Below, piece by piece: positions 1-64,000 of a stretch of DNA of 64,000 nucleotides. Origin of the DNA: Mesobacillus subterraneus (GTDB taxonomy: Bacteria > Bacillota > Bacilli > Bacillales > Cytobacillaceae); NCBI RefSeq assembly GCF_020524355.2, contig NZ_CP129019.1, positions 682,001 through 746,000 of the forward strand. The letters are read 5' to 3'. The translations under genes and the position numbers were made by a program. Under the pieces are notes generated by a model. It saw only the letters and a list, made by a program, of their open reading frames with translations. It was not told the DNA's origin and did no database searches. Numbering within the stretch: position 1 is the first letter of the stretch; every line of letters starts with the position of its first letter.

Positions 1-277
1 ATGCATCAGCAATAAATTCATATTGTTCCACCTTGCCATCGATATTGCGGGAGATGCCACCTTTATATACCTGGTAATCAAGGGGGGCAATTGAATAAGG
101 CTCGGCAGTCATATTGATCCATGAGCCGCTGATTGGCCCTGATTTTTTAAAAGCTGCCTTTGCATGATTCAGCACTCTATCAGCTGACACGGTTTCTTTT
201 TGTGAAGCAAGTTCCTTTACAGCATACGCACCCGCCAAGCCGGCGCCAACGCCAATGAAAAAGGCTTTCCAGTTCAT
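1..277 (-). CDS. ytzB: YtzB-like PepSY-type small protein (partial, runs off the window)
   Basis: Reading leftward from an ATG at 277, the frame stays open to the window edge (92 codons). It begins with a short hydrophobic N-terminus containing a glycine-rich stretch (IGVGAGLAGAYAV), a signal or anchor segment. A polar part follows, containing GPISGSWINM and then YQVYKGGISRNIDG. This layout resembles the PepSY-like protein YtzB, which lies next to ytoP in B. subtilis. A GGAGG ribosome site precedes the ATG. It is divergent from ytoP. The C-terminal end is missing. The family assignment rests on resemblance and synteny; the function is unknown. Confidence 0.6.
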   Translation of the reverse strand, partial: MNWKAFFIGVGAGLAGAYAVKELASQKETVSADRVLNHAKAAFKKSGPISGSWINMTAEPYSIAPLDYQVYKGGISRNIDGKVEQYEFIADA

Positions 278-481
278 AGTCAAGGACCTCCAAGGTTAAA
301 TATGGAATTTCAAGTTACCTTCATCATAACAAATCACACAGGTGGAGCAAAGAAATAATGCACGCAAAAAAACGTGTATGTCAGGATTAAGACTGGCAAG
401 GATAATGAATGTTCTGTAAAATGGAATCTATAATACATAATCTTTAGTAAATCTAAATTTTTAGTGCGAAGGAGAAGTTAA

Positions 482-1555
482 ATGAACGAGCAAACATTGA
501 GCCTGTTTAAAACACTGACAGAACTGCCTGGAGCCCCGGGCAATGAGCACGCAGTACGGAAATTCATGCGCGAGCAATTAGAACAGTATTCTGATGAACT
601 GATCCAGGATAAACTTGGCAGTGTTTTCGGCGTTAAAAAAGGTGACCCGAACGGACCGAAAATCATGGTTGCAGGCCATATGGATGAAGTTGGCTTCATG
701 GTTACATCCATTACGAAAAACGGGATGATCAGATTCCAAACACTTGGCGGCTGGTGGAGCCAGGTGCTTTTGGCACAGCGCGTCCAGATCATGACGAATA
801 ATGGACCGGTAACAGGTGTAATTGGTTCGATTCCGCCGCATCTGCTCGATGAGTCAAAACGTAATAAGCCGATGGAAATCAAGAATATGCTGATCGATAT
901 CGGTGCAGATGATAAAGAAGATGCCATCAAGATTGGCATAAAACCAGGACAGCAAATCGTACCAATTTGCCCGTTCACTCCAATGGCAAATGAGAAAAAG
1001 ATTCTTGCTAAAGCCTGGGATAACCGCTATGGCTGCGGCCTGGCAATCGAGCTTTTACAAGAAACGAAGGACATCCAGCTGCCAAACATGCTGTACTCTG
1101 GTGCTACAGTCCAGGAAGAAGTAGGCTTAAGAGGCGCACAGACTGCAGCGAACATGATTGACCCGGACATCTTCTTCGCATTGGATGCAAGTCCGGCTAA
1201 TGATATGTCAGGAGATAAGAATGAATTTGGCCAGCTAGGCAAGGGGACGCTGTTGAGAATCCTTGACCGCTCAATGGTTACGCACCGAGGCATGAGAGAG
1301 TTCATTCTTGATATGGCAGAAACGCATGATATTCAATACCAGTACTTCGTTTCCCAGGGTGGCACGGATGCAGGAAGAGTACACACCTCCAATCAAGGAA
1401 TTCCAAGTGCTGTAATTGGTATCTGCTCACGCTACATCCATACGGCAGCATCCATGATCCATGTCGATGATTATGCGGCAGCCAAGGAACTGCTCGTGAA
1501 GCTTGTAAAGGCGGCAGATAAGACAACTGTGGAAACAATCAAGCAAAACAGCTAA
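482..1555 (+). CDS. ytoP: M42 family glutamyl/aminopeptidase YtoP
   Basis: A 357-residue cytosolic metallo-aminopeptidase of family M42, expected to trim N-terminal residues from peptides using two metal ions. The ligand pattern is visible in order: GHMDEVG (His and Asp, near residue 67), WDNRYGCG (bridging Asp, near 180), the catalytic pair in VQEEVGLRG (near 213), the Asp in FALDASP, and the late His in [11 protein letters not shown]. The length is normal for the family. The start is an ATG behind AAGGAGAAG. It is divergent from the YtzB-like gene and is followed by a hairpin terminator. The family is certain; the exact substrate preference is not shown by the sequence. Confidence 0.95.
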
Positions 1556-1570
1556 TGAAAATTAGAAGTG

Positions 1571-1597
1571 AGGGGCAGATAAAACTGTCCCTTTTTC
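1571..1597 (+). terminator. Terminator after ytoP
   Basis: An eight-base stem with one G-U pair (AGGGGCAG / CTGTCCCT) and a six-base loop, running into a T-run. Confidence 0.6.
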
Positions 1598-1631
1598 ACT
1601 CTGTAGATATAAACTTTAACACTTGGTTTAG

Positions 1632-1681
1632 TGTCTAGCTCCAGCGCTTGTCGCGGCTTACCAAGGCGCTTGCGCTTTTCT
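1632..1681. repeat. Dispersed GC-rich repeat, short form
   Basis: A short copy (about 48 bp) of the dispersed repeat, from AGCTCCAGCGCTTGTC to GGCGCTTGCGCTTTTCT. It lacks the internal part of the long form, between the two CTCCAGCGC boxes. It ends just before the ribosome site of the next gene. Confidence 0.8.
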
Positions 1682-1706
1682 CATGGCATGAAAGGTGGCA
1701 CAATTA

Positions 1707-2234
1707 ATGCGAGTTGCAGTGGGTTCAAAGAATCCGGCTAAAATAAACGCTGTAAAAGAAGCTTTTAACGAGTATCAGTACAAAATCATTTCAGTCGATG
1801 CTGGATCTGGGGTAAGCGAACAGCCAATCTCTGATGAAGAAACGATCAAAGGGGCAGTCAACAGCGCCATACACGCGGCAGAACAGGGTGAAGCTGAAAT
1901 CGGCATCGGTCTCGAAGGTGGCGTCCAGCAGACACCTTATGGACTGATGCTTTGTAATTGGGGAGCTCTTGCAGTGAAAGGAATGGAGCCCATCATTGCG
2001 GGAGGCGCCAGAATTCCGCTTCCCGAAGAAATTGCCCGGCAATTATTACTAGGTGCCGAACTTGTCCCTGTCATGGATGAGTATGCCCAGAAACAAAACG
2101 TCCGAAAAAACGAAGGCGCAGTCGGGATCTTCACAAATGGACAAATCAACAGAAGCGAAATGTTCACTCATGTCATGAAATTGCTATTAGGACAATATGA
2201 ATATCAAATAGGGCAAAGTAAAAAAACAGTCTAA
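1707..2234 (+). CDS. DUF84 family NTPase (probable inosine/xanthosine triphosphatase)
   Basis: A protein of about 175 residues starting MRVAVGSKNPAKINAVKEAF, the signature of the DUF84/YjjX family. These enzymes hydrolyse non-canonical purine triphosphates (ITP, XTP) and so clean the nucleotide pool. Other family landmarks are the acidic, glycine-rich stretch IGIGLEGGV, then GGARIPLPEEIARQLLLG, and near the C-terminus NEGAVGIFTNGQINR. An upstream in-frame GTG at 1695 lies inside the ribosome site AAAGGTGG, so the ATG at 1707 is the better start. The 3' end of the gene forms part of a terminator hairpin. The substrate is inferred from family knowledge. Confidence 0.85.
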   Translation: MRVAVGSKNPAKINAVKEAFNEYQYKIISVDAGSGVSEQPISDEETIKGAVNSAIHAAEQGEAEIGIGLEGGVQQTPYGLMLCNWGALAVKGMEPIIAGGARIPLPEEIARQLLLGAELVPVMDEYAQKQNVRKNEGAVGIFTNGQINRSEMFTHVMKLLLGQYEYQIGQSKKTV

Positions 2235-2252
2235 TAGCTGTTTTTTTTTTTG
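2221..2252 (+). terminator. Terminator overlapping the end of the DUF84 gene
   Basis: AAAAAACAG and CTG followed by eleven T pair across an eight-base loop; the stop codon lies in the loop. Confidence 0.75.
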
Positions 2253-2449
2253 TTAATCTAGTTCCATATGAACTTACAAAAAGGCAGGAGAATTGTTCTG
2301 CATAAGTGCCTAATGGAAGATTTATCGACAAATTTCTGAAAAATACTATAAATTCCAACAAAAATTGCTCGGCAAGCCTTGTCACCCGTTAAACAAGAAA
2401 GGTATGATAGAAAAGAAGTGGTTAAGTCCTTACCAAGGGGGAAAAAAGT

Positions 2450-2953
2450 ATGATAAAGTTCAGAAGGGCATTTGGGCTTACTTTAGTAGGATTATTCCTG
2501 TTAAGCGCTTGTTCTGCCTCTTTTTCCGAACAGAAGGCTGAAATAAAAAAGGAAGTTGCGTCTACTTTTGAAAGCCAACCAGAAAAAACCAACACTAGTA
2601 CTAAAGATATAGATTATTACTTGCCAGCGGATGTCAAGGTGGAGAAAGAATCACCGAATAATGTATTGCTCAAAGATGAATCAAAAACATATATCCTTTT
2701 TTATAACCAGCATGAAAAAGAAGATAGTAAAGTCGTCTATAATTCCACTTTGAAGCAACAGAAGGAATGGGACGCTAATGAAACATTCACGAAAGATGGC
2801 AAATTTGGCTATATGCTTGTAAAAGAGCTGAAAGAAAACCATTTTCAACTAATTGTCGGGATCGGCGGCGTCAAGCTGACTACAGAAACCGAGAATGTAA
2901 GAGAAGATGCAGAAGCAATGATGCAAATTGCTAACTCTGTGAGTATAAAATGA
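2450..2953 (+). CDS. Predicted lipoprotein of unknown function
   Basis: A 167-residue protein with a clear lipoprotein signal: basic MIKFRR, hydrophobic FGLTLVGLFLL, then the lipobox LSAC with the lipidated Cys near residue 21. It is therefore expected on the outer face of the cell membrane. The mature part is lysine- and glutamate-rich, starts with a flexible segment (residues 25-50), and continues as a small mixed alpha/beta domain. I do not recognise the domain; several short Bacillus lipoproteins look similar. An AAGGGGGAAAA ribosome site precedes the ATG. It is monocistronic and ends at a hairpin terminator. Confidence 0.8.
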   Translation: MIKFRRAFGLTLVGLFLLSACSASFSEQKAEIKKEVASTFESQPEKTNTSTKDIDYYLPADVKVEKESPNNVLLKDESKTYILFYNQHEKEDSKVVYNSTLKQQKEWDANETFTKDGKFGYMLVKELKENHFQLIVGIGGVKLTTETENVREDAEAMMQIANSVSIK

Positions 2954-2980
2954 CGCCATTCTATTGATGGCGTTTTCTTT
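2953..2980 (+). terminator. Terminator after the lipoprotein gene
   Basis: GACGCCAT / ATGGCGTT stem with a seven-base loop, followed by TTTTCTTT. Confidence 0.8.
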
Positions 2981-3013
2981 AATGAATAAGAAAGAAAATT
3001 TTTGTGCTTAGAT

Positions 3014-3261
3014 TAGTGTCCAGCTCCAGCGCCTAGCTCCTCGAGTCGCTTCGGTCCGCTCAGGTGAAGACAAAGAACGACTTCACTGATCGACCCTCCA
3101 GCGCTTGTCGGGGCTGACCAAGGCGCTTGCGCTTTTCTTAGTCCAGCTCCAGCGCCTAGCCCCTCGAGTCGCTTCGGTCCGCTCAGCTGAAGTCAAAGAA
3201 CGACTTCACTGATCGGCCCTCCAGCGCTTGTCGGGGCTGACCAAGGCGCTTGCGCTTTTCT
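3014..3261. repeat. Two tandem long-form copies of the dispersed GC-rich repeat
   Basis: Two near-identical units of about 123 bp lie head to tail (3014-3138 and 3139-3261) and fill most of the gap between the lipoprotein gene and ytpP. Each runs from GTCCAGCTCCAGCGCCTAG, through an internal hairpin (TGAAGTC / GACTTCA), to GGCGCTTGCGCTTTTCT. Apart from the repeats I see nothing else in this 418-base gap except the ytpP promoter region. Confidence 0.9.
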
Positions 3262-3371
3262 TATTTCCCGTACGTACGCTGGCAAAAAGCTTTGATCAGA
3301 TTAGTTTCTTTTTTTTCAAAGCATGGGTAAAATAAGTGAAGTACAATGAGATTTTCCCGGGAGGTTTTCTT

Positions 3372-3686
3372 ATGAAAAACTTGGAATCAATGGAACAGTT
3401 CGAAGCGTTGAAAAACGATGGTAAACATATATTTTTATTCACTGCGGGCTGGTGCCCTGACTGCCGTGTAATCGAGCCGGTATTACCTGAAATTGAAAGC
3501 AAATACAGCGAATACGAATTCGTGTCTGTGGATCGTGATGACTTCATCGATCTTTGCATCCAGCTCGATGTATATGGAATTCCCAGCTTTGTTGCTTTTG
3601 AAAACGGCACGGAACTTGGCCGTTTTGTCAGCAAGAACAGAAAGACACAGTCTGAAATCGAAAAATTTATTGAAGGCCTTGCCTGA
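3372..3686 (+). CDS. ytpP: Thioredoxin-like protein YtpP
   Basis: A 104-residue single-domain thioredoxin-fold protein, cytosolic. The redox motif is WCPDC near residues 27-31, followed by the conserved cis-proline in YGIPSF (near 72). The family catalyses dithiol exchange; YtpP in B. subtilis is a thioredoxin-like protein of uncertain partner. An upstream in-frame ATG at 3336 has no ribosome site, whereas GGGAGG lies correctly before the ATG at 3372. It is followed at short distance by ytpQ, as in B. subtilis, so the two are probably co-transcribed. Confidence 0.92.
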   Translation: MKNLESMEQFEALKNDGKHIFLFTAGWCPDCRVIEPVLPEIESKYSEYEFVSVDRDDFIDLCIQLDVYGIPSFVAFENGTELGRFVSKNRKTQSEIEKFIEGLA

Positions 3687-3775
3687 TTAATCAATTCCCT
3701 CCATCTTTTGAGGTGGAGGGAAATTTCATGTAAAATGAGTTGCAGAAATTCCTGAAGAAATGGAGGGATAAGACA

Positions 3776-4570
3776 ATGGATAGCAGAAAAATGCGGAAAG
3801 AGTTGGAGAATCGGCTTCAACATCCTGACCGGACTTTTTCCTATGACCGGGAAAAGGATCAGTTGAGAATTGAAAATAAAAACACTGGCCGTGGCATCAC
3901 CATTGCCCTGTCTGGGATTGTCGCCAAGTGGCAGGATCAAAAGGAAAAAGCGATTGATGAGGTTGTCTATTATGTATCAGAAGGTCTAGATGCGATGGAG
4001 AGTCAGCTGGAGCTGTCAGGACAGGAAAAAAATATTTTTCCTGTCATTCGTTCAACGTCATTTCCATCTGAGGCCGAGGAAGGGATTCCGTTCCTTTATG
4101 ACAATCATACCGCGGAAACAAGGATTTATTACGCTTTGGATTTAGGCACTACATACAGGCTGATTGATGCGAAGCTTTTGAAAAAAGAAGGATGGTCAGC
4201 GGAACAGGTTCGCGAGACGGCTTTGTTCAATGTCCGTTCACTCTCCGTAAAATTAAAAGAGGACCGTGTGGCTGAAAACACATTTTATTTCCTGAATTCT
4301 AATGACGGCTATGATGCCAGCAGAATTCTTAATACAAGTTTTTTGAATGAAATGAAGAAAAAGATGAAGGGAACCATGACTGTGGCCGTTCCCCATCAAG
4401 ATGTTTTAATCATCGCAGATGTGGAAAATAACACAGGTTATGATATATTAGCCCAGATGACGATGAGCTTTTTTGCGAGTGGAAGAGTGCCGATTACTGC
4501 CCTAAGCTTCCTATATGAAGATGGAGAATTGGAGCCAATCTTTATTTTAGGTAAAACAAAAAAGGAATAG
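3776..4570 (+). CDS. ytpQ: YtpQ, DUF1444 family protein
   Basis: A 264-residue protein of the DUF1444 (UPF0354) family, no signal peptide or membrane segment, presumably cytosolic. Recognisable parts include the early [15 protein letters not shown], the central PVIRSTSF, and near the C-terminus [15 protein letters not shown]. No catalytic motif is recognisable and no biochemical role is established for the family. The start at 3776 follows GGAGGGA; an in-frame ATG at 3740 lies upstream of that site. In B. subtilis ytpR follows; here ytpR is absent and a terminator plus repeats lie before sftA. Confidence 0.88.
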
Positions 4571-4584
4571 TTACGAAAGAACCG

Positions 4585-4610
4585 AAAGCCCGGAATTAAC
4601 GGGCTTTTTT
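4585..4610 (+). terminator. Terminator after ytpQ
   Basis: Perfect eight-base stem AAAGCCCG / CGGGCTTT with a seven-base loop and T-run. Confidence 0.9.
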
Positions 4611-4614
4611 CCAT

Positions 4615-4770
4615 GTTCTAGTTCCAGCGCTTAGCCCCTCGAGACGTTTGTCTTGTTTCGCCTCCTAACTCCTCGAGACGCTTCGGTCCTGCCAATGAAG
4701 TCAAAGAGCGACTTCACTGTCAGGACCTCCAACGCTTGTCGGGGCTGACCAAGGCGCTTGCACTTTCCTT
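4615..4770. repeat. Dispersed GC-rich repeat, long form with duplicated 5' part
   Basis: A copy of the dispersed repeat in which the CCTCGAGACG box occurs twice, separated by a TCGCCTCCTAACT segment, followed by the TGAAGTC / GACTTCA hairpin and the usual 3' end. Together with the preceding terminator it fills most of the gap before sftA. The last 150 bases of the gap are AT-rich and hold the presumed sftA promoter. Confidence 0.85.
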
Positions 4771-4930
4771 TATATACTTACGATGTCATGTTTTGTAAAT
4801 AACTGAGCCTAAAGTTGATTGTCATTGCAGATTTCTTCTCGTAAAAAATGCTCATTCTTTCATTTTATCTCGAAAAATATGGATTTACTGTTAAAATAAT
4901 AATGAAATGCGAAAGAAAGAGTGATTTATA

Positions 4931-7900
4931 TTGAGTTGGATTAAAAAGATTTTTACCATGTTCCAAAACGATGATGAATTTGATGATATTGAACAAGATC
5001 AAGCTGTTTCAAAGCCATTAAAAAAAGAACAGAATGAAAATAGGGATATAGAAGCAAAGGTATTGTACCAATATCCAAAAGGTCAATTCCGTTTTCCACT
5101 AATACCGGATGGTGAGGCAGCAGCTGAAAAATCCAAGCCGAGAAAAGTGCGTCCTGAAAGGGTCAACCAGGATGTTGAGATTAAACCGTTCATTAATGAG
5201 CAAGGATCACTGAGGATTAAAAATGAACGGCAGGATGAAGGTGACTCCTTCCACAATCAACGCCGTGAGCCAGCCGTGGATGACAGAAGTAAATCCAGAC
5301 GCGATACCGCAAGAGAGCCAATGGAATCCTACAAGCCTAAAAAAGCAGCTGTGGAGTCTGCACCGAAGTTCCATTATGAAACTCGGAAAGACAACGGCCC
5401 GAAATTTCGGCAGCCTTTTAAACCAACCGAAATTCCTTCCCCGATTTATGCATTTAACAGGCCTCCCAGAAAAAGCAAGACCCAAACGGACCTGGAGGAT
5501 GTTGAATATGAACTGGATGGGTTTGAAAAGGATCAGAGCAGTGCAGTCGAACAAATAATGCATATTGACAAGAATATCATGCCACAAGCTATGAAGTTAA
5601 AGGAAGTCCCTGATTCAGCAGAAGTTCCTGGGGGGAGTGCCCCAAGATCAATACATAGAAGATGATCTTGCTGAAACCCAGGATCTAGAGGTCACTGAAG
5701 TCAATGAACAAGCAGAGCCATCACAGTTGGAAACAGAGGCGCTCGATATAATTCTCAATAACGAGCCTGGACCAGAGAATAGTAGGACGGATTCCCGACC
5801 TGGCACGATAACTGAAATCGAGTTTGAACAGGCTTCCGAAATTACAGCCTGGAACGATTATCACCAAGATCAAGAAGAGAAAGAAGCATTCGGTATCCAA
5901 AAAAGTACAGAAGCAGAGGGTGAAATAATCAACATCCAAACTAGCACGAATGAGGCTGAAGCAATTGACTATCAACAAAGCGAGGAAGAGCTAAAAGTTC
6001 AGCCTGCAGATGTTTCACTGGAACAGACCACAGAAACAGAAGACCTTAATAAGGAATTAGAGCCAGAACAAAGTCTTGATGCTGAATTGAAAATAGAGGC
6101 TCAGCCTGCAGGAACAAAAAGGCAGCTTCCATTCAATGTTCTTATGCTTAAGCAGGACAAGAGGAAGTGGGAAGAGCGGAAGGCATCTAAATATCCTTCC
6201 TTTATGAATGAAGGAAGAATGCCTGGAGCATCCAAGCCGGAAGATAGCGAAACTCATACTGTTCTTGAAGAATCCTCGTCAGTTATTACTGGTGAGATGA
6301 ACCAACATGGCGAAGAAATTTTGTCAGCTGGCAGCCATTCAGATTTCCAGCCAATGCAGCAGGAAGAGCCGCCAGTCTCACAACAGGAACCTGAAAAGAC
6401 TCACACAGGTGGAAACATTAACAGCTGCCGCAATCCCGGATGCGTCCTCAAATAAGCAGAAACCTTTATCGGTTGAAGATAGTCGAGTAATGGTTTCATC
6501 AAAAAGCGTAGAGCAAACTCAAGCTGAACTGGCTGTGTCGTCTTCCTCTTCTGCACCAATGAACCGTCAGGTCGATCGAGGAGAAATCCAATTCATTGAT
6601 CAGAAAGCGGCGGCCGTACAGCCAGAGGTCCAACCAGCAGCCGTATATGATTTCCCGCCACTGGATCTTTTGAGTCCACCTGTTTTCAAAGCTCCTGATC
6701 CTGAATGGCTTTCGGAGCAGGAGCATATGCTCAATGAGACATTAAGGAATTTTAATGTAGGCGCCAGGGTGGTCCATGTGACACAGGGGCCATCGGTTAC
6801 CCGTTTTGAGGTACAGCCGGAACCAGGTGTGAAAGTCAATAAGATCACTAATCTATCAGATGACATCAAACTAAGTCTTGCTGCGAAGGATATCCGGATT
6901 GAAGCCCCAATACCAGGAAAGCACACAATCGGGATTGAAGTGCCAAACCATTCGAGCAGACCGGTATTATTAAGTGAAATTTTACAGTCTGCAGGTTTTA
7001 TGGAGCTTGAATCTCCGTTATCAGTGGACCTGGGACTTGATATTGCCGGGAATCCAATCGTCACGGATCTGAAAAAGATGCCTCACGGATTGATTGCCGG
7101 TGCCACTGGATCTGGAAAGAGTGTCTGTATCAACACGATGCTTGTAAGCCTGCTTTATAAAGCACATCCAGATGAGGTCAAGCTGTTGCTAATTGATCCT
7201 AAAATGGTTGAACTAGCACCTTATAACCGAATACCTCACCTAGTCAGCCCGGTCATCACTGATGTAAAAGCAGCAACAGCCTCGCTGAAGTGGGCGGTTG
7301 AGGAAATGGAGCGCCGTTATGAATTGTTCGCACATACAGGAGTCCGTGATATAGGCAGATTTAATGAACTTGCAGAAAAGCATCGCAGGTTTTCTGATAA
7401 ACTCCCGTATATCGTCATTGTGATTGATGAGCTGGCTGATCTGATGATGATGGCTCCAGGCGATGTGGAAGAGGCAATTTGCCGGATTGCCCAAAAGGCG
7501 AGGGCTTGCGGAATCCATTTGATCATTGCGACACAGCGTCCATCCGTTGATGTTATTACAGGCCTGATTAAAGCGAATGTTCCTACAAGAATTGCCTTTT
7601 CTGTTTCCTCACAGGTGGATTCCAGGACGATCATCGATATCAGTGGAGCTGAAAAGCTTCTTGACCGAGGGGATATGTTATTCCTTGAAAATGGGTCATC
7701 AAAGCCATTCCGTCTGCAGGGCAATTTCGTAACGGATAATGAGATTGATGATATTGTCGCATTTGTCAGGGAGCAGCGGGCTCCACAATACTTGTTTGAA
7801 CAGGAGGAACTGCTCAAGAAGGCTCAGATCACTGAGGACGAGGATGAGCTTTTCTATGAAGCCTGTGAATTTGTCATCGATCAAGGAGGCGCTTCAACTT

Positions 7901-8067
7901 CAAGCGTACAGCGCCGTTTTAAGATCGGCTATAACCGGGCGGCAAGACTGATTGAGATGATGGAGCAGCAAGGTTTCATTTCTGAGGGCAAGGGCAGCAA
8001 GCCGAGGGATGTACTGATTACTGCTGCGGACCTTGAGTCCCTCCAGGAAACTAGTACATTCAATTAA
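4931..8067 (+). pseudogene. sftA: DNA translocase SftA (FtsK/SpoIIIE family), two frameshifts
   Basis: SftA is a soluble, septum-associated FtsK-type DNA pump that clears chromosome arms from the closing division septum. Translation starts at a TTG (MSWIKKIF, typical SftA N-terminus). The frame runs to the G6 run at 5630-5635, where removing one G joins it to the next frame (GGVPQDQYIEDD). A second extra base near 6410-6416 is needed to join [15 protein letters not shown]. Both breaks lie in the long Glu/Gln-rich linker. The motor is intact: Walker A GATGSGKS (about 7096-7125), the [11 protein letters not shown]alker B, and the C-terminal gamma DNA-reading domain ending near 8000. Each segment is open over hundreds of codons, so the shifts are very recent or artefactual. 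Confidence 0.88.
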
Positions 8068-8150
8068 TAAATGGTATTCTTTATTTACATGTACTCATAA
8101 TAAGGATAAATGACTATAGATGTTGGGTTGTTATTGAAGGAGCTTTTTGG

Positions 8151-9251
8151 ATGAAAGAAATCGAATTGAAAATGCAAGGAAAAATCAGCCGTCTCACTAA
8201 TCATACGTTTAAGTTTGATGAAAGGATTCGGGACGGCTGGTTTTCAGCCGTGTATTTTCTTAAAACTCGGGAGCTAGTAAAGAAGTATCATGCAGACAAT
8301 ATTATCACGATGCAGTTTTTCCAGAAGGACGAAGCGGTTTTGTGCGGAACTGATGAAGTGATCGCACTGGTAAAAACATTTGCTGATCGTCCTGAAGAGC
8401 TTGAGATTCATTCACTTAAGGATGGAGACAAAATTTCCCCGTTTGAAACAGTCCTTACCATTACAGGACCATACCAGAGTTTCGGTTACCTTGAGGGTAT
8501 CATTGACGGCATCCTGGCAAGAAGAACGTCTGTCTCCACGAATGTTTATAATGTCGTCAAGGCAGCAAGCTATTCAGGCCAGCAGAAGCCGGTCATTTTT
8601 ATGGGAGACCGTGACGACCATTATACAACCCAGGCTGGGGATGGTTATGCTGCCTATATAGGAGGCGCCACTGCCCAGGCCACCCATGCGATGAATGAAT
8701 GGTGGGGAAAGCATGGCATGGGTACGATGCCGCATGCATTGATTCAAATGTTCAACGGCGATATCGTTGCAGCCACACAGGCGTATCACGAGACTTTTCC
8801 GAATGATGATTTGATCGCTCTTGTCGATTACAATAATGATGCGATTACTGATTCGTTGAAAGTCGCAAGGAAATTTGGGGAGAAGCTGAAGGGTGTTAGG
8901 GTTGATACTTCCCGTACGCTGATTGACCAGTATTTCCTCCGCAACCAGCACTTGCTTGGAACATTCGACCCCCGCGGAGTGAATGCTGAATTAATTTTCG
9001 CACTAAGAAAAGCGCTTGATGACGAAGGCTTTGACCATGTGAAAATTGTCGTGAGCGGAGGCTTCAGTGAAAAAAGAATCCTTGATTTTGAAAAGCAAAA
9101 TGTACCCGTCGATATGTATGGTGTAGGAGGAAGCCTTTTGAAATTGAAGGTTGGCTTTACTGGTGACAATGTCATGTTGAACGGGAAACATCAGGCAAAG
9201 TCAGGCAGAAAGTTCAGGCCAAATCCCCGTCTTGAAAAAGTAGAATTTTAA
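8151..9251 (+). CDS. Nicotinate phosphoribosyltransferase
   Basis: A 366-residue cytosolic enzyme of NAD salvage that joins nicotinate to PRPP to give nicotinate mononucleotide. Family landmarks are FFQKDEAVLCGTDE in the N-terminal domain, LEGIIDGILARRTSVSTN, the HAMNEWWGKHGMGTMPHALIQMF barrel region, and IVVSGGF / DMYGVGGSL near the C-terminus, which form the phosphate-binding loops. It belongs to the shorter NadC-like branch, not the long classical PncB type. GGAGC lies before the ATG. It stands alone between sftA and murC, in the same direction. Confidence 0.88.
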   Translation: MKEIELKMQGKISRLTNHTFKFDERIRDGWFSAVYFLKTRELVKKYHADNIITMQFFQKDEAVLCGTDEVIALVKTFADRPEELEIHSLKDGDKISPFETVLTITGPYQSFGYLEGIIDGILARRTSVSTNVYNVVKAASYSGQQKPVIFMGDRDDHYTTQAGDGYAAYIGGATAQATHAMNEWWGKHGMGTMPHALIQMFNGDIVAATQAYHETFPNDDLIALVDYNNDAITDSLKVARKFGEKLKGVRVDTSRTLIDQYFLRNQHLLGTFDPRGVNAELIFALRKALDDEGFDHVKIVVSGGFSEKRILDFEKQNVPVDMYGVGGSLLKLKVGFTGDNVMLNGKHQAKSGRKFRPNPRLEKVEF

Positions 9252-9543
9252 AAAGTTTAAAGCGACTAATAGAGGGAATATGTACTTTTATTCATCATTG
9301 CGGTCTTATCCATTTACTTTGCCTATACTTAAAGGTGCAGGTTTATGCGCAGCACCTAATGTGCCATGCTTTGATGAAACTGTGTTATTTACCGTAATGA
9401 TGTTATAATGATTCAATACATGAAAGACAGATACAAATTTTTAATGAATTTGCTCTGTTTAATACAGTAAACAGGCGAAATGAGCAATTCAGGATATCTG
9501 TCATATACTGTGTTACATACAGACGTTGTTGGAGGTTCTTTAT

Positions 9544-10845
9544 ATGACTATTTACCATTTTGTAGGTATAAAGGGGTCTGGAATGAGTGCGTTAGCTCAA
9601 GTTCTCCATGATATGGATTATCAGGTACAGGGCTCCGATTATGATAAGCACTTTTTTACCCAGGTGACCCTTGAGAAATCTGGAATAAAGATCCTTCCGT
9701 TTGATAAGGAAAATATACAGCCTGGGATGACGGTTATTGCTGGCAATGCCTATCCGGATACCCACGAGGAGATTCAGGAGGCAATGAAGCTTGGTCTTCC
9801 AATCGTCAGGTATCACCGGTTCCTTGGTGATTTTATGCAAAACTTTACGAGTGTAGCGATTACAGGTGCGCATGGGAAAACTTCGACTACTGGATTGCTT
9901 GCGCATGTGATGAGGGGCGCCAAGCCAACATCATTCTTAATTGGTGATGGCACTGGGAAGGGTGACAAAGATGCTCAATACTTTGTTTTCGAAGCATGTG
10001 AGTACCGCCGTCATTTCCTTTCATATTTCCCTGATTACGCAATCATGACGAATATCGACTTTGACCACCCGGATTACTTTGCCAATATAGAAGACGTTTT
10101 TTCTGCTTTCCAGGAGATGTCATGGCAAGTCAAAAAGGGTATCTTTGCATGCGGTGACGATGAGCAGCTGCAAAAAATCCAGGCCAAGGTACCAGTTGTA
10201 TTCTATGGTTTTGGTGAAGAAAATGATTTCCAGGCTCGCAATATCGTCAAGTCCACTGAAGGCACTACATTCGATGTTTTTGTCAGGAATAATTTCTATG
10301 ACACCTTCTCGATTCCGGCTTATGGGGACCATAATGTCCTGAACTCACTGGCTGTCATTGCTTTGTGCCATTACGAAAATATTGAATCCAAAGTGATTCA
10401 GGCTCAGCTTGAAACGTTTGAGGGCGTGAAAAGGAGATTTTCTGAAAAGAAGGTTGCCGATCAGGTAATCATTGATGACTACGCCCATCATCCTACAGAA
10501 ATTAAAGTAACAATCGAAGCTGCGAAACAGAAGTATCCTGATCGTGAAATCGTCGCAGTTTTCCAGCCGCATACCTTTACGAGGACTCAAGCTTTTCTGA
10601 ATGAATTTGCAGAAAGCTTAAATAAAGCAAACAAGGTTTATTTGTGTGAAATCTTTGGTTCAGCTCGTGAGATACATGGGAAATTATCGATTTCCGATTT
10701 GAAAGATAAAATCGACGACGCAGAAATCATCACAGAGGAAGATACATCACGTTTAAAAGAACATGGAAATGGCGTCATCCTATTCATGGGTGCAGGTGAT
10801 ATCCAGAAGTTCCAGCAAGCATATGAAAATCAGTTGCAAGTTTAA
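9544..10845 (+). CDS. murC: UDP-N-acetylmuramate-L-alanine ligase MurC
   Basis: A 433-residue cytosolic Mur ligase that adds L-alanine to UDP-MurNAc, the first peptide step of peptidoglycan synthesis. The N-terminal Rossmann domain starts [14 protein letters not shown]. The ATP loop is [10 protein letters not shown] (near residue 109), followed by the central-domain motif [13 protein letters not shown], and the C-terminal domain starts near [15 protein letters not shown] before the ATG at 9544 decides the start; a TTG at 9526 would lie upstream of it. An AT-rich promoter region with TATAAT near 9409 precedes it. Confidence 0.96.
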
Positions 10846-10846
10846 T

Positions 10847-10880
10847 AAAAAGGATGCGGCCCATGGGTCCGCATCCTTTT
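10847..10880. terminator. Bidirectional terminator between murC and ampS
   Basis: AAAAGGATGCGG pairs with CCGCATCCTTTT and can serve both convergent genes. Confidence 0.9.
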
Positions 10881-10900
10881 GTTTGTCAGCTGGATTTCAC

Positions 10901-12016
10901 TTATTTAAGGTTCTCAGGGTTTAATCCCTCAAGTTCGGAAATGACAAAGCGTCCATCTTTGCGAATCAGTACGTCATCAAAGTAGATCTCGCCGCCTCCG
11001 TATTCAGGGCGCTGGATGTTGACCATATCCCAATGGATATTTGAATGATTCCCATTGAATGCATCGTCATAGCACTGTCCTGGTGTGAAGTGGAAGCTTC
11101 CATCGATTTTTTCATCAAACAGAATGTCTTGCATTGGATGAAGGATATACGGATTCACGCCAATTGCGAACTCTCCCACAAAACGAGCTCCTTCATCTGT
11201 ATCAAAGATCTTATTAATGCGCTCTGAATCATTCGCGGTCGCCTCAACAATTTTTCCATCCTTGAAAGTCAACTTCACATTTTCGAAGGTGAATCCCTGG
11301 TAAGGAGATGGCGTATTGTATGTGATTACGCCATTTACAGAATCACGAACAGGTGCTGTGTAAACCTCTCCATCTGGGATATTCAGTTCTCCAGCACACT
11401 TTACTGCCGGGATATCTTTAATCGAGAAGGTAAGATCAGTTCCTGGTCCGGTAATCCTTACCTTATCTGTACGGTTCATCAAATCTGCCAGGCTGTCCAT
11501 TGCCTTGTCCATTTTTCCGTAATCAAGGTTACAAACATTGAAGTAAAAATCTTCGAAGGCTTCCGTACTCATCTTCGCAAGCTGTGCCATTGCTGAATTA
11601 GGATAACGAAGGACAACCCATTTCGTTTTTGGAACGCGAATGTCCCTATGTACCTTCTTGCCAACAGTATTGCCATGGATCTTCATTTTATCTGCCGGAA
11701 CATCAGCGTGTTCATTGATGTTATCTCCAGAACGAAGACCGATGTAAGCATCCATTTTACTCATCACGTTTGCTTCAAATTCTGCAATCATGTCAAATTG
11801 CTCCTGCTCGGCACCCATAAGCAAAGAACGGTCCACCTGGTGATCCTTCAATGATACGAATGGATATCCTCCTGCTTCATATGCTTCTTTCACTAAAGCA
11901 GTAACAAGCTCACGCTGGAGGCCGAAATTTTCAATCAGGACCTTTTCGCCCTTTTGAAGCTTGACCGAGTAATTGATAAGGTTTTTAGCCAGTTTTTGAA
12001 TACGCGGATCTTTCAC
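10901..12016 (-). CDS. ampS: M29 family aminopeptidase AmpS
   Basis: A 371-residue cytosolic metallo-aminopeptidase of family M29 (thermophilic aminopeptidase T / AmpS type), removing N-terminal residues from peptides. Metal-ligand signatures are present: the Glu in GEFAIGVNP, the His in HPMQDILFDEKIDGSFHF, and H-x-D in SNIHWDM near the C-terminus. The start is decided by AGGAG eight bases before a GTG at 12016; a GTG four codons upstream overlaps that site. It is convergent with murC and divergent from ytxG. Confidence 0.93.
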   Translation of the reverse strand: MKDPRIQKLAKNLINYSVKLQKGEKVLIENFGLQRELVTALVKEAYEAGGYPFVSLKDHQVDRSLLMGAEQEQFDMIAEFEANVMSKMDAYIGLRSGDNINEHADVPADKMKIHGNTVGKKVHRDIRVPKTKWVVLRYPNSAMAQLAKMSTEAFEDFYFNVCNLDYGKMDKAMDSLADLMNRTDKVRITGPGTDLTFSIKDIPAVKCAGELNIPDGEVYTAPVRDSVNGVITYNTPSPYQGFTFENVKLTFKDGKIVEATANDSERINKIFDTDEGARFVGEFAIGVNPYILHPMQDILFDEKIDGSFHFTPGQCYDDAFNGNHSNIHWDMVNIQRPEYGGGEIYFDDVLIRKDGRFVISELEGLNPENLK

Positions 12017-12240
12017 AAATATCACTCCTATGTATTAAAATAAAGCACATAAACATATTGTAACCGAAACGCTGGAATTTGTGCTCTTTTCACTGCAGTA
12101 AACTTCCGAGCGACTATCTCCGCAAAAAGTAGATGACCGAAATCGAGAGGCGAAACCTTTCTGATATGTTTTCCAGAAAGATATTCTTATTCAGGAAGGA
12201 AAAGGGTATGCTTATATTGAAATACATATTAGACAAGGTG

Positions 12241-12265
12241 GTTTACGTTGCTAACTGCGGGGTAA
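12241..12265 (+). promoter_or_regulatory. Sigma-B-type promoter of ytxGHJ
   Basis: GTTTAC at 12241-12246 and GGGTAA at 12260-12265, separated by 13 bases, closely match the Bacillus sigma-B consensus (GTTTaa, 12-15 bases, GGGtAt). They lie about 30 bases before the ytxG start. The ytxGHJ operon is known to be sigma-B dependent in B. subtilis. Confidence 0.82.
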
Positions 12266-12296
12266 AATGTACATATGCTAACGGAGGTGTTAAACA

Positions 12297-12776
12297 GTGG
12301 AAATTATTTTGTATTTAAGTGTTGCTGTTATAGCAATCGCATTCTTGGTTCTGGTGGTTTCGTTATCCAAAACTCTTAAATCCTTACAAACAACTTTAGA
12401 CAGTGTATCAGGCACACTTGATGGCCTGGAGAAGCAGTTGGATGGAGTGACTCGTGAAACAACGGAGCTTCTGCATAAAACTAATAATTTGGCCGACGAT
12501 ATTTCCAGGAAATCTGAGAGCCTGAACGGTGTTGTTAATGCTGTGAAGGATGTAGGAAATTCTGTTCAGAGATTCAATCAATCTATTCATAATGTCCAAA
12601 CAATGGTGGACCTTCAGATTGACAAAAATAAGGACAAGATTTCCCAGGTTGTTCAATGGAGCAACGTATTCCTCGAGTTAAGGGATAAGTGGCAATCAAA
12701 AAAAACAGCCAAGATTGACCATCAGCTAGAAGGCGAAGAGATGGTAACAAGGCAGCGTGAACGTGTTCGGTATTAA
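12297..12776 (+). CDS. ytxG: YtxG, DUF948 general stress protein
   Basis: A 159-residue protein with one N-terminal membrane segment (IILYLSVAVIAIAFLVLVVSL) followed by a long heptad-like helical region rich in Leu, Ser, Thr and Asn (residues 25-120). This is the DUF948 layout. It begins with a GTG behind GGAGG. It is the first gene of ytxGHJ, behind a sigma-B promoter, so expression is expected under general stress. The role is unknown; it may scaffold or tether at the membrane together with YtxH. Confidence 0.93.
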   Translation: MEIILYLSVAVIAIAFLVLVVSLSKTLKSLQTTLDSVSGTLDGLEKQLDGVTRETTELLHKTNNLADDISRKSESLNGVVNAVKDVGNSVQRFNQSIHNVQTMVDLQIDKNKDKISQVVQWSNVFLELRDKWQSKKTAKIDHQLEGEEMVTRQRERVRY

Positions 12777-12792
12777 TGAAAGGTGGAGATAA

Positions 12793-13284
12793 ATGATGAA
12801 CAGAGAACAAAGCCAATACGATGTAAATGGAACAATGAGAGAGACAGACAAAGACAATAACAATTCCAGGGATTTTGTAACTGGAGCTATTGTTGGCGGA
12901 CTTGCGGGGGCACTGGCGGCACTATTGCTTGCTCCTAAGACTGGAAAAGAGTTGAGAGATTCGCTCAATGAGCAAACTTCTACACTTAAGAACAAGAGTG
13001 GTGACCTTGCATCAGTAGCGAAGGAGAAAGCAAGCGGCTTGAAAGACACTGTTTCACAGCAGTCTTCTACGATTGTCAACAAGGTAAAGGACATGAAGAA
13101 CAAAAGCGGAAATACTTCACAGAATACGGATGTTGACGAGAACGAACTTCAAGAGGTACCAACTTCAATGGCAGAAACAAGCACAATGGAAAACACACAT
13201 ACTGCCACTGGCGAAGAAATCCAAAAGAAGCTTGAAGAAACACAAAAAGCCTTTGATGATACTGAAAACAAGCTAAATCAGTAA
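12793..13284 (+). CDS. ytxH: YtxH domain general stress protein
   Basis: A 163-residue protein with the YtxH signature: a glycine/alanine-rich hydrophobic segment (FVTGAIVGGLAGALAALLLAPKTGKELR, about residues 33-60) followed by a charged, probably coiled helical tail. The tail resembles LEA-like repeats (SVAKEKASGLKDTVSQQSS). It lies 16 bases after ytxG behind GGTGGAG, in the same sigma-B operon. A second ATG one codon later could also be the start. The function is unknown; stress induction is inferred from the operon. Confidence 0.93.
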   Translation: MMNREQSQYDVNGTMRETDKDNNNSRDFVTGAIVGGLAGALAALLLAPKTGKELRDSLNEQTSTLKNKSGDLASVAKEKASGLKDTVSQQSSTIVNKVKDMKNKSGNTSQNTDVDENELQEVPTSMAETSTMENTHTATGEEIQKKLEETQKAFDDTENKLNQ

Positions 13285-13295
13285 GTTTGTCAATG

Positions 13296-13335
13296 AAACG
13301 GTGAAGTGGTAAGATAACTTCACCGTTTATTTTTT
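13296..13335 (+). terminator. Hairpin between ytxH and ytxJ
   Basis: Perfect twelve-base stem AAACGGTGAAGT / ACTTCACCGTTT followed by a T-rich stretch; probably attenuates transcription into ytxJ. Confidence 0.85.
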
Positions 13336-13381
13336 GATAAAAAAAGCTCGGATTAAGAGGGTTATAAAAGGAGAGAGTAGG

Positions 13382-13711
13382 ATGGAAAAGATTGATTCAA
13401 TTGAACAGTTTGATGCACTTGTCGATTCCGGTGACACATTCTTCATGCTGAAGCACAGCACGACCTGCCCAATCAGTGCGGCGGGATATGATGAATTCGC
13501 GAAATTCGATAATGCTGGCAACGATAATCTATATTATCTGACAGTACAAGATTCACGTGATCTATCCAACCATATTGCTGAAAAATTCCATGTTAAACAT
13601 GAATCGCCGCAGGCAATTTTATTTGTGAATTCAGACGTTGCATGGCATGCGTCCCATTTTAAAATCACTGCCAAATCATTGGCGGGAGCTAAAGAAGAAA
13701 ATGTAAAGTAA
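13382..13711 (+). CDS. ytxJ: Monothiol bacilliredoxin YtxJ (BrxC)
   Basis: A 109-residue thioredoxin-fold protein with the single-cysteine motif TCPIS near residue 31. This is the signature of the bacilliredoxin BrxC/YtxJ, which removes bacillithiol from protein disulfides. It implies a bacillithiol-using cell. The start is decided by AAAGGAGAG just before the ATG at 13382; an in-frame ATG at 13334 overlaps the terminator tail. It is the third gene of ytxGHJ, but a strong hairpin precedes it, so it may also have its own promoter. Confidence 0.93.
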   Translation: MEKIDSIEQFDALVDSGDTFFMLKHSTTCPISAAGYDEFAKFDNAGNDNLYYLTVQDSRDLSNHIAEKFHVKHESPQAILFVNSDVAWHASHFKITAKSLAGAKEENVK

Positions 13712-13741
13712 AAAAAAACATCCATTGGATGTTTTTTTTAC
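13711..13741. terminator. Bidirectional terminator between ytxJ and the FtsA-like gene
   Basis: A-run, ACATCC / GGATGT stem and T-run, symmetric, between convergent genes. Confidence 0.85.
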
Positions 13742-15885
13742 TTTAGACCTATTGGACTTTCAAAGGTAATATTCAATTCATCACCAGGTGCAAGATAATC
13801 GTCAAACGCTGCTTTTTCTCCGTTCTTCAATAGCGTGAACCCGCGGCTGTCTTCTGGGATTTCAACCTGTGCAAAATTGAATAAGTCCTGAAAAATAAAC
13901 GGTTGGACATCTTTTTGCTTTGTGATGAGATGGTCTCCGCAATGGATCTGTTCGTCCAACCCTAGCTTAATCCCCTCACGCGTGAATTCTATCCGTTCCT
14001 GCTCTAGCTGGATTTGCTGGCCATTAAAAAAAATCGGCATTGATTCAGTAGCAGGCATCTCCAGAATTTCCTTCAATTTTCTAAGTGTAGGTATAGTGCC
14101 TTTTTCAAAACGGATATCATCAAGGTGGTCGACTTTAGTATGCAATTTTGCTGTTAAACCGTTTACATATATCTTGCCCATAAATTCTGTGATTTTGTGT
14201 TCTCTACCGTCAATTTTTATAAAAAATGGGCGAGTGTCAGTAAGCAGTTCGGCGAGTTTAAGATCTTTTAGAACTCCTTCGACAGTGTCAGCCATATTAA
14301 AAATGATCTCGTCCCTATCCTCAACAGATTGTTGCATCGAAGCAGGAAGACTATTGCAGGTCAAAGCTGCGCTAACTTCATATCTTTGACTATTGATAAT
14401 GAGTGTCTTGGAAGGAAGCTCTCCGATTAAGTCACCGAGTGTTAGCTCTGGTCTGACTCCATCCTCTCCCTTTTGGACAGTTAGTTTATCTCCTCCATCT
14501 ACCTGGTCATCGAATGAGCAAGGTAAACCATTTTTCAATAAGACGGGTTGCTGTCCAAGCTCACCGGGTATGGTCACATTTTTGCCATTCAGGCTGACAA
14601 TCATAGCAAGGCCAGGCCTGCCGTATAGTTTATTCATTTTGATTCCGGCAGCAAGAAGACAGTCGCCTACAGTCAATTTATTGATCTCAAACAGTCTTAC
14701 CGGCTGGTCGTTCACGTAAACCGTATGATATTGGACAGGAGATTGTTTTGCTGCAATGGCAATTCCGATTGGTGTCACAAGTTCAGGGCCTTTGGTAATA
14801 TGGTCTGCAAATGACACGGAGGTGATTGCTTCCAGTCCGCGGATGGCAACCCTGTTTTCAGGAAGGTTTAATCTGCTGGCAAGCCTTTTTGGCAAATCAG
14901 GCGTAAGGCTTCCCCCTCCAACAAGCATGACTGCTTTAGGTGACTTATTGCCATTCAGCCTTAGGATTTCTTCTGCAATTGTTTGTGCCAACCGGTCAAT
15001 CGCAGGAGCGATGCGGTCAACAGCTTCTTCTTTGCTAATCGTTGTTTCGAAGCCAAGTATATCTGTAATAGATATGGATTTGTGTTCAAGCAAGTCCCGC
15101 TTTGCTTTTTCAGCAAGGGGGAAGTCCAGCAAAAACTCATCACTCACCGCTTCAGTGATTTCATCTCCCGCTACTGGTACCATTCCATAAGCAATGACGG
15201 TACCTGAGTCGGTAAGTGCGATATCGGATGTCCCTGCTCCAATATCAACGAGGGCGACATTCAATCTTCTCATTGAGGCAGGTATCAATACATTGATTGC
15301 AGCGATCGGTTCAAGTGTAAGAGCGTCCATCTCCAGACCAGCCCGGTCCAAAGCAGATAGCAGTGATTCAACGACAACTTTTGGCAGGAAGGTCGCTATG
15401 ATTTCCACGGATGCTTCATTTCCTCGCTGATCAATCAGGCTCCCGATTTCCTCTCCATCGAGCTGGTAATAAAGTACAGAGTATCCTACACAATAATAGT
15501 GGTGTTCATTGTGTTTTTCACCAGCAACGACAGCTTGTGCCAGTTGGACTGCACTTAATTCAAGGTGGAGGATGTCCTGCTTTGAAAACATCGGCTTGCC
15601 TGAGATGTCGACGACAGCTTTTGATTGTTCAGTTTTTAAAGCACGGCCAGCTGCAGCAACACAGACTTTTGTTAAGGGACCATGGCTAGCTTCCAGTGTC
15701 TCTTTTATTTCAGTGATGATTTCGGATACCGACAAAACATCATGGATTTGTCCGTCGAGCATCGACCTTTCTTTGTGCTCGCGGACAATGATGTCGACCG
15801 CTTCATAATGTCCATCCGTTTCCTCCAGGATGATTCCGACAACAGACCTGGTTCCTATATCTAATGCAAACAGTTTATTATTCAT
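13738..15885 (-). CDS. Large FtsA/PilM-like ATPase with repeated C-terminal modules
   Basis: About 715 residues. The N-terminal half is an actin-fold ATPase of the FtsA/PilM type: phosphate-1 motif FALDIGTRSVVG, phosphate-2 VDIGAGTSDIALT, and adenosine motif VMLVGGGSLTPDLP. The other half (about residue 390 on) is not found in FtsA. It holds several similar units with a pattern like LLKNG...FDD....GDxLxI, suggesting tandem small beta-rich domains. There is no membrane segment and no obvious FtsA C-terminal amphipathic helix. FtsA-like proteins of similar length are annotated in Bacillus without a defined role. The start is uncertain: GAGGG lies eight bases before a TTG at 15891; ATG 15885 and GTG 15900 are alternatives. 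Confidence 0.85.
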   Translation of the reverse strand: MNNKLFALDIGTRSVVGIILEETDGHYEAVDIIVREHKERSMLDGQIHDVLSVSEIITEIKETLEASHGPLTKVCVAAAGRALKTEQSKAVVDISGKPMFSKQDILHLELSAVQLAQAVVAGEKHNEHHYYCVGYSVLYYQLDGEEIGSLIDQRGNEASVEIIATFLPKVVVESLLSALDRAGLEMDALTLEPIAAINVLIPASMRRLNVALVDIGAGTSDIALTDSGTVIAYGMVPVAGDEITEAVSDEFLLDFPLAEKAKRDLLEHKSISITDILGFETTISKEEAVDRIAPAIDRLAQTIAEEILRLNGNKSPKAVMLVGGGSLTPDLPKRLASRLNLPENRVAIRGLEAITSVSFADHITKGPELVTPIGIAIAAKQSPVQYHTVYVNDQPVRLFEINKLTVGDCLLAAGIKMNKLYGRPGLAMIVSLNGKNVTIPGELGQQPVLLKNGLPCSFDDQVDGGDKLTVQKGEDGVRPELTLGDLIGELPSKTLIINSQRYEVSAALTCNSLPASMQQSVEDRDEIIFNMADTVEGVLKDLKLAELLTDTRPFFIKIDGREHKITEFMGKIYVNGLTAKLHTKVDHLDDIRFEKGTIPTLRKLKEILEMPATESMPIFFNGQQIQLEQERIEFTREGIKLGLDEQIHCGDHLITKQKDVQPFIFQDLFNFAQVEIPEDSRGFTLLKNGEKAAFDDYLAPGDELNITFESPIGLK

Positions 15886-16272
15886 ATGCAAATCATGCAC
15901 CCTCTAACTTTTGGTCTCATACGATGCTTTATCACTTAAAAGCGTTTAATTATTAAAGAATTTTTACGTGACAATCGATATTTTTTCAGATATAATAACC
16001 ATTATCATATTATACAGCTTGATTCATAGCACATTAGCTGCATCTTCATACATCTGGGTTCTCTACTATTATCGGCTTTGTAGTGAGATTGCTTAAGGCT
16101 CGAAGCCGCATTAAGCTGATTTAATAAAAACTGCACCATTAAGAAATCCCGTTGGTGTAAAAAAGATCAGATTATACGCATTTCCAGCGTGCAGTTAAAG
16201 GAAAGAGTGTCTGTTTGTTAGAAAAGTCCTAAGGTTAGGACTAAAATGAATTCCGAAAGGACGGGACAGAAA
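15886..16272. other. Divergent intergenic region between the FtsA-like gene and aroA
   Basis: 387 AT-rich bases carrying divergent promoters. ATAATA/TATAAT-like boxes occur near 15990-16015. I see no ORF of note. The one structured element is the dyad at 16225-16242, listed separately. Confidence 0.5.
16225..16242 (+). promoter_or_regulatory. Perfect dyad just upstream of aroA
   Basis: AGTCCTAA-GG-TTAGGACT is a perfect eight-base inverted repeat, ending about 30 bases before the aroA start and just before its ribosome site. It could be an operator or an RNA hairpin; it lacks a T-run, so it is not a terminator. Confidence 0.5.
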
Positions 16273-17346
16273 ATGAGTAAAAATCTTGACCAGCTTAGAA
16301 ATCGTGTGGATGAATTGAATCTAGAGCTTCTATCATTAATTAATGAAAGAGCCCTGCTCGTCCAGGAAATTGGCCGTGCAAAAGAAACTCAGGGTGTCTA
16401 CCGTTATGACCCTGTGCGCGAGAGGGAAATGCTTGATTTAATCAAGGAAAAGAATAACGGTCCTTTTGAGAATTCAACAATCGAACATATCTTTAAAGAA
16501 GTGTTCAAGGCAGGCCTTGAACTTCAATCAGATGATCACCGTAAAGCGCTTCTCGTTTCAAGAAAGAAAAAGCCTGAAGATACGATTATAGATATTAAGG
16601 GCTTAAAAATTGGCGATGGGACACCGGACTTTGTTTTCGGTCCTTGTTCAGTTGAATCATATGAACAAGTGGCGACTGTGGCTGAAGCAGTTAAAGCGAA
16701 AGGGTTCAAGCTGTTGCGCGGCGGAGCTTTCAAGCCTCGGACTTCACCTTATGACTTCCAAGGATTAGGGTTAGAAGGACTTAAAATCTTAAAAAGAGTC
16801 GCAGATGAATATGATCTCGCTGTGATTAGTGAAATTGTCACGCCTGCTGATATCGAAATTGCTGTCGACTACCTTGATGTGATTCAAATCGGCGCCCGTA
16901 ACATGCAAAACTTCGAGCTGCTTAAAGCAGCAGGAGCCGTGAACAAACCTATTTTACTAAAACGGGGAATTTCCGCCACAATTGAGGAGTTCATCAATGC
17001 GGCCGAATATATCATGTCACAGGGCAATGGACAAATCATTCTGTGTGAACGCGGAATCCGGACATACGAAAGGGCTACACGGAATACACTTGATATTTCT
17101 GCAGTGCCAATTTTGAAAAAGGAAACACATCTTCCGGTCATGGTAGATGTGACGCACTCTACAGGCAGGAGAGACCTGTTGCTGCCAGCAGCCAAAGCTG
17201 CACTTGCAATTGGTGCAGATGGAGTAATGGCAGAAGTTCATCCAGATCCTGCAGTAGCTTTATCTGACAATGCCCAGCAAATGGATTTAAAGCAGTTTGA
17301 TGAGTTCTTGGAGGGATTGAAATCCACTCCATTTGTGAGAATATAA
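16273..17346 (+). CDS. aroA: Bifunctional chorismate mutase / DAHP synthase AroA
   Basis: A 357-residue enzyme that catalyses the first step of aromatic amino acid synthesis, condensing phosphoenolpyruvate and erythrose 4-phosphate. The N-terminal domain (residues 1-90) is an AroQ-type chorismate mutase ([28 protein letters not shown]) that acts as the feedback sensor. The DAHP synthase barrel follows: [57 protein letters not shown]. The length matches B. subtilis AroA. The ATG at 16273 fits alignment with the family; an ATG at 16246 would overlap the upstream region. Confidence 0.96.
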
Positions 17347-17353
17347 AAATTTG

Positions 17354-17383
17354 AAACCTTCCTTTTAACAGGAAGGTTTTTTA
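17354..17383 (+). terminator. Terminator after aroA
   Basis: Ten-base stem AAACCTTCCT / AGGAAGGTTT with T-run. Confidence 0.9.
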
Positions 17384-17412
17384 CTGGGAAATAAAAAATT
17401 TTTTACTTAAAT

Positions 17413-17610
17413 GAGTGTTCAGCTCCAGCGCCTATCTCCTCGAGCTGCGCCTCCTAACTCCTCTAGACGTTTCGGTCCTGCCAATGAAGTCAAAGAGCGA
17501 CTTCACTAGTCGGCCCTCTGAGGCACACGACGTGCCAAACCGCAAGCCACACGATGTGGCGTTATAGGCGGGCAGCGCCTGTAGGGACTGACCGAGGCGC
17601 CTGCGCTTTT
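17413..17610. repeat. Dispersed GC-rich repeat, long form with a 50-bp insert
   Basis: A diverged copy of the dispersed repeat (CAGCTCCAGCGCCTATC ... GGCGCCTGCGCTTTT). It contains an extra segment at 17521-17575 with two adjacent small hairpins, GGCAC/GTGCC and GCCAC/GTGGC. The rest of the gap up to ccpA (17611-17836) is AT-rich promoter sequence with no ORF. Confidence 0.8.
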
Positions 17611-17836
17611 AAATTGAGCAATTCAGGGTAACATAAAAAGAAGTTTTTTTATCAGAAAAAGTAATAAAAATAAATAAATTAAGTTGTTCAGATTGCGGGA
17701 TTGATAAGGATGTCGTATGATTAATAACATAATTATGCTTGTACATATAATCACAAACTTAAAATATGATTATTGTGGCAATTTTTGCTGTAAACTAACT
17801 GAAAAGCGCCGTTTATTACCTGAAGGAGTGAAATAG

Positions 17837-18835
17837 ATGAATATTACAATATATGATGTTGCACGGGAAGCGAACGTTTCAATGGCAACGGTTTCACGTG
17901 TTGTCAACGGAAATCCGAATGTTAAACCAGCTACAAGGAAGAAAGTCATGGAGGTTATTGATCGTCTTGGTTATCGTCCGAATGCTGTTGCACGCGGACT
18001 GGCGAGCAAAAAGACCACTACTGTCGGTGTCATCATTCCCGATATAGCGAGCCCGTTTTTTGCTGAGCTGGCAAGGGGAATAGAGGATATTGCTACGATG
18101 TATAAATACAATATTATCCTGAGTAACTCTGACCAGAATATTGAAAAAGAACTGCATTTGCTGAACACAATGCTTGGCAAACAAGTAGACGGGATTGTTT
18201 TCATGGGCGGCAATATTAAAGCCGAGCATGTTGAGGAATTCAAGAAGTCACAAGTACCAATCGTCCTTGCCGGTTCAATTGAGGAAACAGGAGAAATACC
18301 ATCAGTCAATATTGATTATGAGCAGGCAACATTCGATGCTGTTTCTACATTTATAGAAAAAGGGCACAAGCAAATCGCATTCGTTATTGGACCACTACTG
18401 GAGCCAATCAACAAGGATAAGAAGCTGGAAGGTTATAAGCGCGCATTAAAAGATGCGGAAATTGACTATAACGAAGAGCTTGTTGTTGAAGGGGACTACA
18501 CATATGATTCAGGTCTCGAGGCGATTGAAAGAATCCTTGAGTTTGATAAGAAGCCAACAGCAATCCTGGTCGGATCGGATGAGATGGCACTTGGCGTAAT
18601 CCATGGTGCGTTCGACCGCGGCTACAGTGTACCTGAGGATTTCGAGGTAATCAGTTCAGACAACACAAGGCTTACACTTATGGTACGTCCGCAACTTACA
18701 ACAATTGTCCAGCCTCTATACGATATTGGAGCAGTTGCGATGCGTTTGTTGACGAAATATATGAACAAAGAAAACGTCGATGAAAATATCGTTGTACTGC
18801 CGCACCGGATCGAAAACAGAAATTCAACGAAATAA
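17837..18835 (+). CDS. ccpA: Catabolite control protein CcpA
   Basis: A 332-residue LacI-family regulator, the master of carbon catabolite control in Bacillus, acting with HPr-Ser-P at cre sites. The N-terminal helix-turn-helix reads [23 protein letters not shown], with the hinge helix [13 protein letters not shown]. The ligand-binding core starts [25 protein letters not shown]. The length and motifs are standard. GAAGGAGTG precedes the ATG. Two cre-like sites occur elsewhere in this window (acuA/acsA and the gamma-lyase gene). In B. subtilis motPS follows; here a repeat array does. Confidence 0.97.
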
Positions 18836-18840
18836 TAGAG

Positions 18841-18869
18841 AAACCCCTTGCTGATGCGAGGGGTTTTTT
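18841..18869 (+). terminator. Terminator after ccpA
   Basis: AAACCCCT / AGGGGTTT stem with T-run; isolates the downstream repeat array from ccpA transcription. Confidence 0.9.
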
Positions 18870-18904
18870 ATGAGTGTTTAACTAAATTTCCGTTCAAAAT
18901 CGAG

Positions 18905-20150
18905 AGAGGAAATCGTAATTCTGTCCGAACCTGGTGTCACTTTAGACAAAATCAGGAGGGGAACTGGTAATATTGTCTGAACCTGGTATCACTTCAGGCA
19001 AAATCAGGAGGGAAACTCGTAATATTGTCTGAACCTGGTGTCACTTCAGACAAAATCAGGAGGGAAACTCGTAATATTGTCTGAACCTGGTGTCACTTCA
19101 GACAAAATCAGGAGATGAAGCCGCAACTATGTCCGAACGTGGTGTCACTTCAGACAAAATCAGGAGATGAAGCCGTAATATTGTCCGAACCTGGTGTCAC
19201 TTCAGACAAAATTAGGAGATGAAGCCGCAACTATGTCCGAACGTGGTGTCACTTTAGACAAAATAGAGAGGGGAAGCCGCAACTATGTCCGAACCTGGTA
19301 TCACTTCAGACAAAATAAAGTGGGGAAGCCGCAACTTTGTCTGTACCTGGTGTCACTTCAGACAAAATCAGGAGGGAAACTCGTAATATTGTCTGAACCT
19401 GGTGTTACTTCAGACAAAATTAGGAGATGAAGCCGTAACTATGTCCGAACCTGGTGCCACTTCAGACAAAATCAGGAGATGAAGCCGTAACTATGTCCGA
19501 ACCTGGTGCCACTTCAGACAAAATCAGGAGATGAAGCCGCAACTATGTCCGAACGTGGTGTCACTTCAGACAAGATCAGGAGATGAAGCCGTAATATTGT
19601 CCGAACCTGGTGTCACTTCAGACAAAATTAGGAGATGAAGCCGCAACTATGTCCGAACGTGGTGTCACTTTAGACAAAATAGAGAGGGGAAGCCGCAACT
19701 ATGTCCGAACCTGGTATCACTTCAGACAAAATAAAGTGGGGAAGCCGCAACTTTGTCTGAACCTGGTGTCACTTCAGACAAAATCAGGAGGGAAACTCGT
19801 AATATTGTCTGAACCTGGTGTTACTTCAGACAAAATTAGGAGATGAAGCCGTAACTATGTCCGAACCTGGTGCCACTTCAGACAAAATCAGGAGATGAAG
19901 CCGCAACATTGTCTGAACCTGGTGTCACTTCAGACAAAATCAGGAGATGAAGCCGCAACTTTGTCTGAACCTGGTGTCACTTCAGACAAAATCAGGAGAT
20001 GAAGCCGCAACTTTGTCTGAACCTGGTGTCACTTCAGACAAAATTAGGAGATGAAGCCGCAACTATGTCCGAACGTGGTGTCACTTTAGACAAAATAGAG
20101 AGGGGAAGCCGCAACTATGTCCGAACCTGGTGTCACTTCAGCGGATACCC
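18905..20150. repeat. Locus A: 24-unit tandem array, 52-bp period, GACA-N25-TGTC palindromes
   Basis: Twenty-four units lie in exact 52-bp register: the CTGGT marker falls at 18931, 18983, 19035 and so on to 20127 (23 intervals of 52 = 1196). Each unit holds GACA, 25 bases, TGTC, then a 19-base linker. The arms extend to TTCAGACA / TGTCTGAA. Units differ by point changes. An eight-unit block is duplicated (offset 416 bp, for example 19194-19430 against 19610-19846). It fills the 1.4-kb gap between convergent ccpA and acuC. No gene is present; 78-codon frames inside it are repeat translations. Confidence 0.95.
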
Positions 20151-20200
20151 AGTTAGTGCCTGAACCTTGTACTACTTTATTGACCTTTTAATGAAACACA

Positions 20201-20229
20201 CAAAAAACCGGGTGAAATGCTCCCGGTTT
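20201..20229 (-). terminator. Terminator after acuC
   Basis: AAACCGGG / CCCGGTTT stem followed on the minus strand by a T-run. Confidence 0.85.
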
Positions 20230-20233
20230 CAAT

Positions 20234-21406
20234 TTACACAGTTTCAGACTTTTTATTTGAGCGGATTGGGTACAAGGCTTTCTCCACTGTCTGGGCATTC
20301 TTTTCTGTGATTTCAGGTTTGCGCGGGATAGGAGGATATAAATCTTCAGGATCATCCCACTGCTGTGGCAATTCTACAGGTGCTTGCTCCTTCCATTCAT
20401 CTATCCACTCCTGAGGCAAGCTGCCATAACAGTTTGAGTTTTCAATCATCTCAAGCCAGATCAATGACCAGGCTCTAGGTACAACGCGCCAAATATCGTA
20501 GCCTCCACCGCCAACAGCAATCCATTTGCCGCCGCAATATTTATGGGCAACTTCATGTGCCAGCTTTGGGATCTCACGATATATTTTCATTGTAGAAGAT
20601 AAATGCGTCAATGGGTCAAGATAATGAGCATCTGCTCCATTTTGCGTAAGAATCACGTCTGGTTTAAAGAACTCGGCAACTTCCATCAGGGAACTCCTAT
20701 AGGCGTCGAGCCATGATTCATCCTCTGTAAAAGCATCAACAGGGATATTGAAAGAATATCCATAGCCCTTGCCCTGACCGCGCTCATTCACATTTCCAGT
20801 ACCCGGGAAGAGATAACGTCCTGTTTCATGGATTGAGAGAGTACATACATCAGGATCGTCGTAAAATGACCATTGTACCCCATCTCCGTGGTGGGCATCA
20901 GTATCGACATATAGTACGCGGGCATTGTATTTTTTCTGCAGGTATTTGATCGCTACAGAACTATCATTATAAATGCAGAAGCCCGACGCTTTTCCCCTGA
21001 AGCCATGATGCAGACCGCCACCGAGATTCAGTGCGTGGCTGGCCTTACCGTTCATGACATAATCCACTGCTGTCAGGGTGCCCCCGACAAGCAAAGCACT
21101 CGCTTCATGCATATTAGCAAAAATCGGTGTATCTTCCGTTCCCAATCCATATCCTTCTGCAGGTTCACTCTTAAGCTTTCCCTGGCCAGCAAGCTTAACA
21201 GCGTTTACAAAATTGGGGTCATGAACGAGGTGAAGTTCCTCGTCCGTTGCCATCCGAGGAGCAACAATATCTTCCTCATCAATTGCACCAATTTTACGCA
21301 GTAAATCCAGCGTGAGTTTCAACCTCATCTGGTTGAAAGGATGATGGCTGCTGAAACGGTAATTCAGCAGCTCTTCGGAAAAAACGAATACAGAGCGATC
21401 GCTCAT
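20234..21406 (-). CDS. acuC: AcuC, class I histone-deacetylase-type protein deacetylase
   Basis: A 390-residue zinc-dependent deacetylase of the arginase/HDAC fold. In B. subtilis AcuC removes the acetyl group that AcuA places on acetyl-CoA synthetase. Active-site signatures are NLGGGLHHGFRGKASGFCIYND, the metal ligands in YVDTDAHHGDGVQ, LSIHETGRYLFPGTG, and DVILTQNGADAHYLDPLTHL; the C-terminal part carries VGGGGYD. Its ATGA overlaps the end of acuB, so the two are translationally coupled. It is the last gene of acuABC and ends at a terminator facing the array. Confidence 0.95.
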   Translation of the reverse strand: MSDRSVFVFSEELLNYRFSSHHPFNQMRLKLTLDLLRKIGAIDEEDIVAPRMATDEELHLVHDPNFVNAVKLAGQGKLKSEPAEGYGLGTEDTPIFANMHEASALLVGGTLTAVDYVMNGKASHALNLGGGLHHGFRGKASGFCIYNDSSVAIKYLQKKYNARVLYVDTDAHHGDGVQWSFYDDPDVCTLSIHETGRYLFPGTGNVNERGQGKGYGYSFNIPVDAFTEDESWLDAYRSSLMEVAEFFKPDVILTQNGADAHYLDPLTHLSSTMKIYREIPKLAHEVAHKYCGGKWIAVGGGGYDIWRVVPRAWSLIWLEMIENSNCYGSLPQEWIDEWKEQAPVELPQQWDDPEDLYPPIPRKPEITEKNAQTVEKALYPIRSNKKSETV

Positions 21407-22050
21407 GATGAAACTCCCGGAAGGTTCGGCCAGAGTACATGATGTCCGGCCTTTTTCAAGTCCTCGATCACAGCGATCGGATTCATCGTCTGGATTCTTA
21501 CGACGAGGATTTTATAACGTTCATCCTTTTGGTCAGGGTATATAAGTACGCTCTGGATATTGGCTTTCCTCATACTGATAACAGATGCAACTTCACAAAG
21601 CATTCCAGCCTTATTTGGCACCTTAACTTCGATTTGTGAGCCTGGCTGATGTGCGCCAGTAAGCTCAACCAGTGTATGCAGAAGATCTGTCTCAGTGACG
21701 ATACCTACCAGCTTTTTATCCTTGGTGATTGGCAGGCAGCTAATATTATGTTCATAAAAAATGGCCGAAATTTCCTCGACAAAATCTAGGGGATGCCCAG
21801 TGATCACATTAGTCGTCATAATCGATTTGACTGGATTCTCGAGTTCACCCTTATGCTCATCCCAATGGAACACAGAAGGGGCTGCATCCTTGATGTCCCT
21901 GTCGGATACCAGTCCGATCACACTATTGTCCTTATTTACTATTGGGATGTGGCGAATCTTCTTATCCGCCATTAGCTTGATTGCATCCGCAATTGTATTT
22001 TCAGGAAAAAGGGTCGTTACATCCTTTTTCATAATTTCCTCGACGATCAT
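21403..22050 (-). CDS. acuB: AcuB, tandem CBS and ACT domain protein
   Basis: A 215-residue cytosolic protein with two CBS motifs (about residues 4-60, EIMKKDVTTLFPENTIADAI; and 75-130, IMTTNVITGHPLDFVEEISAI) and a C-terminal ACT-like part (VKVPNKAGMLCEVASVISMRKANIQSV). CBS pairs bind adenine nucleotides, so AcuB probably senses energy or CoA-type ligands for the AcuA/AcuC acetylation switch. It overlaps acuC by four bases. The ATG follows GGAGGAAGG. Confidence 0.94.
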   Translation of the reverse strand: MIVEEIMKKDVTTLFPENTIADAIKLMADKKIRHIPIVNKDNSVIGLVSDRDIKDAAPSVFHWDEHKGELENPVKSIMTTNVITGHPLDFVEEISAIFYEHNISCLPITKDKKLVGIVTETDLLHTLVELTGAHQPGSQIEVKVPNKAGMLCEVASVISMRKANIQSVLIYPDQKDERYKILVVRIQTMNPIAVIEDLKKAGHHVLWPNLPGVSS

Positions 22051-22090
22051 GGTTCCTTCCTCCTTGAATGATGAGGCATCTAAAAATTCA

Positions 22091-22724
22091 TCAATACATA
22101 AAACGGTTCATAAACCGCAGCTGGTCAAACTGCTGGATTGATTCAGGCTCAATTCTCTTGCCAATTCGCGCCATCAGGCAGTTTGCTGGATGGGAGCTGA
22201 TTTCAGGGTCATCTGTTGCGTACCAGGTTAGACCGCCAGCATTCATCATTTTTTCCATGACTTTGCGGTATTCCCAAACATTCAAGCCGGTTCCTTTTAA
22301 GTCCCAATGCCAGTAGTATTCAGTCGTGATAATGATATAATCTTCCATCGCGTCATCCATCATGGATACCATCAGCAAATTCTTGCCGACTCGGCTGCCA
22401 CGGAATTCAGGAATGACCTCAATTGCACCCAGCTCTATTAAATCTTCCATTTTTCCTTCTGACCATCTTTCAAGCGGGTCTGGATAAAGGTAAGTAACAT
22501 AACCGACAATCATATGGCCTGAGCGCGCTACGATGATGCGTCCCTCCGGCAGACCGGCAATCTCGACGAGTGCCTTGTGCTGCTGGGCAGGGGGACGGAA
22601 CGCCACTAAATCTTCATGGAATTCATAGCTTGCAAGTTTTTCAGGAGAAATTGGGGCCTTCAATGATTAAACGGCCATGAGGAGTCTTTAATTCTTTTGC
22701 GTTATAAGTCTTTTTATGTTCCAT
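22091..22724 (-). pseudogene. acuA: AcuA, GNAT acetyltransferase of acetyl-CoA synthetase, one frameshift
   Basis: AcuA acetylates and inactivates AcsA. The main frame shows AFRPPAQQHKALVEIAGLPEGRI (quoted in part), LYPDPLERWSEG, the acetyl-CoA site VIPEFRGSRVGKNLL, and MMNAGGLTWYATDDPEISSHPANCL near the end. Its N-terminus is in another frame: an ATG at 22724 gives MEHKKTYNAKELKTPHGR and then hits a stop. Removing one base from the C4 run (22653-22656, GGGG on the plus strand) joins IIEG to PISPEKLASYEFH, as in B. subtilis AcuA. The shift is probably an artefact. It is divergent from acsA, with a cre site in the shared promoter. Confidence 0.88.
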
Positions 22725-22783
22725 TCAGTCACCACCCGTCAACAATTCAAACGATAATTCTATTATACATAAAATCTAACAGA

Positions 22784-22797
22784 TAAAAGCGCTTTCA
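22784..22797. promoter_or_regulatory. cre-like CcpA site between acuA and acsA
   Basis: On the minus strand the sequence is TGAAAGCGCTTTTA, one base off the consensus TGWAANCGNTNWCA. It lies upstream of a TATAAT-like acuA box (22761-22767, minus strand) and about 140 bases before the acsA promoter. Repression of acuABC and acsA by CcpA is established in B. subtilis. Confidence 0.75.
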
Positions 22798-22935
22798 CAA
22801 AATTTTCTGTATATAAATATGAAATTTTTAAAGGAAACTTCTACATATAAACGGTATGCTTCAGTGGATTTGCAATACTTACTGATCCAAAGTGATTTTC
22901 CAATCACAATATATATTCTACTAATATTTTAAAAA

Positions 22936-22964
22936 TTGAGAAAATCGAATTTTTATACTATAAT
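22936..22964 (+). promoter_or_regulatory. Sigma-A promoter of acsA
   Basis: TTGAGA (22936-22941), a 17-base spacer, and TATAAT (22959-22964); the acsA ribosome site starts about 20 bases further on. Confidence 0.8.
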
Positions 22965-22998
22965 GGATGTTAAATATAAAGCCAAGGGGGATGGATAC

Positions 22999-24718
22999 AT
23001 GAAAGTGGAAGCGCTACCAGTTACACAGGGGGATCACAACTTAAAAAAATTATCAACAGCTTCAAGGCCAATTTGATTGGAACGAAGCGGAGAAAGAGTT
23101 TTCCTGGTCTGAAACAGGCAGGGTCAATATGGCATATGAAGCAATTGATCGCCATGCAAAAGGATTCAGGAAAAATAAAATTGCGCTATATTATCAGGAT
23201 GGAGTGCGCAAGGAGAAATATACTTTTAAAGAAATGAAGGAGCTTTCAAATAAAGCTGGTAATGTTTTTAAAACTTATGCTGATGTGGAAAAAGGGGACC
23301 GCGTGTTTATTTTCATGCCTCGTTCTCCAGAACTGTACTTTGCTGTTCTCGGGGCGGTCAAGCTAGGCGCGATTGTAGTCCCATTATTTGAAGCATTCAT
23401 GGAAGGTGCTGTCCGTGACAGATTGGAGGACAGTGGGGCAAAGGTATTAGTTACGACCCCTGAGCTTCTTGAGCGTGTTCCTGTTGATGAGCTTCCTGAC
23501 TTGAAGCATATTCTTCTCGTAGGCGACAATATTGAGGAAAACGACAAGTATGTTGATTTCAAGCAAAAGCTAGCTGTAGCTAGCAAGAAGCTTGATATAG
23601 AATGGGTAGACCGTACGGATGGTCTGATCTTACATTATACTTCTGGTTCAACTGGAAAACCGAAAGGCGTTCTCCACGTTCATAATGCGATGATTCAGCA
23701 TTATCAGACTGCCAAATGGGTGCTTGATCTTAAAGAAGAAGATGTGTACTGGTGCACAGCGGATCCAGGCTGGGTAACAGGAACTTCTTACGGAATTTTC
23801 GGTCCATGGCTTGCAGGAACGTCTAATGTCATCATTGGCGGGCGCTTCAATCCAGAAACATGGTATAAGATGATTGAAGAATACGGAGTGACTGTCTGGT
23901 ACAGTGCCCCTACAGCTTTCAGGATGCTGATGGGCGCGGGAGATGAAGTAGTGAAGAGGTTTGATCTTAGCTGTCTTCGTCATATCCTGAGTGTCGGTGA
24001 GCCGCTGAACCCGGAGGTAGTCAGATGGGGAATGAAGGTGTTCAACCTGCGCATCCATGATACCTGGTGGATGACTGAGACAGGAGCACAATTGATCTGT
24101 AACTATCCAAGCATGGAAATCAAGCCTGGATCAATGGGTAAACCAATCCCAGGTGTGAAGGCTGCGATTGTTGATGACCAGGGCAACGAATTGCCGCCAT
24201 ACAGAATGGGCAATTTAGCTATCCAAAAGGGCTGGCCATCTATGATGCATACAATCTGGAACAACCCTCAGAAGTATGATTCTTACTTCATGCCAGGTGA
24301 CTGGTACGTTTCCGGTGACTCAGCGTATATGGATGAAGATGGCTACTTCTGGTTCCAGGGACGGATTGATGATGTCATCATGACTTCAGGTGAGCGTGTC
24401 GGACCATTTGAAGTCGAAAGCAAGCTTGTTGAACACCCTGCAGTTGCTGAAGCTGGTGTCATTGGCAAGCCAGACCCTGTCCGCGGTGAAATCATCAAGG
24501 CGTTCATTGCATTGCGTGACGGTTATGAACAGTCGGACGAACTAATCGAAGAAATTCGCCAATTCGTTAAAAGAGGACTTGCTGCACATGCTGCTCCTCG
24601 TGAAATCGAATTCCGCGATAAGCTGCCGAAAACACGAAGCGGCAAGATTATGCGTCGTGTATTGAAGGCCTGGGAACTGGACCTCCCAACTGGCGACCTT
24701 TCTACAATGGAAGATTAA
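22999..24718 (+). pseudogene. acsA: Acetyl-CoA synthetase AcsA, one frameshift near the N-terminus
   Basis: AcsA converts acetate, ATP and CoA to acetyl-CoA and allows growth on acetate. From the ATG at 22999 (behind AAGGGGGA) the frame reads MKVEALPVTQGDHNLKK and then stops. Removing one A from the A7 run at 23043-23049 restores NLKNYQQLQGQFDWNEAEKE and continues to MAYEAIDRH. The remaining 529 residues are complete: LHYTSGSTGKPKGV, WWMTETGAQLICNYP, YVSGDSAYMDEDG, and the C-terminal LPKTRSGKIMRR whose Lys is the AcuA target. It is probably a functional gene with a sequence error. It is divergent from acuABC. Confidence 0.9.
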
Positions 24719-24728
24719 TAGCATACAT

Positions 24729-24763
24729 AAAAAGAGCGTGAAACCGGGTTTCACGCTCTTTTT
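24729..24763. terminator. Bidirectional terminator between acsA and the PBP gene
   Basis: Near-perfect 17-base stem, AAAAAGAGCGTGAAACC paired with its complement, with A and T runs at the two ends. Confidence 0.92.
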
Positions 24764-24775
24764 GCGAATAAAATA

Positions 24776-24810
24776 AACACCGCTCCAATGTGGATGCGGT
24801 GTTCATTTTT
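24776..24810 (-). terminator. Terminator of the PBP gene
   Basis: AACACCGC / GCGGTGTT stem, followed on the minus strand by a TTTATTTTATT stretch. Confidence 0.75.
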
Positions 24811-24819
24811 ACTTAAATG

Positions 24820-27748
24820 CTAATTTCCATTGCCTTCGCCAGTTCCATTACCTTCACCCTCGCCGTCTCCATCACCATCTCCAGGAGGAGGTGGTGGCGG
24901 TGGCTTAGGAGGATCCTTCGGTTTAGGATTAGTTGGAGGCGGATCCTTCGGTTTAGGATCAGTAGGTTTGTCATCCTTTGGCGGATCCTTAGGCTCTGGC
25001 TTTTTGCCAATTTCAATGATATTGGATGGCGCTGATTCTTTTCCAGCTATATCGACTGCTGTAACATAGAATGAGCCGTCTCCGGCATTGAAGCTCAGGG
25101 CTTCTCCTGCTTTGATGCTGCCGACTTTTTTCTTGTTGTTATAGATTCGATAGCCAACAATATCATTTTCAGGATGTTTGCCCCATGTTATGGTCTTGCC
25201 TGAAAGTTTGATTCCCAGCGCTGCAGGCGTCTTGCCATTTTCGCTCAGCTTATCGTCCGCAACGAGGATCTTGTTCCATGCATCCTTTTTAGGGATTAAC
25301 TGCTGTGGATCCCTGATTTTATGGCTGATGATGCTTTCCATATACTCTGGATTCAGTATTACCCCGGTGTCGGTGAATTCAGAAGGAGTAGAATCAAGCG
25401 CTATATAACGCTTATCTCCAACGGTAACAAATTTATTTTCGACGAGACTGTCATCAACTTTAGTTGGTGCATATTTCGCTATGAAGTAATCTGATTCAAC
25501 AAGCCCTGCTTTAGAGCAAGCACTTGAAGGCAGCAAACCAGATACTGCACAATATGAACGCTTTACGATTCCGCCAGGCATTTTGAATCGTTCTTCAGGA
25601 TCCACTAGCTTAGGAGCGACCTCATAGGCGTCGTTCATTAGGTCTGCCCAGATGTATTGGGTCCGGACTCCATAAGAAAGATTTTTATAGCTTCTTTCAA
25701 GGGCTTTTGGCGTATCGTATCCAAGCCATACACCGAAAGAGACATTTGGATTGGTTGCCACAAACCACGAATCAATATATTCATGCCCTGTTCCTGTTTT
25801 ACCAGCCCAGTCAGATCCAAATTTCAATCTCCCTTTAACAGCTGTAGCAGTACCGCGGTTAATAACATCACGCATCATATCAATTGTTAAGTAAGAAGTC
25901 TGTGGACTGAAAACATCTACTGGTTCAGATTTATGTTGGAATACGACTTCGCCATTTTTGTCGACAATCTTCTCGATCATATAAGCATCGATGAACTTAC
26001 CGCCATTTGCGAATGTGCCAAATGCGTTGGTGTTTTCTTCAACAGTGACACCGCCGCGTAATGAACCGATAGCGGTTGATTTGTTGGTATAGTCATCTGG
26101 TTTTAAATTCGAAAAGCCCATTTTATCAAGGAAGTTCGCCGGGCGCTGGTTTAGTATGTTTTTATAAGCTAGAACAGCCGGAACGTTGTAAGACTTCGTC
26201 AATGCATGTCTTGCAGTGGTTAAACCGCTGTATCTCATATCATAGTTGTTAGGCCAGGCTTTTCCAGCTCCGTTCAAAAACACTTGAACATCTGGCAGAA
26301 CGGAACCAGGATGCAATTTTCCGAGCTCCATTGCTGGTGCATAAACCAAAAGCGGCTTCATCGTCGATCCGTTCTGTCGCGGAGCCCTGGTGGCGTGGTT
26401 AGTCTGTTCACGCTTAAAGTTGCGGCCGCCGACAAAACTGATGATTTTACCAGTTTTGTTTTCTATGAGAGTTGCACCGATTTCAACAGGCTCCTGGACT
26501 ACTGTCATTTTGTTAGGGTCATCCGGGTCAGGAACTTCCTGAGGTTTATCTCTGCCATAGTAAGGGTAATTCTTTGCTGTTTCCTGCATCTTTACATAAA
26601 TATCTTTATTGATAGTTGTATAAATCTTATAGCCATTCTGGCGAAGGTCACGGTCAGCAAGTGCATGATATTCTGCCAGTAATTTCTCGTCTTTTTTCAA
26701 ATCTTCAAGTTCATATCCATCTCGCTCGGCCAGTATATTAGCCAGGATTTCTACTGAACGGGCCTCGATTTCAAACGTCAGGAAAGGATATTCCTCAACC
26801 GTGTTATCACTAGGAACTTCTTTTACAAAATCCTTGGTTATATCGTAGTTGATCGCATCCTTGAACTCATCATCGGTAATGAAACCAGCTCCATGCATCC
26901 TGGTAACGACTGTCTTGTATCTGGGACAGGCCTGGCTCAAGCCCTGCTGGATCCTTGAGCTTCCCATGGTCACTGCTGAAAGGTGTATAGCCGAATGGAC
27001 TCTGTGGAAGACCTGCGATAAAAGCGGCCTGAGGTAAAGTCAGGTCTTTCGCTTCTTTTCCGAAGATTCCCTTCGCTGCGGCCTGGACACCGGCAATGTT
27101 GCTGCCATTCGCATTCCGGCCAAACGTGGCGACATTCAAGTAAGCTTCAAGAATTTCCTTTTTATCAAAGAATTTTTCGAGACGAAGGGCGAGCAGGATT
27201 TCTTTCGCTTTACGCTCGAAGGAAATTTCATTAGTCAAAATCTGGTTTTTGATGAGCTGTTGTGTAAGTGTACTTCCTCCGGAGGATGTCGCTGAGTTTG
27301 TGACTTCCTGGAATAGTGCGCGCATGATCGCTTTTGGAACAACGCCATCATGCTCGTAAAAGTACTCATCTTCTGTTGCGACCACTGCATTTACCAAATG
27401 CTTCGACATATCGTCAAGCTTGACTTCCTCACGGTAAAGGTCCGTTCGAAGCTTGCCAAGATAAACATCATTATCAAAATATAAATCCGAGGTTTCTTCA
27501 TAGTTGTATATATCTTTCCTCATGTTTTCATAAGGTCGGATTTGTTCATCTTTGACAAGGGATGCGAAGTAGCCTGCACCTGCACCTGCGGCGAAACCGC
27601 CGCCGAGAACCAATACAATGATCAATAACAACAGCATGTTCCAGACAACCGAATAAGTAATCCTGGCTCCTTTTACGGTCTTTTTATTCGTAAAAAAAGC
27701 ACCAAAGGATTTAAGCTTCTCTTTCCAAGCCTGTTTTCCTTCATGCAT
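24820..27748 (-). pseudogene. Class A penicillin-binding protein with C-terminal Fn3 domain, one frameshift
   Basis: A bifunctional peptidoglycan glycosyltransferase/transpeptidase of about 970 residues. Order: cytosolic N-terminus, one membrane segment (about 33-65), GT51 domain (ATEDEYFYEHDGV; GGSTLTQQLIKNQ; RKAKEILLALRLEKFF), transpeptidase with STMK, SYN and KTGTG boxes, then a fibronectin-III-like domain (DIVGYRIYNNKK, GSFYVTAVDIAGKES). A Pro/Lys/Asp tail ends in Gly/Glu/Asn repeats. The frame breaks at about 26921-26930; removing one C from CCC (GGG at 26923-26925) joins LEPGLSRYKTVVTRM. No active-site box is lost. It resembles PBP1A/PBP2d types. Its place between acsA and tyrS differs from B. 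subtilis. Confidence 0.88.
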
Positions 27749-27841
27749 TCATATCATTCCCCCTAAAATCACATACATTATAGCATAAACAGGCTGTCGA
27801 ATAGCTGTTAATGTGCATTTTTCTGAAAATTTATGTCGAAT

Positions 27842-29448
<1,607 letters not shown>

Positions 29449-29601
29449 AATGGACTGAAGATAGATCTACACTAGGGATGACAGACAATTATCGCTGGTG
29501 GAACGGAAAAACTGTCCGTCATCATGGGTAAGACGGACAAAAATCGCTGGTGGAACGAGATTACTGTCCGTCATCAGGCATACCACCGATATAAGATTAA
29601 G
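29449..29601. repeat. Locus C: two GACA-N25-TGTC units, 52-bp period
   Basis: Two units lie in the tyrS-rpsD gap, with GACA at 29484 and 29536 (52 apart), each followed by exactly 25 bases and TGTC. Arms extend to GACGGACA / TGTCCGTC in unit 2 and to eleven bases with one mismatch in unit 1. The loops share ATCGCTGGTGGAACG. The sequence differs from loci A, B and D, but the skeleton is the same. Confidence 0.9.
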
Positions 29602-29638
29602 AAAACGGCCTTCCTGGTAAAACAGGGGCCGTATTTTA
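29602..29638 (+). terminator. Terminator after tyrS
   Basis: ACGGCC / GGCCGT stem with an inner CCTG / CAGG pairing, then ATTTTAG. Confidence 0.65.
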
Positions 29639-29687
29639 GTTGAGTTATGAAGCATACGAAATCAGAAAAAAGAATATTTATAAAAAC

Positions 29688-29718
29688 AAAAACCCCAGCC
29701 AAAATGGCCGGGGTTTTA
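29688..29718 (-). terminator. Terminator after rpsD
   Basis: Minus-strand AAAACCCCGGCC / GGCTGGGGTTTT stem (one G-U pair) followed by a T-rich stretch. Confidence 0.85.
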
Positions 29719-29730
29719 TAAAGCACTCTA

Positions 29731-30333
29731 TTAACGAGAGTAGAATTCAACGATAAGAGCTTCGTTGATTTCAGCTGGAAGTTCAGAACGCTCAGGCATA
29801 CGAGTGAAAGTTCCTTCTAGCTTGTCTGCGTCGAAAGTCAAGAAGTCAGGTACGAAGTTGTTCACTTCGATAGCTTCTTTAACAACATCAAGGTTGCGAG
29901 ACTTTTCACGAAGTGTGATTGTCTGACCTGGTGCTACGCGGTAAGATGGGATATCTACGCGAGCGCCATCAACCATGATGTGACCGTGGTTTACTAACTG
30001 GCGAGCTGCGCGACGAGTGCGAGCAAGACCAAGACGGTAAACAACGTTGTCAAGACGAGCTTCAAGAAGAATCATGAAGTTTTCGCCGTGCTTACCAGGC
30101 ATTTTGCCTGCTTTGTCGAACAAGTTACGGAACTGGCGCTCAGTAACTCCGTACATGTGACGAAGCTTTTGCTTCTCTTGAAGTTGTAATCCGTATTCGG
30201 ATAATTTTTTACGCTGGTTAGGACCATGAGGACCTGGTGCGTAAGGGCGTTTTTCTAATTCTTTACCTGTACCGCTTAGTGAAATTCCAAGACGGCGGGA
30301 TAGTTTCCAGCTTGGGCTGGTATAACGAGCCAT
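29731..30333 (-). CDS. rpsD: 30S ribosomal protein S4
   Basis: A 200-residue primary 16S rRNA-binding protein that nucleates assembly of the 30S body. It starts [21 protein letters not shown], without the zinc-binding cysteines of some S4 proteins. The S4 RNA-binding domain is seen in [27 protein letters not shown] (about residues 90-120). The C-terminus LIVEFYSR is standard. GGAGGAG lies before the ATG. It is monocistronic, as in B. subtilis, with a strong promoter and a long leader. Confidence 0.97.
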
Positions 30334-30518
30334 GAATGACTCCTCCTTAGTTTTTATTTTGTAAAATAAAAACAGATTGTGATTAAATATTTATGGGTAT
30401 TTTGTTTTCATGTACCTTCGCCCTAGCAGCAGCGGGTTACGAGATACACCATCAAACAAAGTTTGAGGAACAAAATACATACATAATATAGACCACATAG
30501 GCTGCGATATTTTACACA
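30334..30518 (-). promoter_or_regulatory. Long rpsD leader, candidate S4 autoregulatory RNA
   Basis: About 185 transcribed bases separate the rpsD promoter from the start codon and contain no ORF. S4 represses its own translation through a structured leader in Bacillus. The length and place fit, but I have not derived the pseudoknot here. Confidence 0.5.
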
Positions 30519-30524
30519 AAGAGT

Positions 30525-30554
30525 ATTATATAATTTATAGTGCTATAAAGTCAA
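30525..30554 (-). promoter_or_regulatory. Sigma-A promoter of rpsD
   Basis: On the minus strand TTGACT (30549-30554), 18 bases, TATAAT (30525-30530). Confidence 0.85.
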
Positions 30555-30640
30555 GGTCTTATTTAAGTTGAAGTTAAATTCATTTGTCAGCTAATACTAA
30601 AAAGATTGTCTTTTTATATCATACTATTTTACTAGGTCTA

Positions 30641-30649
30641 TGGTATAAT
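30641..30649 (+). promoter_or_regulatory. Extended -10 promoter upstream of ytrP
   Basis: TGGTATAAT at 30641-30649 is an extended -10 box, with no clear -35. Transcription would start near 30656, about 240 bases before the annotated ytrP start. Confidence 0.6.
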
Positions 30650-30788
30650 GAATAGTAATTGTTATATTTTACAAATATTTGGATATTACCTTGCCGCGTG
30701 ATGAATCATTTTAGTTTTTTCGGGCTGCTGCCTGTCCAAACAGCTACTTACAAATCGCTGTTAAGTGATTTTAAAACAGGTGATATAT

Positions 30789-30863
30789 ATGGAAGAATTA
30801 TTGGAACGCGAGATTATATTAGAACTAAAGAGCAGATTTTTTGATTTGATCAGCGCTGGCTGA
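30789..30863 (+). CDS. 24-codon reading frame before ytrP (leader peptide or displaced N-terminus)
   Basis: ATG at 30789 with a good ribosome site (AGGTGA, five bases away) encodes MEELLEREIILELKSRFFDL-ISAG and stops at TGA. It is in the same frame as ytrP, which starts at 30897 without a recognisable ribosome site. The peptide has an amphipathic helical character. The window between the two can be read in another frame as DYLYLSQKFSRK. Either this is a small upstream ORF, or it is the true N-terminus of YtrP interrupted by sequence changes. Not resolvable here. Confidence 0.4.
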   Translation: MEELLEREIILELKSRFFDLISAG

Positions 30864-30896
30864 CTATCTTTATCTTTCTCAGAAGTTCTCTCGCAA

Positions 30897-32681
30897 ATGA
30901 TGACTATTTTAAAAGAACTCCTAAAAGTTGATGAGATCGATTTCTATGGCTGCCAGGAATGGAAACAGGGAATGCTCCTGGAGGCTACTACTCGTTTATC
31001 GACAAGTGACGAAGTGATGGGTACTTTTCCTGAATGTCTGGTCAGTGAATTGGCTGGGAAACCCTATTCTTTCATTAGATATCCAGAATCTATGCCTCAG
31101 TACGAACTGTTGCTTATCATGGCTGCTAATGAAAATACAAAGGGGCTGTTCGGTTTTCAATTTACCGGTGGTTCACTTTCCCGGTTATCAGACACGTTTT
31201 TTAATAAGCTTTCTTATGAGTGCAATGTATTTATTGAGAAGGCGCGAAGCTTTGCGGATACAATGGAAGAGGAAAAAAGATATAAACAATTATTCAGAGT
31301 AACAAAAAAATTTCATTCAACGATGGATATGGATGCCGTGCTCGGTGAAATCATTTCTACATTAAGGGAAGTATATCCTTCTTTCACCTATTACCTGCTG
31401 TTATCCCATGATCATAAGGGGTACGGTGGATTGCCGGTTAAAGACCTTGAATACGATAGTGATAACCTGACTGCGATGCAGTCATATGTAAGCGGGCAGA
31501 TCCAATTCGAGGACTCTGTTACAGAAAAAAACTCCATCATGTACGCACCTTTAAAAGGAAAACAGGGTGTTTACGGAGTTTTGCAGGTGATTGCCCCAAA
31601 CTCACTTGTTTTTCCGCAAAATGAAGTTGAGTTTATTAAGCTGCTCGCCAACACCGCAGGCAGTGCGCTGGAAAACGCCAAGCTATATGAGCAATCCAGG
31701 AAATTGATTGCCGATTTGCAGTTAATCAACGAAACCTCGCATCAACTGAATACAAGCTTGCGTTTGACAGATACAATGAAGTTTATCTGCGGACAAATCA
31801 TCAAGTCCTTTAATGCTCAGGAAGTCGGTTTCATCATGATTGATGAAGATCAGGATGATTACTCGGTCCTGCAAGGCAGCACTAGCTTTTTCTATTCAAA
31901 AAATGCTTCCAGCTATATATTGAGGATGGCTAAACGAATCAAGCAGGAAATGGAACCATTATTCATCGGAGATATCTCTTCTGATAGCGAAGACTCTTCT
32001 TTATACTTCCACTCGATTATGGGTGTTCCGATGATTCAGAGCGGGGAATTAAAGGGATTTGCACTTGTCATGCATGAGGAGCCGTATCACTTTGCGTTTG
32101 ATACGTTCAAACTCCTCCAGTCTCTGATCCACCATTCAACTTTGGCTTTTACCAATTCAATGCTGCGTGAAGAGCTGGAGAAAATGGTTGTGACAGATCA
32201 TCTGACGAAGTTGTATTCCCGTGGATACTTGGATGATAAAATGAATCTTTCCATGCTTGAAGATCAGCAGGGAACCTTTATTTTGATTGATATTGATAAT
32301 TTTAAAAACGTTAATGATCAATATGGCTATCAAGTGGGAGACGAGGTACTCATCCAGCTGTCCCGCCAGATTGCGAAGAATATCCGCGGGACTGACATTG
32401 GTGCCAGATGGGGCGGGGAGGAGCTGGCGATTTATCTTCCAGGAGCACCTCTTGAGACGGGTGTCATGATTGCGAATAGGCTAGTGGACAAAGTTGAAAA
32501 GCAAACGAACCCTAGGGTCACAGTTTCATGCGGGGTATCCACATGGATCAGGGGACAGGAAGATACAACCAAGACGGTGTTCAAAAGAGCAGACCAGGCT
32601 CTTTATGTAGCAAAAGGCTCAGGAAAAAATAAAGTCGTCGTCCAGGATGAAGAACAATCTTGCTTTAGTGATAATGTATGA
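30897..32681 (+). CDS. ytrP: YtrP-like GAF-GGDEF protein
   Basis: A 594-residue soluble signalling protein. Two GAF-like sensor domains are visible (about residues 130-270 and 285-425; the first ends VFPQNEVEFIKLLANTAGSALENA). A GGDEF domain follows (DHLTKLYSRGYLDD, FILIDIDNFKNVNDQYGY, GARWGGEELAIYLP, ADQALYVAKGSGKN). The signature loop is GGEEL, so a bulky acidic/aliphatic change occurs at the last position; the rest of the active site looks complete, so diguanylate cyclase activity is possible. B. subtilis YtrP has the same neighbours (rpsD, ytsP). No good ribosome site lies before this ATG (see the upstream frame). Confidence 0.88.
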   Translation: MMTILKELLKVDEIDFYGCQEWKQGMLLEATTRLSTSDEVMGTFPECLVSELAGKPYSFIRYPESMPQYELLLIMAANENTKGLFGFQFTGGSLSRLSDTFFNKLSYECNVFIEKARSFADTMEEEKRYKQLFRVTKKFHSTMDMDAVLGEIISTLREVYPSFTYYLLLSHDHKGYGGLPVKDLEYDSDNLTAMQSYVSGQIQFEDSVTEKNSIMYAPLKGKQGVYGVLQVIAPNSLVFPQNEVEFIKLLANTAGSALENAKLYEQSRKLIADLQLINETSHQLNTSLRLTDTMKFICGQIIKSFNAQEVGFIMIDEDQDDYSVLQGSTSFFYSKNASSYILRMAKRIKQEMEPLFIGDISSDSEDSSLYFHSIMGVPMIQSGELKGFALVMHEEPYHFAFDTFKLLQSLIHHSTLAFTNSMLREELEKMVVTDHLTKLYSRGYLDDKMNLSMLEDQQGTFILIDIDNFKNVNDQYGYQVGDEVLIQLSRQIAKNIRGTDIGARWGGEELAIYLPGAPLETGVMIANRLVDKVEKQTNPRVTVSCGVSTWIRGQEDTTKTVFKRADQALYVAKGSGKNKVVVQDEEQSCFSDNV

Positions 32682-32696
32682 CTTTCACTTTAAGAA

Positions 32697-32742
32697 TTGT
32701 CCAGCTCCAGCGCTTGCCGGGGCTGACAAAGGCGCCAGCATA
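32697..32742. repeat. Dispersed GC-rich repeat, short form
   Basis: A degenerate short copy (GTCCAGCTCCAGCGCTTGCC ... GGCGCCAGCAT) directly after ytrP. Confidence 0.75.
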
Positions 32743-32747
32743 TTTTT

Positions 32748-32776
32748 AAAAAGCACTCAAGATTGAGTGCTTTTTC
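32748..32776 (+). terminator. Terminator after ytrP
   Basis: Perfect stem AAAAAGCACTCAA / TTGAGTGCTTTTT with a two-base loop. Confidence 0.9.
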
Positions 32777-32868
32777 TATTTAACAGACCACAGGACTTTT
32801 TCAACTGGTGTGAGTGAAATCACTTTCCATATCAGAGTAAATGTCATATCCTGATTATGGGGGTATTT

Positions 32869-32882
32869 TGTAAGCGTTTACA
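32869..32882 (+). promoter_or_regulatory. Perfect cre (CcpA) site before the gamma-lyase gene
   Basis: TGTAAGCGTTTACA fits the cre consensus TGWAANCGNTNWCA at every position. It ends about 20 bases before the start codon, just upstream of the ribosome site, a position typical of repression by roadblock or promoter occlusion. Confidence 0.88.
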
Positions 32883-32903
32883 GAATAAGTAGGAGGAATC
32901 GTA

Positions 32904-34116
32904 ATGGGAGAGAAAAGATTTGAAACAAAAGTGATCCATTCTGGATATAAGTCGGACGAATTCAGGGGAAGCCTTGCGCCTCCGTTATTTCAAACTAGTA
33001 CGTTCACTTTCGATACTGCTGAACAGGGTGAAAGGCGCTTTGCCGGAGAAGAGGAAGGTTTCATCTATTCACGTCTTGGAAACCCTACAGTGGCTATGCT
33101 TGAGGAGCGGATGGCAACGATTGAAAAAGGGGAAAAAGCCCTTGCGTTTGGATCAGGGATGGCTGCTGTCTCTGCGATATTGATAGCGCTGACACGCTCA
33201 GGCGACCACATCCTTTGCTCACAGGGAGTGTACGGATGTACGTTTGGACTGCTGCAGCTCATGAAAGAAAAATATGATATTAATCATGATTTTTCGTTGA
33301 TGTCAACGAGAGAAGAAGTATTGGCTGCCATTACCCCAGAGACAAGAGTCATCTATATCGAAACGCCGATCAACCCGACAATGAGGCTGGTTGACCTGGA
33401 AATGGTCGCAGACGTTGCGAAGGAAAAAGGGATTCCGGTCGTTGTTGATAATACATTCAGTTCGCCATATCTCCAGAATCCGCTCGAGCTTGGCTGTGAT
33501 TTCGTTATCCACAGCGCAACAAAGTATATTTGTGGACATGGTGATGTCATTGCCGGCGTAGCAGTGGGACCAAAAGAAATCATGACTAAAATATCGATGA
33601 CAACACAAAAAGGACATTGGCGGCGTGATTTCACCATTCGATGCATGGTTATTGCTTCGTGGTTTGAAAACATTGCCGGTAAGGATGGACCGCCATTGTG
33701 ACAATGCTGAAAAATTGGCATCGTATCTTTCTGATCATCCTGCGGTCGAGGAAGTCATTTTCCCGGGTAACCCTAAGCATCCTGATTACGCAATTGCGAA
33801 AAAGCAGATGCGCAAGCCGGGCGGCCTGATTTCCTTTAACATCAAAGGAGGCCAAAAAGAAGCTCAGGCATTCATCAATAAGTTAAAACTCATTAAAATA
33901 GCCGTCAGTCTAGGAGATGCAGAAACACTGATCCAGCATCCGGCGACGATGACGCATGCCGTAGTCCCAAAAGAAGCAAGAGAAAAGATGGGAATCAAAG
34001 ACAACATGTTAAGGCTGTCAGTTGGATTGGAAGCATGGGAAGACTTAAGAGATGACCTCGAAGCCGCATTTGAGGCTGTCAGAAAAGAAAGCACCATGGG
34101 GACTGGATTCATTTAA
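32904..34116 (+). pseudogene. Methionine gamma-lyase / cystathionine gamma-lyase-type PLP enzyme, one frameshift
   Basis: A cytosolic PLP enzyme of the trans-sulfuration family, about 400 residues. Seen: FETKVIHSGY, YSRLGNPTVAMLEERMA, ALAFGSGMAAVSAIL, YIETPINPTMRLVDL, the PLP Lys in HSATKYICGHGDV, then, in the next frame, VISPFDAWLLLRGLKTLPVR and the C-terminal SVGLEAWEDLRDDL. The break is at the A5 run 33607-33611; removing one A gives TTQKDIGGVISPFD. The N-terminus (SLAPPLFQTSTFTFDTAEQGE) is closest to methionine gamma-lyases, which release methanethiol and 2-oxobutanoate. Specificity is inferred. A perfect cre site upstream suggests carbon repression. Confidence 0.85.
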
Positions 34117-34128
34117 GAGATTCATTAC

Positions 34129-34158
34129 AAAAACCCTCCCATGAATGGGAGGGTTTCA
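34129..34158. terminator. Bidirectional terminator between the gamma-lyase gene and ytsP
   Basis: AAACCCTCCC / GGGAGGGTTT perfect stem, six-base loop. Confidence 0.9.
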
Positions 34159-34168
34159 TAATCTTTTC

Positions 34169-34649
34169 TTATATATATTGCACCAGCATTTCAACGAATT
34201 CCTCGAGTTTTTGCTGATCTAATTCGTCAAAGCGATTTTTTTCCGGTGAGTCGATATCAAGGACCCCAATTACATTGCCCTCTTTGACAATTGGAACGAC
34301 GATTTCCGATTGGGATGCGGCATCGCAAGCGATGTGGCCAGGGAAGGCATGGACATCTTCAACTCTAAATGTTTCCTTCCTGGATGCGGCAGTTCCGCAA
34401 ACTCCTTTGCCGAGCGGGATTCTTACACAAGCTGGAAGACCCTGGAATGGTCCGAGAACAAGCTCGCCATCTTCCATCAGGTAAAAGCCGACCCAGTTGA
34501 CGCGATCGAGAAATTGGTTCAATAAAGCAGAGGCATTGCTTAAGTTCGCAATCGCATTCCTTTCATCTTCCACCAATGCTTTCAGTTGCTTTATCAATAA
34601 ATTGTAATTTTTTTTCACGGCTGTCGCTGTATGTTTCGACTTTAAACAC
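34169..34649 (-). pseudogene. ytsP: YtsP, free methionine-(R)-sulfoxide reductase (GAF), one frameshift
   Basis: A small GAF-fold enzyme that reduces free methionine-R-sulfoxide. The three cysteines are present: PACVRIP, GKGVCGTA and HIACDAASQSE. The long frame starts at a GTG (MKKNYNLLIKQL), but the ribosome site GAGGGGG lies before an earlier GTG at 34649. From there the frame reads VFKVETYSDSREK and meets the A8 run (34608-34615, T on plus); removing one A gives SREKNYNLLIKQLKAL, matching the B. subtilis YtsP N-terminus. Catalytic parts are unaffected. The shift is likely a sequencing error. Confidence 0.88.
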
Positions 34650-34802
34650 AGTTTTTCCCCCTCATTCTTGAAGTTTTAATCTACATTGTATCAAAAATCA
34701 GCGAAACAATGGAGACTTTGTCGAGCTTTTTATAAAGGAAATTTAAATGATTTCCAGAAAGGTAAACAGTAAGGTTAATTGCGGAAAGTGAGGGGTGGAG
34801 CA

Positions 34803-35438
34803 ATGAGGAAAAATTCAAAAGCTGCGATTATTGATGCGGCCATCTACTTATTCAATACGAAGGGGTTCAATGGGACATCTGTGAGGGATATAGCGGCAAG
34901 GGCGGACGTAAATGCAGCGAATATCTCATACTACTTCCGGAATAAAAATGGACTCCTCGAAAATTGTTTTACCGTTTTTTTTGAAAGCTACATGGAAGAA
35001 TTGGAGAAAGGTTTTTCATTGCTGGAATACGGTGCTGAATTATGCCTGAATGCAATGGTTGACAATGTTTTGAGATACCAGTGCCAAAACAGTCAGTTAA
35101 CAAGGTTTATTTTAAGAGAGATGACTATAGACTCGCAGGTTGTCAGGGAAATTATGTCCACCTACCATGTAAAAGAACGCTATATGTTTAAAAAGGTGCT
35201 TGAAGCAGGTATGGTGAACGGGGAATTTAAAAAGAATTCCGTCCAGTTCAGCATTTTACAGCTAAAAGGGCTGCTGTCAATGCCGTTTTTAAATACCCAT
35301 TATGTGACGGAGGTTTTGCATGTGCAGCCTCATGAAAAATATTTTGCTGACAAATACAGCTATGAGATTTCACAATGGATCAAAGGAACCCTTTGTACAG
35401 AGCAAAAAGTGCTGGAGAAAATGTTGATCAATATATAG
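34803..35438 (+). CDS. refZ: RefZ (YttP), TetR-family DNA-binding division regulator
   Basis: A 211-residue TetR-type protein. The N-terminal helix-turn-helix reads AAIIDAAIYLFNTKGFNGTSVRDIAARADVNAANISYYF (shown in part), residues 7-45. In B. subtilis RefZ binds sites around the origin and helps place the polar FtsZ ring during sporulation. Identity is supported by order: ytsP, refZ, hisJ, ezrA. The start at 34803 follows GGGGTGG; the GTG at 34779 lies upstream of it. The gene is divergent from ytsP and ends at a terminator. Confidence 0.88.
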   Translation: MRKNSKAAIIDAAIYLFNTKGFNGTSVRDIAARADVNAANISYYFRNKNGLLENCFTVFFESYMEELEKGFSLLEYGAELCLNAMVDNVLRYQCQNSQLTRFILREMTIDSQVVREIMSTYHVKERYMFKKVLEAGMVNGEFKKNSVQFSILQLKGLLSMPFLNTHYVTEVLHVQPHEKYFADKYSYEISQWIKGTLCTEQKVLEKMLINI

Positions 35439-35471
35439 GAAACCGGTAAAGCTGCCGGTTTCCTTATTTTT
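35438..35471 (+). terminator. Terminator after refZ
   Basis: Perfect GGAAACCGG / CCGGTTTCC stem with T-rich end; it overlaps the end of hisJ. Confidence 0.88.
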
Positions 35472-36261
35472 TTAAAAGCATTCTTTCTATTCCTTGTCCA
35501 AGCTCCTTCGCCTGGTGCGCATCTGATCCGTAAACGAGTCGGATTCCACGCTTTTTAGCTTCGCTTATTACCCAATCTGGAGGGTAGGGCTCACGGCATA
35601 ATGGTTTTGCTGTACCGGCTCCATTATAATCCAGCTCGTAATCATGCTTCGAAACCAACTCCAGTATTTCAATGATCTCATCAGTGCATTCCAGCGCGGT
35701 GGGGAATTTTAAGCGGAATTTATTCGCCAGGGTCATATGCCCGATTCTTTTCGGCTTATAGAGTCCCAAATCGGTCTGGATGGATTTCAATACAGTTTGG
35801 TAGTAATGACGATGAACGTTTTCCACCGAACCGTATGCTTCTGCTATTTCGCGGAAGTTGTCCGGACTGTAATCAAGACAATCATATTTTCCAGAGGGGT
35901 TTTTCAGGAAGTGAACTGATAGAATCGAGTCATCGAGACGAGAACCGAACTCGTCTAGGAATTTGGCAGTCTGTACCTCATAACCTTCGATAAAATCAAT
36001 CTCGAAACCAATATTGATTTTAATTTTACCGCGGTATTTCACCTTCGCTTCTTCGATAGAATCAAAATATTGCTCCAAATCCTCATAACGCATTGCGCTA
36101 TCCTGCATTGGTGTAGGATCTATGAAATCTTCAGGTAGCGGGGCGTGTTCTGCGAATGTAATTTCTGTATAGCCAAGCTGAAGGGCTCTCTCGACGTATT
36201 CTTCAATCTGATCTTTAGTGCCATGCGGGCAAAAAGATGTGTGTACGTGCCCATCTTTCAT
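35464..36261 (-). CDS. hisJ: Histidinol-phosphatase HisJ (PHP family)
   Basis: A 265-residue PHP-type phosphatase that converts histidinol phosphate to histidinol in histidine synthesis. Metal-binding motifs: KDGHVHTSFCPHG at the start, FAEHAPLP (near 55), GFEIDFIEG, LSVHFL, KRIGHMTLANKF and YGSDAHQAKELG near the C-terminus. GGGAGG lies before the ATG at 36261; longer frames start upstream of it. It is convergent with refZ and divergent from ezrA, as in B. subtilis. Confidence 0.93.
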   Translation of the reverse strand: MKDGHVHTSFCPHGTKDQIEEYVERALQLGYTEITFAEHAPLPEDFIDPTPMQDSAMRYEDLEQYFDSIEEAKVKYRGKIKINIGFEIDFIEGYEVQTAKFLDEFGSRLDDSILSVHFLKNPSGKYDCLDYSPDNFREIAEAYGSVENVHRHYYQTVLKSIQTDLGLYKPKRIGHMTLANKFRLKFPTALECTDEIIEILELVSKHDYELDYNGAGTAKPLCREPYPPDWVISEAKKRGIRLVYGSDAHQAKELGQGIERMLLKK

Positions 36262-36464
36262 GATTTCAGGCCTCCCAAAGTAATATATTATGCAAGAATT
36301 CAAGTTAAATCAGCTTAATTCGGATAATTTCAACAAAAAATATGAATTTAATAGTCAAAAATTGTCGTTTACATGGTAATATAAATACATTATACACGCA
36401 TTTATAAATTCATTTTATATAGAAGGATTCAGAACTTGGAATTTGTGAGGCCAGGGGGATAACA

Positions 36465-38157
36465 ATGGAGTACATAATCGGCGGAATAGCTATATTGATA
36501 ATTCTTTTTTTTATTAGGATATTTTATGAAACGGAAGTATTACAGTGAGGTCGACCGGTATGAGTCATGGAAAATCGATATTATGAACCGGCCTGTACTC
36601 GATGAAATGTCAAAGGTAAAACAGTTGAACATGACGGGCCAGACGGAGGAACTTTTCGAACGCTGGCGTCAGGAATGGGATGAACTTGTTACGTCCAAGC
36701 TGCCAGGCATCGAAGATTATTTGTTCGATGCAGAGGAGTACATTGACAAATACAGATTCAAAAAGGCTAAGGAATCTCTTGCCGTCATTGATCGCAAGCT
36801 AACGGAAACTGAGGATAAGATCAAAAAAATCCTCGATGAGTTAAATGAACTTGTTGGAAGCGAAGAGAAAAACCGTGAAGAAATCGATGGCTTGAAGGAG
36901 CAATACAGGGATAATAAGAAAAACCTTCTGTCACACCGCCACAGTTTTGGAAGTGCTGAGGCCAGTCTCGAAGTCATGCTTGAAAACATCCAGGCAAAAT
37001 TCATCGAATTTGATGAGAAGACAGATAATGGGAATTACCTTGAAGCAAGGGAAACGGTGTTGTCCATCCAGTCCATGCTGGAACAGGTATCCAGCAAGAT
37101 GGATTCAATACCAGCGCTGCTGCATGATTGCCAGTCGGTCATTCCTGCTCAAGTCAGCGATCTGAAGGACGGCGTCAAAGAAATGGCTGCACAGGGATAT
37201 GTACTTGACCATCTGAATTCAGAAAAAGAGGTCGAGGAAATCGGCATTGAATTGACTGAATATCGGGCTTCTCTTGAAAAGGGCGATGTTGAGAAGGCTG
37301 AACAGGGTATTCAGGGCTTAAAGGAACGCGTAGAGAAGTTATTCGATCTCCTTGAAGCTGAGGTCCTGGCTAAACAATACATTACGAAGACAGAACACGA
37401 GGCGAAAGAAACCCTCGTAAAAGCAATAACAGAAAGCAAGACGTTGAAAGAAGAGACAAAGCATATCCAGGAGAGCTATCACCTGAATGATAAAGAGCTG
37501 TCGGCACAAACGAATGTAGAACAACAGCTTAAAGCGCTGCTTAAGCGCTTTGAGCTGATTGATCACAGAATTACTGAAAACGACACAGCGCAAAGCCTGA
37601 TAATGGTGGAGCTTGAAGAAGCGAAGCAGCTGCTTGATACACTTGTTGAAGAGCAAAAAGTATTAATGGAAAAGTTGAGTGCCCTAAGGAAGGATGAAAT
37701 GGCGGCTAGGGATAAGGTATGGGATCTTTCTAAAAAGATCTCCGAACTGATCCGAATTGTTTCCAAGAGCAATATGCCTGGTCTGTCACAGGAATATAAA
37801 TACCTTCTAGAAGATGCCAATGAAAGCATCAAACAAGTCAATGAAAAGCTTGAGGAAAAGCCGCTGGATATTCCTGTTGTTCAACAGTATTTAGAAATCG
37901 CTGTGCTGACGGTTGAAAAGCTTGAGGCATCGACTGAAGAAATCGTCGAGACAGTCATGCTGGCTGAACGAGTCATTCAATATGGAAATAGATACCGCAG
38001 TCGATATCCTTCGGTTGATCGTGGACTTAGAGAAGCAGAAGAGTGTTTCCGGAATTACGATTATCGTGATGCACTTGAACAGGCGGCTACATCTATAGAG
38101 GAAGTAGATCCTGGTGCCCTAAAGAGAATCGAGCAAATGTTAGCTGAAAAAGAGTAA
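36465..38157 (+). pseudogene. ezrA: EzrA, septation ring regulator, one frameshift in the membrane anchor
   Basis: EzrA is a spectrin-like membrane protein that restricts and organises FtsZ rings. The ATG at 36465 (after AGGGGGAT) gives MEYIIGGIAILIILFF and then a wrong frame. Removing one T from the T8 run at 36505-36512 restores a membrane segment ending LGYFMKRKYYSEVDRYESW, matching B. subtilis EzrA. The remaining 543 residues form the long coiled-coil domain, including MTGQTEELFERWRQEWDE and a C-terminal QYGNRYRSRYPSVDRGLREAE. A real loss of the anchor would impair division, so a sequence error is likely. Confidence 0.92.
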
Positions 38158-38584
38158 TAATAAACGTGGGTCTCCGTCATGGAGACCTGTTTTTATGCGG
38201 AATAAAAAAGTATAAATTTATCCACTTAGATTAGTGTCTAGCTCCAGCGCCTAGCCCCTCGAGTCACTTGTCTAGCTGCGGCTCCTAACTCCTCGAGACG
38301 CTTCGGTCCTGCCAATGAAGTCAAAGAACGACTTCACTGTCAGGCCCTCCAGCGCTTGTCGGAGTTGGACAGTCGCCTCCGCATTTCGAATTCGGTCCTG
38401 CCAATGAAGTCAAAGAACGACTTCACTGTCAGGCCCTCCAGTGCTTGTCGGGGCTGACCAAGGCGCTTGCGCTTTTCAATCTTCCGGACATACTATATAA
38501 TGTCAATTCCAAATATTTTTCATTGATTATTTCTTATGATAAGATTTCTAGTTAGCATTAACGTATTGAATAAGGGGGGATATG
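38158..38584. repeat. Terminator plus dispersed GC-rich repeats between ezrA and nifZ
   Basis: The gap starts with a hairpin terminator (GGTCTCC / GGAGACC, 38167-38195). The dispersed repeat follows at 38232-38477: a long copy with the doubled CTCCTCGAGACG part, then a partial second copy starting TTCGGTCCTGCCAATG. The last 100 bases are the AT-rich promoter region of nifZ. Confidence 0.85.
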
Positions 38585-39730
38585 ATGATTTACTTAGACA
38601 ACAGTGCCACAACCAAACCCTATAAAGAAGTGCTGAATTCATTTTTAAAGGTCTCAGAAGAATTTTTCGGAAATCCTTCATCTCTTCATAAAATCGGCGG
38701 CCAGGCAGAGAAGCTGCTTCAGCAGGCTCGTTCCCAGGTAGGCAAGCTGCTGAATGTAAAAGAAACGGAAATCCTGTTCACATCCGGTGGAACGGAAAGC
38801 AATAATCTTGCTGTAAAAGGAATCGCGATGGACCACCGCGAAAGAGGCAGGCATATCATAACCACAAGCATTGAGCATGCTTCCATCCACAATGCGATGG
38901 TTCAGCTTGAATCGCTCGGCTATGAAATAACTTATGTAAAGCCAGATCGTAACGGCTTTATCAGCGCGGAGTCGATTCAGAGGGAAATGCGTAACGATAC
39001 GATTCTGGTGTCTGTGATTCATGTCAATAATGAAGTCGGTACCATTCAGCCTATAAAGGAAATTGGAACCATGCTTAAAAAGTATCCAAAAGTGTTTTTT
39101 CATGTGGACTTTGTTCAGGGAGTAGGAAAGGTACCACTTAACTTTTACGAAGCCGGAGTCCACTTATCCACCATATCGGGCTATAAATTCCATGGACTGA
39201 AAGGGACAGGTGCATTATTTATCAAAGAAGGAGTCCACTTGTCTCCACTATTCTCCGGCGGGAATCAGGAATGGAAGCAGCGCAGCGGAACAGAAAATGT
39301 AGCAGGCATGGTAGCAATGGCCAAGGCTTTGAGAATGACATTTGAACAGAGAAAAGAAAAGCTGAATCAAATGGAAGAAGCGATGGAAAGATTAAGAAGT
39401 GGTATCACCGAAATTAAGGAAATTATCATTCACACGCCGATAAAAAATCGCGCCCCTCACATTTTGAACTTTTCCATCAAGGGCTTGAAGGCTGAAACAT
39501 TTGTACATGCCATGGGAAAAAGAAATATATATGTATCAACGACAAGCGCCTGCTCATCCAAAAAGAAAGCTGCAAGCACGACTTTGCTGGCAATGGGAGT
39601 GCCGCAAGATGAAGCGGAAAGCGCGATCAGGGTAAGCCTGACATTCAGCAATACAGTAGAAGAAGCAGAGCTGGCAGCAAAGGCAATTGCTGAGACAGTA
39701 AAACATTTAAGCGAGGTAGTAAAGAAATGA
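38585..39730 (+). CDS. nifZ: Cysteine desulfurase NifZ (sulfur donor for ThiI)
   Basis: A 381-residue PLP-dependent class V aminotransferase-fold enzyme that takes sulfur from cysteine. Signatures: MIYLDNSATTKP, FTSGGTESNNLAVKG, HVNNEVGTIQPI, the PLP Lys in SGYKFHGLKGTG, and the catalytic Cys in TTSACSSKKK. The gene overlaps thiI by four bases, the known NifZ-ThiI pair that makes 4-thiouridine in tRNA. Two consecutive ATGs occur (38582, 38585); the second matches the family start and the spacing from GGGGGGA. Confidence 0.93.
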   Translation: MIYLDNSATTKPYKEVLNSFLKVSEEFFGNPSSLHKIGGQAEKLLQQARSQVGKLLNVKETEILFTSGGTESNNLAVKGIAMDHRERGRHIITTSIEHASIHNAMVQLESLGYEITYVKPDRNGFISAESIQREMRNDTILVSVIHVNNEVGTIQPIKEIGTMLKKYPKVFFHVDFVQGVGKVPLNFYEAGVHLSTISGYKFHGLKGTGALFIKEGVHLSPLFSGGNQEWKQRSGTENVAGMVAMAKALRMTFEQRKEKLNQMEEAMERLRSGITEIKEIIIHTPIKNRAPHILNFSIKGLKAETFVHAMGKRNIYVSTTSACSSKKKAASTTLLAMGVPQDEAESAIRVSLTFSNTVEEAELAAKAIAETVKHLSEVVKK

Positions 39731-40935
39731 TGTATGACCGTATTTTGGTTCGGTATGGAGAAATATCGACTAAAGGAAGAAACAGGAATAAATTCATTGA
39801 TCGACTGAGAAAAAATATTAAAAGAGCTTTAATCAACTATCCGAATATAACCATCAAGGCAGAACGCGACCGCATGTTCATCCTTCTTAATGGTGAGGAT
39901 AGCGATGGAATTGGAGAGAAACTGAAAGAAATATTCGGGATTCAATCCTTCAGCCCGGCTGTGAAAGTTGAAAAAGATCTAGATAAAATGAAAGATGCTT
40001 CACTCGAACTGTTCAGGAAGATTCATAAACCGGAACAGACTTTTAAAATCACTGCTAAACGGTCAGATAAGACATTTGAATTGGATACAAACGGGATCAA
40101 TTCAGAATTCGGCGGCCACATCTTAAGGAATGTTGATAACTTGAAAGTGGACGTCCGCAACCCTGATATTAATCTTCAGATTGAAATCAGGAAAGAAGCC
40201 GCCTATATTTCGGCAGAAACGATAAGTGGTGCTGGTGGACTCCCTGCTGCCTCTGCGGGCAAAGGGATGCTGATGCTTTCCGGAGGTATTGACAGTCCCG
40301 TAGCAGGTTACCTTTCAATGAAGAGAGGTCTCGAAGTTGAAGGAGTCCATTTCTTCAGTCCGCCATTTACAAGTGAGCGGGCAAAACAAAAAGTTATCGA
40401 TCTTTCTGAAAAACTAGCTGAGGTATATGGGCATTTCGTGCTTCACATCGTACCGTTCACTGAAATCCAGCAGGCTATCCACAAGCAAATTCCGGAAAAC
40501 TATACGATGACAACAACAAGGAGAATTATGCTCCGCATCACTGACGCTATAAGGGAAAAACAGGGCGGCCTTGCGATTATCACTGGTGAAAGTCTTGGGC
40601 AGGTCGCAAGCCAGACGCTTGAAAGCATGTATGCGATCAATGAAGTGACTGCTACACCAATCATCAGACCTTTGATTACAATGGACAAACTTCAAATCAT
40701 GGATATTGCTCATCATATCGATACCCATGACATATCGATCCGCCCCTATGAAGATTGCTGCACGGTTTTTGTTCCTGCATCACCAAAAACAAAGCCAAAA
40801 CTAGAAAAGGTTCAAAAATATGAAAGCTTCTTTGACTTTGAGGAATTGATCCAAAAAGCCGTCGAAGGAACGGAACGTATCCTTCTTCAACCTGCATCAG
40901 AACGAAAAGATGACACATTGGGTGACTTATTTTAG
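39727..40935 (+). CDS. thiI: tRNA 4-thiouridine synthase ThiI
   Basis: A 402-residue tRNA-modifying enzyme: ferredoxin-like and THUMP domains (about residues 1-165), then the PP-loop ATPase domain with MLSGGIDSPVAGYL. Later parts include THDISIRPYEDCCTVFVP with paired cysteines. There is no C-terminal rhodanese domain, as is usual for Bacillus, where NifZ delivers sulfur. ATG overlaps the nifZ stop, so coupled translation is likely. Confidence 0.95.
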   Translation: MMYDRILVRYGEISTKGRNRNKFIDRLRKNIKRALINYPNITIKAERDRMFILLNGEDSDGIGEKLKEIFGIQSFSPAVKVEKDLDKMKDASLELFRKIHKPEQTFKITAKRSDKTFELDTNGINSEFGGHILRNVDNLKVDVRNPDINLQIEIRKEAAYISAETISGAGGLPAASAGKGMLMLSGGIDSPVAGYLSMKRGLEVEGVHFFSPPFTSERAKQKVIDLSEKLAEVYGHFVLHIVPFTEIQQAIHKQIPENYTMTTTRRIMLRITDAIREKQGGLAIITGESLGQVASQTLESMYAINEVTATPIIRPLITMDKLQIMDIAHHIDTHDISIRPYEDCCTVFVPASPKTKPKLEKVQKYESFFDFEELIQKAVEGTERILLQPASERKDDTLGDLF

Positions 40936-41026
40936 ATTATGAAAAATTTGTGAACAATTACCAATTAAAGTTTTGAATTAAGCCATGTGTTTTTACACAC
41001 TCTATACTCACAAGGAGGTGAAACAC

Positions 41027-41233
41027 ATGGCAAACAACAACAGCTCAAATCAACTTCTAGTACCTGGAGTATCACAAGCTCTTGACCAAATGAAGTACGA
41101 AATCGCTTCTGAATTTGGTGTACAGCTTGGCGGAGAAACTACTTCTCGCGCTAACGGTTCTGTAGGTGGAGAGATCACTAAGCGTTTGGTTCAAATGGCT
41201 GAACAACAACTTGGTGGCGGATACTCTCGCTAA
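41027..41233 (+). CDS. Alpha/beta-type small acid-soluble spore protein
   Basis: A 68-residue SASP. The family signature is seen: [23 protein letters not shown] (in part; contains the GPR protease site near EIASEFG) and [16 protein letters not shown]. These proteins coat spore DNA and protect it from UV and heat, and are degraded on germination. AAGGAGGTG precedes the ATG at 41027. Expression in the forespore by sigma-G is expected; a TGAATTA box upstream is compatible but not decisive. It sits beside thiI like sspA of B. subtilis. Confidence 0.95.
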
Positions 41234-41258
41234 TTACAAATTAATAATATGGCTACAA

Positions 41259-41287
41259 GGAGCGGGGCACATGCCCCGCTCTTTTTA
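41259..41287 (+). terminator. Terminator after the ssp gene
   Basis: Perfect AGCGGGGCA / TGCCCCGCT stem with T-run. Confidence 0.93.
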
Positions 41288-41443
41288 TATGGAAAAAAAC
41301 AAATGAGAATTATTATATTGAAAAATGTTGTTATATAATTTTAAATTTTTAAATAATTTTGTATAATAGGGATTGGGGATTAGTAAGGCAAGTAGTCGCA
41401 TAAGCGAAACCGGCCTTAACAAAACATTATGAGGGGGAAGAAT

Positions 41444-43024
41444 ATGAACAGGGAACAATTGATTGCACCAGAAAAGTATAACCTTGTATCTGAAATAGAG
41501 CGCTTCGCTCAGGATCAGGAAAGAAAAGCGATTATCTGGGAAAATGAAGCAGGCAGCACGAAAGAGATTACATACCGTGAACTTCTAAATAATGCGAATA
41601 AAATTGGAAACGTTTTCTCGAATCATGGATTGCAGCAGGGTGATGTCGTCCTGGTCGTTGTACCGAGATTGATTGAAGCCTATCAGGTTTATATTTCAGC
41701 CTTGAAAATGGGGTTAGTTGTCATTCCTAGTTCCGAAATGCTAAGAACGAAGGATTTTCAATATCGAATCAACCATGGCGACGTAAAAGCAATTGTCAGC
41801 TATGCTCCTTTTACTAATGAATTTGCCGGAATCGAGGAAGCGGATCACCTGCCTAAGTTCGTTATTGGAGACGAGAAAGAAGGCTGGATTCATCTGAATG
41901 CAGAAATGGAAAATGCTTCGGCTGACCTTCCACTTGCAGCTACTGAACGAGATGACATGGCATTCCTTAGCTACACCTCCGGAACGACTGGCAATCCAAA
42001 AGGGGTCGTCCATACTCATGGATGGGCATATGCGCATCTTCGCACAGCAGCAACAAACTGGCTTGGAATTGAGGATGGTGACACTGTCTGGGCCACTGCA
42101 GGTCCTGGCTGGCAAAAGTGGATCTGGAGCCCGTTCTTATCTGTTATGGGAACCGGAGCAACCGGCCTGGTTTACCAGGGAAAATTCGAGCCGCAAAAAT
42201 ACTTGTCACTTTTACAAAAATACAATGTGAATGTCCTTTGCTGCACACCGACGGAATACCGTCTGATGGCGAAGGTAGAAAACTTAAGTGATTTTAACCT
42301 TCCAGGACTTCACAGTGCCGTTTCTGCGGGAGAACCGCTTAACCGTGAAGTAATTGATACATTTAAGAAGCATTTCAATGTAGAGGTGCGAGACGGTTAT
42401 GGACAGACAGAAAATACATTGCTTGTCGGCGTGACGAAGGGCATGGAATTGAGACCGGGGTCCATGGGCAAGCCAACGCCTGGAAACTCTGTCGAGATTA
42501 TCAATGAGGATGGTGAGCCATGTGCTCCAGGAGAAGTGGGAGACATCGCTGTCCATGTAGAAACACCAGCGTTATTCAAGAACTATTACAAGGATCCAGA
42601 GAGAACAGCGATGCAGTTCCGCGGCGATTATTACGTAACAGGCGACAAAGCGAGCAAAGATGAAGAGGGCTACTTCTGGTTTGAGGGACGGGGAGATGAT
42701 ATCATCATCAGTTCTGGTTATACGATCGGGCCTTTTGAAGTTGAGGATGCACTGGTAAAACATCCTTATGTAAGTGAATGTGCTGTAGTCGCATCACCGG
42801 ATGAAATCCGCGGCCATATCGTCAAAGCATTTGTGGTCCTGCGTGAAGGAATCAGCCGTGAACAGGAAAACCTTGTAGGTGAGCTGCAGCAGCATGTAAA
42901 GGACTTGACGGCACCCTATAAGTATCCGAGGAAGATCGAGTTCCTTGATGAACTACCAAAAACAACTTCCGGTAAAATCCGCCGCATCGAATTACGCAAG
43001 AAGGAATTAGAAGGCGCAAAATAA
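41444..43024 (+). CDS. mbcS: Acyl-CoA synthetase MbcS/YtcI
   Basis: A 526-residue AMP-forming acyl-CoA ligase, related to acetyl-CoA synthetase, expected to act on medium or branched-chain acids. Motifs: AFLSYTSGTTGNPKGVVH (ATP loop), DGYGQTENTLLVG, YYVTGDKASKDEEGYFWFEGRGDD, and the C-terminal LPKTTSGKIRR with the catalytic, acetylatable Lys. Position beside the ssp gene matches ytcI of B. subtilis. The start at 41444 lies behind GAGGGGGAAG. A TGTATAAT-type -10 box lies near 41360-41368. Confidence 0.87.
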   Translation: MNREQLIAPEKYNLVSEIERFAQDQERKAIIWENEAGSTKEITYRELLNNANKIGNVFSNHGLQQGDVVLVVVPRLIEAYQVYISALKMGLVVIPSSEMLRTKDFQYRINHGDVKAIVSYAPFTNEFAGIEEADHLPKFVIGDEKEGWIHLNAEMENASADLPLAATERDDMAFLSYTSGTTGNPKGVVHTHGWAYAHLRTAATNWLGIEDGDTVWATAGPGWQKWIWSPFLSVMGTGATGLVYQGKFEPQKYLSLLQKYNVNVLCCTPTEYRLMAKVENLSDFNLPGLHSAVSAGEPLNREVIDTFKKHFNVEVRDGYGQTENTLLVGVTKGMELRPGSMGKPTPGNSVEIINEDGEPCAPGEVGDIAVHVETPALFKNYYKDPERTAMQFRGDYYVTGDKASKDEEGYFWFEGRGDDIIISSGYTIGPFEVEDALVKHPYVSECAVVASPDEIRGHIVKAFVVLREGISREQENLVGELQQHVKDLTAPYKYPRKIEFLDELPKTTSGKIRRIELRKKELEGAK

Positions 43025-43035
43025 ACAGTGTAAAC

Positions 43036-43064
43036 AAAAGGCAGGCCATTGTGCCTGCTTTTTG
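43036..43064 (+). terminator. Terminator after mbcS
   Basis: GCAGGC / GCCTGC stem with T-run. Confidence 0.75.
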
Positions 43065-43143
43065 TATGTAATTATGCAAGTATCAAAGAATGCGTTGAAA
43101 ATGAAAACTTGGGTATATTTTAAGATAGAAAGGGTGATTATTT

Positions 43144-43464
43144 ATGGAAATTGAAATCAGGGAGGCTGCATTGGACGAGTTAAAAAAGGTCCAATTCGGC
43201 GAAAGGGAAGGAATCAGAATTCTGGCAGAGTTTGTTGGGACATGTTCAATCGCGACAGACATCGAGTTGCAAGTAGAGGAGAAGCAGGCTGATGATGAAG
43301 TCCTCACAGTAAGCGGCATCCACTTTTTCGTACCGGAATTATCGTTGGAATCACTGCCTTCAAAAATATTTTTAGATTACAAACAAGGTTTCGGCTATAA
43401 AATATCCTCCGCTGAAGAGACATATGGCTATAACTTCAAACTTAAACCACGACAAGAGAAATAA
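43144..43464 (+). CDS. HesB/IscA-like small protein
   Basis: A 106-residue protein with the HesB-fold layout (start EIEIREAALDELKKV, later FFVPELSLESLPSKIFLDYKQGFGYKIS). The paired C-terminal cysteines of true A-type Fe-S carriers are absent; only one Cys is visible (GTCSIA). It thus belongs to the cysteine-poor branch of this fold found in Bacillus and probably is not a classical Fe-S scaffold. Start ATG behind AAAGGGTG. Function unknown. Confidence 0.75.
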   Translation: MEIEIREAALDELKKVQFGEREGIRILAEFVGTCSIATDIELQVEEKQADDEVLTVSGIHFFVPELSLESLPSKIFLDYKQGFGYKISSAEETYGYNFKLKPRQEK

Positions 43465-43486
43465 CCCAGTGCGGGTTATTTTTTTA
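43460..43486 (+). terminator. Terminator after the HesB-like gene
   Basis: AATAACCC / GGGTTATT stem, five-base loop, seven T. Confidence 0.9.
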
Positions 43487-43529
43487 TGATAAAACCCATC
43501 CAATCAACATTATGGTGGCGCATAAAACG

Positions 43530-43885
43530 CAAGAAAAAAGAAATTCCTCTCCACCGAGCTTATAGAGGCACAAAAAGGCGCAGGATCAGAAGAAAGCGCC
43601 ATCCATCGCGCTTATGGAGACGCAAAAAGGAGCAGGACCAGAAGAAAGTGCCATCCATCGGGCTTATGGAGGCACAAAAAAGAGCAGGATTAGAAGGAAG
43701 CGTAATCCATCGGGTTTATGGAGACACAAAAAGGCGCATGAACAGATGAAGCGCCATCCACCGGGCTTATGGGGACACAAAATGGTGCAGGACCAGAAGA
43801 AAGCGTAAATCCATCGTACTTATGGAGACACAAAAAGCAGCAGGATCAGAAGGAATCGTCATCCACCATCGCTTTGGTGGTAAGA
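43530..43885. repeat. Locus E: seven tandem units, about 52-bp period, TCCAT/ATGGA hairpins
   Basis: The CTTAT marker occurs at 43559, 43611, 43663, 43715 (TTTAT), 43766 and 43819, with a last degenerate copy near 43872; spacings are 52, 52, 52, 51, 53, 53. Each unit can form a hairpin around CGGGCTT with arms TCCAT / ATGGA. Arms covary: CCTCT / AGAGG in the first copy and CCACCA / TGGTGG in the last. The core GACA-N25-TGTC is not present here. Rest of the 540-base gap: rarD promoter sequence only. Lysine/arginine-rich frames within it are repeat translations. Confidence 0.88.
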
Positions 43886-44007
43886 GAGAGATGCTAAATC
43901 TGCATAATTCGTCTATTATTGGTACCGAAAAAAAAGATTGTCAGTCCGGAGGGTTCCGCTTTATAATGATATTATTTCGAGTCTAGAAATATTAGGAGGC
44001 TATCCCT

Positions 44008-44943
44008 ATGGATAAAAGGACTGAACAACAAGCTGGTGTCCTATACGCAGCTTTTTCTTACATATTATGGGGGTTCCTCCCTGTCTATTGGAAGCTGTTA
44101 GATCATGTGAATGCTGATGAAATTTTGGCTAATCGTGTGTTTTGGTCTTTCTTCTTCATCGCCTTTATTCTGCTCATTAATAAGAAGTGGGGACTTTTTA
44201 CAGGGACATTGCTTGGGTTGGCTAAGAACAAAAGGCAATTAGCCGCCCTGGCTGTGGCATCTATGTTAATCAGCATTAACTGGTTCATGTATATCTGGGC
44301 GGTGAATACAGACCAGATGATCGAAGCTAGCCTTGGCTATTATATCAATCCGCTCGTAAGTGTCCTTCTCGGAATGGTCTTTCTGAAGGAACGTCTATCT
44401 TTGCTGCAATATGTATCGTTTGCTCTCGCAGCAATCGGTGTTTTGATTATGACGATTTCCTACGGACAATTTCCTTGGATTGCTTTATCACTAGCAATTT
44501 CCTTTGGTCTGTACGGATTGGCGAAGAAATTGATCAAGGTAGACTCGGCTGTTGGGCTTGCGCTTGAAACACTGGTCGTTATGCCGCTCGCTGCTATCTA
44601 CATTGGCTACCTCCTAAACCAGGGAACAAACTCACTATTTGCTGGCTCAGTGTCGACTACGCTGCTGCTGGCGGGTGCAGGGGCGGCTACGGCGGTTCCT
44701 CTTCTCTTTTTCGCTAAAGGTGCTCAAAGGATTCCGCTCGCAACACTTGGTATCCTGCAATATATCGCACCCACATTGACGCTCATCCTTGGGGTTTTCG
44801 TCTATCACGAAACATTCTCGACAATCCACCTGCTTGCTTTTACCTTTATCTGGTCAGCCTTGATCCTTTACTCTTTATCAAGGACAAAAATGGCAGCAGC
44901 GCTGACAGTTAAGTGGAAAAAAGAAAAGGGTTTGCCTATGTAA
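44008..44943 (+). CDS. rarD: RarD, EamA-family membrane transporter
   Basis: A 311-residue integral membrane protein with about ten hydrophobic segments and the typical start GVLYAAFSYILWGFLPVYWKLL. Other RarD hallmarks are HVNADEILANRVFWS, SINWFMYIWAVNTDQMIEASLGYYINPL (in part) and LGILQYIAPTLTLILGV. RarD proteins are drug/metabolite-type exporters of unclear substrate. ATG behind TAGGAGG. Monocistronic with a strong terminator. Confidence 0.93.
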   Translation: MDKRTEQQAGVLYAAFSYILWGFLPVYWKLLDHVNADEILANRVFWSFFFIAFILLINKKWGLFTGTLLGLAKNKRQLAALAVASMLISINWFMYIWAVNTDQMIEASLGYYINPLVSVLLGMVFLKERLSLLQYVSFALAAIGVLIMTISYGQFPWIALSLAISFGLYGLAKKLIKVDSAVGLALETLVVMPLAAIYIGYLLNQGTNSLFAGSVSTTLLLAGAGAATAVPLLFFAKGAQRIPLATLGILQYIAPTLTLILGVFVYHETFSTIHLLAFTFIWSALILYSLSRTKMAAALTVKWKKEKGLPM

Positions 44944-44962
44944 GGGCTGCAACAAAGATCCC

Positions 44963-44999
44963 AAAAAAGAGCTGCGGAATAATCCGCAGCTCTTTTTTT
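44963..44999 (+). terminator. Terminator after rarD
   Basis: AAAAAAGAGCTGCGGA paired with TCCGCAGCTCTTTTTT, short loop. Confidence 0.93.
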
Positions 45000-45032
45000 A
45001 AGAAGTTAGTAAGTATAAATTCTACTTCGAGA

Positions 45033-45434
45033 ATTGTCCAGCTCCAGCGCCTAGCCCCTCGATTCGCTTGTCTAGCTGCGGCTCCTAACTCCTCGAGACG
45101 TTTGTCTAGCTGCGGCTCCTAACTCCTCGAGACGTTTCGGTCCTGCCAATGAAGTCAAAGAGCGACTTCACTGTCAGGCCCTCCAACGCTTGTCGGAGTT
45201 GAGCAGTCGCCTCCGCTTTTCGAATTGTCTAGTGTCGCCTCCTAGAAACGCAGTAACTTCAACTCCGCCGGCAGAAGCAAAAAGCGCTTCTTTGTCGGAG
45301 TCTCCAGTTTCTGCGTTTCTGGACAGTCGGCTACACTTTTCGGTTTCAGTTCGCTCAGGTGAAGTCAAAGATCGACTTCACCGGTCGGCCATCCAGCGCT
45401 TGTCGGGGCTGACCCAGGCGCTTGCGCTTTTCTT
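45033..45434. repeat. Compound block of dispersed GC-rich repeats
   Basis: A 400-base mosaic. It starts as a long-form copy (CCAGCTCCAGCGCCTAGCCC) with the TCTAGCTGCGGCTCCTAACT segment repeated three times, then the TGAAGTC / GACTTCA hairpin. Next comes a variant unit (about 45226-45345) with AGAAACGCAG / CTGCGTTTCT arms and an AGAAGC / GCTTCT inner hairpin. A final partial standard unit reaches the last codon of nadK2. Nothing else is in this gap. Confidence 0.85.
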
Positions 45435-46233
45435 ATAAGAATGTCCTCTTTACTTTTTCCCAGAATGAGTTGTCCTTGAGTTTGACAGTTTTGATGATTT
45501 TGTTGCTCAGTTTCACATCGAATTTTTCGACATGTTGAATGCTAAGTGCTTCGTTATCCATTCCCATGATTGGATAATCATTTCCGTCCTGGGCAACCTT
45601 GAAGGTAAGCTTTCGGTCTCCGCTCAAGATGAAAGAAGAGCCGAGGGTCCGGAAATCATTATTGTTTACAGAAGCAAGTTCGCTGACTTGCATGCACGGA
45701 AGGAGAGGGTCAACAACTGCGCCGTTTACCGACTTATTATACGCTGTGCTTCCCGTAGGAGTAGCGACAATCATACCATCTCCACGGAAGGTTTCAAAAT
45801 GCTTGTCGTCGATATATACATCCATTACAAATGCTTTTATGATCGCTGAACGTACGCTGAATTCATTCAGGCAGACAAATGTTGTATCGCCATCGATTGT
45901 TACTTCGATCGTCGGATAGCGTCTGACTTCGATTTGTGCATTAGTGATTGCTTCAATCATTTTATCCGTATCTTCGAGATGGAAATCGCAATACATATTC
46001 AGCGATCCAGTCACTGAAATACCGGCATATAGGCAATCATCGCGGAAGCCGGTCTTCCTGACAGCCTGCAGGAAGGTACCGTCATCACCAATACTTACAA
46101 TAATATTTGCGGTTCGATAGTCGGTCACGATATTGAAATCATAACGGCGAGCCAGCTCATAAAGAGGCTCAACTTTTTCCAGCATCGTTGTGTCGGGTGT
46201 ATGGTGAAAATAAATATTACGGCGATCTGGCAT
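45433..46233 (-). CDS. nadK2: NAD kinase
   Basis: A 266-residue cytosolic enzyme phosphorylating NAD to NADP. Signatures: IIVSIGDDGTFLQAV (the GGDG-type loop, here GDDG), CLNEFSVRS, and FRGDGMIVATPTGSTAYNKSVNG. GGAGG before the ATG at 46233 sets the start. This is the second-type Bacillus NAD kinase (ytdI locus) by position beside sppA. It is divergent from sppA. Its stop codon touches the dispersed repeat block. Confidence 0.93.
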   Translation of the reverse strand: MPDRRNIYFHHTPDTTMLEKVEPLYELARRYDFNIVTDYRTANIIVSIGDDGTFLQAVRKTGFRDDCLYAGISVTGSLNMYCDFHLEDTDKMIEAITNAQIEVRRYPTIEVTIDGDTTFVCLNEFSVRSAIIKAFVMDVYIDDKHFETFRGDGMIVATPTGSTAYNKSVNGAVVDPLLPCMQVSELASVNNNDFRTLGSSFILSGDRKLTFKVAQDGNDYPIMGMDNEALSIQHVEKFDVKLSNKIIKTVKLKDNSFWEKVKRTFL

Positions 46234-46376
46234 AAAAATTCCTCCAAACATTTCGTATTTCTTCCATAATTTTACCCACTTTTGAAATCTTTTGCTAAAA
46301 TAAATGTTATTGACATTAGTTTATCATTTTTTCATAAGATTTTGAAAGTACGAGAAACTTACAAGGGGGCTTCAAG

Positions 46377-47387
46377 ATGAATGGGAAAAGGTGGGCGGCA
46401 TTAGGGATAGCCGTCGGATTATTCATTGCGTCAACAGTTATTAATCTTCTGTCTACAGTGGCATTTAGTGACGCAGAAAATGCTTTTACCGATATGTTTG
46501 CGGTATCAGAAGAAATGTTCGCTGAAGAAATAATCGAAGAAGGTGACATGCTGAGCAAAATAGCGGTATTGTCCATCAATGGAGTAATCCAGGATACAGG
46601 GGATGCTGAGTCATTCTTTGAAAGTCCTCTATATAATCATAGAACTTTCATGGAACAGCTTGATTATGTTAAGGAAGCGGATGATGTTAAGGCAATCATC
46701 CTGCAAGTGAACTCGCCTGGTGGCGGTGTCGTGGAAAGCGCACAAATTCATGACAAAATCAAGGAAATTCAGAAGGAAGCGAAAAAGCCGGTATATGTAT
46801 CGATGGGATCGATGACCGCTTCTGGAGGTTATTATGTGTCTGCGCCTGCTGATAAAATTTTTGCCAGCCCTGAAACGCTTACCGGGTCGCTTGGAGTCAT
46901 TATGCAGGGAGTTAATTATGCAGGTCTTGCCGAAAAGTATGGAGTTGAATTCACGACAATCAAAAGTGGGCCATATAAGGATATCATGAGCCCATCGAGA
47001 CCAATGACAGAGGATGAACGCAAAATCCTCCAATCAATGATTGACAACTCATATGAGGGGTTCGTAAAAGTCATTTCAGAAGGACGCGATATGTCTGTTG
47101 AACGGGTCAAGGAAATTGCCGATGACCGTATTTACGATGGACGTCAGGCAAAGCAGCTGAAGTTAATCGACGGATTCGGTTATCTTGAGGATGTCATTGA
47201 GAATGTCAGAAAGGACGAAAAGCTCGGCGATGCTACTGTTGTAAAATACACAGAAAGCATGGGTTTTGGTTCATTTTTCAGCATGGGAGCACAAAAAATC
47301 ATGGGGAAAGACGCAGAAATGGCAGGCTTAATGAAGTTATTGTCCCAGCCTAATTCTCCACGCCTGATGTATTTATATGCGGAATAA
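46377..47387 (+). CDS. sppA: Signal peptide peptidase SppA
   Basis: A 336-residue membrane-bound serine/lysine protease that degrades cleaved signal peptides. One N-terminal membrane segment (AALGIAVGLFIASTVINLLS) anchors it with the catalytic part outside. Active-site regions: SMGSMTASGGYYVSAPADKIFA (Ser nucleophile) and TIKSGPYKDIMSPSRPM (general-base Lys). VNSPGGGVVESAQIHDKI is also characteristic. It is followed 13 bases later by the RDD gene yteJ, as in B. subtilis, forming an operon. Confidence 0.95.
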   Translation: MNGKRWAALGIAVGLFIASTVINLLSTVAFSDAENAFTDMFAVSEEMFAEEIIEEGDMLSKIAVLSINGVIQDTGDAESFFESPLYNHRTFMEQLDYVKEADDVKAIILQVNSPGGGVVESAQIHDKIKEIQKEAKKPVYVSMGSMTASGGYYVSAPADKIFASPETLTGSLGVIMQGVNYAGLAEKYGVEFTTIKSGPYKDIMSPSRPMTEDERKILQSMIDNSYEGFVKVISEGRDMSVERVKEIADDRIYDGRQAKQLKLIDGFGYLEDVIENVRKDEKLGDATVVKYTESMGFGSFFSMGAQKIMGKDAEMAGLMKLLSQPNSPRLMYLYAE

Positions 47388-47400
47388 GGAGGGATAAAAT

Positions 47401-48036
47401 ATGAATTCGGATGATTTTAAAGAACGGGAAAATGTACCCTCTCAAACTGAACCAGGAAAAGTCAAGGAAGGGACCGAAATCTCTGATGACAAGTCACATT
47501 TCCAGTCAGAAACGGATCGTCGCGATCCTCAGTCTGATTCTAGCAATATACAAGTGGAAGACGACCGGAAACCTGAAGTTTATGAACATGACAAGGCGGA
47601 ACAGGGGAATTATATATACGCTGGTCACTATGCCGGTTTCTGGACACGTTTTTGGGCGTACTTGCTTGACTTGATTGTAATTGGAAGCATCAACCGTATG
47701 GTCATCAATCCTGTGTTTCGGGCATTGGATGTGCCGTTGATTGAGGATGGAATCCTTTCACCGATCACCATCACTACAGCTGTCGTCTTCTACTTATATT
47801 TTGTGTTAATGACAAAGTACTTCTGCCAGACCCTCGGCAAAATGGTCTTTGGTTTGAAAGTGGTGGAGCTGGATGGAAAGGGACTTACATGGGGAACCGT
47901 TATTTTCCGAGAATGGATCGGCCGTTTCATTTCAGCGACCATCTTGGTTTTATATGTGGTAGTCGCTTTTACAAAAAAGAAACAGGGATTGCATGATCTG
48001 TTTGCCGATACAACGGTAATATATGAACCACGTTAG
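47401..48036 (+). CDS. yteJ: RDD-family membrane protein YteJ
   Basis: A 211-residue protein with a hydrophilic N-terminal third rich in Glu, Asp and Ser (residues 1-65), longer than usual for the family. An RDD domain follows: YAGFWTRFWAYLLDLIVIG, later FCQTLGKMVFGLKVV, and KKQGLHDLFADTTVI. About three membrane segments. In B. subtilis YteJ works with SppA, modulating resistance to antimicrobial peptides. Starts behind AAGGAGGG and is probably co-transcribed with sppA. Confidence 0.9.
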   Translation: MNSDDFKERENVPSQTEPGKVKEGTEISDDKSHFQSETDRRDPQSDSSNIQVEDDRKPEVYEHDKAEQGNYIYAGHYAGFWTRFWAYLLDLIVIGSINRMVINPVFRALDVPLIEDGILSPITITTAVVFYLYFVLMTKYFCQTLGKMVFGLKVVELDGKGLTWGTVIFREWIGRFISATILVLYVVVAFTKKKQGLHDLFADTTVIYEPR

Positions 48037-48040
48037 AATG

Positions 48041-48067
48041 AACCTGCTGCGGCAGGTTTATTTTTTT
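48041..48067 (+). terminator. Terminator after yteJ
   Basis: Perfect AACCTGC / GCAGGTT stem with T-run. Confidence 0.88.
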
Positions 48068-48110
48068 GCCTTTTTGTTGATAATAATAAGCTGAAAGGTT
48101 GTGGAGGACG

Positions 48111-48806
48111 ATGAAATGGGTGCTGCTCGCCATACTGATTCTCACGGTGCTTGTACTAATAATCTTTTTTACAAAAGTTAAGATTTTTTTAGATTATTTC
48201 CACGGCAATGATAATGATTATTTTAAGGTAACGATTAAAGCTTGGGGTGGTTTGCTCAAGTTTACGATAGAAGTTCCTGTAGTAAAAATTGATGATAATT
48301 CTCCAACAATCATCGCAGAGCAAAAAGTTAAAACAGGTCCCGATGAAAATATGAAACAACAAAAAACAACGCAAGTGGATAAAAATGATTTACTTAGCAG
48401 CCTTCATGATTTCAAGCAGCTGATCACCCACATCACCGGTCTCCATAAAATCGTCCGGGATTTTTTAAAAAAGGTTACAATACGGAATATCGAATGGCAC
48501 ACCATGGTTGGCGTTTCAGATGCAGCGGCCACAGGCGTGATAACCGGGGCTTTTTGGGCAGTCAAAGGCGGAGTGATCGGTCTCCTGAGCTACTATATGA
48601 AAATGAAAGAAATGCCTGTCATGACGATTTCACCAAGCTTCCAGCAAACTGTTTCAATTACTAGTTTTAAATGTATGATTCAAGTAAGAGTCGGGCATGC
48701 TATTTTAGCAGGAATAAAGCTGGTTAAATATTGGAAAGGCGGCTGGCCAGAATTTAAATCAAAGCCATTATCCGCTCTTTCTGGTGATAATACTAATTCT
48801 GTCTAA
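48111..48806 (+). CDS. ytfI: YtfI, DUF2953 protein
   Basis: A 231-residue protein with an N-terminal membrane segment (VLLAILILTVLVLIIFFTKV) and a DUF2953 domain. Recognisable parts include IKAWGGLLKFTIEVPVV, the C-terminal half NIEWHTMVGVSDAAATGVITG (in part) and SPSFQQTVSITSFKCMIQVR. It directly precedes the sporulation gene ytfJ with 19 bases between them, so a shared transcript and a sporulation role are likely. GTGGAGG precedes the ATG at 48111. No biochemical function is known. Confidence 0.9.
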   Translation: MKWVLLAILILTVLVLIIFFTKVKIFLDYFHGNDNDYFKVTIKAWGGLLKFTIEVPVVKIDDNSPTIIAEQKVKTGPDENMKQQKTTQVDKNDLLSSLHDFKQLITHITGLHKIVRDFLKKVTIRNIEWHTMVGVSDAAATGVITGAFWAVKGGVIGLLSYYMKMKEMPVMTISPSFQQTVSITSFKCMIQVRVGHAILAGIKLVKYWKGGWPEFKSKPLSALSGDNTNSV

Positions 48807-48825
48807 AATTAAGGAGGAAACAGGA

Positions 48826-49338
48826 ATGTCCGACCATCCAATTCAAGGATTAATGACAACTGCCATGGAAAGCTTGAAAGAAATGATTGATGTTAACACA
48901 ATCATTGGAGACCCCGTAGAAACTCCGGATGGAAGTGTAATCCTGACAGTTTCAAAGGTAGGTTTCGGTTTTGCAGCTGGTGGAAGTGAATTTGTTTTGG
49001 AAAGCTCTAAAGGAGGATCCGGTGGCTCAGGCGGTTCTGGTGGCTCAGGAGGACAGTCTGGAGGTTCCCAGCACCCTTTTGGAGGAGGTAGCGGTGGCGG
49101 TGTGTCAATCACACCAATTGCTTTCCTGATCGTCAACTCTAAGGGTGTAAAAATGCTCCATCTTGATGAAAGTACACATTTGTACGAGAAGATACTTGAT
49201 CTGGCTCCACAGGCCGTTGAAAAAATTCAGCAAATGATGTCAAAGAAAGACCAGAACAGCCAGGATGGCAGCCAGAACAAGAACCAAGGCCATTCTCAGT
49301 CTGATTACAACGGTCCGAAAACAGACCTGGATCTCTAA
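48826..49338 (+). CDS. ytfJ: Sporulation protein YtfJ (GerW family)
   Basis: A 170-residue GerW-family protein made in the forespore in Bacillus. The core shows HPIQGLMTTAMESLKEMIDVNTIIGDP (in part), GSVILTVSKVGFGFAAGGSEF and, after the linker, PIAFLIVNSKGVKMLHLDES. A Gly/Ser-rich flexible stretch (about residues 65-90) breaks the domain, and the tail is Gln/Asn-rich. The ATG at 48826 follows AAGGAGG. Function in germination or spore properties is known only genetically. Confidence 0.92.
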   Translation: MSDHPIQGLMTTAMESLKEMIDVNTIIGDPVETPDGSVILTVSKVGFGFAAGGSEFVLESSKGGSGGSGGSGGSGGQSGGSQHPFGGGSGGGVSITPIAFLIVNSKGVKMLHLDESTHLYEKILDLAPQAVEKIQQMMSKKDQNSQDGSQNKNQGHSQSDYNGPKTDLDL

Positions 49339-49521
49339 GCAGTTGAATTTACACAGTAACGGGAAAACCAACAATTTAACAGGGAGCTGCCTTTTCCAGC
49401 GGAAAGGCGGCTTAGCTATGTATGTTGGGTCTTGGTCTCCGTTTAGTAAAATAATTGCAAAAAAATTTTTAAAAAGATATATTAACACTGTACATATAAT
49501 GGACAAGGAGGATGAGCAGGT

Positions 49522-50022
49522 ATGGCATCTGTTACATTTAAGGGGAACCCAGTTACATTATTAGGAAATGAAGTGAAGGTTGGAGACCAGGCACCAGATT
49601 TTAAAGTGCTTGCAAACGATCTTTCTGAAGTGACACTTCAAGATTCAAAAGGACAAGTACGTTTGATCAGCGTTGTTCCTTCACTTGATACAGGAGTTTG
49701 TGATGCGCAGACTCGCCGTTTCAATGAAGAAACTGCAAACGTTGATAACGTTAAGATTTTGACAGTCAGCGTGGACCTTCCTTTCGCACAAAAGCGCTGG
49801 TGCGGAGCGGCTGGAATCGATAAAGTCCAGACACTATCTGATCACCGCGAGCTTTCATTCGGTGAAGCTTACGGAGTAGGAATCAAGGAACTTCGCCTAC
49901 TAGCACGCGCAGTATTTGTTGTGGATTCAAACGACAAAGTAACATACGTTGAGTATGTAAGCGAAGCAACAGACCACCCTAACTACGAAGCAGCAATCGA
50001 AGCTGCAAAACAAGCGAACTAA
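49522..50022 (+). CDS. tpx: Thiol peroxidase Tpx
   Basis: A 166-residue atypical two-cysteine peroxiredoxin that reduces peroxides with thioredoxin. The peroxidatic Cys is in [14 protein letters not shown] (near residue 60) and the resolving Cys in KRWCGAAG (near 94). Family landmarks [20 protein letters not shown] and [12 protein letters not shown] are present. AAGGAGGA lies before the ATG. It is monocistronic with a terminator. Confidence 0.96.
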
Positions 50023-50036
50023 ACACAACTTTGGAA

Positions 50037-50068
50037 ACAAGCCGCAGAAAAAAACTGCGGCTTGTTTT
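50037..50068 (+). terminator. Terminator after tpx
   Basis: ACAAGCCGCAG / CTGCGGCTTGT stem, seven A in the loop, T-rich end. Confidence 0.9.
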
Positions 50069-50109
50069 GCTTTGAGTGTGAGAATGTATAAATTCCAACG
50101 ATTCAAGGC

Positions 50110-50218
50110 TTCCTATCGGACAAACGGAAGGCGTAAACCGAGAAAAGTGTTCGTTAGTAAGGCTCTAAATCGGACAAATGGAAGGTGTAAACCGAGAAAA
50201 GTGTCCGATAGAATATCT
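50110..50218. repeat. Locus D: two GACA-N25-TGTC units, 54-bp period
   Basis: GACA at 50119 and 50173 (54 apart), each followed by exactly 25 bases and TGTT (unit 1) or TGTC (unit 2). Arms in unit 2 extend to ATCGGACA / TGTCCGAT; unit 1 has one mismatch. Loops share GGAAGG and GTAAACCGAGAAAAG. It sits between tpx and ytxK. A long frame from 50178 into ytxK only reads through the repeat. Confidence 0.88.
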
Positions 50219-50312
50219 GATACAGCAAAACCTGCTCCAGCCATATGCCTTGTACGTAAGGCGAAACACAGCTAAAATAGATAAATATCTATTCAAATCA
50301 GGAGGAAATAAA

Positions 50313-51314
50313 GTGAGTGTGACTCCGGTCGAACAATTATTTACTGCGTTCAATACAAGTGCAGATATTTTAAAAGATGAGTTATCATGTACATATTTAG
50401 AGGCGCTGGCTGAAACCGGTGAAAACATGTTTCAGGGCACAGTGCTTCAAGACGAACTAAATGAAGTGACACAGAAAAGGCTTGAAAAAGTATACAAGGA
50501 GATCAACCTTGATTCTTTTAGCAAGGAAGAAATCCGCAAAGGCTTCCAGCTTGCGATTTTGAAGGGCATGAAGGAACATGTGCAGCCGAACCATCAAATG
50601 ACACCTGATTCTGTCGGCATGTTCATCGGCTACCTGGTCAATAAGTTTGTCGCCGAGAAGTCATTCAGGCTGCTTGATCCAGCAGTGGGAACAGGGAACT
50701 TGCTGGCTACGGTTTTGAACCAGCAGACAGACAAGGAAATCGATTCTGTTGGTGTTGAAATTGATGACTTGCTGATCCGTCTGGCTTTCGTGAATGCCAA
50801 TCTTCAAAAGCATCCTGTCGAGTTTTTCAATCAGGACAGTCTTGAACCGTTGTTTGTCGATCCAGCAGATGTGGCCATTTGTGACCTTCCAGTAGGCTAC
50901 TATCCAAATGACCTTCGAGCGGAACAATATGAAGTAAAAGCAAAAGCAAAAGAAGGCTATACGTACTCTCATCACATGTTTATCGAGCAAAGTACTAAGC
51001 ATGTAAAAGAAGGCGGGTATTTGTTCTTCATGATTCCTAATGGTCTTTTTGAAAGTGAACAAGCTCCTATGCTTCATGAATTCATTAAAAACCATTTGAT
51101 TGTCCAGGGTATTTTACAGCTTCCTGCTTCATTGTTTAAAAACAAACAGGCAGCTAAAAGTATCTTAATCCTGCAGAAACACGGTGAAGAAGTGAAAGCA
51201 CCAAAGCAGGCACTTCTGGCCGAGCTTCCAAAACTATCGGACGGCTCCGCTGTAAACAGGATGCTGAATAAAATCGATCAATGGTTCAGCGAAAATAAAG
51301 CTGTAAAGCAATAG
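50313..51314 (+). CDS. ytxK: YtxK, class I methyltransferase related to adenine-specific DNA methylases
   Basis: A 333-residue SAM-dependent methyltransferase-fold protein. Motif I is LLDPAVGTGNLLATVL (near residue 120). The position of the catalytic motif carries ICDLPVGYYPND, not the usual NPPY of N6-adenine methylases, so DNA methylation activity is doubtful. The C-terminal part (FFMIPNGLFES, LPASLFKNKQAAKSILIL) resembles type I restriction M subunits. The start is the GTG at 50313, behind GGAGGAAA. No restriction gene is near. B. subtilis has the same order (tpx, ytxK, ackA). Confidence 0.9.
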   Translation: MSVTPVEQLFTAFNTSADILKDELSCTYLEALAETGENMFQGTVLQDELNEVTQKRLEKVYKEINLDSFSKEEIRKGFQLAILKGMKEHVQPNHQMTPDSVGMFIGYLVNKFVAEKSFRLLDPAVGTGNLLATVLNQQTDKEIDSVGVEIDDLLIRLAFVNANLQKHPVEFFNQDSLEPLFVDPADVAICDLPVGYYPNDLRAEQYEVKAKAKEGYTYSHHMFIEQSTKHVKEGGYLFFMIPNGLFESEQAPMLHEFIKNHLIVQGILQLPASLFKNKQAAKSILILQKHGEEVKAPKQALLAELPKLSDGSAVNRMLNKIDQWFSENKAVKQ

Positions 51315-51340
51315 AACCGGCTAATTAACCGGTTCTTTTT
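51314..51340 (+). terminator. Terminator after ytxK
   Basis: GAACCGG / CCGGTTC stem, eight-base loop, T-run. Confidence 0.88.
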
Positions 51341-51455
51341 CCGTTTGTTTATGGTATAAAAAACTTGGCAGTGTTTTTTTCAAATCATTAGAAGTATCTG
51401 AATAAAAACTCATTTCCCGTTTGGTAAAACTTTGCTTGAAATGTGAAAAAGACAG

Positions 51456-51484
51456 TGTTTAAATGGGGAAATGAGAGATATAAT
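51456..51484 (+). promoter_or_regulatory. Putative ackA promoter
   Basis: TGTTTA at 51456-51461 and TATAAT at 51479-51484, spaced 17. The -10 is good and the -35 weak, which fits a gene that needs activation; I found no clear cre site upstream. Confidence 0.45.
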
Positions 51485-51562
51485 TTCGGCCTGTAGCACA
51501 CAATAATGGTGTACTATTTAACTGTATTTTAATCAGGTTGTTATATAAAAGGAGCGGTACAA

Positions 51563-52750
51563 ATGTCTAAAATAATTGCAATTAATGCGGGCAGTTCGTC
51601 ACTAAAGTTCCAACTGTTCGAAATGCCAAGCGAAGAAGTTATCACTAAAGGTATTGTAGAAAGAATCGGACTTAAGGATTCGATCTTCACTATTTCAGTG
51701 AATGGAGAAAAAAATAAGGAAGTTACTGATATCCCTGATCATGCGGTTGCGGTAAAAATCCTTCTTGATAAATTGACGTCATTGGGAATTATCCAATCAC
51801 TTGATGAAATCGAAGGAATCGACCACCGTGTCGTTCACGGCGGTGAAGAATTCAGCGATTCTATATTGATCACCGAAGAAGTTTTACAAAAAATCGAGGA
51901 GCTTTCAGAGCTTGCCCCGCTGCATAATCCAGCTAACTTGACTGGAATCCGTGCATTCCAGCAGGTACTTCCGAATGTACCGGCAATTGCTGTGTTTGAT
52001 ACAGCTTTCCACCAGACAATGCCTGAGAACTCTTTCCTTTACAGTCTTCCTTACGATTATTATAAAAAGTACGGTATCCGTAAATATGGTTTCCATGGCA
52101 CATCACACAAGTATGTTTCCCAGCGTGCAGCAGAAATGCTTGGCCGTCCAGTCGAGCACTTGCGCCTGATTTCCTGCCACCTTGGAAATGGTGCAAGTAT
52201 CGCGGCGATCGAAGGCGGTAAATCTATTGATACATCAATGGGATTCACTCCGCTTGCAGGTGTGACAATGGGAACTCGTTCAGGTAACATTGACCCTGCT
52301 TTGATTCCATATATTATGGAAAAAACGGATAAGAATGCTGATGAAGTATTGGACGTCCTGAACAAGGAAAGCGGTATGCTAGGTGTATCGGGATTCTCAA
52401 GTGACCTTCGTGACATCGAAGACGAAGCAGAAAATGGAAATGAACGTGCTGAGCTTGCGCTAAAAGTTTTCGCGGACAGAATCCACAAGTACATCGGTTC
52501 ATATGCAGCCCGTATGTGCGGTGTTGACGCGATTATCTTTACTGCCGGCATTGGCGAAAATAGTTCGGCAATCCGTGCTCGTGTACTGCAGGGTCTTGAG
52601 TTCATGGGCATCTACTGGGACCCAGCTTTGAACAAGGTGCGCGGAGAAGAAGCTTTCATCAGCTACCCGCACTCTCCAGTAAAAGTAATGGTCATCCCGA
52701 CAGACGAGGAAGTCATGATTGCTCGTGATGTCGTACGTTTGGCAAAATAA
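51563..52750 (+). CDS. ackA: Acetate kinase AckA
   Basis: A 395-residue cytosolic enzyme that makes acetate and ATP from acetyl phosphate in overflow metabolism. Signatures: [16 protein letters not shown] at the start, [69 protein letters not shown] (in part), and [22 protein letters not shown] lies before the ATG. In B. subtilis it is activated by CcpA. It opposes acsA in the same window. Confidence 0.97.
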
Positions 52751-52762
52751 ATCACATCTCTC

Positions 52763-52793
52763 AGGCAGAAGCGCAGAAGCTTCTGCCTTTTTA
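52763..52793 (+). terminator. Terminator after ackA
   Basis: AGGCAGAAG / CTTCTGCCT stem with T-run. Confidence 0.88.
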
Positions 52794-52820
52794 TGTAGAA
52801 AGGAATTCGGATTGAATTCA

Positions 52821-52992
52821 GCTCCAGCTCCAGCGCTTGTCGGGGCTGACCAAGGCGCTTCCGCTTTTCTTTGTCCAGCTTCAGCGCCTAGCCCCTCGAG
52901 TCGTTTCGGTCCTGCCAATGAAGTCAAAGAACGACTTCACTGTCAGGCCCTCCAGCGCTTGTCGGGGCTGACCAAGGCGCTTCCGCTTTTCT
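52821..52992. repeat. Adjacent short and long forms of the dispersed GC-rich repeat
   Basis: A short form (52821-52870) is followed directly by a long form (52872-52992). Both end GGCGCTTCCGCTTTTCTT. The long form has two CTCCAGCGC-like boxes about 73 bases apart; the short form has one, with the flanks joined. This pair shows the relation between the two forms most clearly. Confidence 0.88.
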
Positions 52993-53036
52993 TGTGCTAT
53001 ACTGGAAGAAAATTCTGATTTGCTGGAGGTTTTTCA

Positions 53037-53873
53037 ATGCCTTTGACTCAACGGGAACAAAAGGTGCTGGATGAATTAAGTGTTTGGGAAAACAATCTCT
53101 ACGATTATGAACCGAATGATTTTGAATTAGCGTATGATCGATATCTTGAACGATCTTTTTCGCTTTTGCCAGATGAGGTGCAGGAACGCTTTTTCACCTT
53201 ATTCGACGGCTGGCTTTTCCATCTTCATTCCCTGATTCAGGGTTCACAGCTGCAGATGGATGCAAAGGAACGGATTCTTTCCGCGGGGCGGGTTTTCCAG
53301 CCTGACCTTGATACCATTCAGGATTTAAGGGAGCTGCCGATTGAACAGCTAGAGTTCATTGCCAAACAGCAAATTGCCCGACACAGACTCTATTCCTTCG
53401 TCCAGGGCGGTATGTCAGGGAGTGGTGGTAATCTTGTGCTAGGAGCAGATATGCCGTCGATGGCGGTCATTAATTTACGGATTGTTCAGCTGGTTGCGAT
53501 GACCTATGGTTTCGAAGTGAATACTCCATTTGAAATGATGATCGCTTTGAAAGTTTTTCATACTGCGACAATGCCTTCGAGGATGCAGAGCGCTGGCTGG
53601 GAAGAGTTGAAGAATGACCTCGAACAGGCAGAAGACTATTATTTCTATGAAGGCAATGATGATCTGACAGATGTGACATGGCTAGAGCAGCCAATTAAAC
53701 AGATTTTCAAGGGTATGGCAATCCTGATGTTCCGCAAAAAGCATGTCCAGGGCATGCCAGTGATCAGCATGGCGATCGGTGCTGGGGCAAACTATCAATT
53801 GACGAGAAGGGTGACTGACTTCGCGCATAAGTTTTACCAGATGAGATATTTCAAAGAAAAAGGAGCACTATAG
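53037..53873 (+). CDS. EcsC-family protein
   Basis: A 278-residue protein of the EcsC family, with no clear signal peptide but hydrophobic segments in the centre (MAVINLRIVQLVAMTYGFEV) and end (PVISMAIGAGANYQLTRRVTDFA). Typical EcsC features are the QGGMSGSGGNLVLGADMP loop and the terminal AHKFYQMRYFKEKGAL. The founding member is encoded with the EcsAB transporter, but here no transporter is adjacent. It is followed by moaB after four bases, so the two share a transcript. Molecular role unknown. Confidence 0.85.
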   Translation: MPLTQREQKVLDELSVWENNLYDYEPNDFELAYDRYLERSFSLLPDEVQERFFTLFDGWLFHLHSLIQGSQLQMDAKERILSAGRVFQPDLDTIQDLRELPIEQLEFIAKQQIARHRLYSFVQGGMSGSGGNLVLGADMPSMAVINLRIVQLVAMTYGFEVNTPFEMMIALKVFHTATMPSRMQSAGWEELKNDLEQAEDYYFYEGNDDLTDVTWLEQPIKQIFKGMAILMFRKKHVQGMPVISMAIGAGANYQLTRRVTDFAHKFYQMRYFKEKGAL

Positions 53874-53877
53874 AGTT

Positions 53878-54390
53878 ATGAGTACACAGGAACACAAACA
53901 AGCTGCACCAAGCCAGGTGCGCTGCAAAGTCATAACAATAAGCGATACAAGAACGCCTGATACAGACAAAAGCGGCAAGCTGATGATGGAAATGCTTGAG
54001 GCTGCGGGTCATAAGATTGTCGATTACGTGATTGTCAAAGATGAATCAGAACCGATTAAATCTGAAGTGTTGAAAGGATGCAGCAACTCCGAAGTTGATG
54101 TCGTGCTGACGAACGGTGGCACAGGGATTGCCAAGCGTGACGTCACAATCGAAACAGTCCAGAGCATATTTGAAAAAGAAATACCTGGATTCGGTGAAAT
54201 TTTCCGCATGCTAAGCTATACCGAGGATATCGGTTCGGCGGCGCTGCTATCACGTGCTGCAGCCGGAGTCGTCAATGACCGAGCTGTCTTCTCAACACCA
54301 GGATCAACGGGTGCAGTTCGCCTGGCAATGGAAAAGCTGATCATTCCTGAAATCGGACACGTTGTAAGAGAACTGACAAAAGATTTATAA
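53878..54390 (+). CDS. moaB: MoaB, molybdenum cofactor biosynthesis protein
   Basis: A 170-residue MogA/MoaB-fold protein, binding molybdopterin and possibly adenylating it. Signatures: VITISDTRTPDTDKSGKL, VDVVLTNGGTGIAKRDVTIE and the late FSTPGSTGAVRLAMEKLI. A short polar N-terminal extension precedes the domain, as in Bacillus MoaB. No other molybdopterin gene is present in the window. It is the second gene of an EcsC-moaB pair, ended by a hairpin. Confidence 0.93.
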   Translation: MSTQEHKQAAPSQVRCKVITISDTRTPDTDKSGKLMMEMLEAAGHKIVDYVIVKDESEPIKSEVLKGCSNSEVDVVLTNGGTGIAKRDVTIETVQSIFEKEIPGFGEIFRMLSYTEDIGSAALLSRAAAGVVNDRAVFSTPGSTGAVRLAMEKLIIPEIGHVVRELTKDL

Positions 54391-54400
54391 TTCATGACAG

Positions 54401-54432
54401 AGATGAAGCCTTATGGGTTTCATCTTTTTTTT
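54401..54432 (+). terminator. Terminator after moaB
   Basis: AGATGAAGCC / GGTTTCATCT-type stem with eight T. Confidence 0.85.
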
Positions 54433-54549
54433 GTGTATACAAAGGAATTTTGAAAACATGGTCGAATTACTGTATGGAGTTTCCAGATAAAAGGAAGGTG
54501 ACAGTGTTTGTTAAAGAACAATCTCGAACCGGTCAGAAGTAGGTTCAAG

Positions 54550-55215
54550 TTCAGATAGGTTTTGAGAGGGGTACGAGAAAGGGAGTCTGTAGGGAATTTT
54601 GGACAGGTTTCAGTTGAAGGAGCCCAAAGCTGTCAAGAAAAGACCATTATTGTGACAGGTTTCAGTTGAAGGAGCCTAAAGCTGTCAAGAAAAGACCGTT
54701 AATGTGACAGGTTTGAGGAGGAGGAGCCCAAAGCTGTCAAGAAAAGATCGTTATTGTGACAGGTTTGAGGAGGAGGAGTCCAAAGCTGTCAAGAAAAGAC
54801 GGTTATTGTGACAGGTTTCAGGTGGAAGAGGCCAAAGCTGTCAAGAAAAGATCGTTATTGTGACAGGTTTGAGGAGGAAGAGACCAAAGCTGTCAAGAAA
54901 AGACGGTTATTGTGACAGGTTTCAGGTGGAAGAGGCTAAAGCTGTCAAGAAAAGACGGTTATTGTGACAGGTTTCAGTTGAAAGAGGCTAAAGCTGTCAA
55001 GAAAAGGCGGTTATTGTGACAGGTTTCAGTTGAAGGAGCCCAAAGCTGTCAAGAAAAGATCGTTATTGTGACAGGTTTGAGGAGGAAGAGGCCAAAGCTG
55101 TCAAGAAAAGACCGTTATTGTGACAGGTTTGAGGAGGAAGAGGCCAAAGCTGTCAAAAAAACCTCGGAATCGTGACAGGTTTGAAGTGAACACAAGCAAA
55201 GCTGTCAAAATAACA
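54550..55215. repeat. Locus B: twelve tandem GACA-N25-TGTC units, 52-bp period
   Basis: GACAGG occurs at 54602, 54654, 54706 and every 52 bases to 55174 (12 exact steps). Each is followed by GACA-N25-TGTC with an added G-C pair inside (GACAG / CTGTC) and A-T outside (TGACA / TGTCA). Loops alternate between a few versions (GGTTTCAGTTGAAGGAG and GGTTTGAGGAGGA types). Linkers are AAGAAAAG-rich. A degenerate unit precedes at about 54554. It fills the moaB-GNAT gap; no ORF is present. Confidence 0.95.
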
Positions 55216-55234
55216 GTTGTGGGGGAGCCAAAAG

Positions 55235-55759
55235 ATGTTCAACTATAGAGAAATTAATAGAGATCAAGAATTAGTGAACCAGGTAGCGGTATTATATCAA
55301 CAGGTATGGAATCAAGAAGATAATACCGTCACGGAGCGAGTGATGAGGCATGCAGGCTATGATGGCTATAAAGGTTTTGTAGCAATTTCTGAGCATGGGG
55401 ATGTGGCTGGTTATGCTTATGGTTACTTTTCTCAGCCGGGTCAATATTATCATGGACTGCTGTCGAAAGCGTTCAGCCCTGAAGGCTATCAATACTGGTT
55501 AGCGGATTGTTTTGAGTTCGTTGAATTAGGGGTGCATCCTACATTTAGGAATCAAAGGCTGGCAAAACAGCTGGTAACCCGGTTGTTAGACGGTGTAGAA
55601 CATAAGACAGCGGTATTAACAACGCAACATAATAATGGTCCTGCTCGGAGTCTATATGAAAGCTTGGGGTGGACCGTTTTAAACAATGCATTTGATCCAA
55701 ACGGTGATAAAGACTCTTATGTCATTATGGGTAAGAAACTTCAAAAGGAGCATATATGA
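55235..55759 (+). CDS. GNAT-family acetyltransferase
   Basis: A 174-residue N-acetyltransferase-fold protein. The acetyl-CoA site is seen in ELGVHPTFRNQRLAKQLVTRLLDG (partly), about residues 98-120, followed by AVLTTQHNNGPARSLYESLGW typical of GNAT beta-6/alpha-4. The substrate is unknown. The start at 55235 follows GGGGGAG, right after the last repeat of locus B. It overlaps the next small gene by four bases. Confidence 0.85.
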   Translation: MFNYREINRDQELVNQVAVLYQQVWNQEDNTVTERVMRHAGYDGYKGFVAISEHGDVAGYAYGYFSQPGQYYHGLLSKAFSPEGYQYWLADCFEFVELGVHPTFRNQRLAKQLVTRLLDGVEHKTAVLTTQHNNGPARSLYESLGWTVLNNAFDPNGDKDSYVIMGKKLQKEHI

Positions 55760-55920
55760 GGTTATTAATCACGATTATTATTGTGTTTATTGGCAGTATT
55801 CTCGTTGGTTCGACCATTCATCAACTCAGTGGAATCGGAAATGGGGTGTTGAGATTAACAGGGGCAGCTTTGATGATTGGTGCCGTATATTCTTTTAATG
55901 AAAGTAAAAACAAAAAATAG
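55756..55920 (+). CDS. 54-residue membrane protein
   Basis: ATG overlapping the GNAT stop (ATGA), preceded by AAAGGAG within the upstream gene. It encodes MRLLITIIIVFIGSILVGST, then a short loop HQLSGIGNGVLR, a second hydrophobic segment LTGAALMIGAVYSF and a basic tail. Two membrane segments with Gly-rich faces are predicted. Coupled translation with the GNAT gene supports that it is real. I do not recognise a family. Confidence 0.65.
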   Translation: MRLLITIIIVFIGSILVGSTIHQLSGIGNGVLRLTGAALMIGAVYSFNESKNKK

Positions 55921-55944
55921 CCCAGAGATTCCGGGCTATTTTCT
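55917..55944 (+). terminator. Terminator after the GNAT/small membrane protein pair
   Basis: ATAGCCC / GGGCTAT stem, nine-base loop, TTTTCTT. Confidence 0.85.
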
Positions 55945-56001
55945 TATTGTTAAGGAAATTATAAAATTATTTAAGTGTGTATAACTACATGTAGTTTTCT
56001 T

Positions 56002-56120
56002 AATCCAGCTCCAGCGCTTAGCCCCTCGAGACGCTTCGGTCCTGCCAATGAAGTCGAAGAACGACTTCACTGTCAGGCCCTCCAGCGCTTGTCGGGGCTG
56101 AACGAGGCGCATGCGCTCTT
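56002..56120. repeat. Dispersed GC-rich repeat, long form
   Basis: A full long-form copy from CCAGCTCCAGCGCTTAGCCCC to GAGGCGCATGCGCTCTT, with the AAGTCGAAGAACGACTT hairpin inside. Confidence 0.88.
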
Positions 56121-56138
56121 TGTTCTGGAATCAACATG

Positions 56139-56456
56139 CTATCGATGCATTTTTTCTGATGAAATATCCTGTTGGGTGCGATACCAGAGCCAGAGGTCAT
56201 TAATGATGGACGCGAGCTCTGAAATTTCACTGTTCAGTTCGCATGAGCGTATAAAGTTGCTTTCATCTGAAAGCTGAGATTGTTTCAGGTTGATTTTATT
56301 TTCAAGCTCTGCGATCCGGTCAGGAATGCTGCCGCGAATTTTTTCCCAATGGAGGAGAATTCCGTGTCGTGTATCAAGATCATATTCTTCCCAGTTTTCT
56401 TTTATCTCTGGCAGGGGAATGCCAAGTCGGCTGTTAAAAAGAAAATATTGTTCCAT
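56139..56456 (-). CDS. Hypothetical protein, acidic helical
   Basis: A 105-residue protein without signal or membrane segment. It begins MEQYFLFNSRLGIPLPEI, then EENWEEYD-like acidic residues, an RIAELENKINLKQSQLSDES helix suited to a coiled coil (residues 45-75) and a Trp-rich end (NDLWLWYRTQQD). A GGGGG box lies 11 bases before this ATG; an upstream ATG at 56474 has no ribosome site. Not recognised. It is divergent from argG. Confidence 0.55.
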   Translation of the reverse strand: MEQYFLFNSRLGIPLPEIKENWEEYDLDTRHGILLHWEKIRGSIPDRIAELENKINLKQSQLSDESNFIRSCELNSEISELASIINDLWLWYRTQQDISSEKMHR

Positions 56457-56610
56457 TTCTAATGGTGCCCCCATTCCGGTAATCTTGCTTACATTCTACT
56501 ATACTTTCAAACCTGCTTCCACACTAGTCTAATTCGAGAGCCATTCACGAGGTCAATAAAAAATATATTTTATCTTGAAAAGTGCCCGAAAACCTGTTAA
56601 CTTAATAAAC

Positions 56611-56646
56611 GTGAATAAAAATTTAATACGATGAATAAATATTCGG
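56611..56646 (+). promoter_or_regulatory. Two ARG boxes (AhrC/ArgR operators) before argGH
   Basis: GTGAATAAAAATTTAA (56611-56626) and ATGAATAAATATTCGG (56631-56646) each match the Bacillus ARG box CATGAATAAAAATTCA closely and lie 20 bases apart, just before the argG ribosome site. This spacing suits one ArgR hexamer and predicts arginine repression. Confidence 0.88.
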
Positions 56647-56663
56647 ATAAAGGAGCAAGAAAA

Positions 56664-57869
56664 ATGACTGATAATAAAGTGGTGCTTGCCTATTCCGGCG
56701 GGCTTGATACATCTGTAGCAATCAAATGGCTGAAGGATCAGGGCTACGCAGTAATAGCTTGCTGCCTTGATGTTGGTGAAGGAAAGGATCTTGATTTCAT
56801 AAAACAAAAAGCTCTGAAGGTCGGTGCGATCCAGTCATATGTGCTAGATGTCAAAGAAGAATTCGCCAATGATTATGCACTTTTCGCCCTGCAGTCCCAT
56901 GCATTGTACGAAGGGAAATATCCGCTCATATCTGCACTATCACGTCCATTGATTTCTAAGAAACTAGTAGAAATAGCCGAAATGGAAGGTGCATCAGCTG
57001 TCGCGCATGGCTGCACAGGGAAAGGAAATGACCAGGTGCGTTTCGAGGTATCAATCAAAGCGCTGAACCCGGATCTTAATGTTATTGCTCCAGTCCGTGA
57101 ATGGAGATGGTCACGTGAGGAAGAGATTGCATATGCAGCTAATAATGGCATCCCAATCCCAATCAATCTTGACAGCCCGTTCTCGATTGATCAGAATCTT
57201 TGGGGAAGAAGCAATGAATGTGGAATTCTTGAAGATCCATGGCAAGCGCCTCCAGTTGAGGCTTATGAATTGACAGCAGAGCTTGAAGACACGCCGGATA
57301 CCCCTGATATCATCGAGATTGAATTTGTTGAAGGTGTACCAAAAGCGATTGATGGCAAAGTATATACTCTTTCAGAATTGATCCTTGAGCTGAACGCTGT
57401 TGCAGGCAAGCACGGAGTCGGAAGGATTGATCATGTGGAAAACCGTCTTATCGGCATCAAGTCGCGTGAGGTATATGAAGCACCTGCCGCGATGACCTTG
57501 ATTAAAGCACATAAGGAACTTGAGGATATCACGCTTGTCAAAGAAGTAGCCCATTTTAAACCAGTAATTGAGAAGAAAATGACAGAATTAATTTATGAAG
57601 GACTCTGGTTCTCACCGCTTCAGGAAGCACTGGCAGCTTTCCTGAAATCAACCCAGAAGCATGTCACAGGTACTGTCCGTATCAAGCTTTTCAAAGGGCA
57701 TGCGATTATTGAAGGCAGAAAATCTCCGTATTCTTTATATAATGAAAAGCTGGCTACTTACACGGCGGATGATGAGTTCGACCACAATGCTGCTGTTGGA
57801 TTCATCAATTTATGGGGGCTGCCAACAGTTGTTCACAGCATGGTACAGGGCAAGAAGGTGACAGTGTGA
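56664..57869 (+). CDS. argG: Argininosuccinate synthase ArgG
   Basis: A 401-residue cytosolic ligase joining citrulline and aspartate with ATP. Signatures: [18 protein letters not shown] (PP-loop), [16 protein letters not shown], and the tetramer region [25 protein letters not shown] places the start at 56664; an ATG at 56631 lies inside the second ARG box. Its stop overlaps the argH start, so the pair is an operon for the last two steps of arginine synthesis. Confidence 0.97.
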
Positions 57870-59236
57870 AGAAATTATGGGGAGGCAGATTCGCCGGATC
57901 CGCAGAGGAATGGGTCGATGAGTTTGGGGCATCGATTGGCTTTGACCAGGAACTGGCGGGCCAGGATATTGAGGGAAGTATCGCCCATGCCACAATTCTA
58001 GCGAAGTGCGGGGTCATTAGCGAAGATGAAGCGGATGTAATCATCCAAGGATTGAAAGAATTAAAGCAAAAAGCATTCAAAGGCGAATTAAAATACTCAG
58101 CTAAGCTTGAGGATATCCACCTGAACATTGAGCATCACCTGACTGAATTGATTGGTCCAACTGGCGGCAAGCTCCATACGGCAAGAAGCAGGAATGACCA
58201 AGTGGCGACGGATATGCATTTATATCTTAAAGAACAGGTATCCGAAATCATCGAGCTGATCACTGAATTCCAAAGAACGTTGGTTGAGCAGGCAGAACAG
58301 AACATCGAAACACTGATGCCCGGCTATACACATTTGCAAAGAGCCCAGCCAATCTCTTTTGCCCATCATCTGATGGCTTACTTTTGGATGCTTGACCGGG
58401 ATAAACAGCGCTATATGGATAGCATGAAAAGAATCAATCTTTCACCTCTTGGTGCAGGGGCGCTTGCAGGAACTACTTTTCCAATCGACCGCCATATGAC
58501 AGCAGAAATGCTCGGTTTTGAAGGCATTTATGAAAACAGCCTTGACGCTGTAAGTGACCGCGATTTTATACTTGAATTCCTCTCTGGCAGTTCGGTTTTA
58601 ATGATGCATCTGTCACGATTGTGCGAGGAAATCATTCTGTGGTCGAGTCAGGAGTTCCAATTCATCGAGTTATCAGATGCTTTTACGACAGGCAGCAGTA
58701 TCATGCCTCAGAAGAAGAATCCGGATATGGCTGAACTGATTCGCGGCAAAACAGGCCGTGTCTATGGCAGCCTGATGGGGCTCTTGACCGTATTGAAAGG
58801 ATTGCCTTTAGCATATAACAAAGATATGCAAGAGGATAAAGAGGGCATGTTTGATACTGTCAAAACAGTAAGGGGCTCCTTGAAGATTTTTGCTGGCATG
58901 ATCAGTACGATGAAAGTGAAAAAGGAGATAATGGAAAAATCGATCAAGAATGATTTTTCAAATGCGACGGAGCTGGCTGACTATCTGGCAGCAAAAGGAG
59001 TACCTTTTCGTGAGGCGCATGAAATCGTTGGCAAGCTTGTTCTTGAATGTATCCAGAAAGGCTGCTTTCTTGCAGAACTGCCACTGGAAGCATACAAGTC
59101 GATGAATGCTTTATTTGATGAAAATATTTATGATGCATTGAACCCTTATAATGCAGTGGAAAGACGAAACAGCGCTGGAGGTACAGGATTTTCACAGGTG
59201 AAAATCCAAATCGAAAAAGCCAAAAGATCTCTATAA
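57866..59236 (+). CDS. argH: Argininosuccinate lyase ArgH
   Basis: A 456-residue enzyme of the fumarase/aspartase superfamily that cleaves argininosuccinate to arginine and fumarate. Signatures: [33 protein letters not shown] (in part), [17 protein letters not shown], and [16 protein letters not shown] (catalytic loop). The GTG start at 57866 overlaps the argG stop (GTGA) behind AAGGTGA. Regulated with argG. Confidence 0.97.
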
Positions 59237-59240
59237 ATGG

Positions 59241-59279
59241 AAAAAGCACGCAGTCTCTCAAAAGCTGCGTGCTTTTTTG
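59241..59279. terminator. Bidirectional terminator between argH and the Usp gene
   Basis: AAAAAGCACGCAG / CTGCGTGCTTTTT perfect stem. Confidence 0.92.
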
Positions 59280-59292
59280 TATGTTTATTGAG

Positions 59293-59742
59293 TTAATTTT
59301 CTTTATCAGTACGGACAACCAGGACATCACATGATGAATAGCGGGTGATATGCTCGGAGACACTTCCAATGAAAAAGCGTTCCACTGCATTCATTCCTGT
59401 TGCTCCGCAGATAATCAGGTCGGCGTTATATTTCTTTGCAACATCTTTCGCAATCTTGACCTTTGGTGAACCATAATCGATGTCATATTCTACGTTTTTT
59501 ATACCAGCTTCGATTGCCTGCTGTTTGTAGCTTTCCATCAACTCTGTAGCAAATTGTGTCGCACGCTCTGAGATAGTGCGGTCATATGCCTCAACTGTAG
59601 CGAAAGTGCGTAAATCGATTATGTGGGTCATGACCAGACTTGCATCGTTTCTTTTTGCGATCTCAATGGCTTTTTTAAATGCCCATGCTGCTTGTTTAGA
59701 ACCGTCAACGGCAACTAAAATATTCTTATAATAAAGCGCCAT
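59293..59742 (-). CDS. Universal stress protein, UspA family
   Basis: A 149-residue single Usp domain. It starts YKNILVAVDGSKQAAWAFKKAIEIA (in part) and ends with the ATP-binding signature ICGATGMNAVERFFIGSVSEHI (partly), matching G-x2-G-x9-G-S. ATP binding is therefore likely. GGAGGCGAG precedes the ATG. Divergent from a very small gene. Role in stress is inferred from the family. Confidence 0.93.
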   Translation of the reverse strand: MALYYKNILVAVDGSKQAAWAFKKAIEIAKRNDASLVMTHIIDLRTFATVEAYDRTISERATQFATELMESYKQQAIEAGIKNVEYDIDYGSPKVKIAKDVAKKYNADLIICGATGMNAVERFFIGSVSEHITRYSSCDVLVVRTDKEN

Positions 59743-59848
59743 AGCTCTCGCCTCCTTTACCTATATTATACAACACTTTCATTGGTATAGCTGTGACAAT
59801 CCAACGAAAACTATCTAATGCAAGCATCATATTGAAGGAGGATTTCAT

Positions 59849-60004
59849 ATGGAAAAAAAAGATCAGCAAGGTCGGTCGTTTTATGATTACGATGATCAGG
59901 GTGTCATGCAGGTAAGCCAGCAAATCATGGATTCTTACAACAGCGGGGTAGTACCGCAGGGACAGATGAAAGCAGCAGTAGAAAACAACGAGGAACATAG
60001 ATAG
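59849..60004 (+). CDS. 51-residue conserved-looking small soluble protein
   Basis: ATG at 59849 with a strong ribosome site (GAAGGAGGA). It encodes MEKKDQQGRSFYDYDDQGVM followed by QVSQQIMDSYNSGVVPQGQM and an acidic end. It is hydrophilic. It looks like the small YozQ-type (DUF4025) proteins of Bacillus, but I am not certain of the match. A perfect hairpin terminator follows at 60069. Confidence 0.65.
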   Translation: MEKKDQQGRSFYDYDDQGVMQVSQQIMDSYNSGVVPQGQMKAAVENNEEHR

Positions 60005-60068
60005 AAGTAGTTTTCAGAGGTACTTCTTAATACGGAAACCTTTTCAAACTGGCTAAATGGAATGAATC

Positions 60069-60107
60069 GGCTTGCTAAGAAACGATAGCTTAGCAAGCCT
60101 TTCTTAC
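60069..60107 (+). terminator. Terminator after the 51-residue gene
   Basis: Perfect eleven-base stem GGCTTGCTAAG / CTTAGCAAGCC, nine-base loop, T-rich end. Confidence 0.9.
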
Positions 60108-60316
60108 TTTCTCCAAAATTAAAAATATACAGAATAGTATATTTTAGGGAATTTTGTACGAATTGTTTTGCCAAAAGCATTTTTTTCTACTAAAATGAAA
60201 GTGTTTTCATCCTGGGCTGCTGAACCTATTTTTCCTATTTCATAATATGAAAAAATGATATAGTGGTGGAAGGGTAGAAATGGTAGGGCAATTATTATTA
60301 TAGGAGGTATGCAATA

Positions 60317-61438
60317 ATGCGTATCGGTGTACCTAAAGAGATAAAAAACAATGAGAATCGTGTGGCTATGACGCCTGCGGGAGTAGTAAACCTTGTAAAC
60401 TTTGGACATGAAGTTTATATTGAAACTGAAGCTGGAGTCGGCTCTAGTTTTACTGACGAGGACTACAAAGCAGCCGGTGCGCTGATCGTTGAAAGTGCAG
60501 AAGAAGCATGGGCACAGGATATGGTCATGAAGGTTAAAGAACCTCTGGCAGAAGAATATGGTTATTTCCGTGAAGGCTTAATTTTATTTACATATTTACA
60601 TCTTGCTCCAGAACCAGAGCTGACAAAGGCTTTGATCGAGAACAAGGTTGTCGGCATCGCTTATGAAACTGTGCAACTGGCTAACGGATCACTTCCATTG
60701 CTTACACCTATGAGTGAGGTTGCTGGCCGTATGTCCACACAAATCGGAGCTCAATTCCTTGAAAAGGTACACGGCGGCAAGGGAATCCTGCTTGGAGGCG
60801 TTCCAGGTGTACAAAGAGGGAAAGTATCAATCATCGGTGGCGGCGTTGCTGGCACGAATGCAGCGAAAATGGCTGTCGGCCTTGGTGCTCATGTCACAAT
60901 GATCGACCTGAATCCAGACCGTCTTCGCCAGCTGGATGATATTTTTGGATCTGACATTACAACTCTAATGTCCAATCCATTAAACATTGCTGAAGCAGTC
61001 AAAGCATCTGATCTTGTCATCGGTGCAGTTTTGATTCCAGGCGCGAAGGCTCCTAAGCTTGTAACAGAAGAAATGATCCAATCGATGAACCCAGGTTCTG
61101 TCGTTGTCGATATCGCCATCGACCAGGGTGGAATCTTCGAAACAACTGACAGGATCACGACACATGACAATCCTACCTATGAAAAGCATGGCGTTGTACA
61201 CTACGCTGTTGCAAACATGCCAGGTGCAGTTCCTAGAACATCAACCATCGCGCTGACTAATGTGACAGTGCCGTACGCTGTCCAGATTGCGAACAAAGGC
61301 TACAAGCAGGCTTGCATGGACAATGAAGCATTGTTAAAAGGAATCAACACGCTTAATGGTTATGTGACTTACCAGGCAGTAGCTGAAGCACACAACCTCG
61401 TTTACTCTGAAACAAAAACATTGTTAGAGCAAATCTAA
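60317..61438 (+). CDS. ald: Alanine dehydrogenase Ald
   Basis: A 373-residue NAD-dependent enzyme for the reversible deamination of L-alanine to pyruvate, used for alanine catabolism and during sporulation. Signatures: [20 protein letters not shown] (substrate Arg and Lys), [11 protein letters not shown] with the catalytic His, the Rossmann loop [22 protein letters not shown] (in part), and [22 protein letters not shown] (in part). TAGGAGG precedes the ATG. Monocistronic. Confidence 0.96.
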
Positions 61439-61446
61439 TTTTTCTC

Positions 61447-61478
61447 GATCCGGATGAAATATTCCGGATCTTTTATTT
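61447..61478 (+). terminator. Terminator after ald
   Basis: Perfect GATCCGGA / TCCGGATC stem with TTTTATTT. Confidence 0.9.
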
Positions 61479-61627
61479 GCTCTATTTCCGTTATAACAGG
61501 AGTGAAAAGCCATGCTTTTTAGCACAAAGCTGTTTAAAATCTTTCAATTTTAGCGTATATTATTTATGGGATATACGGGTTCATTTGCTAGAGTGCCCGT
61601 GTTAATTTGTTATTGAGGAGTGTCATG

Positions 61628-62557
61628 ATGGAAAAAGTACTTGTTTTTGGACATAAAAATCCTGATACGGATACAATCTGCTCTGCCATCGCCTATGCTA
61701 ATTTAAAGCAAAAGCTTGGTGTTGATGCAGAAGCGGTGCGTTTGGGCCAGGTCAATGGAGAAACTCAATATGCACTGGATTACTTCAAGGCTGAAGCACC
61801 GCGTCTCGCAGGCAGAGTTTCAGAAGAGGTAAAACAAGTCATTCTTGTTGACCACAACGAACGCCAACAAAGCGCTGATGACATTACAGATGTTCAAATC
61901 GTCGAAGTTATCGATCACCACCGTGTGGCAAATTTCGAGACGAGCGATCCACTCTATTTCCGAGTTGAGCCAGTAGGCTGCACTGCGACAATTTTGAATA
62001 AGATGTATAAGGAAAACAATGTTGAAATCGACAAAGACATCGCAGGCCTGATGCTTTCTGCAATCATCTCTGATTCATTATTGTTCAAGTCTCCTACTTG
62101 CACTGACCAGGACGTTGCGGCAGCAAGAGAATTGGCAGAAATTGCAGGTGTGGATGCTGAAGAATACGGTCTGGACATGTTAAAAGCCGGTGCGGATCTT
62201 AGCAGCAAAACAATCGAAGAGCTTATTTCCCTTGATGCCAAGGAATTCCAGATGGGAGATTCCAAGGTTGAAATCGCACAGGTAAACACTGTTGATGTCA
62301 ATGATGTTCTTTTGCGCAAGGTTGAGCTTGAAGAGGCATTGATCAATAAAGTGACAGAAAAGAATCTTAGTCTATTCTTATTGGTGATTACCGATATCTT
62401 GACAAATGATTCCGCAGCGCTTGCGATTGGTGAAAAGGCTGCTGCTGTTGAAGAAGCATTCAATGTTGCGCTTGAAAATAATACAGCGACACTTAAAGGC
62501 GTCGTTTCACGCAAGAAGCAGGTCGTTCCTGTATTGACAAATGTACTTACGAAGTAA
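61628..62557 (+). CDS. ppaC: Manganese-dependent inorganic pyrophosphatase PpaC
   Basis: A 309-residue family II pyrophosphatase of the DHH superfamily, hydrolysing pyrophosphate released by biosynthesis. Metal motifs: [30 protein letters not shown], and the DHH-type [13 protein letters not shown]; the C-terminal [11 protein letters not shown] is the substrate-binding segment. Two successive ATGs lie behind GAGGAG (61625 and 61628); the second matches the family start. Confidence 0.96.
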
Positions 62558-62632
62558 ATCATAATGAAAAACCGTCCTTGCCAACTTGTAAACCGTTCCG
62601 TTTTGAGGTGTATATGGCGAAAATGGCACAGT

Positions 62633-62664
62633 AAATGGCGTGGAAATTGTCCACGCCATTTTTC
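62633..62664 (+). terminator. Terminator after ppaC
   Basis: AAATGGCGTGGA / TCCACGCCATTT stem, five-base loop, T-run. Confidence 0.88.
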
Positions 62665-63275
62665 CTCTTGTGCCAGGATTTATAAGCCATTTCATTACAA
62701 ATTAACACCTGCAAAATGATAGTAAATGCCATTGACAATGTTTGTTGTACAAGGAATAATGACGGTCATTTCCACTGTCAATTTTATGACCAGTCCGGAA
62801 GTCAATTTAAGGGTTCCATTCTACGAACATTGCATTCAAGTATAGCCTGTATAACGATGAACATGGAATTTTACTTTATTTTTTTCTCACCGAAGGGAGC
62901 AGTTAGCGGAAGATTGATTTTTTCTAGAACAAGGGAAGACTTAACCTTAATTGAGTAACAAACAATCCTAAATATAAACGGAGAATATCCGGTTAAACTG
63001 TAGAGTATAGCTCGGTGAGGGGTAAATAAGCGGAGGTTTTCCGGTTAAGCAAGCACGATTGCCAATTTTTTATGTTTTTCAAGTAAATAGGCGGAAATCT
63101 TCCGTCTATTTAAGCTGTTTTCCGTGCCATTTTCTAAATAAGGGAAGTTTCTCCGCTTATTTATCAGCCCATGATGATCCCTTCACTAGGGTCCGTTCTT
63201 TTATGGTGTGGAATAAACGGGTGCTTTGTTGAATAAGAACCATTATATTTTAGATCCGAAAATACATTAAATCAG

Positions 63276-63319
63276 AAAAATGGCGTGTCAAAACTGATGT
63301 CAGTTTACACGCCATTTTT
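63276..63319 (-). terminator. Terminator of the channel gene
   Basis: AAAAATGGCGTGT / ACACGCCATTTTT stem with an inner ACTG / CAGT hairpin. Confidence 0.85.
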
Positions 63320-63389
63320 ATTGTCATTTGAATGATATGCACCCTAAAACAGAATGGTTTAGCCAATTTGGCGGGACGGTTTTTAGGTT

Positions 63390-64000
63390 TTATGCAAACT
63401 TCTCGGTTCTGGCAGAAGCTTTCTTCAGTCTCAATGTTATATATGCAAAGTAGAGAAAAGCGGCAATTGAGAAGTAAATCCACGCATTGGCAACCTGATC
63501 CGTCTTCCATAGTCCTGTCATGGACAGCAGTGCCGGGAATGTCAAAGTCAGCCATGATTGGACCATCGCCACCTTGCCTATATAGACGTCGATTTTCTTG
63601 TTCAGCCCCATTGAAAGGAAGAACAGGAACCATAGATACGCCCACATAAGCCATGTCAAAGCACCAACGAGATCTTCAAAATATGCATATGCTACAGCTG
63701 CATAAATGACGGCAAGGACTGCAACCCAGAAGGAATACCAGCCCAGTCCGCTGCCATCAAGGTCTTTCCATAATGTCAAACCGACATATAAATAGGTAAA
63801 ACCAAAAAGAAAGATGCTTGCCAGGCTGTACACCGTCCAGTTGTTCTGGTCAGATACAGCAATCAAGTAAAACGGAACAATCACTTGCAGTGCCCCGATG
63901 AATAAGTTGAATATTGCCACACTTTTTGCATTTGCCTTCCCTAAAAGCATCAAGCTGTTCAGGAAAAGTGCTGCACCTGATAATAATAAACCTGCGTCTC
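63390..64000 (-). CDS. AmiS/UreI-type amide or urea channel (N-terminus beyond the window)
   Basis: At least 203 residues of an integral membrane protein with about six hydrophobic segments. The frame is still open at the window edge and reads DAGLLLSGAALFLNSLMLLG, which aligns with the first membrane helix of AmiS/UreI proteins, so the true start lies outside. The family motifs FGFTYLYVGLTLW and GLGWYSFWVAVLAV are present, as is LTWLMWAYLWFLFFL. Such proteins conduct urea or short amides, gated by acid in Helicobacter UreI. No urease or amidase gene is visible here. Confidence 0.85.
   Translation of the reverse strand, partial: DAGLLLSGAALFLNSLMLLGKANAKSVAIFNLFIGALQVIVPFYLIAVSDQNNWTVYSLASIFLFGFTYLYVGLTLWKDLDGSGLGWYSFWVAVLAVIYAAVAYAYFEDLVGALTWLMWAYLWFLFFLSMGLNKKIDVYIGKVAMVQSWLTLTFPALLSMTGLWKTDQVANAWIYFSIAAFLYFAYITLRLKKASARTEKFA

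Follow-up and report, generated by a model that had tools for sequence, protein, structure and literature searches.

Intergenic 52-bp inverted-repeat arrays of Bacillaceae keep their geometry, change their sequence and, in Mesobacillus subterraneus, mostly point with replication

The chromosome of Mesobacillus subterraneus carries tandem arrays that belong to a large and rapidly evolving class of intergenic DNA elements in the Bacillaceae, in which each unit of 52–53 bp consists of an inverted repeat followed by a spacer of about 25 nucleotides. Of the 44 arrays in this genome that could be oriented, 42 point with replication (p 1e-10). The inverted repeat is often 27 bp long, i.e., arms of up to 10 bp around a 7-nucleotide loop with the foot TGTC/GACA, and the spacer, read as leading-strand sequence, is in most cases rich in purines. 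In the window, i.e., the whole stretch of 64,000 nucleotides that was analysed, the skeleton GACA-N25-TGTC occurred 39 times, against 0.70 expected and a maximum of five in 100 shuffles. Array A held 22 of these matches, B 12, C two and D one, and two were stray singles at 11612 and 13045. Across the whole chromosome the two-unit skeleton occurred 544 times and its reversed control not at all. The initial annotation had described this skeleton with 52-bp units at A, B and C, and had called for a count against shuffled sequence; the description was confirmed, and the counts far exceed those of shuffles.

Array A (18895..20141, + strand) consists of about 24 units of 52 bp, found by TRF and by the 22 exact skeleton matches, and its unit is TGTC[CT]GAA-N11-TTCAGACA plus a purine-rich 25-mer. 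Its neighbours are ccpA (TIGR01481) and a convergent open reading frame (20234-21406, - strand). In this array the position beside the core is often mismatched, because TGTCCGAA and TGTCTGAA both occur opposite TTCAGACA or TTTAGACA, and on neither strand did the array fold better than shuffles. Array B (54602..55208, + strand; TRF), with moaB and a GNAT-like gene as neighbours, has 11.7 units of 52 bp with the structure TGACAGgTTT-N15-AAAgCTGTCA plus a 17-nucleotide linker, the extended pairing TGACAGgTTT/AAAgCTGTCA lying inside the 33-mer. Two units of B, read on the + strand, folded as DNA better than all 200 shuffles. Array C (29478..29575, + strand) has two units of GACGGACA-N25-TGTCCGTC with a period of 52, its extended pairing (GACGGACA/TGTCCGTC) lying outside the 33-mer; its neighbours are tyrS and rpsD, with a terminator-like hairpin downstream of the array. 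At locus D (50112..50211, + strand), downstream of tpx, the proposed 54-bp distance from GACA to GACA was recovered in two units of ATCGGACA-N25-TGTCCGAT, but there was only one full skeleton match, the second unit ending in TGTT rather than TGTC. A fifth array, E (43550..43865, + strand; TRF), has six units of 52 bp with the consensus GACA-N25-GCGC-N19-GACA, so that the geometry is kept and one half of the core altered. Its unit contains a TCCAT-N7-ATGGA hairpin, and its best stem was no better than those of shuffles (p 0.4; such tests used 20 single-base shuffles each).

We compared the orthologous sites in related genomes, designated by G numbers. At the site of array A the same family was present in G115, G243 and G597, with 11, 15 and 13 units, respectively, against 22 in M. 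subterraneus; a 21-bp repeat stood there instead in G286, G601 and G085, and G220 had neither. Array B was kept in all four relatives in which both flanks were found (G115, G243, G286 and G601), and the same family was present at the site of D in the same four and absent in G220. Array E was present in G243 and G601 and absent in G115, G085, G286 and G220, and array C was absent in six of six relatives with both flanks found.

The initial annotation had called for a check in related genomes, and the two-unit skeleton was indeed present in 50 of 299 genomes of the same order; in a phylum-wide sample (n=299), the only genome with the skeleton was that of the window itself. The window's own genome and G085 each had more than 540 skeleton pairs, and several genomes of one genus had more than 500 adjoining unit pairs each. 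Different genera share the 52-bp period and the GACA/TGTC feet while the remaining sequence differs; in these counts the feet were demanded by the search pattern, whereas a period-based TRF scan of 2.46 Mb made no such demand. That pattern-free scan returned 211 arrays, of which 54 had a period of 52 and 10 a period of 53, and some of these, array E in the window among them, had cores other than GACA/TGTC. The same sample contained 44 further short arrays with a period of 20–21. The arrays with other cores, array E and the orientation with replication all lie beyond the scope of the initial annotation. A phage or plasmid origin found no support, there being a single three-unit stretch in a collection of viral contigs and no DNA similar to array A in a plasmid collection.

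To examine arm pairing we left out skeleton arrays whose consensus contained N and reduced 157 by identity to 119. Outside the core, the six pairs were Watson-Crick in 0.703 of cells, against a mean of 0.35 and a maximum of 0.398 in 1000 shuffles and 0.15–0.32 in slid registers, and four pair types were seen at each of the six positions. The proposal that the arms outside the core stay complementary thus holds across arrays (70% vs 35%), although array A is mismatched beside the core, and only 15 of 48 strictly non-redundant arrays had five or six of the six pairs. Within arrays, pooled change rates in those with GACA cores were 1.8% for the core, 4.3% for the stem, 12.0% for the loop and 11.0% for the spacer; with other cores they were 3.4% for the stem, 7.1% for the loop and 7.3% for the spacer. 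These rates come from 38 arrays cut by period, 28 of the 66 arrays with periods of 49–53 having too few units; the stem changed less than the spacer in 32 of the 38 and more in six. No compensatory pair changes were seen inside arrays, where the two double changes were both non-pairing; the arm covariation was seen across arrays. Selection on structure, as first suggested, agrees with the lower change rates of stem and core than of loop and spacer, but a hairpin at every locus is not supported, because shuffles fold as well as array A.

Orientation was assessed in the 66 arrays with periods of 49–53, of which 22 had no determinable orientation and seven no gene context, with the origin placed at dnaA (4,410,737-4,412,053). 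The TGACAGGTTT family was oriented by sequence rather than composition, and all 12 of its arrays point with replication, one on three motif copies only. In the GGGCAC family (eight arrays) the sign was fixed by convention, and therefore only their mutual consistency counts. Several orientations lean on purine fractions near 0.5, e.g., 0.52 at 1,991,173 and 0.48 at 2,426,079. We reject the idea that strand composition in general is the only cause of the polarity, because array-free intergenic 25-mers have no purine bias (their purine fraction on the leading strand averages 0.505). Where both flanking open reading frames are on the lagging strand, all five orientable arrays point with replication, two clearly (368,984 and 3,329,404) and three weakly. 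In a second genome, G103, direction judged by the antipode gave six of seven listed arrays with replication, the seventh, about 125 kb from the antipode, opposing the estimate; among 13 listed arrays in G607, ten point with replication, one is neutral and two are opposed. On named contigs, 86 of 118 clusters agree with local GC skew and 32 oppose it (34 vs 4 under the strictest cut-off), gene strand being a confounder in both comparisons. With gene calls made by open-reading-frame heuristics, 18 of 59 placed arrays were in convergent gaps and five in divergent gaps, against 159 and 216 of 991 background gaps of at least 150 bp (Fisher, convergent vs divergent, p=0.0009).

The reading that we tentatively prefer, at well short of even confidence, is that the arrays are polar inverted-repeat elements acting on DNA rather than RNA, with a putative role in replication or chromosome handling. 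Either on the template of the lagging strand or extruded as cruciforms, the arms might fold or be read as paired half-sites by a putative chromosomal protein needing GACA feet at a fixed helical phase (52 bp being about five turns). Given the polarity, their task may have to do with the passing fork or with the handling of the chromosome, e.g., pausing, segregation or domain marking. Arrays would be placed preferentially where genes converge, and slippage would alter copy number and thereby homogenise each array. The geometry and its excess, the arm covariation, the uneven change rates, the orientation and the preference for convergent gaps speak for this DNA-level reading. Against it stand the shuffle-like folding of array A, the absence of C in all six relatives, the small share of arrays with five or six arm pairs, the lack of compensation within arrays, a lean toward G-T in stem changes, the six stems that change faster than their spacers, the opposing arrays in G607 and G103, and the 32 clusters that run against local GC skew. 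A more specific and rather unlikely form of the idea is a sequence-free structural code, in which a polar inverted-repeat array with a fixed geometry would mark replication direction at Bacillaceae gene boundaries and be read by a putative factor on the lagging-strand template.

A close rival, which we also consider a serious possibility, is that the arrays are passive minisatellites without function, expanded by slippage at hairpins, surviving mainly in one fork orientation and with palindromes tidied by template switching. Hairpin repeats of other kinds have a stability that depends on orientation, and passive repeats would also fit the variable copy number at the site of A, its replacement by another repeat in three relatives, the absence of C, the period-20–21 arrays in the same sample and the lack of compensatory changes. 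They fit less well with a core that changes so much more slowly than the spacer, with a period and feet that recur across genera while other sequence differs, with B and D holding their sites in four other species, or with the preference for convergent gaps.

Two further explanations seem improbable. Like the gyrase-binding BIMEs of E. coli, the units might be double-stranded binding arrays for a nucleoid protein or topoisomerase at places under torsional stress, with half-sites that matter and an incidental hairpin. GACA/TGTC are the least variable positions even where the arms mismatch, as in A, and the spacing near five helical turns and the excess in convergent gaps would also suit such sites. 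However, the arms differ widely within one genome yet tend toward symmetry, a symmetry that a single protein reading the sequence would not need; the period is also shared by arrays with other cores, and the role needs no polarity. RNA hairpins that stabilise, process or terminate mRNA at transcript 3' ends are likewise not a probable explanation. Convergent gaps are gene ends, C sits between tyrS and a terminator-like hairpin, and stem changes on the purine strand favour G-T over A-C (46 vs 27, p=0.013), a lean that would fit RNA or single-strand folding. But B begins past a terminator-like hairpin after moaB (54399..54427, + strand; one found vs a shuffle mean of 0.7), and by eye A and D also lie past such hairpins, although hairpin scans list none there. 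Moreover, across arrays G-T and A-C are similarly depleted at arm positions 6–9 (16 vs 48.5 and 11 vs 46.4 expected), and the five orientable arrays flanked by lagging-strand open reading frames still follow replication, two of them clearly. Array A had no Rfam match up to E 0.5, and B had three sub-threshold matches (20–21 bits vs cut-offs of 42–59). At the gathering threshold, the setting used for C, D and E, the sole Rfam hit was a T-box located elsewhere in the window, and no array was matched.

The initial annotation knew of no named family that corresponds to the element, and we found no name or description of it in Rfam, in the literature at the level of titles and abstracts, or in passages of PMC3733652, PMC1590033 and PMC4666352. 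REP/BIME elements and REPINs with RAYT (Y1) transposases are likewise short palindromes that lie between genes in many copies and have a conserved tetranucleotide at the foot of the hairpin. The 52-bp arrays differ from REP/BIME in their fixed head-to-tail period, symmetrical conservation of both feet and orientation with replication. The mark of REP/RAYT, a GTAG/CGTC tag at one hairpin end, was not found, the foot being TGTC/GACA on both sides, and we reject this identity since Y1_Tnp (PF01797), present in 221 of 299 genomes, had no match in the window's own genome, nor in G085. According to passages of PMC3733652, some REPs likewise form tandem runs, and many repeats of CGTC families have TGTC in place of CGTC, a variant through which the array feet partially resemble those families. 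Like CRISPRs, the arrays alternate a 27-bp palindromic repeat regularly with a 25-bp spacer, but their spacers are near-copies within an array (about 11% change per site in GACA arrays) rather than unique. This, together with the lack of a Cas1 (PF01867) match in the own genome (the positive control matched in 9 of 14 genomes), rejects that identity. Unlike the arrays, the bcr elements of the Bacillus cereus group are dispersed and are not known to have a 52-bp tandem period. They, too, are small repeats of a Bacillaceae group, and both PMC3733652 and PMC4666352 mention them in text passages or reference lists. The arrays resemble the polar chromosome motifs Chi and KOPS/SRS in being purine-rich and oriented with the leading strand. 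However, GAGAAGGG, which we take to be the SRS consensus of SpoIIIE, was not clearly enriched in 119 spacers (exact matches 0 vs 0.19 in shuffles; with one mismatch, 7 vs 4.37).

What is new here is the alignment of 42 of the 44 orientable arrays with replication, and the interest lies in a geometry that stays constant while its letters change, mostly oriented with the fork, in a genome with no Y1_Tnp match. In practice, the 52-bp arrays may account for tandem repeats that annotation pipelines may flag as doubtful CRISPRs. If the DNA-level reading is true, they would offer a new handle on how chromosomes encode the direction of replication.

The skeleton GACA-N25-TGTC was matched 39 times in the window, against 0.70 expected, and it forms arrays A (18895..20141, near ccpA), B (54602..55208, after moaB), C (29478..29575, tyrS/rpsD) and D (50112..50211, after tpx; period 54), as the initial annotation, which described four arrays sharing this skeleton, had proposed. 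A fifth array, E (43550-43865), has GCGC as one core half. The suggested genome-wide search of the strain's own chromosome (4,786,507 bp, a single contig) yielded 544 two-unit skeletons and none with the reversed control. Gap lengths in a 1.66-Mb sample were commonest at 25 from GACA to TGTC (247; median 21, next 41) and at 19 from TGTC to GACA (214; median 24, next 49), while GACA-GACA spacings peaked at periods of 52 (216) and 104 (190).

Tandem Repeats Finder, run pattern-free on 2.464 Mb of the chromosome, returned 211 arrays; 54 of these had a period of 52 and 10 a period of 53, and 44 had one of 20-21. A palindromic stem matched by no more than 1 of 20 shuffles was present in 49 of 66 arrays of period 49-53, compared with 3/63 of period 18-24, 8/35 of period 32-45 and 0/10 of period 15-17. 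Because several 52/53-bp families have other cores, e.g., GGTCACCAAT-N7-ATTGGTGACC at 670,928, GGGCACA...GTGACCG (e.g., at 2,048,493) and the 53-bp TACCCTTATG...CATAAGGGTA (e.g., at 3,725,788), the period and the inverted-repeat layout extend beyond the GACA core.

Other tandem repeats were also seen. Arrays of period 20-21 (e.g., C1:491237, 3388857 and 4093281), several with cores like TTATAGCGAAAA or TGGTCGAATTAAT, also occur in the ccpA and tyrS gaps of relatives. The sample contained 13 arrays with a period of 34, most of which resemble the TTGTCTAGCTGCGGCTCCTAACTCCTCGAGACGT repeat at 45034-45137 of the window. That repeat recurs elsewhere in the genome, and a 123-bp duplication at 3018-3263 looks possibly related to it.

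Within the order, two-unit skeletons were present in 50 of the 299 genomes searched (24 of 116 genera; 1 to 617 matches each). Among 299 genomes drawn from the phylum, the skeleton was found only in the window's own genome, and the reversed control matched once, in another genome (G478). The three-unit skeleton occurred in at least 117 stretches of named genomes, the genera among the matches listed being Mesobacillus, Neobacillus, Cytobacillus, Litchfieldia, Robertmurraya, Evansella, Ureibacillus and Trichococcus, and in one stretch of a viral contig collection; a plasmid collection held nothing similar to array A. Its presence in Trichococcus (records L121 and L131), which we take to lie outside the order, may reflect transfer or a more ancient origin. 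Arrays were also seen in four records titled Chryseobacterium sp. ISL-80 (L048, L106, L127 and L128), a title that may be wrong.

The arms covary across arrays, as the initial annotation had anticipated. In 157 skeleton arrays reduced to 119 (identity <72%), the six core-adjoining positions were Watson-Crick in 0.703 of cells, against a mean of 0.35 and a maximum of 0.398 over 1000 shuffles and 0.15-0.32 in slid registers, and each position showed four pair types. With stricter non-redundancy (48 arrays) the fraction was 0.663, and 5 or 6 of 6 pairs formed in 15/48. Outer pairs within the 25-mer showed a weaker excess (57 versus 35.5 and 45 versus 30.6). At positions 6-9, G-T (16 versus 48.5 expected) and A-C (11 versus 46.4) were both depleted, which points to DNA. 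Both were somewhat over expectation at the core-adjacent pair (G-T 24 versus 18.5, A-C 11 versus 8.1); at position 10 the counts were 13 versus 11.3 and 8 versus 12.6. Within 50 arrays no compensatory pair was found, and stem changes numbered 46 G-T versus 27 A-C, against a non-stem ratio of 312 to 335 (p=0.013), a modest lean towards folding of the purine strand.

When two-unit pieces were folded as single-stranded DNA, z values against the shuffle mean were -3.8 (+ strand) and -1.2 (- strand) for array B, and, on the two strands, -2.7 and -4.3 for C and -2.4 and -2.5 for D. These three thus folded better than the shuffle mean, and array A did not (0.23, 0.05). Hairpin strength is therefore not universal, though A-D all share the spacing of the core.

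The main alternative, which we consider possible if somewhat doubtful, is a passive repeat surviving mainly in one orientation. If purely passive, such a repeat should drift evenly, unless template switching corrects palindromes. Pooled over 38 arrays, cut by period rather than pattern, change rates in GACA arrays were 1.8% in the core, 4.3% in the stem, 12.0% in the loop, 11.0% in the spacer and 10.6% at unpaired arm positions; in other-core arrays they were 3.4% in the stem, 7.1% in the loop, 7.3% in the spacer and 5.0% at unpaired arm positions. The stem was less changed than the spacer in 32/38 arrays.

Gene context was available for 59 arrays: 18 lay in convergent, 36 in tandem and 5 in divergent ORF gaps (all gaps of at least 150 bp: 159, 616 and 216). 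A terminator-like hairpin precedes the start of array B and another follows C; by eye A and D lie beyond terminators, where terminator scans list none. Seven relatives of the genus were compared, counting only sites with both flanks found. Array B was kept in 4/4, D in 4/5, A in 3/7, with a 21-bp repeat, TTCGACCA, in its place in three others, and E in 2/6. Array C was missing in all six comparable relatives.

The arrays are polar. With the origin set by dnaA and the terminus at its antipode, close to the GC-skew switch, 42 of 44 orientable arrays agreed with replication: 12/12 in the TGACAGGTTT family, for which sequence gave the orientation (that at 4,394,044 resting on only 3 motif copies), 8/8 in the GGGCAC family (its sign is conventional, and a single array lies on the other arm) and 22/24 purine-oriented arrays; array-free intergenic 25-mers had a mean leading-strand purine fraction of 0.505. 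All five orientable arrays flanked by two lagging-strand ORFs, at least one flank of each named by Pfam, also agreed. Two are clear (368,984 and 3,329,404); the weak cases are 2,957,439 (purine 0.44), 2,048,493 (conventional sign; 29 kb off the assumed terminus) and 4,394,044 (18 kb off the origin). That only two of the five are clear, together with the absence of C from its site in 6/6 relatives, moves the odds slightly towards a passive repeat. Among the matches listed, a distant genome (G103) had three arrays after the origin forward and three on the other arm backward, with a seventh, at 2.336 Mb and roughly 125 kb off the antipode, against the estimate; in Neobacillus drentensis JC05 (G607, record L067), where those listed cover the first arm, 10/13 agreed, one was neutral and two opposed.

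Taking the observed geometry, covariation, conservation, polarity and context together, we tentatively lean, by a narrow margin, towards a polar element that works at the DNA level in replication or the handling of the chromosome. In such an element the arms would fold in vivo as a single strand or cruciform, a protein would read the feet, and the arrays may benefit the cell. Y1_Tnp and Cas1 had no match in the genome, and Rfam at its gathering threshold gave only a T-box elsewhere in the window (a T-box leader lies at 27891-28114, upstream of tyrS). Among known kinds of repeat, these arrays come closest to repetitive extragenic palindromes and would be a novel form of them.
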